Origin: Thiocapsa sp. KS1 | GTDB taxonomy: Bacteria > Pseudomonadota > Gammaproteobacteria > Chromatiales > Chromatiaceae | Length of the DNA stretch: 40,317 bases | NCBI RefSeq assembly: GCF_001499735.1 | Contig: NZ_LN848257.1 | Span: forward strand, 4,256,667 to 4,296,983 | Direction: 5' to 3' | In this document: positions 1 through 40,317 of the stretch, in pieces | Layout of the letters: each line of letters begins with the position of its first letter | How positions within the stretch are numbered: the first letter of the stretch is position 1 | The notes under the pieces: model-generated | The model's input: the letters and a program-made list of their open reading frames with translations, nothing else | Told to the model about the DNA's origin: nothing | Database searches by the model: none | Program-made: the position numbers and the translations under genes

Positions 1-827
1 GCGACGACCGAGACGAGCCAGTCGAGCGCCGCCTCGCTGCGGTGCAGCGCCGCCGCCCGCAGCAGAAGATGCTCCGCGCTGCGCCTGAAGGGCTCGGCGT
101 TCCAACGGGCGCGCAGCAGATCCAAGGCGCCGTCGAGCCGGGACTCCCCGAGCGCGAGGGCGGCGAGGCCGTTGATCTCCGGGCTCGGCGTAACGAGGAA
201 ACCGCCGACGAAGTCGAGCGCATCCTCCCTGGCCACCTGCAAGAGTGCGACAAGACAGTCGCCCGTCACCTCCGGCTCCGGATCCCCGCCGAGCGCCTTG
301 GAGCGCAGCACCGCCTCGGCCGCCAAGGGTTGCGTGCAGGCGATCGCGCGCGCCGCGCCGCTGCGGGCATGCGGCTCCGGGTCGTGAAGCAGATCGACTA
401 AGTGGATCAGGGCACGCTGATCGCTCGTGGCCGCGAGCCCGATGGCGCAGCTCACCCGTAGATCCACGGCCGTGTCGACGCTGCCGCCCCACACCGGCTC
501 GGGTTGCCGATAGCGGATGCCGGCGATGTAGAAGCTCGCGTCCTGACTGTCCAGCGCGACCAGTGCGCGCGCGATCGCGCCCTTGGCCGTACAGCCTGGG
601 TCACGCTTCGCCGGATCCTCCAGGAAACGGCGATAGGCCGCGATCAAGTCCGGTTCAAGCGCATAGATCAGCCGATCCCCGGCCAGCTCCGCGGCCTTCG
701 CAACCATCAGCCGATGCCGGTGCGTCAACGCCTCTCGTGCCGCGGCCGACACGCGTTCCGGGGTTTCCCGATCACAGAGAGATCGGAAGGCATCGATCTG
801 CTCGCGGATGTCGCGGCGTGGGGCCAT
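1..827 (-). CDS. HEAT-repeat protein, 3' end cut by window edge
   Basis: The frame is open from an ATG at 827-825 to the left edge (about 275 codons) with no stop. An upstream GGAGGA sits 4-9 bases before the ATG. The product begins MAPRRDIREQIDAFR and then becomes a chain of about 30-residue alpha-helical units rich in Ala, Leu, Arg and Asp, with motifs such as DPEPHARSGAARAIA and SPEINGLAALALGES, which are typical of HEAT/PBS-lyase-like repeats. Such repeats act as protein-binding scaffolds, so a regulatory or adaptor role is possible but no partner is indicated. There is no signal peptide or membrane segment, so it is probably cytoplasmic. The C-terminus lies outside the window. The repeat fold is well supported; the function is unknown. 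Confidence 0.75.
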   Translation of the reverse strand, partial: MAPRRDIREQIDAFRSLCDRETPERVSAAAREALTHRHRLMVAKAAELAGDRLIYALEPDLIAAYRRFLEDPAKRDPGCTAKGAIARALVALDSQDASFYIAGIRYRQPEPVWGGSVDTAVDLRVSCAIGLAATSDQRALIHLVDLLHDPEPHARSGAARAIACTQPLAAEAVLRSKALGGDPEPEVTGDCLVALLQVAREDALDFVGGFLVTPSPEINGLAALALGESRLDGALDLLRARWNAEPFRRSAEHLLLRAAALHRSEAALDWLVSVV

Positions 828-1043
828 GGGTTCCTCCGTTGGTCGGGATAGCGTCGATGAAGCCCGAAGGCGCGAGGGATGCGGGCAGAACAGGAGGAGG
901 TTTGCACTTCCAAGCGTAGGCGATTTCGTGGATCCTGAGAAACCCCGGCGAACCCATCGCCAAGCGTAGAGATCGGCCTTGATCGGCCTCAGTCTGACTG
1001 ATGAAGCAGGCCGAAATGGCGCCATATTTGTGAGGAAAGCCGA

Positions 1044-1727
1044 ATGGAAAACGACGTCAAGGATCAATTCGATGCCGTTTCGGAAAGCTATGACAATCAG
1101 CGACGAAAGCTCGTCCCCGGCTTCGACGACTTCTACGGGACGGCGACCTACTTTGCCGAATCCATCACGGATACGCCGCGCATTCTCGATCTCGGTGCCG
1201 GAACGGGCTTATTCAGCGCATTCGTTCTGAAAAAATATCCCGACGCGCAACTCACGCTGCTCGATGTCTCCGACAAGATGCTCGAGGTTGCCCGGGACAG
1301 GTTTGCGGGAAACGGTAACGTACGTTATGTCGCGGCGGACTATTGCACCTCGGGAATCGGCGGGACGTTCGATCTGATCATCTCCGCGCTGTCTATTCAT
1401 CATCTCGAAGATACAGACAAAAAGCGATTATTCGATAACGTCTATGCAGCTCTGACGCCGAAAGGCATGTTCGTCAACGCCGACCAGCACCTCGCCGAGT
1501 CAAGCCGGTACGCGGAGCGGTTCGAGGACTACTGGCGTGACTACGTGAATCGTTTCGAGCATTCGCAGGAGGATATGGATCGCCTCATGCGTCGACGACA
1601 ATTGGATAAGGAGGCGAAGCTGTCGGATCAGATCCAATGGCTTCGGGATGCCGGATTTCAGACCGTCGAATGCGTCTACAAACATGCCTTGCTTTCGGTG
1701 ATGGTTGCCGAGAAGTCAAGCGGGTAA
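1044..1727 (+). CDS. Class I SAM-dependent methyltransferase
   Basis: A 227-residue protein with a Rossmann methyltransferase core. Motif I (ILDLGAGTGLFSAFVL) is near residues 49-64. The acidic end of strand 2 is in LTLLDVSDKMLEVA, followed by motif II-like YVAADY and motif III-like FDLIISALSIHHLED. The N-terminus (KDQFDAVSESYDNQRRKLVP) resembles the Methyltransf_25/12 group of small-molecule or quinone-type methyltransferases. A GAGGAAAG ribosome-binding site precedes the ATG. It appears monocistronic. The substrate cannot be inferred: neither the neighbouring HEAT protein nor the restriction remnants suggest one. It does not look like a DNA methyltransferase, because there is no (D/N)PPY motif. 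Confidence 0.85.
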   Translation: MENDVKDQFDAVSESYDNQRRKLVPGFDDFYGTATYFAESITDTPRILDLGAGTGLFSAFVLKKYPDAQLTLLDVSDKMLEVARDRFAGNGNVRYVAADYCTSGIGGTFDLIISALSIHHLEDTDKKRLFDNVYAALTPKGMFVNADQHLAESSRYAERFEDYWRDYVNRFEHSQEDMDRLMRRRQLDKEAKLSDQIQWLRDAGFQTVECVYKHALLSVMVAEKSSG

Positions 1728-1856
1728 ACAGCTTTCGTGTCCGATCGCCGTTCAGGTATTCTTGGTCGTCCGAGCTCAATCGCTCAGGTTCCCGCTGCGT
1801 CTCCTGGTCCGCCCATTCGATTCGGTCCGCGGTAATTGCGATCCGAGCTGACGTGA

Positions 1857-1967
1857 TCATTCTGAATTCAGGCGCGCACGCGACGACTCGATGATGCGCT
1901 TATCCCGCACCTTGTCGAGTTCTCGAAAGAAAGCAGCTCGGCCGACCGCCCAGTCTTGGCGTAAGCA
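1857..1967 (-). pseudogene. Short C-terminal gene remnant, unidentified
   Basis: About 36 codons ending in TGA read RQDWAVGRAAFFRELDK, then VRDKRIIESSRARLNSE. The composition is protein-like and charged-helical, unlike the Arg/Pro-rich shadow frames around it. There is no start codon or ribosome-binding site. It lies just downstream of the mod remnant on the same strand, so it may be the tail of another gene of the same decayed locus. I do not recognise the family. Confidence 0.3.
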
Positions 1968-1975
1968 AGATGGCG

Positions 1976-2458
1976 TCACGGCGGCGTCACCCGAAACACC
2001 TTCATCACCTCGTCCCCCAGGTGATTGATCACCTTCACCGCGATACGCCCGGAGGCGGGTTTGGGGAAGAGCCGGGAGGTGTCGCTGTTGAGGCTTGCCC
2101 AGGCGTCTTCGTCGATCTCGGCCTTGTGCGCCTGCTGCACCCCGGCGACCTTGAGGTTGTCCAGAATCATCTGCGAAAAGGTCGGCTTGTCTCCGTACCC
2201 GGCATCCGGGTTGGCGACGCTGTTGGCCGGATCAATCAGTTCGTCGTTCTCGTCGACACCGAGCACCCGATGGGGCGACAGACTCTCGACGGTGAAAGGA
2301 CCCGACACGCGGACGGTCTTCTTGTCGGTGTAGGGTTTGTCGTAGAGATACTCGGAATCGGCCTTGGCGGCGATGGAGGCGTCGATCTCTTGCTGGCGAT
2401 TGATGCGGGCCTTCCACCACTCGGCGTGGAACTTTCGCGGCCTCCGGCTAGGAACCAT
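1976..2458 (-). pseudogene. C-terminal remnant of type III-like DNA methyltransferase (mod), internally deleted
   Basis: The 160-codon frame contains FHAEWWKARINRQQEIDASI, then GPFTVESLSPHRVL, MILDNLKVAGVQQAHK, and the end AEIDEDAWASLNSDTSR with GRIAVKVINHLGDEVMKVF. These are hallmark segments of the long site-specific DNA methyltransferases that accompany the res protein at 4902-8047. As I recall the family, QQAHK and AEIDEDAW are separated by a few hundred residues in intact proteins. Here they are joined near 2125, which indicates a large in-frame deletion. The catalytic part (FxGxG and DPPY motifs) is absent. The first ten codons (MVPSRRPRK) look like junction sequence, not native N-terminus. 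Its true N-terminal stub lies at 3772-3858. Non-functional as a methyltransferase. Confidence 0.75.
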
Positions 2459-2532
2459 GCGCTTGACGGGGTGTTTCCCATTCCTCGTAGGGAGAAAATG
2501 ACGCTGTAGAATAGGTAGAGCGAAAGTGCAAC

Positions 2533-2800
2533 CTATTCAACGCCTGCCCGCGCGTTGTGATGGTTTTCGCTGCGCTCTACCCATCCTGAGAGTTCGTGGT
2601 TCAACTGCGCGCCAAAAGGCACTTCCAGGGTCTCTTGCCTTTTCTTGCGAAGATGACGAAGAGCGCGGTGCTGGTGGCGATGGAATCGGAGGTAATGTGC
2701 GCCAAGCGTTCATAGTCGACACCTGAGCGGATCTTCTCATGGGGGGCAAGCCATAGCGTAACCCGATGTTCTTGAGGCTAATCCTGGGGTCGATTCGTAA
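2533..2800 (-). pseudogene. Degenerate gene fragment in two frames
   Basis: Reading leftward from directly after the HNH stop codon, one frame gives a plausible segment: YGLPPHEKIRSGVDYERLAH then ITSDSIATSTALFVIF. It continues in a second frame as RKKRQETLEVPFGAQLNHEL and ends in SGWVERSENHHNARAGVE and a TAG at 2535-2533. A single-base shift near 2640 joins them. The last residues are translated from the palindromic repeat at 2559-2586, so the native end has been lost. No start codon or catalytic motif is visible and I do not recognise the family. It is probably part of the cargo that arrived with the HNH gene or a leftover of the disrupted mod region. Confidence 0.4.
2559..2586 (-). repeat. 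REP-like palindrome GATGGGT-AGAGCGCAGCGAAA-ACCATC
   Basis: On the minus strand this reads GGATGGGTAGAGCGCAGCGA followed by AAACCATC, an imperfect hairpin. A near-identical copy lies at 27407-27433 just downstream of darP. It is an intergenic repeat, translated as GWVERSE when it falls at a gene end. Confidence 0.7.
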
Positions 2801-3718
2801 CTAAGACCCGAGAAAGCAATTGTCATTGTGCCATTTCAGAAACTCAGGGTTCGGTCTGTTCGACGGGGTACTTGGAAAGACCTTTAGTTCTTTCCCATGC
2901 AAAGCATAATAATCACGGCCGTTTGAGAATTCTTCTCGGATTCTGCGGCTCACCTCGACGCGCAGGTTTGATGTGACTGTCATATACCCCCTGTCAAAAA
3001 GGGTGTGAAGGTCAGATCGCAGAAGTAAGCCATTAGATATCTCGTGAGGGCCGTTGTCGGAGTATGGTCGTATGTGTGCCGCCTCCAACACCGGCAGAGT
3101 CCTTTCTCCGGTTATAGAACATCTGCGCTCATATTCGTCTAGAACTAAAACACGAAATCCGCCTTGCCCGAGCCTTGGTTTGATAATTCTGTCTTCCCCG
3201 TATCTTGGGGCTTCGTCATCGGATTTAATCTCGCTCGCTTGTACTTCCATGATTGCTGATCTTGCTTGCTCGAATAGACGTAATCCCTCTCCGGTCGCCG
3301 CATCGTAAGATTTGCCTGTCACAAGATTTGGAGACCAATCGCTCGGCGCGGGGAAGTAATCCGCATCCCTGAGATAAAACGGCTGGGTAAGGATTGTGCA
3401 TCCAATAGTCGGGTTCTTTTCATGATCGCGCCGGATAGAGTTTATCTTAGCTCGAAATTCTGCCAGTGATGCTGCTCCATTCGCTTCTTCGAATGTTGAC
3501 CAGGCGAGATCGAGCGGAAGGGTCGTGTGCCGGATCAGGAAAGCACCCCCAACGATGCGGTGTTCAGGGTAGCGTGTCTTGAAAAGAAAAAGCTCCCCAG
3601 GTTGAATTGCATTGAAAGCAGAAGTACTTCTTGGACGCCAAAAATTCATCTCCACAGCTTCTTTCGCCCGTAAGAAATGAAACCAGTCTCGATCCGTTAG
3701 ACCAACAAAGATTTTCAT
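2801..3718 (-). CDS. HNH endonuclease with EVE/PUA-like N-terminal domain (predicted modification-dependent nuclease)
   Basis: A 305-residue protein. The C-terminal HNH domain (about residues 190-270) shows the order RCSITGERTLPVLEAAHI (Cys...AAH), then ISNGLLLRSDLHTLFDRGYM (asparagine and final His), as in HNH_2 nucleases. The N-terminal half begins MKIFVGLTDRDWFHFLRAK and has GELFLFKTRYPEHRIVGGAF, the beta-rich pattern of EVE/PUA-like pockets that read modified bases in other HNH fusions. I infer a type IV-like restriction enzyme that cuts modified DNA. The gene has clearly lower GC and more A/T-ending codons than its neighbours, which suggests recent transfer. It sits between the N-terminal stub (3772-3858) and C-terminal remnant (1976-2458) of a mod gene, so it replaced or split it. 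The HNH call is firm; the reader-domain call is by pattern only. Confidence 0.8.
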   Translation of the reverse strand: MKIFVGLTDRDWFHFLRAKEAVEMNFWRPRSTSAFNAIQPGELFLFKTRYPEHRIVGGAFLIRHTTLPLDLAWSTFEEANGAASLAEFRAKINSIRRDHEKNPTIGCTILTQPFYLRDADYFPAPSDWSPNLVTGKSYDAATGEGLRLFEQARSAIMEVQASEIKSDDEAPRYGEDRIIKPRLGQGGFRVLVLDEYERRCSITGERTLPVLEAAHIRPYSDNGPHEISNGLLLRSDLHTLFDRGYMTVTSNLRVEVSRRIREEFSNGRDYYALHGKELKVFPSTPSNRPNPEFLKWHNDNCFLGS

Positions 3719-3771
3719 AGGCCGCTTCGCTCAATTTATCCCGATGCTATGAAAGCAGGATTCCAGTGGTA

Positions 3772-3858
3772 CTAGGCCGTCGGGATGCTCTTGCGGGTGG
3801 CCTCGTCGTGAGTGAGGGTCTCGACGTTCAGCGATGAGGTCTTGGGTTTGGGGGTCAT
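3772..3858 (-). pseudogene. N-terminal stub of the mod DNA methyltransferase
   Basis: ATG at 3858-3856, preceded by AAAGGA, encodes MTPKPKTSSLNVETLTHDEA then TRKSIPTA and a TAG. Related Mod proteins start in this way and continue with ...IPTAEY, so the TAG stands where a Glu codon is expected and the next codon is still Tyr. Similarity ends a few bases later and the HNH gene starts at 3718. The stub begins 10 bases after the VapC stop codon, which places mod in the same transcript as the toxin genes and res. Confidence 0.65.
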
Positions 3859-3868
3859 CTTGGGTCCT

Positions 3869-4285
3869 TTAGAGAGCAGGCTGCAGCGAAAGGACGCGTA
3901 TCTCCGAGACCCGGAGCATAGGCTTACCCCATTTTTCACCCGTGATCAGTTCTTCAGCGCCACCGACGATAGCCGCCGCAACATGAACGGCGTCCATTGC
4001 CGCAAGGCCGTACCGAGGGGCAAGCTCGCAAGCCTTACGTGTTACGGCCTGACTCCAACCGATGCGCTTATGAGCGAGCGAAAAGACGCCTTCATAGAAG
4101 GCGACCTCGCGCTGCTGTCGGTGATATTTCGCCTTCGGGATCGTCTCCAGCCAGAGCGCGTCGCTCACGAGAATCGCGCGCCCCGCATCGCGCAGCACGC
4201 CAATCGCGGCGGCACTGAGGGCCGACTGGGCGCGAAAGGCCGCGATCAATACATTGGCGTCCACATAGGTCAAAACGCTATTCAT
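3869..4285 (-). CDS. PIN-domain toxin (VapC-like ribonuclease)
   Basis: A 138-residue PIN protein. The acidic catalytic residues are visible: Asp in TYVDANVLIAAFR near residue 9, Glu in DALWLETIPKAKYHR near 48, and Asp in GLAAMDAVHVAAA near 98, followed by ITGEKWGKPM. Expected role: Mg-dependent RNase toxin neutralised by the upstream antitoxin (4278-4613). The two genes overlap by 8 bases, so they are translationally coupled. The unusual point is the setting: the pair sits between res and mod of a restriction operon on the same strand. The PIN active site is intact, so it may still be functional although the restriction genes are broken. Confidence 0.8.
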   Translation of the reverse strand: MNSVLTYVDANVLIAAFRAQSALSAAAIGVLRDAGRAILVSDALWLETIPKAKYHRQQREVAFYEGVFSLAHKRIGWSQAVTRKACELAPRYGLAAMDAVHVAAAIVGGAEELITGEKWGKPMLRVSEIRVLSLQPAL

Positions 4286-4613
4286 CAGCCGCGCCGCCTT
4301 GACGTCGACGCACCTCGGCGTTGATTTCAGCCCAATCCATCAGATGCATGCCATCAGCAATGGCGTCCTCACGCAGGCTCAACAGGTGCTGCCACTGCGC
4401 GGTGCGCGCGGGATCCTCACCCGCGATAGGCACATCGGCGGATTCGGCGCCGGAGGGCGGCTCGCTACCCCCTAAACGTGCGAGGCGACGCGCGCTGTCG
4501 CGCGCAATCAAAGCCTTCAAGCCCTCTTGGATGAGAGCCTGCCGTTGGGTCAAACCCGTCAGCCGTTGGGCTTCCTCAAGCAAATCGTCATCCAGGGTTA
4601 CGGTTGTACGCAT
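4278..4613 (-). CDS. VapB-type antitoxin with C-terminal extension
   Basis: The start is set at ATG 4613, with GGGGAG about 12 bases upstream. A longer in-frame start at 4688 is unlikely because it would overlap the preceding gene and adds a His/Arg-rich stretch. The N-terminus MRTTVTLDDDLLEEAQRLTG is the ribbon-helix-helix strand and helix of VapB/DUF2191 antitoxins, followed by LTQRQALIQEGLKALIARDS. After about residue 60 an extra tail (ADGMHLMDWAEINAEVRRRQ) is probably the toxin-binding arm. The length is 111 residues, longer than the usual 65-90. Predicted to bind its operator as a dimer and to inhibit the PIN toxin encoded next to it. Confidence 0.75.
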   Translation of the reverse strand: MRTTVTLDDDLLEEAQRLTGLTQRQALIQEGLKALIARDSARRLARLGGSEPPSGAESADVPIAGEDPARTAQWQHLLSLREDAIADGMHLMDWAEINAEVRRRQGGAADE

Positions 4614-4677
4614 ATCGTTGTTGTCTCCCCTGTCATGTCGGTGTTCGTGTCTTGATGCGTTGGCCATGCTGAAAAAA

Positions 4678-4905
4678 TCAACGCTCATTCATCTCATCCC
4701 GAGTGAGCCTACGACCTCCTGTACCGATTTTAGTGCGCAGATCCTGAATGACCTGCATCGCCGCATCGACACGTTGCTGTCGTTGTGCATAATCGGTCAG
4801 CCAGCGGCGAATGAGATCATCGACTGTCGTGCCCTCGGCACGCGCTCGATTCTGGGCCGTTTCAATGAGATCTTCCGCGATGCTGATGGTGATGTCTCTA
4901 GTCAT
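4678..4905 (-). CDS. Small ribbon-helix-helix/antitoxin-like protein
   Basis: 75 residues: MTRDITISIAEDLIETAQNR then ARAEGTTVDDLIRRWLTDYA. The beta strand-helix-helix pattern (DITISIAEDLIETA, TTVDDLIRRWL) fits a CopG/VapB-like DNA-binding fold with a charged C-terminal tail. Its ATG (4905-4903) overlaps the TGA of the res gene (4904-4902), so it is coupled to res. No dedicated toxin follows; the next genes are a complete VapBC-like pair. It may be a solitary antitoxin, a regulator of the restriction operon, or half of a pair whose toxin was replaced. Confidence 0.65.
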   Translation of the reverse strand: MTRDITISIAEDLIETAQNRARAEGTTVDDLIRRWLTDYAQRQQRVDAAMQVIQDLRTKIGTGGRRLTRDEMNER

Positions 4906-7900
4906 TCTCCGCGTCTCCAGATGCTTGCGTTGGATTCTTCGGCGTTGTCGGCTCCCGGATGCAGCGAAGCATCCTGTGTTTCGGGCTCGCCGACAACCTT
5001 CTCGATCATCGTGTTGAACGCGCTTTCGACCTTGGCCTTGAAGTCGGCCTCGATTTGGTAGACGTCGGCGAATTCGGCGAAGGCCCAGCGGCCATGGGTG
5101 CCGAGGTTGTTCACGCCGGGCACCCAGTAGACATCCATGGTGGTCTTCTTCTCCTTGGCATCCTCGCCGCGATAACCCTTGATCTCGACCGTGAGGTTCA
5201 GCAGATCCTCCTCGCCGTGGCCGTCGTCGACCTGCACGATGAAATCGGGTCGGTAGCGGCGCATCTCGGAGCCATACCGGTAGGGAACCTCGAAGCCCAG
5301 GTTGTGGTTTTTGACATAGGCCCTGACTCGCGGATGGGCCTCGGCGACACGGCAGAATTCGGCCTCCCAGTCGCTGTCGAGGATGACCCAGTTGAGGTGG
5401 CAGCGGCGCGCGTCGGTCTCCCAGCGTTCGGTCTTGGAGGTGTTGAAGTTGACGTGCGTGGTGGACCCGACCGGGTTGTAGGGGTCGAGAAGCGCCATGA
5501 TGGGTCGCTCGCCGAGCTGGGTGCGAGTGATGCCGGCGGTGATGCGCTCGCACGCCATGTCCGCGAGAGTCTTGTATTTGAGTTGGGCCGGATAGGTGCC
5601 GCCCTTGCAGTCCAGATAGCCGTCGAGCCATTGACGCGCGATGCGCTTGAGCTGGCCGAACAGATGGAGTTGTGGCTCGCCGTTGGCGTCCCTGAACCGA
5701 CTCAGCAAGAGATGGGATGTCAGCTCGTAGAAGACCTGGGATTGACGCACGTCGCCCGTATGCACCAGGTTGAGATCCACGGTCGCGCCGATGATGCCGG
5801 AATTACGGGTCTCGGCGGCACCGACCAGATCGGGGGAAATGACCAGGATGGAGTCGGCGTCGAATTGGGCGTTCAGGCGGTCTTGCGGTAGCTCGGTGCG
5901 ATAGCCGGCGACGCGGGGGAAACGGATCTCCAGGGCGTCGCGGTCGGGGCGCATCGCCTTGACTCGGATGGTCTCGCGCGGGGCTGCGGCGGGGCGACCG
6001 TGGGGGTGGCGTTGAAATCAAAGGGGATGCCGAGCACGTCGGCATACTCGACGTTGAAGAGCCCCTCTTCGTTTAGATCATAAGACTGGCGGCGCAGCGC
6101 CCGGCCGATGACCTGCTCGCACAGCAGCTGCGTGCCGAAGGCGCGCACCCCGAGGACGTGCGTGACGGTGCTGACGTCCCAGCCCTCGGTGAGCATGGAG
6201 ACGGAGACGACGCAGCGAATCTCGGCCCCGAGTCGGCCGGGCTTGCCGACGGTGTTCATGACCTCGCGCAAGAGGTCCTGGTCGGTCAGGTTCTCGGCCT
6301 GACGGGCATCCCCGGTGCGCTCGATGATCTCGCGACGGAAGCGCTCGATCTCGTCCGAGGCCATGGCGCGGAAGTTGGCATCCAGCGCCTCGCCCGATTC
6401 CAGTTGCTCGCTGTCGATCAAAATGGTTCGGGGGCGCGGCAGCGGGTTGCCGTGCTCGTCATGATTGCGGAACAGGGCCAAGCGACCGGGCTCCAGCTTT
6501 GAGCTGCCATCCTGTTGGTCGCGCTGAAATCCGGAGATGTAGTCGTAGACCAGCTTGGAGGTCGCGGTGTTGTTGCAGACGACGATGAAGCACGGCGGGG
6601 ACGATTTTCCGGTCTTCGTCCAGAGGGCATAGGTTTTCTCGTAGTGTCCGTAGAGTGCCTCCAAAGCGGTCTGCAACTGCGGCGGGAGGTCGAGCGGATT
6701 CAGCGAGGCCGCCTTGCCGCGTCCCTTCTTGGGCATCTTGGCGCGGATGTGCTCCCAGAGGTTGCGGAACATGGGCATCTCGCCGCCGGGGATGTTGTAC
6801 GCAATCGGCACGCGCGGGAGCTTGACGATGCCGCACTCGATGGCATCCATCAGCGAGAAGTCGCTCATGGTCCAGGGGAAGAGCGTGCCTTCCGCATAGC
6901 CCGAGCCGCGTAGGAAAAAGGGAGTGGCGGAGAGGTCGAGGACACGCGCCAGTGCGAGTGTGCGATTCACGGCCTCCAGTCCGGAGATCCAGAGCCGGGC
7001 GGCTTCGTTGTTCTTCTCGGCCTCCTTCTTGTCGTCGCCCTTCAGCTCGCCTTCTGGGGCGCCCCCCGTGGACGCGTTCGGCTTCTCGCGGTAGCAGTGA
7101 TGGGCCTCGTCGTTGATGGCGAGGATGTTCTTCAGGCCCATCAGATCCGGCATGACACGCTGGAGCATCTGACCTTCGGTCTCCAGCGTATTCAGGGCCT
7201 CGCCGACGCGGCCTTGGAGCAACAGACGACCGCCTTTGGTGATCTCGATACGCTCGCGCCGCTTGAAGGCGTGGTAGTTGGTGATGACGATCTTGGCCTG
7301 GCGGACCTCGCCCATCAAATCGGCGGGTACCAACTCACGACGCGAGTAGTAGCTGTCCGGATCGTTGGGTTGAAGGACGCGCAGGCGGTCCTTGATGGTC
7401 AGACCGGGCGCGACGATGAGAAAGCCGCGGCTGAAGCGCTTGCTGTCCGGCCGGCGCACGGCGTTGATGGTCTGCCACGCAATCAACATGGCCATGACTG
7501 TGGTCTTGCCCGCGCCGGTTGCGAGCTTGAGGGCCAGCCGCATCAGCTCGGGGTTGGCGTCGTGGTTGGCATCGGTCAAATGGGTCAGGAAACCTCAACC
7601 GGCCTTGCCGATCCGGGGTGCGACCTCGGTCAGCCAGATGGCGGTTTCGACGGCTTCGATCTGGCAGAAGAAAGGGCGGAGACTGCTGAAGGGATGGTGG
7701 CGCCAGTGCTGCAGGAGGCGTGCGGTCTCCGGGGTGACGCGCCAGTGGTTCGGGTCGGGATCCCGGCGCCAGCGGTCGACCTCTTGGCGCACGCCGTTGA
7801 TGATGGCGGTATGGGCGTAACGCTGGTCCTCCGTGCTCAGGCCCTTGCCGTCGTCGAACGGGATCTCGCTCTGCTTGGGCGCACCCTTCTGCTTCTTCGG

Positions 7901-8047
7901 CTTGGGGATGGGCGTGACGAACTGGGCGTTGCGCCGAGTCTCGATGATCTTTTGGGTTGGCTGACCCGTGTTGTCCAGCTCCCAATGGCACGTTGGATAG
8001 TCGTAGGGTGAGTTGAGGATCGGCCGATCGAAGAAGGGGTTGCCCAC
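4902..8047 (-). pseudogene. Type III-like restriction endonuclease (res), interrupted by one stop and one frameshift
   Basis: Three consecutive frames rebuild one protein of about 1,048 residues. The start is probably GTG 8047 (VGNPFFDRPILNSP), with AGGA upstream. The first part ends in IGKAG and an in-frame TGA at 7597-7595; the same frame resumes directly with GFLTHLTDANHDANPEL. The second part carries helicase motifs: Walker A LATGAGKTTVMA, NDEAHHC, DLSATPFFLRG and VIGRALRRQ. Near 5975-5985 one base is missing after AYVAPPQP-like sequence (VAPPQP); the third frame picks up with IRVKAMRPDRDALEIRFPRV. It carries the nuclease signature PDFIVQV...LTVEIKGYR (PD-ExK type). The lesions are few, so decay is recent or sequencing errors are possible; the wrecked mod partner favours true decay. 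It would cut and translocate DNA with Mod. Confidence 0.85.
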
Positions 8048-8259
8048 GGTGCTCGTCCTGGCTGGCGGGAAGCCTGCAAGGCTAGAGCATCCGGACCGAT
8101 ACGACAAACCGGATGCTTTTCGTGTGTTCAGCGTCGCGTGGACGTTGATTCCGTTGCCATCGCGCCGGGCGCCGACCGGGAACAGCGCAGACTCGTTGTC
8201 GCTCTGCGCCCCCTGCCGATGCTTGCCGATACAGGGGCGGGCAGGATGCTGCGACGGGT

Positions 8260-8643
8260 TCAGGTGGACGGACGCACGAGCCGAGTCTCCGGCAGGTACT
8301 CGCGGAACAGCCGATCATAGGTGAGGATTTGCATCCCCTCGCACTGGGCTTGCGCGATCAGTAGGCGATCGAAGGGGTCTTTGTGATACGCGGGGAGGTC
8401 GAGTACGGCCTGGGCATGGCTCGGCGTGATATAGAGCCAACCGAATCCCTGTGCCTCGACATCCTCGACGATCCGACGCGAGGGGAGCGTCATCTTGCCC
8501 AAGGCATGCTTGATCGACATCTCCCAAACCGAAACGGCGCTGACAAAGGCCCCGGTCTGCTGGATCAGGTCGACCGTCTCGGGATCGGACAGCGCATCCA
8601 TCATCCAGTCGTAGAGGATGCAGGTATCAAGCAGCAGGCGCAT
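8260..8643 (-). CDS. PIN-domain toxin of a Phd/PIN pair
   Basis: 127 residues with a complete PIN acidic set: MRLLLDTCILYDW (Asp6), SAVSVWEMSIKHALGK (Glu near 41), and KDPFDRLLIAQAQCEGM (Asp in the third motif), then ILTYDRLFREY. This is the COG3744-like branch of VapC-type RNases. It overlaps the antitoxin gene by 17 bases. Predicted endoribonuclease toxin. It lies about 210 bases upstream of the res start on the same strand, so it could share transcripts with the restriction operon. Confidence 0.85.
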   Translation of the reverse strand: MRLLLDTCILYDWMMDALSDPETVDLIQQTGAFVSAVSVWEMSIKHALGKMTLPSRRIVEDVEAQGFGWLYITPSHAQAVLDLPAYHKDPFDRLLIAQAQCEGMQILTYDRLFREYLPETRLVRPST

Positions 8644-8878
8644 CGTCTTCGCCGACGAAAAGTCGCTCGACCGCCTGATCGGTCTCGGGTGACCGCCAAT
8701 CAGTGGAGTAAGGCGTCAGCCCCTTCCAGGCGCCGGGCGGCTTCACTTGGGGAGGCGAATAGGCAACGATGCGGGCGACGGGTTTGCCGTTGCGGGCAAT
8801 CAGAACCTCTTCTCCCCGTTCCGCCGCGACGATCAGGCTGGAGAGTTGGCTCTTGGCTTCCAGCATGTTGACCTGCAT
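8627..8878 (-). CDS. Phd/YefM-family antitoxin
   Basis: 83 residues; the N-terminus MQVNMLEAKSQLSSLIVAAE followed by RGEEVLIARNGKPVARIVAY is the classic Phd/YefM DNA-binding fold. The C-terminal part (APWKGL-like region, SPETDQAVERLF) is the disordered toxin-binding segment. The ATG follows GGAGG by 6 bases. A perfect palindrome (8900-8917) just upstream is the likely autoregulatory operator. Partner toxin at 8260-8643. Confidence 0.85.
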   Translation of the reverse strand: MQVNMLEAKSQLSSLIVAAERGEEVLIARNGKPVARIVAYSPPQVKPPGAWKGLTPYSTDWRSPETDQAVERLFVGEDDAPAA

Positions 8879-8899
8879 TGGATACCTCCGAAATTATGT

Positions 8900-8917
8900 T
8901 TGGCTAATCCTAGCCAA
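8900..8917. promoter_or_regulatory. Palindromic operator of the Phd/PIN pair
   Basis: TTGGCTA-ATCC-TAGCCAA, a perfect 7-bp inverted repeat 22 bases upstream of the antitoxin ATG. CATAAT on the minus strand (8899-8894) lies directly next to it and could be a -10 box. Position and symmetry fit autorepression by the antitoxin or toxin-antitoxin complex. Confidence 0.55.
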
Positions 8918-9077
8918 GTCGATTCGGAGGCGCAAATGGTGTTTGGGCATGTTTGCGGATCTTGCCGAGCAATGATCCTGGATCCGACAGTTGACCGCTT
9001 CGTGCTTCATGCAAGGGTTTGACAGCCTTCGCGTTTGCGTTCATCCGAGCGCTCACCGGCCGGGTGATGGCCGCTAC

Positions 9078-9205
9078 GGCTCCTGGAGCACGCCCCGCGC
9101 GGCGCCTAGCTGCGTTGCAACTCGTTGTCGTAGAAGCACACTACGACGCCTCGTCGCGCCTTGCCGGACACCGCGCGGGACGCACTCCAGGGGCCGTTCA
9201 ACTGC
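9078..9205. repeat. Large imperfect inverted repeat in the intergenic region
   Basis: The 8879-9309 gap contains no convincing gene. It holds an imperfect inverted repeat with arms of about 26 bases (left arm CGGCTCCTGGAGCACGCCCC..., right arm matching its complement with about four mismatches) and a central perfect hairpin GTCGTAG-AAGCACA-CTACGAC. The structure resembles a folded RNA or a small non-autonomous repeat. No transposase or start signal is present. Confidence 0.4.
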
Positions 9206-9271
9206 CGGACCTAGGATGATCGCGCGGCACGCAGTGCGGAAATCGTTCGGAAATGTCGCCTGCCGCGAAAA

Positions 9272-9298
9272 CAAAAAAGGCATGCGTTTCCGCATGCC
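9272..9298 (-). terminator. Rho-independent terminator of the tRNA transcript
   Basis: On the minus strand GGCATGCG-GAAA-CGCATGCC is followed by six T. It lies 12 bases after the tRNA-Glu CCA end. Confidence 0.85.
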
Positions 9299-9309
9299 TT
9301 TGTTTTGAT

Positions 9310-9385
9310 TGGCGTCCCCACGGGGGTTCGAACCCCGGTTACCGCCGTGAAAGGGCGGTGTCCTAGGCCACTAGACGATGGGGAC
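9310..9385 (-). tRNA. tRNA-Glu (UUC)
   Basis: The 76-base minus-strand cloverleaf starts GTCCCCATCGTCTAGTGG and has the anticodon arm CCGCCCTTTCACGGCGG with anticodon TTC. The T-loop is GGTTCGAACCC, the acceptor closes with GTGGGGAC, discriminator G, and an encoded CCA. It is co-transcribed after tRNA-Ala. Confidence 0.97.
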
Positions 9386-9441
9386 GGTGACCGTTTTCAA
9401 AGATCCGACGGTGATCATGGTGCCGGATCTTTTTGCTTGAT

Positions 9442-9517
9442 TGGTGGAGCCAGGCGGGATCGAACCGCCGACCTCAACACTGCCAGTGTTGCGCTCTCCC
9501 AGCTGAGCTATGGCCCC
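9442..9517 (-). tRNA. tRNA-Ala (GGC)
   Basis: The 76-base minus-strand cloverleaf starts GGGGCCATAGCTCAGCTGGG. The anticodon arm is CAACACTGGCAGTGTTG with anticodon GGC, the T-loop GGTTCGATCCC, the acceptor GGCTCC, discriminator A and an encoded CCA. First gene of the two-tRNA unit. The spacer to tRNA-Glu contains an AAAGATCCG...CGGATCTTT stem (9395-9433) that may be a processing or attenuating structure. Confidence 0.97.
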
Positions 9518-9536
9518 GATGTCGTCGAGACGCGGA

Positions 9537-9565
9537 ATATTACCGGCGGACTTTTCGTTTGTCCA
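9537..9565 (-). promoter_or_regulatory. Sigma70 promoter of the tRNA-Ala/tRNA-Glu unit
   Basis: The -35 box TGGACA (9565-9560), a 17-base spacer and the -10 box TAATAT (9542-9537). The stretch after it is GC-rich (TCCGCGTC), as in stringently controlled stable-RNA promoters. The tRNA-Ala 5' end is 19 bases downstream of the -10 box. Confidence 0.7.
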
Positions 9566-9708
9566 GACCGGTTTTCATGCTTTGTTGCGGGCGGCGCGAC
9601 CCAATATGCTTGGCAGCTTTCCGCGAGCCCGCTCGCGGGCTTGTGCGGGGCGCGCTGCCGGTGCATGGTAAGCGCGCTTTCGAATCTACCCTCAAGGAGC
9701 CTAAATCT

Positions 9709-10596
9709 ATGATGCGGATCTTATTGTTTCTCGCGACCAACGCGGCGATTCTCGTCGTCATCAGCGTCGTCTTCCGGTTGTTGGGGATCGACAGCCTGCT
9801 GCTCGAGGGCGGCGGACTCGACATGAACGCGCTCCTGATCATGTCGGCCATCATCGGTTTCAGCGGATCGCTGATCTCGCTGTTCCTGTCGAAGATGATG
9901 GCCAAGCGCGGGATGGGCGTGCAGGTCATCGAGCAGCCCTCCACCCCGTTCGAACGCTGGTTGATGGAAACGGTCGCGCGTCAGTCCCAGGCGGCCGGCA
10001 TCAGGATGCCTGAGGTCGGCATCTTCGACTCGCCCGAACCCAACGCCTTTGCCACGGGCTGGAACCGCAACGACGCCCTGGTGGCGGTCAGTACCGGGCT
10101 CTTGCAGCACATGACCAAGGACGAGGTCGAGGCGGTCGTGGGCCACGAGATCAGTCATGTTGCGAACGGCGACATGGTGACGCTGGCGTTGATCCAGGGT
10201 GTGGTGAACACCTTCGTGGTGTTCCTGGCGCGCATCATCGGTCACACGGTCGACCGCGTGGTCTTCAAGAACGAAGAGGGCCAAGGCATTGCCTATTTCG
10301 TCGTCTCGATCGTCGCCGAGATCCTGCTCTCCTTCCTGGCCAGCATGATCGTGATGTGGTTCTCGCGTTACCGCGAATTCCGGGCCGACGCCGGCGGCGC
10401 GCGTCTGAGCAGCCGCACCCAGATGGCCAATGCCCTGCGGGCCTTGCAGCGTGTCCATCAGCCGCAGGATCTTCCTGCCGGGGAGTTCGCGGCATTCGGC
10501 ATCTCGGGGAATATCGGGCAAGGTCTGAAGGTGCTGTTCTCCAGCCATCCGCCGTTGGAGAAGCGGATCGCCGCCCTTGAGCAGGGGCGCGGCTGA
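9709..10596 (+). CDS. htpX: Membrane protease HtpX
   Basis: 295 residues (E. coli HtpX is 293). The start is ATG 9709, or the adjacent ATG at 9712, with AAGGAG about 9 bases upstream; the open frame extends further left but runs through the tRNA-Ala gene. Two N-terminal membrane segments (ILLFLATNAAILVVISVVF; NALLIMSAIIGFSGSLISLF) are followed by the zinc site HEISH at about residue 146 and two more membrane segments. The third zinc ligand is in the SRYREFRADAGGA motif. HtpX is an inner-membrane M48 metallopeptidase that degrades misfolded membrane proteins together with FtsH. The HPPLEKRIAAL end is typical of the family. Monocistronic, with a terminator at 10662. Confidence 0.95.
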   Translation: MMRILLFLATNAAILVVISVVFRLLGIDSLLLEGGGLDMNALLIMSAIIGFSGSLISLFLSKMMAKRGMGVQVIEQPSTPFERWLMETVARQSQAAGIRMPEVGIFDSPEPNAFATGWNRNDALVAVSTGLLQHMTKDEVEAVVGHEISHVANGDMVTLALIQGVVNTFVVFLARIIGHTVDRVVFKNEEGQGIAYFVVSIVAEILLSFLASMIVMWFSRYREFRADAGGARLSSRTQMANALRALQRVHQPQDLPAGEFAAFGISGNIGQGLKVLFSSHPPLEKRIAALEQGRG

Positions 10597-10661
10597 TTCG
10601 GAATGCGTCGGCTTCCTGCAACGACAGGGTAGCCGACGCCTGCGGCCCGAGCGAGCGCATG

Positions 10662-10683
10662 GCCTGAGCCAGGCGCTTTTTTT
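10662..10683 (+). terminator. Rho-independent terminator after htpX
   Basis: GCCTG-AGC-CAGGC stem followed by GC and seven T, 66 bases after the htpX stop codon. Confidence 0.75.
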
Positions 10684-10794
10684 CGTGCCGGAGCCGGCGT
10701 TTTTCCGCCTCGTTCCTTGGCATGACGCGACCCGGCCGCCATCTCACCCCGAAGAAGGCGATCGAAGCGGCTTGTCACAGCGACGGGTGAGGGC

Positions 10795-11385
10795 ATGTGG
10801 CGAAACACAGATGACGGCTACGGATGGGTTGCCGTGGTGCTGCACTGGCTGGTTGCAGTGGTTGTCGTCGGCCTCTTCGCGCTGGGTCTGTGGATGGTGG
10901 AGCTGACCTACTACGACCCCTGGTATCGACGGGCGACGGACATCCATAAGGGTGTCGGGATCCTCCTGTTTCTCGTCATGCTGGCTCGACTCGGTTGGCA
11001 GCTGGCCAACCCCCGCCCGGCGCCGGAATCCACACACTCCCGCCTGGAGCGTGTCACCTCCGCGATCACGCATGTCCTTCTGTACGTCCTGATGTTTGCG
11101 GTGATGACGGCGGGATATCTGATCTCCAGCGCGGACGGGCGTGCGATCGATGTCTTTGGTCTTTTCACCGTTCCGCCCACCATCGCGGGTCTGCCTGGAC
11201 AGGCCGACATTGCCGGGGACGTCCATCTAGCGTTGGCGATCGCCCTGATCGTTCTGGCCGGAATTCATTCACTTGCCGCGTTGAAGCATCATTTCATCGA
11301 TCGCGACCGCACGCTGTCGCGGATGCTCGGGCGCCGCACTCCGCGTCCGTTGCGGTCCAATGCAAATTCGAGGAGAGGAGCATGA
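10795..11385 (+). CDS. Cytochrome b561 family protein
   Basis: 196 residues with four membrane helices and the paired histidines of the bacterial b561/NiFe-hydrogenase-like di-haem b fold: VLHWLVAVVVVGLFALG, DIHKGVGILLFLVMLARL, ITHVLLYVLMFAVMTAGY, and VHLALAIALIVLAGIHSLAA with LKHHFIDRD at the end. These proteins move electrons from membrane quinols or to superoxide (CybB is the E. coli example). The stop codon overlaps the YceI start (ATGA), so the two are one operon, a pairing common in proteobacteria. Confidence 0.9.
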   Translation: MWRNTDDGYGWVAVVLHWLVAVVVVGLFALGLWMVELTYYDPWYRRATDIHKGVGILLFLVMLARLGWQLANPRPAPESTHSRLERVTSAITHVLLYVLMFAVMTAGYLISSADGRAIDVFGLFTVPPTIAGLPGQADIAGDVHLALAIALIVLAGIHSLAALKHHFIDRDRTLSRMLGRRTPRPLRSNANSRRGA

Positions 11386-11981
11386 AGACAATGAAGATCA
11401 AGATGTTGCCGGTCGCGATCTGGTGTCTTGCCGTTGTTTCCGCGATCCCTGCCGTCGCGACGGCGGCGGTCGAGCGCTATGTGATCGACACCGAGGGCGG
11501 CCATGCCTTCGTACAGTTTCGCATCAAGCATCTCGCCTACAGCTGGCTGTACGGGCGTTTCAATGACTTCTCGGGCACCTTTACCTACGATACCGAGGAT
11601 ACGAGCAATTCGAAGGTCGAGGTGACCATCGACACCGCCAGCCTGGACTCGAATCACGCCGAGCGCGACAAGCATCTACGCGGCAAGGATTTCCTCGATG
11701 TCGACCGCTATCCGCAGGCGTCGTTCAAGTCGATGGCCTACAAGGAGACCGGCTTCAACACCTCGGTGCTCGAAGGCGAGCTCACCCTCAAAGGCATCAC
11801 CAAACCGGTCCGGATCGAGGTGCAGCGCATCGGCAACGGGCCGGATCCCTGGGGCGGATACCGGCGCGGATTTCAGGGGTCGACCAGCTTTGCGCTCAAG
11901 GACTTCGGGATCGACTACAACCTGGGGCCCGCGGCCAGAGAGGTGGAGATGATCCTCTCCATCGAAGGGGTTCGGCAGTAG
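11382..11981 (+). CDS. YceI family periplasmic lipid-binding protein
   Basis: 199 residues. The start is ATG 11382 with AGGAGAGGAG directly upstream; it overlaps the cytochrome b561 stop. Signal peptide MKTMKIKMLPVAIWCLAVVS then AIPAVATAA. The mature part has YceI features: YVIDTEGGHAFVQFRIKH, SWLYGRFNDFSGTFTYD, SLDSNHAERDKHLRGKDFLD and LTLKGITKPVRIEV. YceI proteins are periplasmic beta-barrels that hold a polyisoprenoid such as a quinone-like lipid in their core. The coupling to a quinol-reactive cytochrome b561 suggests a shared isoprenoid or quinone function. Confidence 0.92.
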   Translation: MKTMKIKMLPVAIWCLAVVSAIPAVATAAVERYVIDTEGGHAFVQFRIKHLAYSWLYGRFNDFSGTFTYDTEDTSNSKVEVTIDTASLDSNHAERDKHLRGKDFLDVDRYPQASFKSMAYKETGFNTSVLEGELTLKGITKPVRIEVQRIGNGPDPWGGYRRGFQGSTSFALKDFGIDYNLGPAAREVEMILSIEGVRQ

Positions 11982-12030
11982 GGTACAGGGGGTATGATTC
12001 CGTCACTCGAAACAACCGACGAGACGCGCC

Positions 12031-12342
12031 ATGCAACCTCGCACTGTCCTGATGGGTCTGGTCTTCCTTGCGATTGCTCCGATGTCGAATGCGGATGGAT
12101 TGGGCCAGCCGATCACGGTCGAAATCGTCAATCCCGGCTTCGATGAACGCATGATCGAGGTCGTCGACAACATCTGCCGAGAGGTCGTGGTGTCGGCGAC
12201 GTTGGCCGCGGAGTCGAGTGTCAGGGCACATATCTGTACCCGAGGCATGGGCAAGGGCGACGTGACGATTCGCAACACCCTCACGGGAGCGCAGCAGCGA
12301 CATGCCGATATCATCGGCGACGCGCGGTTGACGGCGCCTTAG
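12031..12342 (+). CDS. Small secreted protein of unknown function
   Basis: 103 residues: a signal peptide MQPRTVLMGLVFLAIAPMSN-ADG, then a short mature domain with two cysteines (DNICREVVVS and RAHICTRGMGK) that could form a disulfide. It follows the YceI gene by 50 bases on the same strand and converges with the HAD gene, with 12 bases between stop codons. I do not recognise the family. The codon pattern and signal peptide support it as a real gene. Confidence 0.6.
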   Translation: MQPRTVLMGLVFLAIAPMSNADGLGQPITVEIVNPGFDERMIEVVDNICREVVVSATLAAESSVRAHICTRGMGKGDVTIRNTLTGAQQRHADIIGDARLTAP

Positions 12343-12354
12343 GAAGGATCCGGA

Positions 12355-13170
12355 TCAAGCGAGCATCCCCGGGAGATCCCGGTCCAAGGCATCGATCAAA
12401 TCGTCCAGGCTGGTCAGATCGTAATCCGGCGGCGGCATGCCTGCGATCCAGGGACGACCCGGAGCGAACCGGCCGGTGCGTACGAGCGCCGTCCACATGC
12501 CGAGCCGCTCGGCCCCTGCGATGTCCGTGTCCGGACGGTCGCCGACCATCATGCATTCGGCCGCCGTGCAGCCGAGGATTTCGAGCGACATCTCGTAGAG
12601 CAGGGGCTCGGGTTTGCCGACGAAGGTGGGTGTGACACCGGTTGCGGCAGCAAAGGGTGCAACCAAGGCGCCGCCGCCGGGCAGCACCAGATGACGGTCG
12701 TTGCGGATCCCGTCGACGGCGGTGTCCGGATTCGTGGCGACCAGACGGGCGCCCCGGCCGAGGATGAGATTGATGCCGACGGTGAGCTGCTCGAAATCCA
12801 ACCCCGGCCCCTCGCCCACGACGACCACGTCGGCGCGCTCGGCGTCCGGCGTTCCGACCGAGCGCAGCGCCGCATCCAGCCCGCCTGCACCGACGGCGAA
12901 GTAGCGGAATCCGGGCCGCACATGGGCCAACCAGCGCGCCGTGGCCAAGGCGGACGTGATGATCCGCTCCGGGTCCGGTCGCGGCAGCCCCATTGAGGCA
13001 AAGCCGTCCGCGACCTGCTCTGGCGTGCGGATCGGATTGTTGGTGACGAAGGCGTGCGGTGTCGAGTGCAGTCGGCGGAGCAGCCGCTGCGCGCCCGGCA
13101 GCGGACGGTCTCCGTGGAAGAGGAGACCGTCCATGTCGAGCAGCAGGGCGCGGGGCAGCGGGCGTTTCAT
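12355..13170 (-). CDS. HAD-IIA (NagD-like) phosphatase
   Basis: 271 residues. Motif I is LLLDMDGLLFHGDRPLPGA, with nucleophile Asp12 and Asp14. Motif II is FVTNNPIRTPEQVA, a NagD-type TNN. The substrate-binding region is GKPEPLLYEMSLEILG, and motif III/IV is MMVGDRPDTDIAGAERLGM. The family dephosphorylates sugar phosphates, nucleotides, phosphoglycolate or pyridoxal phosphate; the substrate here is not evident. The ATG follows the DUF3501 stop codon with no spacing, so it is co-transcribed with DUF3501. Confidence 0.88.
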   Translation of the reverse strand: MKRPLPRALLLDMDGLLFHGDRPLPGAQRLLRRLHSTPHAFVTNNPIRTPEQVADGFASMGLPRPDPERIITSALATARWLAHVRPGFRYFAVGAGGLDAALRSVGTPDAERADVVVVGEGPGLDFEQLTVGINLILGRGARLVATNPDTAVDGIRNDRHLVLPGGGALVAPFAAATGVTPTFVGKPEPLLYEMSLEILGCTAAECMMVGDRPDTDIAGAERLGMWTALVRTGRFAPGRPWIAGMPPPDYDLTSLDDLIDALDRDLPGMLA

Positions 13171-13752
13171 TCAGTCGGCGAGGTCGCGTGCGAGCGCGTC
13201 GCGGACCTCGGGTGTTGCCTCGACCTGATAACGGTACTCCGGATGATCGGTCCCGAGCGCAAGCGTTGTGCCCTGTTTCATCGCCGCGGCCATCGGCGTA
13301 GTGAGCTCGAAACGCAGGAAATGCACGGCCGATGTCTTGGTCGCGTCCTCGCGCTCCATGTCCTCGTCGGCGATCGCATAGACCCGATCGAAATCGGCGA
13401 CCTGGACCCACACCCGATCCTCGATCCCGCGCAGCCGCGTCAGGGCATCGCGCCGCTCCTCGATGTCCTCGTACTCTATCATGAAGGTCGCCTTCCAATT
13501 GCTCCCGTCCGGGATCAGCGGGTTGTAGGCATCCAACTCGTCCTGAATCCCTGCCGACTCGAAGATCCGCTCGGCCCGCAGCATCTCTTGGATCTGATAC
13601 TGCATGGTCAGGCGATCCTCGAAATAGAGCGTGGCATGGGTGCCGATCGCCACCTGCCGATACTTCTTGTGGGCCATCACGCGGGCCCGGAAATCACCGC
13701 GAACCTCCGCGTACTTCTCGAGGCTGTAAAGGTCGTCTCGTGTCAGATGCAT
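13171..13752 (-). CDS. DUF3501 family protein
   Basis: 193 residues from ATG 13752 (GGAG 8 bases upstream); a longer in-frame start at 13929 would add low-complexity sequence from a repeat region. Sequence marks: MHLTRDDLYSLEKYAEVRGD, HATLYFEDRLTMQYQIQEML, IPDGSNWKATFMIEYEDIEE and AVHFLRFELT. DUF3501 genes are often found next to rubrerythrin-like and CCG-domain FeS oxidoreductase genes, as with the gene at 14051-15391 here. Function unproven; a redox or peroxide-stress role is inferred only from context. Confidence 0.85.
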   Translation of the reverse strand: MHLTRDDLYSLEKYAEVRGDFRARVMAHKKYRQVAIGTHATLYFEDRLTMQYQIQEMLRAERIFESAGIQDELDAYNPLIPDGSNWKATFMIEYEDIEERRDALTRLRGIEDRVWVQVADFDRVYAIADEDMEREDATKTSAVHFLRFELTTPMAAAMKQGTTLALGTDHPEYRYQVEATPEVRDALARDLAD

Positions 13753-13838
13753 AGTCGTCTCCAAACCGATTGAGATGTCGATGCCGCCGCGATTCCTGAC
13801 CAAAAGGCCGGCAGGTAGGGTGGGCGAGCGAGAGTGAA

Positions 13839-13870
13839 GTCCACCGATTTCCGCACCGGCGTTGGTGGAC
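13839..13870. repeat. GTCCACC...GGTGGAC intergenic hairpin repeat
   Basis: Perfect 7-base arms (13839-13845 and 13864-13870) in a TAGGGTGGGC/GTCCACC context, typical of dispersed REP-like repeats in such genomes. It lies in the 298-base gap 13753-14050, which otherwise holds the element at 13974 and no gene. Confidence 0.45.
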
Positions 13871-13973
13871 TGCGCGGCGCTTGTCCGCACTCCGTGCGAT
13901 GGCATAGGTGTAGGCGGCGTTATGGGCACGGCCGTGCGTTCAGGGCGGCGTCCATGGATCGTTGAGCTCAGCT

Positions 13974-14054
13974 TTAAACCCGCTGGCCGTCAGGACAGCG
14001 GAAGAGGACGACTGCAAGTCGTCGATCCCGGGCCGTCGCCGCTTCGCGGTTCAG
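13974..14054. repeat. Degenerate TIR element (copy H)
   Basis: 81 bases with ends TTAAACCCGC and GCGGTTCAG. The right end carries the TGA of the CCG gene at the same offset as in copies A, D and G. The left end has one extra C. Part of its interior (14008-14047) is repeated at 39110-39150. Confidence 0.45.
14008..14047 (-). repeat. 40-bp dispersed repeat with ACGACT-TGC-AGTCGT hairpin, copy 1
   Basis: The minus strand reads GCGAAGCGGCGACGGCCCGG then GATCGACGACTTGCAGTCGT. Copy 2 at 39110-39150 differs at a few positions and has one extra base. Confidence 0.65.
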
Positions 14055-15391
14055 AGGCCGTAGGCCATCCGCAACAGGCTCAGCGGATGCCGCTGCTCGC
14101 CGTCCTTTCCCAAGGCATGCGCGATATGGGCGCCGGCCATCGGGCAGTCGCTGCCGAAGTGATCCGGTGCCGCCTTCTCCACGCGGCCCGCAACCGGGCG
14201 CACGATCTTCATCGCGGAGGCGTAATACTCCTTCTTCACCGCATAGGTGCCGTCGTGGCCCGAGCAACGCTCGATGATCTCCACTGTTGTGTCCGGCACG
14301 AGTGCCAGGACCTCGCGGGTCTTCTGCCCGATGTTTTGGACCCGCTGATGACAAGACGCCTGATAGACGACATTGCCCAGCGGCTTCTTGAAATCCGTGT
14401 TGAGCTTGCCGTGCTTGTGACGGAGCATCAGGTATTCGAAGGGGTCGAAGATGTGCGCCTTGACCGCCTGAACGTCCGGGTCTTCGGGGAACATCAGGGG
14501 CAATTCCTGTTTGAACATGAGCACGCAGGACGGGATCATGGCGACGATGTCCCAGCCGTCGTCGACCAGGTGCTTGAGCACCGGGATGTTGACGTCTTTC
14601 GCGGCCTTGACGGCCTCCAGGTCGCCCAGCTCCAGCTTGGGCATGCCGCAGCATTGCTCTTTCTCGGGAAGCGTGACCGGGATGCCCGAGTGCTCGAAGA
14701 CGGCGATCAGGTCGGCGTTCACGCCGGGCTCGTTGTAATTGCCGTAACAGGTGGTGAAGAGTGCGACCTTGCCGGTGGTCGGGCCGGCCGGCTCGCCGAC
14801 GGCGGAGCGGCCGATGCGGGCCTTCTCGCTCTTGCGCAGTGTGTCGCTCACGTAGGGCGGAACCCGCGCATCCTTGTGGACGCCGAGCACGGCCTCGAGC
14901 GCTTGTCGTCCGACCGAATTGGCGTTGACCGCGTTGACCAGTCCGTTGACGACCGGGATCCCGGCGAGCGAGCCGACGGTGTCCGTGCTGGTGAGGATGC
15001 GATCGCGCATCTTCACGTTGCCTTGCCGATATTTGACGGCCTTGGCGCGCAGCATCAGGTGCGGGAAGTCCAGGTTCCATTCGTGCGGGGGCACGTAGGG
15101 ACACTTGGTCATGTAGCACAGATCGCAGAGATAACAGTGGTCGACGACACTCCAATAGTCTTCCTTGGCGACGCCGTCGACCTCCATCGATTCGGACCCG
15201 TCCACCAGATCGAACAGCGTCGGGAAGGATTGGCAGAGGCTGACGCAGCGGCGACAGCCGTGACAGATGTCGAAGACGCGCTCCAGCTCCTTGTCGAGCG
15301 AGGCCTGGTCATAGAAATCAGCACTTTGCCAGTCGAGCGGGTGACGGGTCGGGGCTTCGAGACTTCCCTCCCGGCTGATTGACGTCGCCAT
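14051..15391 (-). CDS. CCG-domain FeS oxidoreductase (GlpC/HdrB-like)
   Basis: 446 residues. The N-terminal part carries two [4Fe-4S] motifs: ICHGCRRCVSLCQSFP (Cys43, 46, 49, 53) and HCYLCDLCYMTKCPYVPP (Cys86, 89, 92, 97). Two CCG domains follow, with EKEQCCGMPKLELGD and later ASCHQRVQNIG with ERCSGHDGTY. This is the architecture of GlpC, HdrB-like subunits and lactate or glycolate oxidase electron-transfer subunits. It would pass electrons from a flavoprotein or rubrerythrin to quinone. DUF3501 follows downstream on the same strand, about 300 bases away. The rubrerythrin gene that often accompanies this pair is not seen in the upstream gap. Confidence 0.88.
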   Translation of the reverse strand: MATSISREGSLEAPTRHPLDWQSADFYDQASLDKELERVFDICHGCRRCVSLCQSFPTLFDLVDGSESMEVDGVAKEDYWSVVDHCYLCDLCYMTKCPYVPPHEWNLDFPHLMLRAKAVKYRQGNVKMRDRILTSTDTVGSLAGIPVVNGLVNAVNANSVGRQALEAVLGVHKDARVPPYVSDTLRKSEKARIGRSAVGEPAGPTTGKVALFTTCYGNYNEPGVNADLIAVFEHSGIPVTLPEKEQCCGMPKLELGDLEAVKAAKDVNIPVLKHLVDDGWDIVAMIPSCVLMFKQELPLMFPEDPDVQAVKAHIFDPFEYLMLRHKHGKLNTDFKKPLGNVVYQASCHQRVQNIGQKTREVLALVPDTTVEIIERCSGHDGTYAVKKEYYASAMKIVRPVAGRVEKAAPDHFGSDCPMAGAHIAHALGKDGEQRHPLSLLRMAYGL

Positions 15392-15672
15392 GCGCTAACC
15401 TCCCCTGAAACGGTGGTGTCCGTGGTCCGAGCGCGTCGAGTCCGGGTCGTCACCCTCGGTTGGTGCACCGGCCGATCCGACCGGGGGGCGGCACCCGGTC
15501 TCGACGGACTGAGCTCGTCGACGGCTGCGGCCATCTTCGGTCTCGACGATACCCTAACTGTAGACGGGCCTGTGTCGGCGTACCAATCGCTGGGGCGAAT
15601 CGACATCATCGTCGGAACGAACCGTGGGGGCTTGGCCGGCGACGCGCGAAAGCCTTTTGCGGCGTCGGTCGG

Positions 15673-16221
15673 CTACAGCAGCTTTTCGATCGCCTTGACG
15701 ATCTTGCGGTCATCCGGCTTGGTGAAGCTGACGTAATGGTCCACCAGGTTTCCGTCTCGATCGATCAGGTACTTGTAGAAATTCCACTTCGGATAGGGTG
15801 CGCCGGCTTCGGCCAGTCGCTGGAAGAGCGGGGATGCCGCACCCTTCTTGACACTGACCTTCTCGAACATCGGAAACTCGACCGAGTAGGTCAGGCGACA
15901 GAACTTCTCGATCTCCTCTTCGTTCCCCGGCTCCTGGTTCGCGAAATCGTTCGACGGGAAGCCCAGGACGACAAGGCCCTGATCCTTGTATTTGCCGTAG
16001 AGTGCTTCAAGGCCCTCGTACTGAGACGTGAAGCCGCACTTGCTGGCGGTGTTGACGATCAGAACGACCTTGCCCCGATAGGCTTCGCAGAGGTTGACGA
16101 CCTCCTGTCCCGCGAGTCGACGCACCTCGACATCGAGAAGTGGCGAGCAGGGCGGGGTGGCGGCGCTTACTGTGTGACTCATGACGGCGATTCCTAAGGC
16201 AAGTAATGTGGTCTTCGTCAT
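15673..16221 (-). CDS. Secreted glutathione peroxidase-family protein
   Basis: 182 residues from ATG 16221. The N-terminus MTKTTLLALGIAVMSHTVSA is a signal peptide, so the enzyme probably works in the periplasm. The catalytic set is complete: Cys62 in IVNTASKCGFTSQYEGL (Cys, not selenocysteine), Gln in FPSNDFANQEPG, and Trp in PKWNFYKYLID. It reduces hydroperoxides, more likely with thioredoxin-like donors than glutathione. The start is placed by the signal peptide because no strong ribosome-binding site is visible. It is divergent from fpr; the 280-base gap between them should hold both promoters. Confidence 0.9.
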   Translation of the reverse strand: MTKTTLLALGIAVMSHTVSAATPPCSPLLDVEVRRLAGQEVVNLCEAYRGKVVLIVNTASKCGFTSQYEGLEALYGKYKDQGLVVLGFPSNDFANQEPGNEEEIEKFCRLTYSVEFPMFEKVSVKKGAASPLFQRLAEAGAPYPKWNFYKYLIDRDGNLVDHYVSFTKPDDRKIVKAIEKLL

Positions 16222-16501
16222 CGGGCGCGGTCTCTCGGGCGTTGTCGATGCATCATTGTCCGCGAGGTAATGGAGAAAACGACAAATGCAATCCCGCTGC
16301 GTGGCGAGGCGACGCGGCGTCTCCGCCACGCAGACGAGAGTGACGGCGGCGACGATTTGAAAATCCTCGGCGGGCACCAACTTGCAACAGTGACCGCGGG
16401 CGCTCACGCCGGCGGATTCGCGAATGTGTCGTCCGGCACCCGGCGCGACGCGTGGAATCGGGATACGTTGGGTTTGGAATCAACGAGGAGCAGGATCGGC
16501 T

Positions 16502-17245
16502 ATGAGCGACTGGGTAAAAGCGAAGGTAACGGGCAAGCATGCCTGGACGGACGGACTCTACAGTATGCAGTTCGACGGGCCGGTCGCTGACTTCAAGGCG
16601 GGGCAGTACATCAAGGTGGCCCTGGATATCGAAGGCGATCGTGTCGGACGACCCTACTCGCTGGTCAATCCGCCGCAGGAGCGTCCTGTGGAAATCTACT
16701 TCAACGAGGTCCCCGAGGGACCCTTGACACCCCGCCTCTCCGATCTGAATCCGGGCGACGAGGTCTGGCTGTCCGAGAAGCCGGGCGGGATCTTCACGCT
16801 CGACACCGTCGAGCCCGCGGAGACACTCTGGCTGCTCGCAACCGGTACGGCGCTCGGGGTTTATCTCTCGATCCTGCGCTCGCCCGAGCCTTGGGATCTG
16901 TTCGAGCGGGTGATTCTGGTTCACGGTGTGCGGCAGGCCACCGATCTCAGCTACGGCGAGACCCTCGCGGCGATCGCCGAGCGCCGGGGCGAGCGGTTCA
17001 AATTCGTGCCTGCGGTCAGTCGCGAGACGGTTCCCGGTGCGCTGTCCGGGCGCATCACCGACTTACTGACCAGCGGTGCCTTGGAATCGCACTTCGGAGC
17101 GGCCATCGACCGTCACACCAGCCATGTGATGCTGTGCGGCAACTCGGCCATGATCAAGGATGTGAAGGTCATTCTCGAAGAGCGTGGTCTGGCCCGCCAT
17201 AAGCGACATGCGCCCGGTCAGTACACGACGGAGCAGTACCACTGA
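16502..17245 (+). CDS. fpr: Ferredoxin--NADP+ reductase
   Basis: 247 residues (E. coli Fpr 248). ATG 16502 has AGGAG about 9 bases upstream. FAD-binding motif GRPYSLVNPPQ near residue 50, then FNEVPEGPLTPRL, a pyrophosphate/NADP-binding loop LLATGTALGVYLSIL, ILVHGVRQATDLSY, and the C-terminal HVMLCGNSAMIKDV. It moves electrons between NADPH and ferredoxin or flavodoxin in the cytoplasm. The C-terminus GQYTTEQYH resembles Fpr-type tails. Its TGA stop codon is the first three bases of repeat element A. Confidence 0.93.
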   Translation: MSDWVKAKVTGKHAWTDGLYSMQFDGPVADFKAGQYIKVALDIEGDRVGRPYSLVNPPQERPVEIYFNEVPEGPLTPRLSDLNPGDEVWLSEKPGGIFTLDTVEPAETLWLLATGTALGVYLSILRSPEPWDLFERVILVHGVRQATDLSYGETLAAIAERRGERFKFVPAVSRETVPGALSGRITDLLTSGALESHFGAAIDRHTSHVMLCGNSAMIKDVKVILEERGLARHKRHAPGQYTTEQYH

Positions 17246-17327
17246 GCCGCGTCCAGAGCGCGATGCTCATGTTCGAGTGAGCTCGACGTTTGGTGCATCC
17301 ATAGCCCCTTGTCGGGGACGCGGTTGA
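17243..17327. repeat. TIR element copy A
   Basis: 85 bases with ends TGAGCCGCGTCC and GGACGCGGTTGA. The first three bases are the fpr stop codon. The interior (GCTCGACGTTTGGTGCATCC) is shared with copy B at 32819-32902, with about 80% identity overall. Confidence 0.8.
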
Positions 17328-17381
17328 GTCTATTAGGGATGCCGATTCCTGAGATAGGAACCGATTTTTTCGACAAGCCGG

Positions 17382-18947
17382 ATGCCGATGGACACCTCTG
17401 GGACCACCCTCGAAAGCCTTGTCCGACTCTCGGCCGAGGTGACCGTTCGGTCGGCGCGTCGCGACAAGATCGGTCTGATCGCGGATCTGCTCGGTCGACT
17501 GGGCCGCGAGGAGACCGCGCTCGCCGCGAGCTATCTTGCCGGTGAGATCCCGCAAGGGCGCGTCGGTGTCGGGCCGGCGCAGGTGGATGCGCTCCGCGGT
17601 CTGGTCCCGGTCGAGCGGGGCCGTTTGACCCTCGGTGACCTGGATCGAACATTCGATGCCCTGATCGCCGTCAAGGGTGTCGGTGCGCAGGTACAGCGTC
17701 GAGCGCTGCTGCAGGGGCTGTTCGAGCAGGCCACCCGCGAGGAGCAGGGATTTCTTGCCCGCTTGATGCTCGGCGAGCTGCGTCAAGGGGCGGTCGAGGC
17801 CCTGGTGATGGAGGCGGTCGCACAGGCGGCCGGGCTGGATTCCGGACTGGTTCGGCGAGCCCTCATGCTGAGCGGCGACCCGGCGCGGGTGACGCGCACG
17901 GCCTTCGACTCCGGAGCCGCGGGGCTGCGCGGGATCGGTCTTGAGCTCTTTCGTCCGATCCTGCCGATGCTCGCCCAGCCCGCGGAGGATCTCGACGACG
18001 CGCTCGCCCGGCTCACGGCGCCCGCTCTTGAGTTCAAGCTCGACGGCGCCCGTGTGCAGGTCCACAAGCGCGGCGAGGAGGTGCGTGTCTACAGCCGCCA
18101 GGGCCATGAGGTGACCGCGGCGGTGCCCGAGATCCCCGAGCTGATCGCCCCCCTTCCTGTCGCCGATCTGGTGCTCGACGGCGAGGTGCTGGCGCTGCGT
18201 GCGGACGGGCGACCCCATCCCTTCCAGACCAGCATGCGCCGTTTCGGTCGGCGGCTCGACGTCGCGAGCCTGCGTGCCGAGCTGCCGCTGAGCGCCTTCT
18301 TTTTCGATTGCATCCAATGCGACGGGACACTTTTGATCGATGCCCCGGCACGCGAGCGTTTCGGCGCACTCGCCGCGGTGGTTCCGAATCGCGCGCTCAT
18401 CCCGCGGCTGCATCCGACGGACGCGGCCGAGGCCCGCGCCTTTCTGGAGCGGGCACTCGCCGCCGGTCACGAGGGGATCATGGCCAAGGATCCGGCGGCG
18501 CCCTATGCAGCCGGTGCGCGCGGTCGGCAGTGGCTCAAGATCAAGCCGACGCAGACGCTCGACCTGGTGGTTCTGGCGGCGGAATGGGGCAGCGGGCGGC
18601 GCAGCCGTTGGCTGAGCAATCTGCATCTGGGGGCACGCGACCCGGCGGGCGGCTTCGTGATGCTGGGCAAGACCTTCAAGGGTCTGACCGATGCGATGCT
18701 GATCTGGCAGACCGAACGCCTGAGCGCGCTCGCCGCGGCGCAGGAGGGTCAGGTGGTGCATGTGCGACCGGAGTTGGTCGTCGAGATCGCCTTCAACGAG
18801 CTTCAGGAGAGCCCGCAATATCCGGGCGGGCTCGCCTTGCGCTTCGCGCGCGTCAAGCGCCATCGCCCGGACAAGACCGCCAATCAGGCCGACGACATCG
18901 CGACGGTCCAAGCGATCTTTCGGCGGCAGGTCGCCTATTCATCTTGA
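17382..18947 (+). CDS. ATP-dependent DNA ligase (actinobacterial/archaeal type)
   Basis: 521 residues. The N-terminal DNA-binding domain spans about 1-200. The adenylation motif is LEFKLDGARVQVHKRG with the AMP-accepting Lys219. Motif III FFFDCIQCDG, motif IV EGIMAKDPAAPY and motif V RQWLKIKPTQ follow, and then an OB-fold domain (VMLGKTFKGLTDAML; VEIAFNELQESP). It would seal nicks with ATP, in addition to the NAD-dependent LigA expected elsewhere in the genome. The start is ATG 17382 or 17388; neither has a strong ribosome-binding site. This full-length type with a DNA_ligase_A_N-like domain is known mainly from archaea and actinobacteria and scattered proteobacteria. No Ku or LigD genes are adjacent. 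Confidence 0.9.
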   Translation: MPMDTSGTTLESLVRLSAEVTVRSARRDKIGLIADLLGRLGREETALAASYLAGEIPQGRVGVGPAQVDALRGLVPVERGRLTLGDLDRTFDALIAVKGVGAQVQRRALLQGLFEQATREEQGFLARLMLGELRQGAVEALVMEAVAQAAGLDSGLVRRALMLSGDPARVTRTAFDSGAAGLRGIGLELFRPILPMLAQPAEDLDDALARLTAPALEFKLDGARVQVHKRGEEVRVYSRQGHEVTAAVPEIPELIAPLPVADLVLDGEVLALRADGRPHPFQTSMRRFGRRLDVASLRAELPLSAFFFDCIQCDGTLLIDAPARERFGALAAVVPNRALIPRLHPTDAAEARAFLERALAAGHEGIMAKDPAAPYAAGARGRQWLKIKPTQTLDLVVLAAEWGSGRRSRWLSNLHLGARDPAGGFVMLGKTFKGLTDAMLIWQTERLSALAAAQEGQVVHVRPELVVEIAFNELQESPQYPGGLALRFARVKRHRPDKTANQADDIATVQAIFRRQVAYSS

Positions 18948-18964
18948 GGCGATACGACCTGTAA

Positions 18965-18982
18965 GGGCGACTTTAGTCGCCC
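18965..18982. repeat. Hairpin GGGCGACT-TT-AGTCGCCC after the ligase gene
   Basis: A perfect 8-bp stem with a 2-base loop, 17 bases after the ligase stop. There is no T-tract, so it is more likely a 3' repeat or transcript-stabilising hairpin than a terminator. The rest of the gap to 19144 carries ATTGTCGTTGTCG and CGATTACGAAAACGAAAACG, relatives of the motif at 32704. Confidence 0.5.
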
Positions 18983-19143
18983 GATAGCAGCCATCTGCCG
19001 TCGCGCCGCTTATCCCGGGACATCGCTGTTTGCGCAGTGTAGAGCGTCCGAGATCATTGTCGTTGTCGGCGATCGATACGACCGCGATTACGAAAACGAA
19101 AACGAACGGTATCGACACATCTGCCGTGCTGCACTAAATCCAA

Positions 19144-20718
19144 ATGCTGACTCCGGTAACCATGACGAATCCAATCTGCCGACATCTGGTGCTCGTTCTC
19201 GGGGATCAGCTCGACGCCGGGGCTGCGGCCTTGCGCGACCTGGATCCGGCACTTGATCGGGTCTGGATGTGCGAGGCGGTCGAGGAGTCGACCCATGTAC
19301 CGTCCCACAAGACGCGGATCCTGCTGTTTCTGTCCGCGATGCGGCACTTTCGCGACGACTTGGAGGCCGAGGGGATCCGCGTCCATTATCGGGCGCTCGA
19401 TGTCGAGGCGGATCCGTCGCTCGCTGCCGGTCTCGCTGCGGCGATCCGGATCCTGCGCCCGGAGCGTTTGATCCTGACCGAGCCGGGGGAGCATCGCGTT
19501 CTCACGGCCTTGCAGGGCGTCGCCGAAGCCAGTGCAGTGCCGCTCGAGATCCGCCCGGACGAGCACTTCATCTGCTCTCGAGCCGAGTTCGATCGCTGGG
19601 CGGCCGGTCGCAAAGGGCTTCGCTTGGAGCACTTCTACCGCCATCTGCGCAAGCGAGAAGGTGTCCTGATGGAAGGCTCGGCGGATGCCGCGCAACCCGT
19701 CGGCGGTCAGTGGAACCTGGATCAAGAGAATCGCAAGGCGTTCGGTCGGCAGGGTCCGGGCATGGTGCCTGAACCGATCGGGTTTCCACCCGACACCATC
19801 ACGCGGGACCTGATCGCACTGATCCAGCAGCGCTTCCCGAATGCACCGGGCACCTTGAAACACTTCGACTGGCCGGTGACCGCGGCCCAAGCCCGCGAGG
19901 CGCTCGACGACTTCATCCGCAACCGACTTGCCGCTTTCGGCCCCTGGCAAGACGCCATGTGGACCGGCGAGCCCTATCTCTATCACGCTCGGATCTCGGC
20001 CGCCCTCAATCTCAAGCTGCTTGATCCGCGTACCGCGATCGATGCCGCGATCGCAGCCTTCGAGGCGAACCAGGCGCCGCTTGCCTCGGTCGAAGGCTTC
20101 GTCCGCCAGATCCTCGGCTGGCGTGAATATGTGCGCGGGATCTATTGGCGCGAGGGGCCGGTCTATCTGGAGTCGAATGTCCTGGAGGCACACCGCCCGC
20201 TCCCGAATTTTTACTGGACCGGACAGACCGACTACGCTTGTCTCGAAGCGTCGATCGGACAGGTGCTCGAATACGGTTACGGCCACCATATTCAACGCCT
20301 GATGGTGACCGGGCTATTCTCGCTCCTGCTCGGGGTCGAGCCGCGCGAGGTCCATGCCTGGTACCTGGCGATGTTCGTCGATGCCGTCGAATGGGTCGAG
20401 GCGCCCAACGTGATCGGGATGAGCCAGTTCGCCGACGGTGGGCTGTTGGCCTCCAAGCCCTATGTCGCGACCGGCCAATACATCGAACGGATGAGCAACT
20501 ATTGTCGGCACTGCCGCTATGATCCGAAGGAGGCCGTCGGTGAGAGCGCCTGTCCATTCACGACGCTCTACTGGGATTTTCTCGATCGGCACCGGGATCG
20601 GTTCGCCAGCCATCCGCGCACGGCGTTGCAGTGGCGGAATCTCGCGCGAATGGATCCCGAGCGCCTCGGCGCGATTCGTCGGCGGGCGGAGGCGCTTCGC
20701 GGCGATTTGGCGACGTGA
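19144..20718 (+). CDS. FeS-containing (6-4) photolyase-like protein (FeS-BCP/PhrB family)
   Basis: 524 residues. The N-terminal photolyase-related alpha/beta domain opens with RHLVLVLGDQLDAGAAALRD. The helical FAD domain includes SVEGFVRQILGWREYVRGIY, YGYGHHIQRLMVTGLFSLL and DAVEWVEAPNVIGMSQFADG. Four cysteines fit the [4Fe-4S] ligands of Agrobacterium PhrB: Cys366 (DYACLE), Cys454 and Cys457 (NYCRHCRY), Cys470 (SACPF). Their spacing of 88, 3 and 13 is the same as Cys350/438/441/454 in PhrB. It probably repairs (6-4) photoproducts using light. The start is ATG 19144 or 19162; no clear ribosome-binding site decides it. The FAD oxidoreductase gene follows on the same strand. Confidence 0.93.
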   Translation: MLTPVTMTNPICRHLVLVLGDQLDAGAAALRDLDPALDRVWMCEAVEESTHVPSHKTRILLFLSAMRHFRDDLEAEGIRVHYRALDVEADPSLAAGLAAAIRILRPERLILTEPGEHRVLTALQGVAEASAVPLEIRPDEHFICSRAEFDRWAAGRKGLRLEHFYRHLRKREGVLMEGSADAAQPVGGQWNLDQENRKAFGRQGPGMVPEPIGFPPDTITRDLIALIQQRFPNAPGTLKHFDWPVTAAQAREALDDFIRNRLAAFGPWQDAMWTGEPYLYHARISAALNLKLLDPRTAIDAAIAAFEANQAPLASVEGFVRQILGWREYVRGIYWREGPVYLESNVLEAHRPLPNFYWTGQTDYACLEASIGQVLEYGYGHHIQRLMVTGLFSLLLGVEPREVHAWYLAMFVDAVEWVEAPNVIGMSQFADGGLLASKPYVATGQYIERMSNYCRHCRYDPKEAVGESACPFTTLYWDFLDRHRDRFASHPRTALQWRNLARMDPERLGAIRRRAEALRGDLAT

Positions 20719-20769
20719 GGGGGCGGTTGAGGGTGGAGGAGCTGTCAGTCTTCTGCTATCAGCTATCAC

Positions 20770-20855
20770 TTAAACCGCATCTCTACCGTCGATGCAGATG
20801 GCCCCGAGACCAAGCCAGACTGAACACAGCCCATATCACTCCGGACGCGGTTTAA
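20770..20855. repeat. TIR element copy E
   Basis: 86 bases with ends TTAAACCGCAT and GGACGCGGTTTAA. It ends two bases before the ATG of the FAD oxidoreductase. Its reverse complement aligns with copy F (shared AGTG, GGTCTCGGG and CATCTG blocks). Confidence 0.8.
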
Positions 20856-20857
20856 CC

Positions 20858-22180
20858 ATGAGCACAGACGTCATTATCATCGGTGCCGGTCTCTCCGGAC
20901 TGGCTTGTGCCGTAACGCTGCGCGAGCGGGGTTTCGAGCCCCTGCTGATCGAGGCGTCGGACGCCCCCGGCGGGCGGGTGCGCACCGATCGACGTGACGG
21001 CTTTCTCCTGGATCGCGGCTTCCAGGTGTTGCAGACCTGGTATCCGGAGGCACAGCGATTCTTCGACTATGCGCGCCTGGATCTGCGTCCCTTCTATCCG
21101 GGGGCGCTGGTCCACACGCAGGGGCAGCTGCATCGTGTCAGCGATATCTGGCGCCGTCCGACACGTCTGCCCGAGATGCTGGTCTCGCCGGTGGGAAGCC
21201 TCGGCGACAAGCTGAGACTCCTCGCGCTGCGTCGACGCTGTCTCTCCGGGGATCTCGAAGCGCTCTATTCGCGTCCGGAGCGCGAGGCCTTGAGCCTGCT
21301 GCGCGAGCTGGGTTTCTCCGCGCGCATGATCGAGCGCTTCTTCAAGCCCTTCTTCAGCGGCGTCTTCTTCGAGCCCGGGTTGGGCGTGTCTTCGCGCGCC
21401 TTCGAGTTCGTGTTTCGTGCCTTTGCGCTGGGCGATACGGCCCTGCCGGCGCGCGGGATGGGCGAGCTTCCGGCACAGCTCGCGCAGCATCTGCCGCGTG
21501 ACTCCATCCGCACAGGTGCGCGCGTGGAGCGCATCCTGGACCAACAGGTTCTGCTCGACACGGGCGAGCGGCTGCGGGCGGGCACTATCGTCCTGGCGAC
21601 CGAGGGCAACGAGACGGCACGTCTCCTGGGTCGCTCGCATAGCGCGGCGGTGGCGGGGCGCGGAACCACCTGTGTTTATTTCGCGGCGAGCGCGCCGCCG
21701 ATCGAAGGTCCGTATCTCGTGATCAACGGCGAGGGGCGAGGGCGGATCAACAGCCTGCTGTGTCCGAGCAATCTGTCGGATCAGTATGCCCCGCGGGGCG
21801 AGAGCCTCATCGCGGTCAACGTGCATGGTGCGGAGCACAACCCGGATGCGCTCGAAACCGATCTGCGGCGCGAGCTGCTCGGCTGGTTCGGCGACCAGGT
21901 TCTCGGCTGGACGCGTTTGGCGGTGTATCGGCTGCCGCGTGCCTTGCCGGTTCAGTCGCCGCCTGTTCCCTATCCGGGCACGGTGCGGCTGCGCCAATCC
22001 AATTGGCTCTGGACCTGCGGGGAGTATCGATCGGCGCCATCGATCCAGTGGGCGCTGCATTCCGGGCGTCGTGCGGGGGAGGAGATTGCGGGCAGCCAGC
22101 TCGGCAGTTGCGAAGAAGACGCGCTCGGGCGGCCGGACGCCGGTCCGCGCACGACGCGCCTGCCTTCCACCGATCCCTGA
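20858..22180 (+). CDS. FAD-dependent amine oxidase/phytoene desaturase-like oxidoreductase
   Basis: 440 residues from ATG 20858. The N-terminal dinucleotide motif is TDVIIIGAGLSGLACAVTLR, followed by EASDAPGGRVRTDRRDGFLL, the GG-doublet region of the amine oxidase/carotenoid desaturase superfamily. The C-terminal FAD motif is WTCGEYRSAPSIQWALHSGR. Substrate unknown. Relatives frequently sit beside photolyase-family genes, and here it follows one by 139 bases. The start lies immediately after element E, so any ribosome-binding site must come from the repeat (GGACGCGGTTTAACC), where none is strong. The tail after residue 415 is rich in Arg/Pro and probably disordered. Confidence 0.87.
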   Translation: MSTDVIIIGAGLSGLACAVTLRERGFEPLLIEASDAPGGRVRTDRRDGFLLDRGFQVLQTWYPEAQRFFDYARLDLRPFYPGALVHTQGQLHRVSDIWRRPTRLPEMLVSPVGSLGDKLRLLALRRRCLSGDLEALYSRPEREALSLLRELGFSARMIERFFKPFFSGVFFEPGLGVSSRAFEFVFRAFALGDTALPARGMGELPAQLAQHLPRDSIRTGARVERILDQQVLLDTGERLRAGTIVLATEGNETARLLGRSHSAAVAGRGTTCVYFAASAPPIEGPYLVINGEGRGRINSLLCPSNLSDQYAPRGESLIAVNVHGAEHNPDALETDLRRELLGWFGDQVLGWTRLAVYRLPRALPVQSPPVPYPGTVRLRQSNWLWTCGEYRSAPSIQWALHSGRRAGEEIAGSQLGSCEEDALGRPDAGPRTTRLPSTDP

Positions 22181-22382
22181 CCGATCCCCGAGCGGCCGCG
22201 TCCCTCGGTCCCGCGTGCGGGACTCGTCGTGCTGCCCGAATCCGCCCGGACGGGTTCAGACCCTACCGAAAGAAGGGCTTCTGTCGGGGAGAAAACCCAA
22301 GATCCTGAACGGGTTGCACCGATTGGGCGGATCTCCTATCGTAGCCGTCCACGAGAACAATCATCCACCTGGAGTTTGGAGT

Positions 22383-23036
22383 ATGAGCTCTCCCTTTCTG
22401 CGTGCGCTGGCTCTTTCCCTCGCTTTTTCGGGTACCCTGGCCGTCACCCCTTCGGTCCTTGCCAGCACCTCCGATGCGGAGGCCGAGCCGGATCTGGATC
22501 TCGGTCAACGCCTGCATCGCCAGTGTGCGCTCTGCCACGGTCAGTACTCGCAGGGCATCCTCGGTGGAAAGTATCCGCGTCTCGCCGGTTTGCCCGACTA
22601 TTATCTGGTCAAGAGCCTGACCGACTATCGCGACGGCGTGCGCGAGCATGCGGCCATGACGGTGGTCGGCGGCCTGCGCACCTTGTCGGACTCCGATTTG
22701 GCAAGCCTGTCCGCCTATATCGCGAGCATCGATCTGGATGCCGTCCATCCGCTCGATGTCCCAACCCCGGAAGGTGCGGATGTCGAGAACGGCGAGGAGA
22801 TCTATCAGAGCGACTGCAAGACCTGTCACGGACGCGCTGCCGAAGGCAACAAGCGCAAGGAAAGCCCCAAGCTTGCCGGCCAGTACGACGGTTATCTCCT
22901 GCGCCAGATCGAGAAGTTCAAGGCAGGCAAGCGGATGCACGCCAATGATCCGGACGACGAGACCTTCGTGGACTACAGCGATCAGGACATCCTCGATATC
23001 ATCGGCTTCGTGACCACGGTCGACGACAAGAACTGA
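22383..23036 (+). CDS. Di-haem cytochrome c4
   Basis: 217 residues. Signal peptide MSSPFLRALALSLAFSGTLA...VLAS. Two class I c-type domains carry haem motifs RQCALCHGQYSQG near residue 50 and SDCKTCHGRAAEGNK near 145. The pattern KYPRLAGLPDYYLVKSLTDY and SPKLAGQYDGYLLRQIEKFK (xLAGQ...YLxxQL) is characteristic of c4, and Met ligands are probable in EHAAMTVV and KRMHAND. It is a periplasmic electron carrier between bc1 or sulfur-oxidising dehydrogenases and terminal oxidases or the photosynthetic reaction centre. TTTGGAGT precedes the ATG. A DUF302 gene follows 45 bases later, probably in the same transcript. Confidence 0.92.
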   Translation: MSSPFLRALALSLAFSGTLAVTPSVLASTSDAEAEPDLDLGQRLHRQCALCHGQYSQGILGGKYPRLAGLPDYYLVKSLTDYRDGVREHAAMTVVGGLRTLSDSDLASLSAYIASIDLDAVHPLDVPTPEGADVENGEEIYQSDCKTCHGRAAEGNKRKESPKLAGQYDGYLLRQIEKFKAGKRMHANDPDDETFVDYSDQDILDIIGFVTTVDDKN

Positions 23037-23081
23037 GCGCCGAGTCGAGCACACTCATAACAATATCTCGAGGATTCAAGA

Positions 23082-23588
23082 ATGAAACACCTGAGCCTTG
23101 TCGTTGCACTCGCCTTCCTGACGTCTCTGCCGCTGATGGCGGCCGAGGACGCGTCCCCCGAGATCCGCGTGTCGGACGTCGAGCATACCGTGCTCAAGGT
23201 CGGGCTGGCGCCCGGCGTCACCGCCGATGCCGCGGGCGAGGCGATGTTGTCGAAGGCGGTCGAGCTCAATATGCGCCTGGTCGCGCATCTCAACGTCGGG
23301 CAGGAGGTCGGAAATCGCGGCATCGAGTCGATGCGCTTGGAGATCTTCGAGTTCTGCAATCCGGAAGACGCGGTCAAGATGGCGCGATTCAACACCATCT
23401 TCGCGGCCTACATGCCGTGCAGCATCGCGCTTGTCGAGGACAACGACGGCCGGATCTGGCTGCAGATGCTCAACCTGGATATGCTGATCAGCGCCTACGA
23501 TCTGCCGCCCGAGCTTCAGGCTCTGGCTCTCGGGATCAACGGTCAGATGCTCGACATCATTACTGCCGGCGCCACCGGGGAGTTCTGA
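23082..23588 (+). CDS. Periplasmic DUF302 protein
   Basis: 168 residues. Signal peptide MKHLSLVVALAFLTSLPLMA-AED, then the DUF302 core: LNMRLVAHLNVGQEVGN, RLEIFEFCNPEDAVKMARFN, AAYMPCSIALVEDNDGRIWL. DUF302 is a small alpha/beta fold often encoded beside c-type cytochromes and sulfur-oxidation proteins. The two cysteines (FEFC, YMPC) are typical of this group. The biochemical role is not known; because it is coupled to cytochrome c4, a redox-related periplasmic role is inferred. Confidence 0.88.
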   Translation: MKHLSLVVALAFLTSLPLMAAEDASPEIRVSDVEHTVLKVGLAPGVTADAAGEAMLSKAVELNMRLVAHLNVGQEVGNRGIESMRLEIFEFCNPEDAVKMARFNTIFAAYMPCSIALVEDNDGRIWLQMLNLDMLISAYDLPPELQALALGINGQMLDIITAGATGEF

Positions 23589-23655
23589 TCCGCCACCCGT
23601 CGGGCCAGGGCGACCTGGCTCGACAGCACACCCAAATCCATAGGTCGGGCCGTAG

Positions 23656-23776
23656 GTCGGATTAGCGAAAGCGTAATCCGACATGCAACCTTCGAGCAGG
23701 TCGCAAACGTCGGGTTACGGTGCGCATCGAGCTTGTCAGGCAGCATTCGAGGGGTGCCGGCGCGCCTAACCCGACC
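23656..23776. repeat. Two REP-like inverted repeats (GTCGGATTA...TAATCCGAC; GTCGGGTTA...TAACCCGAC)
   Basis: First unit 23656-23682: GTCGGATTA-GCGAAAGCG-TAATCCGAC. Second unit 23711-23776: GTCGGGTTACG and CCTAACCCGAC around a 45-base centre. These fill the gap between the convergent DUF302 and PAP2 genes; no intrinsic terminator with a T-tract is visible. Confidence 0.7.
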
Positions 23777-23810
23777 TACGGCGCCTGTCCACCCTACGCT
23801 GCGTCGACGG

Positions 23811-24662
23811 TTATCCTCGTCGATAGGCGAGCCAAGGTCGAAGCAGATACTGCACCGCCGCGACCCCCGACGCGAGAATGCCAAGGACGGCCAAAGGCGT
23901 CGCCGCCGCGGTATATCCCGCATCGTCGAAGAGCAGGGTGACCGCTAGGATCACGGCCAAGCTCGCGACGGCCACATGAACCCATAGATTCGTCGCCGGC
24001 CCCGGCCACCGGGCTGCGAGCAGGGCACCGAGCCAGGCCGCGAGTGCCCCGCCGAACAGACCGGCCGCCACGTCGACCGGCCAGTGCACCCCGACCGCCA
24101 CTCGGCTCAACCCGGCCAGCACGGCCAGCGCCAGGAACAGCGCACGCAGCGCCGTCCAGCGCGTGTAGTAGATCAAGACCCCGAAAAAGACCGCGGCCGT
24201 CACGCTGTGACCGGACGGAAAGCTCGCGCGGGTATGGCTCGGTCCGATGAGATTGAAGGCATCGGCTGCGAGCACGCCCGGCGGGCGCGTGGTATCGAAC
24301 AGCGCCTTGAAGCCTCGGCTGTAGGCGGCCGCGATGAGAGCGGCCAGGATCAAAGCCCAGAAGATCCTCGGGTAGCGCAGCGCGAAGAGGAGCGCCAAGG
24401 CGAAGGGGACACGCTCGTCGCCGAGCACCGTCAGACACTGCCAGAGCCAGTCCGGATAGGCCGCCGCGGCGGTGTTGATCCGGATGAATCCGGCGTCGTA
24501 TCCGACGGCGAGATAGAGCGTCAGGCCGACGATCAGGCAGACCCTGGCCCACCCCGACAACCAGGCCGTGCCGCTCGGCGAGGTGGGTGAGGTTCGAGCG
24601 ATCCCCGTCTCCAAGCACTTGCGAAGGTCCTGCGTCCAGAATGTGACGAAATCGGCGTGCAT
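23811..24662 (-). CDS. PAP2-family membrane phosphatase
   Basis: 283 residues, six or more membrane helices. The phosphatase signature is complete: KALFDTTRPPGV (KxxxxxxRP), SFPSGHSVTAAVFFG (PSGH), and SRVAVGVHWPVDVAAG (SRxxxxxHxxxD). PAP2 membrane enzymes remove phosphate from lipid A, undecaprenyl pyrophosphate or phosphatidate. It starts 8 bases after the ArnT-like stop and is the last gene of an operon with two polyisoprenyl-dependent glycosyltransferases. I infer a role in lipid A dephosphorylation or recycling of the undecaprenyl carrier. The C-terminus extends into three further hydrophobic stretches beyond the core. Confidence 0.9.
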   Translation of the reverse strand: MHADFVTFWTQDLRKCLETGIARTSPTSPSGTAWLSGWARVCLIVGLTLYLAVGYDAGFIRINTAAAAYPDWLWQCLTVLGDERVPFALALLFALRYPRIFWALILAALIAAAYSRGFKALFDTTRPPGVLAADAFNLIGPSHTRASFPSGHSVTAAVFFGVLIYYTRWTALRALFLALAVLAGLSRVAVGVHWPVDVAAGLFGGALAAWLGALLAARWPGPATNLWVHVAVASLAVILAVTLLFDDAGYTAAATPLAVLGILASGVAAVQYLLRPWLAYRRG

Positions 24663-24670
24663 GGTTGTCG

Positions 24671-26302
24671 TCAGGGTTGATCCCCGACGGCACGCCGGTC
24701 ACCCGCCTGACCCATGCGCACCAAGGCCACCGGACCTCGACGATAGACGAGGTCTTGCTGGAGGCCCGGGAAATCGGCCGCCAGGGCGTCGAGCTTGTCG
24801 ACGCGCAGGAAGACCAGCTCGCCGGGCAAGGGCGGGCGATTCGGTGTGACGGCATCGCGATAGACGCTGAAGCTCGGCATGGAGGTGCGATAGACCACGG
24901 TCGGAAGGTTCAGCTCGCGCGCCAGCAGACCGGCCTCCTTGACCGGTGCCTGCATCACCTCGAAGACCCGCGGGACCAGGACCCCGTAGACCACCAGCGT
25001 TTGGATCACCCCGGCGAGGATCAGTCGCTGCCACAGTGGCGGGCGCGACCAGAGGAGCAGACCGATCAGCGCGGCCAGCCCGGCAAGCATGGCGCCCAGA
25101 TAGTCTAACCCCAGGACCCCGCGTGCCTCTTGGAACATGGCGATCTCGTGCGCCCTGTCTGCTTGGGCCTCGATCAGGCCAATCACCGCCGGCAGCACCG
25201 CGAGCAGGCCGAGGAAGATCAGCGGCGCCGCGAAGGCGAGCCAGCGGCTCTTCAGCAGATCCCGATGTTTGGCCATCAGGATAAAGAGCGGCGTGGCCCC
25301 GTAGAGCAGGTAATGCGGCAGCTTGGTCCCCGAGAAGGAGAAGAAGACGAAAACGGTGGCGAACCAGATCCAGAGAAAGCGTTCGAGCGGATCCGACCAA
25401 GCGGCACGCAGCCCCGGCAAGAGACGCAGGAACCAGCCGGTGAAGGGCAGCAGGATGATCGGCAGCATCACCAGGTAATAGCCCGGAAACCCGGCATGGC
25501 CGTGCATCGCATCGCCGAAGCGCCCGGCGTTGTGCTCCAGGAAGAAGCTGCGGAAGAACCCCGGCCCGTCGTCGAGATAGACCGCGAGATACCAGGGCAG
25601 GGCGACGAGAACGAAGACCAGCCACCCCTTCGGTGCGAAGGCCGCCTGCGCCCAGCGTCCCAGCGCACGTTGCGACCCGAAGAAGAGCAGGCTGACCAGC
25701 ACCGGAAAGAAGACCGCGACCGGGCCTTTGGTCAGGAATCCGAGCCCCATCCAGAGGAAGGCACGCAGCACGAAGCGACGATTGGTCGCGGGGTTCGGGT
25801 CCAGGTAATAGCGGTAGATCTCGAAGAAGGCGAGTGCGATGAAGAGGTTGAGCACCGCATCGGCGACCGCCCCCTTGGCGATCACCGCGACCTGGAGGCT
25901 CAAGGCCATCACCAGCCCGGCGACGACCGCGCTCTCGCGATCCAAACGCTCGCGCACGAAGCCCCAGACGGCGAGCACCCAGAGGGTCGCGGCGATCGCC
26001 GAAGGCAGACGCAGGGCCAGCTCGTTGAATCCGAACGCCTGCGCCGAGGCTGCCTGCAACCAGTAGATGAGCACCGGCTTGTCGTAGCGCGGCTCCCCGT
26101 CCTTGTGCGGTGTGATGAAGTTGCCGCTCGCGAGCATCTCGCGCGTCGCCTCGGTAAAGGCACCCTCGTCCAGGTCGTAGAGCGGTACCGCGCCCAACTG
26201 CCAGTAGAAGCTCAGGAGTACGACCGCGACAAGCAGCCAGGGCGAGGTCAGGATGCGCCCGAGCAGCCCGCTTGGGCCGCGATCGGCGATGGCCGGGTTC
26301 AT
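24671..26302 (-). CDS. ArnT-like polyisoprenyl-phosphate-sugar glycosyltransferase (GT83/PMT type)
   Basis: 543 residues from ATG 26302; the longer open frame upstream is only a shadow of the preceding gene. About 12 membrane helices. The first periplasmic loop has the catalytic-type acidic motif PLYDLDEGAFTEATREML and HKDGEPRYDKPVLIYWL, as in ArnT and protein O-mannosyltransferases. FLTKGPVAVFFPVLVSLLFF and SGTKLPHYLLYGATP also match ArnT/GT39-like enzymes. It would transfer a sugar from undecaprenyl phosphate to lipid A or another periplasmic acceptor. Its ATG overlaps the GT2 stop codon (ATGA). The sugar is unknown: no arnA, arnB or arnD is in the window, so aminoarabinose cannot be claimed. 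Confidence 0.88.
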   Translation of the reverse strand: MNPAIADRGPSGLLGRILTSPWLLVAVVLLSFYWQLGAVPLYDLDEGAFTEATREMLASGNFITPHKDGEPRYDKPVLIYWLQAASAQAFGFNELALRLPSAIAATLWVLAVWGFVRERLDRESAVVAGLVMALSLQVAVIAKGAVADAVLNLFIALAFFEIYRYYLDPNPATNRRFVLRAFLWMGLGFLTKGPVAVFFPVLVSLLFFGSQRALGRWAQAAFAPKGWLVFVLVALPWYLAVYLDDGPGFFRSFFLEHNAGRFGDAMHGHAGFPGYYLVMLPIILLPFTGWFLRLLPGLRAAWSDPLERFLWIWFATVFVFFSFSGTKLPHYLLYGATPLFILMAKHRDLLKSRWLAFAAPLIFLGLLAVLPAVIGLIEAQADRAHEIAMFQEARGVLGLDYLGAMLAGLAALIGLLLWSRPPLWQRLILAGVIQTLVVYGVLVPRVFEVMQAPVKEAGLLARELNLPTVVYRTSMPSFSVYRDAVTPNRPPLPGELVFLRVDKLDALAADFPGLQQDLVYRRGPVALVRMGQAGDRRAVGDQP

Positions 26303-27345
26303 GTTGAGTGCCTCCAATCCGCGCGCGCGGGATCCGATTGCCAGCGAATCCGGTGATGGGTGTGCTCGCCCGAGGCGTAGAAGGTGCGTGTCATCAGCTC
26401 GGCGAGCACCCCGGTCGTGAGGAACTGGATCGACATGACCAGGAAGAGGATGGCCACGAAGAGCATCGGGCGTGTCCCGATGTGCTGACCGAGTCCGAAC
26501 TTTACCCAGAGCATGTCGGCCATCAGGATGCTCCCGACCACACCGAAGAGGATCCCGATGGAGCCGAAGAAGTGCCCGGGTCGCGATCCGAACCGCAGGA
26601 AGAAGAAGGCCGAGAGGAGGTCCAGCAGCACCCGAAAGGTGCGCGAGATCCCGTACTTGGATGTCCCGAAGCGGCGCGCCTGATGGGCGACCTCGGTCTC
26701 GCCGATGCGCTCGGGCGCGGTGACACCGGCGACCCAGACCGGGATGAAGCGGTGCATCTCTCCGAGCAATGTGACCTCCTTGATCACCTCGGCGCGATAG
26801 ACCTTGAGGCTGCAACCGTAGTCGTGCAGCGCCACACCCGTGACCTTGCCGATCAGTGCGTTGGCGATCTTCGAGGGCAGCTTGCGCATGACCAGCGCAT
26901 CCTGGCGCTGACGACGCCAACCTTGCAGGAGATCCAGGTCGCGTGCGAGCAGCTCCTCGACCATGCGCGGGATGTCGGCCGGGTCGTTCTGCAGATCGCC
27001 GTCCAGGGTCGCGATCAGCTCGCCGCGGGCCGCGTCGAAGCCGGCCTGCATGGCCGCGGTCTGGCCGAAGTTGCGCCTCAGGCGGATCACCCGAACGTGC
27101 GGGCCGTAGCGCTCGCCAACCTTGCGCAGACGCTCGCCGGTGCCGTCGCGGCTGCCGTCGTCCACACAGATCAGCTCCCAGGCGCCCCGGTAGCACGAAA
27201 GTCCCTCATGGACCCGCGACAACATGGGCTCGACGTTGTCGATCTCCTGATACATGGGGATGACGACGGAGAGCGACGGATCGTCCGTCGTGGGCTGTCC
27301 GGTCGCGTTCGCCGCCACAGGCGCCGGTTCAATCGCGGTGTTCAT
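26299..27345 (-). CDS. Polyisoprenyl-phosphate glycosyltransferase (ArnC/DPM1-like GT2)
   Basis: 348 residues. The GT2 domain has LSVVIPMYQEIDNVEPML, LICVDDGSRDGTGERLR (nucleotide-sugar Asp motif), ELIATLDGDLQNDPADIPRM (DxD-like) and the DPM1-type stretch LQGWRRQRQDALVMRKLPSK. Two C-terminal membrane helices (PGHFFGSIGILFGVVGSIL; PMLFVAILFLVMSIQFLTTG) anchor it. Predicted to load a sugar from a nucleotide donor onto undecaprenyl phosphate at the cytoplasmic face; the downstream ArnT-like enzyme would use the product. First gene of the three-gene operon. Confidence 0.9.
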   Translation of the reverse strand: MNTAIEPAPVAANATGQPTTDDPSLSVVIPMYQEIDNVEPMLSRVHEGLSCYRGAWELICVDDGSRDGTGERLRKVGERYGPHVRVIRLRRNFGQTAAMQAGFDAARGELIATLDGDLQNDPADIPRMVEELLARDLDLLQGWRRQRQDALVMRKLPSKIANALIGKVTGVALHDYGCSLKVYRAEVIKEVTLLGEMHRFIPVWVAGVTAPERIGETEVAHQARRFGTSKYGISRTFRVLLDLLSAFFFLRFGSRPGHFFGSIGILFGVVGSILMADMLWVKFGLGQHIGTRPMLFVAILFLVMSIQFLTTGVLAELMTRTFYASGEHTHHRIRWQSDPARADWRHST

Positions 27346-27406
27346 GTGAGCTCCAAATGGTCACAGCCAGCAAGCTCGAAGCCCCGGAAAAGCCCGTAAC
27401 GCGTAG

Positions 27407-27433
27407 GATGGGTAGAGCGCAGCGAAACCCATC
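27407..27433 (+). repeat. REP-like palindrome GATGGGT...ACCCATC
   Basis: GGATGGGTAGAGCGCAGCGA followed by AACCCATC; a near-identical copy is at 2559-2586. It sits two bases from the darP stop codon, in the gap before the GT2 operon. Confidence 0.75.
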
Positions 27434-27435
27434 GT

Positions 27436-27963
27436 TTACGCGTTGGACTCCAGGCTGTCGCGCAGGAAGCGGAACAGCTTGCGCGGTGCGTCGGGCCGGC
27501 CGCGCTCCTGATCGCGTTGAGCGGCGCGGATCAGGGTGCGCAGCTGCTGGCGGTCGACATCCGGGCATTCATCGATGAATTCGCTTAACGCACCCTCCTC
27601 GTCGGCGATGAGCCGTTCGCGCCAGCGCTCGAGCGCATGCAGATGCGCGGCCGCCGCGCGCTCGCGATCCTCCGCCTGGTCGACCAAGGCATGCACGGCG
27701 GCCATGTCCTCGCGTTCCAACAGGTTGGCGATGCGCTTCCAGTGGCGACCACGGGCTCGGATATCCTTGATCCGGGACGTCTCGTCCAAGGCGGCCCAGG
27801 TCGCAGCGCTCAGGTTCAGACGCTCCAGCTCGGCCCGCGGCATCCCGGCCATGCGCTCGGCCAGGGCCTGCAGCGCCAGCTTCTCGCGCTTGAGCTGGCT
27901 CTTGCTCGGGCCGCGCTCTTCGTCCTGATAGTCGTCTTCGTCGTCGTCGATCGTATCGTTCAT
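27436..27963 (-). CDS. darP: Ribosome maturation factor DarP (YjgA, DUF615)
   Basis: 175 residues from ATG 27963 (a TTG four codons upstream is in frame but less likely). Family features: GPSKSQLKREKLALQALAER, LERLNLSAATWAALDETSRI, RHWKRIANLLEREDMAAVHA and the C-terminal RKLFRFLRDSLE. The acidic N-terminal stretch (NDTIDDDEDDYQDEERG) is also typical. DarP binds the immature 50S subunit and helps peptidyl-transferase centre folding. E. coli DarP has 183 residues. It follows recJ by 31 bases on the same strand. Confidence 0.93.
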   Translation of the reverse strand: MNDTIDDDEDDYQDEERGPSKSQLKREKLALQALAERMAGMPRAELERLNLSAATWAALDETSRIKDIRARGRHWKRIANLLEREDMAAVHALVDQAEDRERAAAAHLHALERWRERLIADEEGALSEFIDECPDVDRQQLRTLIRAAQRDQERGRPDAPRKLFRFLRDSLESNA

Positions 27964-27994
27964 CCCGAAATCCAAATAGGCGGTTCGACAGTCT

Positions 27995-29722
27995 TCATGC
28001 GGCGGGCTCCAGATGCTCGAGGATCAATTGCGCGGAGCGGTTGCCTCGGTAGTCGTTGACATCCAATCGGTAGGCGAGACGCACGGCGCCGCCGGCCTCC
28101 GAGATCTGCTCGCCCAGGTTGAAGCCGATGGCCTCGATCGGCCCATCCTCGGCCGCGGGTCCGGCGAGACGGAGCTTCAGGTGACGCTCGCCCACCAGGC
28201 GTGCGCTCAAGACGTCGAAGGTGCCGTCGAAGCGGGGTTCCGGGAAGCCCTTACCCCAAGGGCCGGCCACGCGCAGCGTCTCGGCGGTCTCCAGGTTCAT
28301 GAGCCGCTGCGGAAGCGCACCGTCCGACGCGATCTCCGGTTGTGGCGGCCGATCGCCGAGCACCGCACGCACGGCCTCCGCAAAGGCCTCGCGGAACCGC
28401 GGCAATGCCTCCGGGCGAATGCTCAACCCCGCGGCCATCGCATGCCCGCCGAAGCGCTCGATCAAGCCCGGATCCTGCCGATCCACCAACGCGATCAGGT
28501 CTCGGACATGGACCCCTTCGACCGATCGCGCCGAGCCACGCAGAAACCCGTCGCCGCCGTTCGCAAAGGCGATCACGGGGCGATGATACCGCTCGCGGAT
28601 CCGCGCCGCGACGATCCCCGAGACGCCTTGGTGCCAATCCTCGCCGAACAGACAGAGTCCGGGCGGCAGTGCGGCACCGTCCAGACAGAGCCCCGCGAGC
28701 GAGGATTCGGCCGCGTCCTTCATCTCGCCTTCGATCTCGCGGCGTCGGCGGTTTAGGGCGTCGAGACGCGCAGCAAGGTCCGCGGCGACCTGCGGGTCGT
28801 CGGTCAACAGACATTCGACGCCCACCGACATGTCCTCGATCCGACCCGCCGCGTTAAGCCGGGGTGCGGCGACGAAGGCCAAGTCGGTGGCCGTCGCCCG
28901 GCTCGGGTCTCGGCCGCCGATCGTCAGCAGTGCCCGCACGCCCGGGCTGCACCGCCCGGCGCGGATGCGTCTGAGCCCCTGCTCGACCAGGATTCGGTTG
29001 TTGCGGTCCAGGGTCACCACGTCGGCGACCGTGCCCAAGGCGACCAAATCCAGCAGATCCGCGAGATTGGGTTCCGCTCGCCCCGCACCGAACCAGCCCT
29101 GCTCGCGCAGACGGGTGCGCGCGGCGACCAGGAGATAGAAGACGACGCCGACACCGGCTAGGTGCTTGCTCGGAAAGGTGCAGTCCGGCTGATTGGGGTT
29201 GACGATGGCTGCGGCGTCCGGGAGCCGCTCGCCGGGCAGATGATGGTCCGTCACCAGGACCGGGATGCCCAGCTCCGCGGCCCGCGCCACCCCGGCGAGA
29301 CTGGCGATGCCGTTGTCGACCGTGATCAGCAGATCCGGTCGGCGCGGTGCGGCGGCGTCGACCACCGCCGGACTCAGGCCGTAGCCGAACGCGAATCGGC
29401 TCGGGATCAGATAGGAGACCTGCGCCGCACCTAGGCCGCGCAGACCTCGGACCGCCAGGGCGCCGCCGGTCGCACCGTCGGCGTCGTAGTCCGAGACGAT
29501 CAGCAGATGGCCGCCGGCGCGGATGTGGTGCACCAGCAGCTCGACCGCTTCATCGATGCCGCGCAGCGCATCTGCCGGGTGGAGTGCCGAGAGTCCGGGT
29601 GCGGACTCTTCGGCGTCAACCAGGCCACGATTCGAATAGAGTCTGGAGAGCAGCTCGGCCGGCGTGCAGGCGGCGGCGAGCGCCGCGGCGCTCGGCGCGC
29701 GTCGAATCACGGGGCGCGACAT
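27995..29722 (-). CDS. recJ: Single-strand DNA exonuclease RecJ
   Basis: 575 residues (E. coli 577). The DHH phosphoesterase motifs are present: LIVSDYDADGATGGALAV, LLITVDNGIASLAGV, VLVTDHHLPGERLPDA, LDLVALGTVADVV and the DHHA1 part with GVSGIVAARIRERY and GGHAMAAGLSIRPEAL. A C-terminal OB-fold follows (LKLRLAGPA; IEAIGFNLGEQI). RecJ is a 5'-3' ssDNA exonuclease used in mismatch, base-excision and RecF-pathway repair. Its ATG overlaps the last base of the M48 gene stop codon (TGATG). Confidence 0.95.
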   Translation of the reverse strand: MSRPVIRRAPSAAALAAACTPAELLSRLYSNRGLVDAEESAPGLSALHPADALRGIDEAVELLVHHIRAGGHLLIVSDYDADGATGGALAVRGLRGLGAAQVSYLIPSRFAFGYGLSPAVVDAAAPRRPDLLITVDNGIASLAGVARAAELGIPVLVTDHHLPGERLPDAAAIVNPNQPDCTFPSKHLAGVGVVFYLLVAARTRLREQGWFGAGRAEPNLADLLDLVALGTVADVVTLDRNNRILVEQGLRRIRAGRCSPGVRALLTIGGRDPSRATATDLAFVAAPRLNAAGRIEDMSVGVECLLTDDPQVAADLAARLDALNRRRREIEGEMKDAAESSLAGLCLDGAALPPGLCLFGEDWHQGVSGIVAARIRERYHRPVIAFANGGDGFLRGSARSVEGVHVRDLIALVDRQDPGLIERFGGHAMAAGLSIRPEALPRFREAFAEAVRAVLGDRPPQPEIASDGALPQRLMNLETAETLRVAGPWGKGFPEPRFDGTFDVLSARLVGERHLKLRLAGPAAEDGPIEAIGFNLGEQISEAGGAVRLAYRLDVNDYRGNRSAQLILEHLEPAA

Positions 29723-31638
29723 CAGTCCAACACCGGCAGAGGGACATGCAAGGCCGCAACGACGGCCCGCAGCAGCTCGATCTCCGTCCGCTTGATCCCG
29801 GCGTGCTGCAGGGTCGCGATCAGGGCGCGGAGCAGGCGTTGCTTGTCGTCCATGCGCAGCCGATCGAGCCGAGCGAGCGCACGGTCGAGTCGATCCGGCC
29901 AGTCATCCGGTGCGATCGGGGCCAAGTCGCGCGGACGCATCCCGAGGGACGCCAGACCGGCAGCGAAGGCGGTCCGCGCGGTGCGTTGATCGGGGTTGCC
30001 GTGCATTGCCAGGATGACCAGCAGATCACGGATCTCGTTCTCGCAGCCGGAGAGATGTGCGGTCCCGGCGCTGCGGGCATCGGTCGGAGCGATGGTGTCT
30101 TGGATCTGCTGCGCCAGGAGACGTGCGAGGACATACTCGAAGACATCGATCCGTCCGTCGGCATGGATCAGCCGATCGATCAGCCCCATCAAGCGCGTCA
30201 GCTCGGTCTGCGGACGACGGCGCAGGGTCGGGAAGGCGATCTCGAGCAGCGGGATGCGCAGGTCCGCCGCCAGGCTCGGGACCGCGGAGAGGAGTGTGCT
30301 CACCTGACGCTCGTGCTCGCTGCCGAGTGTCTCGGCGACCATCAAGAGCTGGCGCTCGCGGATCTCGGGGTCCGGGTCGATCAAGAAGTAGCAGACCAGC
30401 GTCATCACCCACTCGGTGGAGCGGGCGGCGCGTGCGAGCGGTTCCGGGATGGCCCGGTTCAGGCGAGCCGCCACCTGGATCCGTGCCGTATCGGGTCGCC
30501 CGATTGCGCCGACGATGCGATCCGCATCGAGGCTCGACGGGCTCGGTCGGCCTTCGAGAATCGGCCGGTGCTCGGCCATCGCGGCGACGATGCCGGCCGC
30601 GCTCGGTGTCGCCAAGCTCTGCATCACCTGCATCGTTTCCAGCTCCGCCGGGTCGAAACCCGGCTCGATCGCACGAATGCGATCCGCGATCGGCGGATGT
30701 GTGGCCAAGAGCCGACGCGTCAGCCCCGCAGCGAAGAGCATGTGCCCGATCTCCTCGCTGTCCGCCGCAAGTGCCGAGCCGGCCGGCGCCGAGCCGATCT
30801 TCTTCAGGGCGCCGGCGATCCCCTCCGGCTCGCGGGTGAACTGAACGGCCGAGGCGTCGGCCAAGAACTCGCGTTGACGCGACACCGACGCCCGGATCAG
30901 CCGGCCGAAGAAGAGCCCGATATAGCCGGTGGCGACCAGGGCGAGGCCGATCATGGCGATCGCGGCGGTGTGCTTGCTGGTTTGGCCATGCCGCACCGAG
31001 AGCATGAGTCGGCCGATGATGGCCAGCACCAGGATCCCGAACAAGATCCCGATCAGGCGAATATTCAGCCGCATGTCGCCGTTGAGGATGTGCGAGAACT
31101 CGTGTGCAACAACGCCCTGAAGCTCCGAACGGCTCAGTGTCCGCAGCGCGCCCCGGGTGACGGCGACCGCCGCATCGGCAGGCGAATAACCTGCGGCAAA
31201 GGCGTTGATGCCGTCCTCCTGCTCCAACACGAAGATTTGGGGCACCGGAACACCCGATGCGATGGCCATCTCCTCGACCACATTGCGCAACCGCTGCAAC
31301 TGCGGATCCGTGGTGTCCGCATTGACCATGACCCCGCCGAGCCCGCGCGCGACCGCCCCGCCGCCGTTGCGCAGGGTCAGGATCCGGAACAGGCTGGCGA
31401 GCCCGATGGCGCCCGCGGTCAGCACAGAGACCCAAATGAGCAGCGGCAGGCTTTCGCGAACCGCGGCGGGCGAGAACACCGGCGAGACGCCGAGGCCGTC
31501 CGGATCCGAGCCGAACCCCAGGAACGCGAGGGCGACCAAGTCGACGACGGCCACGATGCTGATCACGGCGAGCACGAAGAGCACCACCAGGAGATGCGTG
31601 CGCCGCCGGGCACGGTCCTGATGCGCGAAGAAGTCCAA
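29722..31638 (-). CDS. M48-family membrane metalloprotease with C-terminal TerB-like region
   Basis: 638 residues. The N-terminus DFFAHQDRARRRTHLLVVLF leads into two membrane helices. The zinc site is VVAHEFSHILNGDM near residue 178, with the third ligand in SRQREFLADASAVQ. Two more membrane helices lie between them. After about residue 330 comes a long cytosolic or periplasmic helical part containing GLIDRLIHADGRIDVFEYVL, a TerB-like metal-binding pattern. The TTG start at 31638 is chosen because the family begins with this FFxHQDxAR motif, but there is no ribosome-binding site: element F abuts it directly. The partner gene lemA lies upstream with only elements F and G between. Such LemA-M48 pairs are common; the substrate is unknown. 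Confidence 0.88.
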   Translation of the reverse strand: MDFFAHQDRARRRTHLLVVLFVLAVISIVAVVDLVALAFLGFGSDPDGLGVSPVFSPAAVRESLPLLIWVSVLTAGAIGLASLFRILTLRNGGGAVARGLGGVMVNADTTDPQLQRLRNVVEEMAIASGVPVPQIFVLEQEDGINAFAAGYSPADAAVAVTRGALRTLSRSELQGVVAHEFSHILNGDMRLNIRLIGILFGILVLAIIGRLMLSVRHGQTSKHTAAIAMIGLALVATGYIGLFFGRLIRASVSRQREFLADASAVQFTREPEGIAGALKKIGSAPAGSALAADSEEIGHMLFAAGLTRRLLATHPPIADRIRAIEPGFDPAELETMQVMQSLATPSAAGIVAAMAEHRPILEGRPSPSSLDADRIVGAIGRPDTARIQVAARLNRAIPEPLARAARSTEWVMTLVCYFLIDPDPEIRERQLLMVAETLGSEHERQVSTLLSAVPSLAADLRIPLLEIAFPTLRRRPQTELTRLMGLIDRLIHADGRIDVFEYVLARLLAQQIQDTIAPTDARSAGTAHLSGCENEIRDLLVILAMHGNPDQRTARTAFAAGLASLGMRPRDLAPIAPDDWPDRLDRALARLDRLRMDDKQRLLRALIATLQHAGIKRTEIELLRAVVAALHVPLPVLD

Positions 31639-31727
31639 TTAAACTGCGTCCTTAGTGTTCATGTGGGGTTTTCGCTTGGGCGAGGTCTCGGGTGTCATCT
31701 GTCGGCGCTGGAGCGGACGCAGTTTAA
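31639..31727. repeat. TIR element copy F
   Basis: 89 bases with a perfect 13-bp terminal inverted repeat TTAAACTGCGTCC/GGACGCAGTTTAA. The C-to-T change relative to the other copies is matched on both ends (a compensatory pair). It abuts the TTG start of the M48 gene with no spacing. Confidence 0.85.
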
Positions 31728-31750
31728 GTATTCAAAAAATATAAACTATT
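31728..31750. promoter_or_regulatory. AT-rich core between elements F and G
   Basis: The 23-base stretch GTATTCAAAAAATATAAAC+TATT is almost the reverse complement of the 22-base spacer between copies B and C (32903-32924). AAAAAATATAAA is shared. It may be a promoter or a bending-protein site; neither is proven. Together F-core-G (31639-31835) forms a composite filling the lemA-M48 gap. Confidence 0.45.
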
Positions 31751-31835
31751 CTGAACTGCGCCCCGCCGTGTTCGTGGATCGCGGAGAGGTCGTTCCCAAA
31801 CGCAATCCTTCCATAGACGCACAAGCGCGGTTCAG
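31751..31835. repeat. TIR element copy G
   Basis: 85 bases with ends CTGAACTGCGC and GCGCGGTTCAG. The right end contains the lemA stop codon TGA (31834-31832), at the same offset as the stop codons in copies A, D and H. Confidence 0.75.
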
Positions 31836-32413
31836 AAGGAGACTTGGACGGCCTCGCGTTTCTCCGGCGCATCGATCTCCAACAACTGCGCGGCCGTGAA
31901 TCCGAAGCGCTGCGCGATCAGGTTGTTCGGGAAGACCTCGCGCAGGGTGTTGTAGCCCATGACCGCATCGTTGAAGGCTTGGCGTGCGAAGGCCACCCGG
32001 TTCTCGGTGCTGACCAGCTCCTCGGAGAGCTGCATCATGTTCTGATTGGCCTTGAGGTCGGGGTAGGCCTCGGAGAGCGCGAACAGCTTACCGAGTGCGC
32101 CGGCCACGCCCATCTCCGCTTGGGCCAGCATCGCCACCGCGGCGCCGTCGCTCGGATCGGCCGCGACCTGCTTGAGGCTGCCGACCGCTTGGTTGCGGGC
32201 CTGGATGACGGCCTCGAGCGTGTCGCGCTCGTGGGTCATGTAGCGCTCGGCGACCTTGACCAGATTCGGGATCAGGTCATAGCGGCGCGTGAGCTGAACA
32301 TCGATCTGAGCAAAGGCGTTTTTGTAGCGATTGCGTCCGGCAACCAGACGGTTGTAGATGACGACGACGAGAATCGCGGCGAGCAGGATCAGGCCAAGCA
32401 GTGTCCATCCCAT
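31832..32413 (-). CDS. lemA: LemA family protein
   Basis: 193 residues from ATG 32413 (GGGGGA 9 bases upstream); longer in-frame sequence upstream is not LemA-like. One N-terminal membrane helix (MGWTLLGLILLAAILVVVIY) is followed by the helical-bundle LemA core: LVAGRNRYKNAFAQIDVQLT, RRYDLIPNLVKVAERYMTHE, LFALSEAYPDLKANQNMMQL, STENRVAFARQAFNDAVMGY, and FPNNLIAQRFGF. It is anchored with the bulk in the periplasm. It is paired with the M48 protease downstream, whose activity or substrate delivery LemA may support (inference). Its stop codon lies inside element G. Confidence 0.93.
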   Translation of the reverse strand: MGWTLLGLILLAAILVVVIYNRLVAGRNRYKNAFAQIDVQLTRRYDLIPNLVKVAERYMTHERDTLEAVIQARNQAVGSLKQVAADPSDGAAVAMLAQAEMGVAGALGKLFALSEAYPDLKANQNMMQLSEELVSTENRVAFARQAFNDAVMGYNTLREVFPNNLIAQRFGFTAAQLLEIDAPEKREAVQVSF

Positions 32414-32703
32414 CGGTGTTCCCCCACGCTGATGACTGTCCCCCGAGCCCGGCAGTCGCCGGGTCCGGTGTCCGGCCGAGGCCGGTACGCGGCCTTCGGC
32501 AATGCGGCGGAAGGCTAACATACTCCCGCGGGGTAAGCAGGGGTCGAGCCCGCCCGCGCGCTGCGGACCGAGGTCGCCATGCTGCCTCGGCTTGCCGATG
32601 CGGGTCGAGGGAGTACCATTGCGTCCGTGCGGCCCCGTGCTTGACTCGATGCGACAGTTGAGAATAAGTCACGTGTCAGAAGTAGGTTAAGTACCGAATC
32701 TAA

Positions 32704-32748
<45 letters not shown>

Positions 32749-32818
32749 ATTACGATTACGACAACGAGAACCGTGGCAAAGGGATTCTCTCGTCGAGTCG
32801 TTTTGCTTTTTCTGTTCC

Positions 32819-32902
32819 TAAACCGCGTCCAGAGCGAGATGCTCACTTTTGCGTGAACTCGACGTTTGGTGCATCCACGGCTCTTAGCGGGGGCGCGGTT
32901 TA
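32819..32902. repeat. TIR element copy B
   Basis: 84 bases with ends TAAACCGCGTCC and GGCGCGGTTTA. The interior is shared with copy A (GACGTTTGGTGCATCCA). A 22-base AT-rich core (32903-32924) separates it from copy C. Confidence 0.85.
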
Positions 32903-32924
32903 GAAATTTATATTTTTTAATAAC

Positions 32925-33012
32925 TTAAACCGCGCCGGCTCCGGCAATTGTCGGAGCCGGCGCGGCCAAGCCAATCCAACAAACTACGCATGTCGCGCCG
33001 GGCGCGGTTTAA
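32925..33012. repeat. TIR element copy C
   Basis: 88 bases with a perfect 12-bp terminal inverted repeat TTAAACCGCGCC/GGCGCGGTTTAA and an inner stem GCCGGCTCCGGCAATTG(TC)/GGAGCCGGC. Its last bases, continuing into AAGGAG, create the ribosome-binding site of exbB. Confidence 0.85.
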
Positions 33013-33023
33013 GGAGCTCCCTC

Positions 33024-33650
33024 TTGCTTGAAATGATGTACGCCGGCGGGTGGCTGATGGTGCCGATCGTCGCCTGCTCGATCATCGCCACCGCCGTCGT
33101 CATCGAGCGGGCCTGGACGCTGCGCCGCTCGCGGATCATGCCGGCGAATCTGGTCACCCGGATCTGGGAGTGGCACCGTCGGGGAGAGCTGACCGATGCG
33201 CGGATCGAGGAGATCCGCACCGGCTCCCCGCTCGGGCGTTTGCTTGCGGCCGGCCTCATCAACCGCAACCACTCGCGCGAGATCATGAAGGAGGCGATCG
33301 AGGACACCGGCCGACAGGTGGTGGCCGAGCTGGAGCGCTTTCTCAACAGTCTGGGGACGATCGCCTCGGTGGCCCCTCTGCTGGGTCTGTTGGGAACGGT
33401 TCTCGGGATGATCGACGTCTTCGGCGTCATCATGGACGCCGGTGTCGGCAACGCCGCCATGCTGGCGGGGGGGATCTCCAAGGCGCTGATCACGACGGCG
33501 GCCGGTCTGTCGGTGGCCATCCCGGCACTCCTTTTCCATCGCTTCTTCGACAACAAGGTCGCGCGGCTTGCACTCGACATGGAGGAGCAGTCGCTGCGTT
33601 TGGTGGAGGTCATGAAGGGCGAGCGCGAGGCCGGCGAGGTCTCCGCGTGA
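33024..33650 (+). CDS. exbB: ExbB/TolQ/MotA-family proton channel
   Basis: 208 residues. TTG 33024 is chosen because AAGGAG (33011-33016) lies 7 bases upstream; the ATG at 33033 is too far from it. The N-terminus LEMMYAGGWLMVPIVACSII is a typical ExbB start. Two further membrane helices carry SVAPLLGLLGTVLGMIDVFG and GGISKALITTAAGLSVAIPA, the conserved ExbB/TolQ pore segments. With ExbD it uses the proton gradient to energise an envelope process. First gene of the exbB-exbD-msbA-lpxK-kdsB series; the position suggests a function linked to lipid A export rather than TonB, although no tonB is in view. Confidence 0.92.
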   Translation: MLEMMYAGGWLMVPIVACSIIATAVVIERAWTLRRSRIMPANLVTRIWEWHRRGELTDARIEEIRTGSPLGRLLAAGLINRNHSREIMKEAIEDTGRQVVAELERFLNSLGTIASVAPLLGLLGTVLGMIDVFGVIMDAGVGNAAMLAGGISKALITTAAGLSVAIPALLFHRFFDNKVARLALDMEEQSLRLVEVMKGEREAGEVSA

Positions 33651-34165
33651 ATCTGCGTCCGCACCGTCGCGAGCCGGCCGATATCAATATCACCCCGCTG
33701 ATCGATGTGGTCTTTCTCCTGCTGATCTTCTTTATGGTCTCGACCACCTTCAAGGACGAGGCGCGGCTGCGCGTGCAGCTGCCCGAGGCGCAGGGCGAGG
33801 AGATCCCGGCCGAGGAGCCCGAGATGATCCGGCTCGTCATCGATCGTACCGGGTCCTTCAATGTCGACGATCGGGCCGTGCTCGACCGCAAGACCGGCAC
33901 GCTGGTCCAGGTGTTGAAGGATCGGCTCGGGGAGGGCAAGCCCTTGCCCGTGCTGATCCAGGCCGATGCACAGACGCCGCATCAGGCGGTGATGACGGCG
34001 CTCGATGCGGCCAGTCAGGCCGGACTGGTGCGGATCGCATTCGCGGCGACGCGTGCCCCGCAGGACGATGCCGATGCCGAACCGGCTCGAACCCCGTCCG
34101 GGCAATCCGCCCCGCCGTTCGACCCGCAGCCCGCTCAGTCATCCGCAGGGGAGGTCGCTGAATGA
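33647..34165 (+). CDS. exbD: ExbD/TolR-family protein
   Basis: 172 residues from GTG 33647, which overlaps the exbB TGA (GTGA). The single membrane helix with its essential Asp is in INITPLIDVVFLLLIFFMVS. A periplasmic domain follows (RLRVQLPEAQGEEIPAEEPE; PVLIQADAQTPHQAVMTALD). The proline/serine-rich C-terminal tail from about residue 150 is longer than usual and probably disordered. It pairs with ExbB as the proton-motive stator. The stop codon overlaps the msbA start (ATGA). Confidence 0.92.
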   Translation: MNLRPHRREPADINITPLIDVVFLLLIFFMVSTTFKDEARLRVQLPEAQGEEIPAEEPEMIRLVIDRTGSFNVDDRAVLDRKTGTLVQVLKDRLGEGKPLPVLIQADAQTPHQAVMTALDAASQAGLVRIAFAATRAPQDDADAEPARTPSGQSAPPFDPQPAQSSAGEVAE

Positions 34166-35943
34166 CCCATGATGCATCCCGCTCCGAGGTCGAGGCGGGT
34201 CCCATCTATCGCCGACTGTTGGGTTACGTCAAACCCTACTGGCGGATGTTTACGGTCTCGATCGTCGCCATGATCGCCTTCGCGGCCACCGAGCCGCTCT
34301 TCGCGGCCATGATGCAGCCGCTGATCGACGGCAGCTTCGTGGACCGCAACGAGGAGATCGTGCGCCTCATGCCGTTCGTGTTGGTGGTGCTCTTCGTGTT
34401 TCGCGGGATCGCCGGCTTCATCAACAACTACTGTCTGAGCTGGGTCGGCCGACGCGTGGTCGCGGATCTGCGCCAAAAGATGTTCGAGCATCTGCTGCGT
34501 GCCCCGACGCGTTATTACGACAATCAGGGCTCGGGTCACATCCTCGCCAAGCTGACCTACAACGTGGAGAACGTCGCCACGGCGGCCACATCGGCGATCA
34601 CCACCCTGGTCCGCGACGGCTTCACTGTTATCGGCCTGATGGCCTACATGCTTTACCTGAACGCCGCACTCTCGGCGATCTTCCTGGTGATCGGCCCGCT
34701 CATGGCCGGCGCGGTCAAGTATGCGACCAAGCGTTTTCGCCGCCACAGCCGCCGTATCCAGGACCGAGTCGGTGCGCTGACGCAGGTCGCGCAGGAGGCG
34801 ATCGAGGCCCATCGGGTGGTCAAGGCGTTCGGCGGGCAACCACTCGAGGCGCGACGTTTCAGCGCCATCAACGAGAAGACCCGCTCGCTTCAGATGAAGA
34901 TGATCGCCACCGAGGCGGCCAGCGTGCCGCTGGTCCAGCTGATTTCGGCCGTGGCGATCGCTGTGATCGTCTACCTCTCGACCATGCAGGGACTAAAGGA
35001 AGACATCTCGGTCGGCACCTTCATGTCATTCGTGGTCGCCATGGGTCTGCTCCTGCCGCCGGTGAAGCGTCTGACCTCTGTAAACGCCCATCTGCAACGC
35101 GGCATCATCGCCGCCCAGAGCCTGTTCGAGCTGTTGGATGCGGAGGAGGAGCGCGATCAGGGGCAGCGGACGTTGGAACGTGCCGAGGGGCGCGTCGAGT
35201 ACCGCGGTGTCACCCACGTCTATTCGTCCGACAAGCCACCGGCGATCCGGGATCTCGACCTCGTCATCGCACCGGGCGAGCGGGTCGCGCTGGTCGGACG
35301 CTCCGGCAGCGGTAAAAGCACGGTCGCGAGCCTGCTGCCGCGGTTCTACGATGCGACCGCGGGCGAGATCCTGATCGACGGCATCCCGATCGGCGAGCTG
35401 ACCTTGGCGAGTCTGCGCGCCCAGATCTCGCTCGTCAGTCAGGACGTGGTGCTCTTCAACGACAGCATCGCCAACAACATCGCCTATGGTCAGGCCGTAA
35501 CGCCGAGCCGCGAGACGCTCGAGCGCGTCGCCGTGAACGCCCACGCGCTCGACTTCATCCAGGCGATGCCCGAGGGTTTCGACACGCGGATCGGCGATCG
35601 CGGCGTCATGCTCTCGGGCGGGCAGCGCCAGCGTCTCGCGATTGCGCGTGCGATGCTCAAAGACGCCCCGATCCTGATCCTGGACGAGGCCACCTCCGCG
35701 CTCGACACCGAGTCCGAGCGCCATATCCAGGCCGCCCTCCAGGAGCTGATGGCAAACCGCACGACCCTGATGATCGCCCATCGTCTCTCCACCATCGAGA
35801 ACGCCGACCGCATCCTGGTGATGGACAACGGACAGGTCGTCGAGCAGGGCACCCACGGCGAACTGCTGGCACAGGACGGCTATTACGCCCGCCTGCACCG
35901 CCTCCAATTCCACGATGCCGGCGAGCCGCCGGCCGCGTCGTAG
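34162..35943 (+). CDS. msbA: Lipid A export ATP-binding/permease protein MsbA
   Basis: 593 residues (E. coli 582). The N-terminal six-helix ABC exporter domain includes LIDGSFVDRNEEIVRLMPFV and VADLRQKMFEHLLRAPTRYY. The nucleotide-binding domain has Walker A GRSGSGKSTVASLLPRFYD near residue 380, a Q-loop in ISLVSQDVVLFNDSIANNIA, the ABC signature LSGGQRQRLAIARAML near 484, and Walker B ILILDEATSALDTES. It flips core-lipid A across the inner membrane and is encoded beside lpxK and kdsB, as in many gammaproteobacteria. Length and motifs are complete. A 9-bp hairpin directly follows the stop codon. Confidence 0.95.
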   Translation: MTHDASRSEVEAGPIYRRLLGYVKPYWRMFTVSIVAMIAFAATEPLFAAMMQPLIDGSFVDRNEEIVRLMPFVLVVLFVFRGIAGFINNYCLSWVGRRVVADLRQKMFEHLLRAPTRYYDNQGSGHILAKLTYNVENVATAATSAITTLVRDGFTVIGLMAYMLYLNAALSAIFLVIGPLMAGAVKYATKRFRRHSRRIQDRVGALTQVAQEAIEAHRVVKAFGGQPLEARRFSAINEKTRSLQMKMIATEAASVPLVQLISAVAIAVIVYLSTMQGLKEDISVGTFMSFVVAMGLLLPPVKRLTSVNAHLQRGIIAAQSLFELLDAEEERDQGQRTLERAEGRVEYRGVTHVYSSDKPPAIRDLDLVIAPGERVALVGRSGSGKSTVASLLPRFYDATAGEILIDGIPIGELTLASLRAQISLVSQDVVLFNDSIANNIAYGQAVTPSRETLERVAVNAHALDFIQAMPEGFDTRIGDRGVMLSGGQRQRLAIARAMLKDAPILILDEATSALDTESERHIQAALQELMANRTTLMIAHRLSTIENADRILVMDNGQVVEQGTHGELLAQDGYYARLHRLQFHDAGEPPAAS

Positions 35944-35970
35944 GTTGTGCTGACGTTAGGAAGCACAACC
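35943..35970. repeat. Hairpin GGTTGTGCT...AGCACAACC after msbA
   Basis: Perfect 9-bp arms around a 10-base loop, with no T-tract. It is a REP-like repeat between msbA and lpxK that may stabilise the upstream message. Confidence 0.6.
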
Positions 35971-36034
35971 CGCTCGGCGCTCCGTCGAGCCTCCCGCGCC
36001 TCGACACACCCGAGAGGGGAGGGGAGCTGAAGTA

Positions 36035-37039
36035 GTGGACCCGAACCCGATCTGGTACGGCCGTCATCCGCTCGGCCTCATCCTCGCGCCGTTCTCCTGG
36101 CTCTACTGTCTGGTGGTCCAACTGCGCCGCCTGAGCTACCGCAAGGGCTGGCTGGCGAGCCTGCGCCTGCCGGTGCCCGTCGTGGTGGTCGGTAATCTCA
36201 CCGTCGGCGGGACCGGCAAGACCCCGGCCGTCCTGAAGCTCGCGGAGCTGCTGCGGGCGCGTGGTTGGAATCCCGGGATCATCACCAGAGGATATGGCGG
36301 ACGTGGCCCGGTTGCGCCGCGCCGGGTCTCTCCTGAAAGCGAGCCCGCCGATGTCGGCGACGAGCCCGTGCTGCTCGCCCGTCGCAGCGGTTGCCCCGTC
36401 GTCGCCGGACCGGATCGCTTCGCCGCCGGTGCGCTCGCACTGTCCGGGGGCGACCTGGTGGACATCCTCCTCGCCGACGACGGACTCCAACACTATCGGT
36501 TGGCCCGAGACATCGAGATTGCGGTCGTCGACGGTGCGCGCGGACTCGGCAACGGGCGCTGTCTGCCCGCGGGGCCGTTGCGCGAGCCGCGCGGGCGTCT
36601 GACCACGGTCGATCTGGTGCTGACCAACGGCGGCGACCGGGACGAAGGGTACCGGATGCGTCTGGTTCCGGGGGCGGCGGTCAATCTCCGTGACCCCGCC
36701 GTCTCCAAGCCGATCGCCGAGTTCATTGGGGGGCGGCCCGTCTTTGTTGTCGCCGCGATCGGCAACCCCGAGCGCTTCTTCGCCATGCTCCGCGGTCTGG
36801 GTCTCCAGGTCGAGGGCCGCGCCTACCCGGATCACTATCCCTTTGCACCGTCGGATCTTGCGGCTTGGCCGGCGGGTCCGGTGCTCATGACCGAGAAGGA
36901 CGCCGTGAAGTGCGCGCCCTTCGCCTGCGAGGATCACTGGTTTCTACCCGTGGACGCCGAGCTGGATACGGCCTTCGTCGAGGCATTCTTTCGCAAGCTG
37001 GAGGCACGGACCCATGTCTGCCCGAGAGACTTCCGATAA
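36035..37039 (+). CDS. lpxK: Tetraacyldisaccharide 4'-kinase
   Basis: 334 residues (E. coli 328) from GTG 36035, with GGGGAG about 9 bases upstream. N-terminal membrane-associated helix GLILAPFSWLYCLVVQLRRL, Walker A VVVGNLTVGGTGKTPAVLKL near residue 58, GIITRGYGGRG, VGDEPVLLARRSGCPVV, and DILLADDGLQHYRLARDIEI. It phosphorylates the 4' position of lipid A precursor at the inner membrane. The 3' end overlaps kdsB by 26 bases. The small Trm112-like gene often found between lpxK and kdsB is absent. Confidence 0.95.
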   Translation: MDPNPIWYGRHPLGLILAPFSWLYCLVVQLRRLSYRKGWLASLRLPVPVVVVGNLTVGGTGKTPAVLKLAELLRARGWNPGIITRGYGGRGPVAPRRVSPESEPADVGDEPVLLARRSGCPVVAGPDRFAAGALALSGGDLVDILLADDGLQHYRLARDIEIAVVDGARGLGNGRCLPAGPLREPRGRLTTVDLVLTNGGDRDEGYRMRLVPGAAVNLRDPAVSKPIAEFIGGRPVFVVAAIGNPERFFAMLRGLGLQVEGRAYPDHYPFAPSDLAAWPAGPVLMTEKDAVKCAPFACEDHWFLPVDAELDTAFVEAFFRKLEARTHVCPRDFR

Positions 37040-37799
37040 ACCCCTAGGATTCAAGGTCGTTATCCCCGCGCGCTACGGCTCGACGCGACTTCCGGGCAAA
37101 CCCCTGTTGCTGATCGCCGGCAAGCCGATGATCCAGCATGTCGTGGAGCGCGCGCGCGCGAGCGCCGCCGATGAGATCCTGGTCGCGACCGACGACCCAC
37201 GCATCGCCGAGGCCTGTCACGGCTTCGGCGCCGAGGTGGTGATGACCGGCAGCGAGCACCGCAGCGGGTCCGAGCGCATCACCGAGGTGATCGAGCTGCG
37301 CGGTTGGGACGACGACGTGGTGGTGGTCAACCTGCAGGGCGACGAGCCGGCGATGCCGGCGGCCTTGCTGGATCAGGTCGCGAGCGACCTGGCCGCCATC
37401 GCCGATCTCGGCATGTCCACGTTGGCCGCACCGATCTCCGAGCGCGCGACCCTCTTCGATCCACACGTGGTGAAGGTGGTCACGGACGCGAAGGGCTACG
37501 CGCTCTATTTCTCCCGCGCTCCGATGCCCTGGCACCGCGACGAGTTTCTCGCCGATCGCGCCGAGCTGCCGACATCGGTCGCTTTTCTGCGCCACATCGG
37601 GCTCTATGCCTACCGCGTCGGCTTCCTCAAGCGCTATCTGGCTTGGGCGCCGTCGCCCCTGGAGGTGGCGGAGTCGCTGGAACAGCTGCGCGTGCTCTGG
37701 CATGGGGAGCGTATCCATGTGGCGATCGCCGAGTCCGAGCCCGGGCCGGGCGTGGATACGGCCTCGGATCTGGCCAGGGCCGAGCGGCATCTGGCTTAA
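37014..37799 (+). CDS. kdsB: 3-deoxy-manno-octulosonate cytidylyltransferase
   Basis: 261 residues (E. coli 248). Motifs: FKVVIPARYGSTRLPGKPLL (nucleotide-binding), MIQHVVERARA, EILVATDDPRIAEA, MTGSEHRSGSERITEVIE, VVVNLQGDEPAMPAALLDQV, ALYFSRAPMPWHRD and RHIGLYAYRVGFLKRYLAWA. It activates KDO as CMP-KDO for transfer to lipid A. It starts inside the lpxK coding region. The TAA stop codon is bases 2-4 of repeat element D. Confidence 0.96.
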   Translation: MSARETSDKPLGFKVVIPARYGSTRLPGKPLLLIAGKPMIQHVVERARASAADEILVATDDPRIAEACHGFGAEVVMTGSEHRSGSERITEVIELRGWDDDVVVVNLQGDEPAMPAALLDQVASDLAAIADLGMSTLAAPISERATLFDPHVVKVVTDAKGYALYFSRAPMPWHRDEFLADRAELPTSVAFLRHIGLYAYRVGFLKRYLAWAPSPLEVAESLEQLRVLWHGERIHVAIAESEPGPGVDTASDLARAERHLA

Positions 37800-37880
37800 A
37801 CCGCGTCCTCGGCCCAGCGGGTGGTGTGGAAGTTGGCTATGCGTTTGCGCACGGATCGGCGTTGGCGTTGATGCGGTTTA
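37796..37880. repeat. TIR element copy D
   Basis: 85 bases with ends TTAAACCGCGTCC and GATGCGGTTTA. The kdsB stop codon TAA is bases 2-4 of the element. Confidence 0.8.
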
Positions 37881-37954
37881 GATGTGAAATCCTCGATTCG
37901 ACGATCTGTGTGGTCTCTGCGCCTTTGCGGCTCGACCGGGCTTCTTGGTGTGAT

Positions 37955-38251
37955 TCAGGCCCGTAGCGTCGACTTGAGGCAGTCCAGTAGATCTTGCATC
38001 TCGAGCGTGAGCGCGCCCTCGACCGGGTCCAGGATTCGGATCTGACGGATCGCGTTGGCGCGATGGCTGGCGCGGCCGTATTGGTCCATCTGGATCGGAG
38101 GTCTGGCGAGATCCGATTCCAGCACCACGAGTCCCTCGCCGGGCACGATGTCGATCAGGCGCCAGACCTGCCCGTCAAGCTCGCAGCGATGGCCGAGCAG
38201 GGTTCTTAGGCGTTGCAGCAACGCGGCATCGATCGTTCGGATGTGTGTCAT
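37955..38251 (-). CDS. Conserved hypothetical protein, 98 residues
   Basis: ATG 38251 starts MTHIRTIDAALLQRLRTLLG; an upstream GTG (38293) is possible. The middle part RCELDGQVWRLIDIVPGEGL and VVLESDLARPPIQMDQYGRA looks like a small beta-barrel, followed by a helical end MQDLLDCLKSTLRA. There is no signal peptide. It lies alone between kdsB and a + strand gene. A strong minus-strand terminator at 38343 precedes it, so its expression may involve read-through. I have no function for it. Confidence 0.65.
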   Translation of the reverse strand: MTHIRTIDAALLQRLRTLLGHRCELDGQVWRLIDIVPGEGLVVLESDLARPPIQMDQYGRASHRANAIRQIRILDPVEGALTLEMQDLLDCLKSTLRA

Positions 38252-38342
38252 TTGGCTCACGCTGTCGAGCTTGCGAGCGGGCGACTCCCCCACGCACCCG
38301 AAACTACCAACATGGCAGCGGGAAGTGAGTTTTCATCCAGGC

Positions 38343-38366
38343 AAAAAAAACCCCGCTGACGCGGGG
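38343..38366 (-). terminator. Rho-independent terminator upstream of the 98-residue gene
   Basis: On the minus strand CCCCGC-GTCA-GCGGGG is followed by eight T. No annotated minus-strand gene ends here: the next gene on that strand starts 92 bases downstream. It therefore ends an unannotated short transcript or acts as a leader attenuator. Confidence 0.8.
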
Positions 38367-38534
38367 CGAATCACCACTGAGGAGGTCAGAGAACGAAACC
38401 GAAGAACGGAAAGCGTCCGTCTTGATTGCAGGAATGCAGAACGGATGCCAAGTTTGCGTTTCGAACTACGATTTAATCGAAACAATCGGTTACGAAGTCG
38501 CGAGGCGGTTAAGTCTGATGATGGGAGGCGAGCC

Positions 38535-39059
38535 ATGCACAGATTTCAGACGCGCGAAGGCCGTTTCCGCACCGTATCGGTGCGATATTCGCGACAAACG
38601 GCCTGTCTCTTTGTCGTCATCGCAACACTTTGGGTGATCAATCCGGCCGCGGCCGAGACGGACGCGATGCGTGCACAGGGGATTCAATCCCAGCGGGCCG
38701 CCGCCGGCTGGTTGCGATTGCAGCAGGATCAACGGACGGCGAGACAGCAGGCCGGCGAGCTGTCGCCCCCCGAGGCGGCGCGGCAGCAGTCGCTCGAGTG
38801 GAACGAGGCGATCCGTTACCGCGAGCTTCTTCAGCAACAGAATCGCGCCATCGACTCGGCCCGTCGGCAAGATCGGCTGGTGCCCAGTGACGGGGCGGGT
38901 GCGATGCCGGACGGTGGGGCCGGCCGGGCGCGGATGCAGGGTCAGTTGATGGAGTTGGAGGCGCAACAACAAAGCCAGCGCCTGCAAATGCAGATGGACC
39001 GTGCGCGCCGCAGTCAACCGGCGCCGGGGCGGTTCGGCCGAGGCTCGAATGGCCGATAA
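38535..39059 (+). CDS. Secreted Gln/Arg-rich helical protein of unknown function
   Basis: 174 residues from ATG 38535, with GGGAGG about 8 bases upstream. The N-terminus has a signal-like segment (TACLFVVIATLWVINPAAA-ETD). The mature part is low-complexity and helical: QGIQSQRAAAGWLRLQQDQR, RYRELLQQQNRAIDSARRQD, MELEAQQQSQRLQMQMDRAR. It resembles short periplasmic coiled-coil proteins, but I recognise no family. A preceding in-frame stretch back to 38055 lacks coding character and was excluded. Confidence 0.6.
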   Translation: MHRFQTREGRFRTVSVRYSRQTACLFVVIATLWVINPAAAETDAMRAQGIQSQRAAAGWLRLQQDQRTARQQAGELSPPEAARQQSLEWNEAIRYRELLQQQNRAIDSARRQDRLVPSDGAGAMPDGGAGRARMQGQLMELEAQQQSQRLQMQMDRARRSQPAPGRFGRGSNGR

Positions 39060-39109
39060 GGTACGGGCCTCGTTCATGTCGTGGGCCGGAAGCGCCGAAC
39101 GCGATCGTC

Positions 39110-39150
39110 GCGAAGCGGCAGCGTCCCCGGGATCGACGACTTGCAGTCGT
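39110..39150 (+). repeat. 40-bp dispersed repeat, copy 2
   Basis: GCGAAGCGGCAGCGTCCCCG then GGATCGACGACTTGCAGTCGT ending in the hairpin; copy 1 at 14008-14047. It is followed by CGATTACGGCAACGACAACG (39172-39191), a relative of the TCGTTG repeat. Confidence 0.65.
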
Positions 39151-39215
39151 ATTCGTCCGGAATCCGAATACACGATTACGGCAACGACAACGAGCTGAGC
39201 TTTCGATGATGTTTC

Positions 39216-39338
39216 TTAGTTGTCGGGCCGCGCATCCCCGGTGTGTCTGAAGCACTCCTCGGATTCGTACCACATGACGTTGATGATGCCGAAGGCGAGT
39301 GCCAGCAGCACACCCAGGATCCAAGCGAAATACCACAT
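39216..39338 (-). CDS. cydX: Cytochrome bd oxidase small subunit CydX
   Basis: 40 residues: MWYFAWILGVLLALAFGIIN then VMWYESEECF and a short polar tail. This is the single-helix CydX pattern, including the conserved W-Y-F-W-I-L-G start and the E after the helix. ATG 39338 has GAGAGGA upstream; an in-frame ATG at 39368 is less likely. It stabilises the haems of the bd complex. It follows cydB by 83 bases on the same strand. Confidence 0.9.
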   Translation of the reverse strand: MWYFAWILGVLLALAFGIINVMWYESEECFRHTGDARPDN

Positions 39339-39421
39339 GGGATCGTCCTCTCGGTGATCGATGCTCATGGTTCGGGGTCGCACCCAACGCCCCCGGACCC
39401 CGACGTTTCTCGATGAACCCC

Positions 39422-40317
39422 TCAGTACGCCAAATGCTCCTGCTCCCGGATCTCCTCCACCGTCACACGCCGCCACATCTTGGTGTAGGTCCAGGTGGTG
39501 TAGGCCAGGATCAGCGGGATGAAGATGACCGCCGCCCAGAACATGACGGTCAGGGTCAGGTGGCTGGAGACGGCATCCCAAACGATCAGGCTGCTGTTGG
39601 GATCGGTCCGCGAGGGAAGTATGAAGGGGAAGAGGCTCACCCCGGCGGTCACGATGATGCCCGTGATCGCCAGGCTGCCGCTCACCAGACCCCAGCCCGG
39701 ACGATCGGCGGCGGCGAGCTTCATCGTCGCCCAGAGCCCCGCGAAGCCGAGTACCGGGAAGAGCAGCGTCCAAGGATGGGCGCCGTAGTTGGCCAACCAG
39801 GCCCAAGAGTCCGCAACGACCTCCTTGGTGAGCGGGTTGGGTGTCGCATCGAGCGGGGGCATGGAGACGACCTTGAAGCCGTCGATGCCGATGATCAGCC
39901 AGACCCCGGCGAGCGCGAACACGGCCATGCTGATCAGCGCGAAGATCCGGGCCGATTCCTTGGCCCGCGAAGCGATGGGCTCGGCGGTCCGGACCTGGAG
40001 CCAGACCGCACCGTGCATCGTCAGCATGGCCACGCTCAGGATGCCCGCCAACAGTGCGAAGGGGTGGAAGAGGCCGAAGAAGCTGCCGGTGTAGAAGGAT
40101 CTCAGCATGTCGTCGAGATGGAAGGGCACGCCGAGCAGCAGATTGCCGAAGGCGACCCCGAACACCAACGCCGGCACCACCCCGCCGATAAACAGCCCCC
40201 AATCCCAGGCGTTGCGCCAGCGCGGATCCGCGATCTTGCTGCGATAGTCGAAGCCGACCGGCCGGAAGAAGAGCCCGAAGAGCGCGAGCAACATCGCGAA
40301 ATAAAACCCCGAGAAGG
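39422..40317 (-). CDS. cydB: Cytochrome bd ubiquinol oxidase subunit II (5' end cut by window edge)
   Basis: 298 residues are visible, continuing past the right edge in frame (FSGFYFAMLLALFGLFFRPV). Family marks: GVAFGNLLLGVPFHLDDMLR, FHPFALLAGILSVAMLTMHG, LSHLT-like VSSHLTLTVMFWAAVIFIPL, and SLFPFILPSRTDPNSSLIVW. The C-terminus (TWTYTKMWRRVTVEEIREQE) is typical. CydB with CydA and CydX forms the high-affinity quinol oxidase that reduces oxygen to water. About 80 N-terminal residues lie outside the window. Confidence 0.95.
   Translation of the reverse strand, partial: FSGFYFAMLLALFGLFFRPVGFDYRSKIADPRWRNAWDWGLFIGGVVPALVFGVAFGNLLLGVPFHLDDMLRSFYTGSFFGLFHPFALLAGILSVAMLTMHGAVWLQVRTAEPIASRAKESARIFALISMAVFALAGVWLIIGIDGFKVVSMPPLDATPNPLTKEVVADSWAWLANYGAHPWTLLFPVLGFAGLWATMKLAAADRPGWGLVSGSLAITGIIVTAGVSLFPFILPSRTDPNSSLIVWDAVSSHLTLTVMFWAAVIFIPLILAYTTWTYTKMWRRVTVEEIREQEHLAY

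What the first reader, a model, noticed from the sequence alone, without database searches (positions are those of the whole stretch)
17243..37880. Family of 84-89 bp elements bounded by TTAAACCGCG inverted repeats
Seven clear copies (A 17243-17327, E 20770-20855, F 31639-31727, G 31751-31835, B 32819-32902, C 32925-33012, D 37796-37880) share ends TTAAACCGCGtcc/ggaCGCGGTTTAA and near-constant length. Interiors fall into subfamilies: A with B, and reverse-complemented E with F. All are intergenic and no transposase is in the window. I know of no described family with these features.
Basis: seen in the sequence. Interest (0 to 1): 0.82.

Follow-up and report, generated by a model that had tools for sequence, protein, structure and literature searches.

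The report
Paired-hairpin mobile elements of Thiocapsa
These repeats are short, gene-less jumping elements of a purple sulfur bacterium that carry the ends of a larger insertion sequence, often sit exactly on the stop codons of genes, and in a few places have kept their ends so well that the host may now use them.

Summary
All seven copies are present (A and G have altered ends). With exact 9-base ends the family has 119 copies in the window's assembly, 165-578 in seven other genomes of the genus, 0 in three, and 0 in every reversed-pattern control. They are non-autonomous elements (MITEs) with the ends of the IS630 (Tc1/mariner) family: relatives hold a 1.27-kb IS630-family insertion sequence with matching terminal repeats (up to 30 of 35 bases) in the same Y-TA...TA-R surroundings. 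Two clean empty sites fit duplication of TA. Among 201 units, 88 are pairs: two ~87-bp modules in opposite orientation around an AT-rich spacer, mostly 20-21 bp, ~194 bp in all; window F/G and B/C are such pairs. Units lie on gene stop codons more often than free YTAR sites do (77 of 170 against 88 of 687 outside coding DNA). At fixed sites the arms change less than the interior (0.049 against 0.272 in the 26 most diverged comparisons), and arms co-vary (13 compensated changes against 1.4 expected). Spread by an IS630-type transposase is well supported; host use of old copies is plausible but unproven.

The parts
17243..17327 (+). Element A: solo B-type module with altered ends; its first three bases (TGA) are the stop codon of the ferredoxin-NADP reductase-like ORF 16424-17245
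   Evidence: (below NCBIfam cut-off); at this junction element-free G010 reads TGA and G002 TTGA
20770..20855 (-). Element E: solo module at the same position in all 8 element-bearing genus genomes, followed by CC-ATG in 8 of 8
   Evidence: G003 carries a paired change TTGAAC/GTTCAA
31639..31727 (+). Element F: first module of the F/G pair; arms almost unchanged in 8 genomes (diversity 0.010 against 0.220 interior)
31728..31750 (.). AT-rich spacer of the F/G pair
31751..31835 (-). Element G: second module of the F/G pair; its right edge holds the stop codon of the MamQ-like (LemA family by recall) ORF 31832-32521, minus strand
   Evidence: (below cut-off); paired change CTGAAC/GTTCAG to CTAAAC/GTTTAG in G003 and G005, and in G009 with one further arm change
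32818..32903 (+). Element B: B-type module of the B/C pair
32904..32924 (.). 21-bp AT-rich spacer of the B/C pair
32925..33012 (-). Element C: C-type module of the B/C pair; many places in the genus match the pair 32818-33012 end to end
37796..37880 (+). Element D: solo module; its TTAA supplies the TAA stop (37797-37799) of kdsB, ORF 37014-37799
   Evidence: (above cut-off)

Best explanation
The repeats are MITEs of the IS630 (Tc1/mariner) family. A transposase encoded elsewhere recognises a ~32-bp terminal repeat beginning TAAACCGCG and inserts the element at Y-TA-R, duplicating TA (ends and TA shown; the act itself inferred). Two forms occur: a solo ~87-bp module, and a ~194-bp pair of modules in opposite orientation around an AT-rich spacer. 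Each module has the outermost ~12 bases at both sides, so either form could offer two usable ends (inferred; mobility of solo modules is not shown). When the YTAR lies in a stop codon, insertion leaves the gene whole because the element restores TAA (follows from the sequence; natural stops checked at few sites). A transcript leaving the gene would then carry the module as a hairpin (inferred). Some old copies keep their arms while the interior drifts and may have gained a host role as gene-end or intercistronic hairpins (inferred, unproven).
For: Autonomous relatives: G007 (1277 bp, transposase frameshifted), G058 (1276 bp) and G114 (three copies, 1274 bp, 396-aa ORF in one copy listed); G081 has a 944-bp remnant with both ends, G079 and G014 single ends. 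Transposase: PF13358 and PF13592; NCBIfam IS630 at 177.5 bits, cut-off 100. MITE against IS ends: 23-30 of 35 in 15 comparisons, best of 5000 shuffles 18-21. TA: G009 insertions L067 against G006 and L073 against G004; left CTA with right TTA in 13 of 13 left-C pairs, against a 3-bp duplication. Target: left Y 95 of 95, right R 94 of 95. Mobility: 16 of 20 top-scoring G009 loci hold a 193-194-bp unit in unrelated flanks.
Against: No transposase of this lineage at E<=1e-20 in the window's assembly, G001, G002 or G005 (other element-rich genus genomes, G009 included, were not in that sample), so the enzyme behind recent bursts is not identified in place. G007 has the IS but no exact-ended copy or model hit. 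Only two of nine insertions gave a base-clean empty site, L073 in one of three relatives; the rest are diverged or unhelpful. The left T was partly fixed by the search patterns. Only the first ~12 bases are shared by the inner ends of modules, so how solo modules arose is open.
Confidence: 0.91

Rival explanations
1. REP/REPIN-like elements moved by a RAYT (Y1) transposase: hairpins in inverted pairs with a short spacer, spread as single-stranded DNA.
For: Hairpins in opposite orientation with a fixed spacer; Y1 genes of RAYT size in the genus; several of the 37 Y1 loci scanned have a module about 1.0-1.5 kb from the Y1 match.
Against: TA is gained on insertion, which Y1 enzymes do not do (recalled); Y1 genes occur in 11 of 11 genus genomes, including the three without exact-ended copies; no module lies directly at the edge of the 37 Y1 loci scanned, though a few single one-mismatch ends lie within 0.5 kb; the ends match an IS630 element.
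Confidence: 0.04
2. The arms are kept complementary by a mutation process, template switching between the arms, and not by selection for a hairpin.
For: Compensated changes exceed the null, two modules have two or three at once, and no significant G-U over A-C bias is seen. Mechanism: PMC8794818 (abstract and introduction opening seen), PMC8604942 (start of abstract in listing).
Against: It should equalise arms, not slow their change; yet arms change far less than interiors at the most diverged sites (0.049 against 0.272). Both may act.
Confidence: 0.45
3. The modules are structured non-coding RNAs or cis-regulators by origin, spread by duplication and not by transposition.
For: Near-constant length, covarying arms, folds more stable than shuffles in most copies, residence at gene ends.
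Against: Near-identical copies in unrelated flanks, TA gain, IS630 ends; no Rfam match on the elements at gathering threshold and nothing above gathering score at E<=5 in 31600-33050; little shared structure beyond the terminal stem in three alignments.
Confidence: 0.04
4. Stop-codon residence comes from selection after insertion: copies elsewhere are lost, copies at gene ends are tolerated or useful.
For: Excess over non-coding YTAR (77 of 170 against 88 of 687); somewhat fewer units between divergent genes (17 of 166 against 110 of 741 gene pairs).
Against: Among the 20 G009 loci, 6 meet the ORF criterion at the C side and none at the B side (counted from the output), so target choice may contribute; gene calls are heuristic.
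Confidence: 0.5

Closest known systems
RUP (repeat unit of pneumococcus), linked to IS630-Spn1 (passages of PMC2229807 and PMC3049150)
   Same: ~100 bp, no gene, ends like those of an IS630 element, insertion at TA, about a hundred copies, intergenic
   Different: RUP is described as one simple 107-bp unit; here ~87-bp modules occur singly or as an inverted pair with an AT spacer, with diverged interiors of near-constant length and frequent stop-codon residence
Correia/NEMIS elements of Neisseria (passages of PMC2229807)
   Same: TIRs, TA at the termini, high copy number, transcripts with stem loops
   Different: other end sequence and lengths; no two-module pair in the passages seen
BOX elements of pneumococcus (passages of PMC3049150)
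   Same: modular; of 58 genes overlapping BOX, 36 have the stop codon in BOX
   Different: A-B-C modules, similarity to ISSpn2 ends
REP/BIME/REPIN
   Same: hairpins in inverted pairs, intergenic
   Different: no TA duplication or IS630 ends (recalled); other enzyme class
IS630-family insertion sequence of Chromatiaceae (L303, L326, L327 here)
   Same: terminal repeats, Y-TA...TA-R surroundings
   Different: 1.27 kb, encodes the transposase

Membership tests
MITE | short, no transposase gene, high copy number | tested here: met
   ~87 or ~194 bp; 119-578 exact-ended copies in 8 of 11 genus genomes
MITE | terminal repeats shared with an autonomous element | tested here: met
   30/35 with L326, 29/35 with L303; matching ends in 5 further genomes
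MITE | target-site duplication | tested here: met
   two of nine insertions gave a clean empty site; the rest uninformative or diverged
IS630 (Tc1/mariner) | TA duplicated on insertion | tested here: met
   TTA fits the two sites as well, but left CTA with right TTA in 13 of 13 left-C pairs favours TA
IS630 (Tc1/mariner) | IS630 transposase gene bounded by these ends | tested here: met
   NF033545 above cut-off, PF13358, ends
IS630 (Tc1/mariner) | transposase acts on these elements | not testable with these tools
   needs a binding or transposition assay
REP/REPIN | cognate RAYT directly flanked by the same repeats | tested here: not met
   37 Y1 loci scanned (L016-L025, L239-L265): nearest paired modules about 1.0-1.5 kb away; Y1 loci beyond these were not fetched
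integron attC site | RYYYAAC/GTTRRRY core sites in cassette arrays with an integrase | not tested
   considered by eye only: one core position differs and copies are dispersed
Known Rfam RNA family | score above gathering threshold | tested here: not met
   window: two tRNAs only; 31600-33050 at E<=5: 7 matches, all below gathering scores, some overlapping elements

The most novel reading that the evidence does not exclude
A genus-wide set of MITE-derived hairpins has been taken over by the host: copies fixed at gene ends, before start codons and between neighbouring genes keep their two arms and nearly their exact length over the whole genus while the interior drifts, so that each works as a conserved post-transcriptional or DNA-level element whose two ends are read together.
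Probability: 0.3. Interest if true: 0.72.

Novelty: new variant of a known kind. Interest (0 to 1): 0.52.

Why it matters
It ties hundreds of repeats per genome in purple sulfur bacteria to a concrete IS630 element. Single sites can be followed across eight species, so one can ask directly how a parasitic repeat becomes a conserved hairpin, and whether paired changes in its arms come from selection or from template switching. It also shows a mobile element that often sits on stop codons without breaking the gene.

Tried and rejected
RAYT/REPIN origin: Y1 genes searched, no direct flanking in 37 loci. Rfam: nothing credible. Of 30 IS630-type loci fetched, TA-bounded ends could be read in 12 and only L303 matched. 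A scan of loci held for long elements with these ends gave 9 candidates: L303 was pursued; L129 was checked at the end and holds a carbonic-anhydrase gene, no transposase in the ORFs scanned; the other candidates were judged by their end letters only. attC: dropped by eye. RNA selection through G-U against A-C bias: 38 to 27, P=0.21, not significant. Length: 19 of 26 diverged orthologs unchanged, 6 at +1, 1 at +4, with 461 substitutions and 14 gap openings, suggestive only. E/F subfamily: not recovered (in which elements were kept only if at least 10 of 12 end pairs were complementary). A first covariation run included chance neighbours (43 compensated against 11.4) and was replaced by the stricter. 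A first orthologue comparison (69 rows, arms 0.106 against interior 0.146) had one-base register errors and was replaced, where interiors above 0.36 divergence were dropped. Against my reading: 3 of 20 modules have arms that change as much as or more than the interior; comparisons with interior divergence under 0.1 show no difference (0.063 both); and several of the 20 modules are one site seen from different anchors, so the P value is too small. phmmer against PDB found nothing.

Full report
OBSERVATION. All seven reported copies are in the window, and the end 10-mer is above chance (9 matches; shuffles mean 1.45, maximum 5). The window lies on contig C1 of a 10.4-Mb assembly. With exact 9-base ends the family has 119 copies in this assembly and 210, 309, 578, 273, 165, 336 and 469 in G001, G003, G004, G005, G006, G008 and G009, 0 in G002, G007 and G010, and 0 in each reversed-pattern control (11 genus genomes). 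With the looser model R1, G002 has 3 and G010 4 hits, G007 none. Two contig lengths equal those of Thiocapsa roseopersicina DSM 217 (G005) and T. marina 5811 (G003), so the genus is taken to be Thiocapsa (inference).

ANATOMY. Of 283 end-to-end matches of 47-113 bp, 268 are 86-88 bp. Among 201 units in 111 named-collection loci (80 listed, the rest held unlisted), the window and 20 syntenic stretches, 112 are solo, 88 pairs and 1 a triple. A pair is ~194 bp: two modules in opposite orientation around a spacer, mostly 20-21 bp, of the form GATATTAAAAAATATAAAATT. Of 20 top-scoring G009 loci, 16 hold the full 193-194-bp unit in unrelated flanks, a recent burst. Window F/G and B/C are pairs; A, D and E are solo. 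Interiors fall into clusters of 235 and 55, five of two, and 62 singles out of 362 unique elements.

MECHANISM OF SPREAD. Nine G009 insertions were compared with relatives through joined flanks. Two gave a clean empty site: the relative reads TTA (then A or G) where G009 has TTAAACC...GGTTTA. A TA or a TTA duplication fits; 13 of 13 pairs with C on the left read CTA left and TTA right, which favours TA. Outer bases are Y on the left (95 of 95; partly fixed by the search patterns) and R on the right (94 of 95) of C-B pairs. An IS630-family element with such ends was found in G007 (L303, 1277 bp). Its transposase led to 5 of 116 family genomes: full-length copies with both ends in G058 and G114, a 944-bp remnant with both ends in G081, single ends in G079 and G014. 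The G114 transposase is an open 396-aa frame and IS630 by NCBIfam. MITE and IS ends agree in 23-30 of 35 bases in 15 comparisons, the best of 5000 shuffles reaching 18-21. The window's assembly, G001, G002 and G005 show no match to this transposase at E<=1e-20, so the enzyme that moved the present copies is not identified in place.

STOP CODONS. 107 of 379 outer ends have the stop of a coding-like ORF exactly at the element's TAA. By that criterion 95 of 178 units do, against 147 of 1043 free YTAR sites. By simple gene models 77 units sit on a stop, 93 in non-coding and 2 in coding DNA, free YTAR sites 88, 599 and 331: 45% against 13% outside coding DNA. In the window, A sits on the stop of a ferredoxin-NADP reductase-like ORF, D on that of kdsB, G on that of a MamQ-like ORF (only kdsB above cut-off). 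That the stop is natural is supported at A (TGA in element-free G010, TTGA in G002) and at the L063 insertion (TTGA in three relatives); L067 fits by eye, L073 is unclear. Elsewhere element-made stops are not excluded. Among 95 C-B pairs the stop faces the C side 39 times and the B side 19 times, both in 6 (orthologous and burst copies included, so not independent).

EVOLUTION AT FIXED SITES. E and F/G occupy the same position in all 8 element-bearing genomes; F/G is absent in G002, G007 and G010, E in G002 and G010 (no syntenic match for E in G007). E is followed by CC-ATG in 8 of 8. Paired changes: E in G003; G in G003, G005 and, with one further change, G009. Among 192 modules found by their near end only, 13 changes are matched on the far arm against a null mean of 1.4, maximum 8 of 5000. 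Arms are more conserved than interiors in 17 of 20 orthologous modules (73 comparisons, Wilcoxon P=0.0005), but several of these are one site seen from different anchors. In the 26 comparisons with interior divergence of at least 0.18, arms average 0.049 and interiors 0.272; under 0.1 both are 0.063. Anchors had to be recognisable by their arms, a mild bias; orthologs were not so chosen. A test for strand-specific RNA selection was negative (38 G-U, 27 A-C, P=0.21). Single window modules fold with z from -0.5 to -6.2 (60 shuffles each).

READING. Origin and spread as an IS630-type MITE are well supported. The two-module architecture, the stop-codon residence and the slow arms at a few old sites are the unusual parts. 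Template switching can explain paired changes but not slow arms; host use can explain both but lacks direct evidence. I put host use of at least some copies at about 0.3.

LITERATURE. Thiocapsa with MITE terms (0 papers), IS630 with MITE terms (42 papers, 15 listed), IS630 with stop codon (11), Thiocapsa with insertion sequences (2), purple sulfur bacteria with palindromic repeats (2): no listing names this family. Passages were seen in PMC3049150, PMC2229807 and PMC4853749, the abstract and opening of PMC8794818.

Noticed in passing
G000:C2:1-20000 (L342): Contig C2 is 5.18 Mb and its first 20 kb have 41.7% GC against 64% in the window; all 150 scored model hits lie on C1. The 10.4-Mb assembly may hold two organisms.
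   Followed up: partly
window 20770-20858: E is followed by CC-ATG of an FAD-oxidoreductase-like ORF in 8 of 8 genomes, so its right arm would overlap the ribosome-binding region (a longer frame could start at 20792).
   Followed up: partly
L067 and G006 L266: A G009 unit sits at what reads by eye as an antitoxin stop / toxin start overlap; the G006 site is empty.
   Followed up: no
L339 (G042) and G028: Two further genera reach the hit cap for model R1, without a match to the transposase used.
   Followed up: no
L301, L309, L316, L318, L324: Another IS630-type element with TATACCTC ends; G009 has eight similar hits, ends read in four.
   Followed up: no
L251, L257, L262, L264 near positions 54-186: Element ends recur at the same distance (about 1.3 kb) from a RAYT-like gene in several genomes, probably one orthologous site.
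   Followed up: no
L083:7005-7093 and L174:7003-7092: Same-length modules with different but complementary ends (TTAAACTTCGGC/GCCGAAGTTTAA, TTAAAACGCG/CGCGTTTTAA).
   Followed up: no
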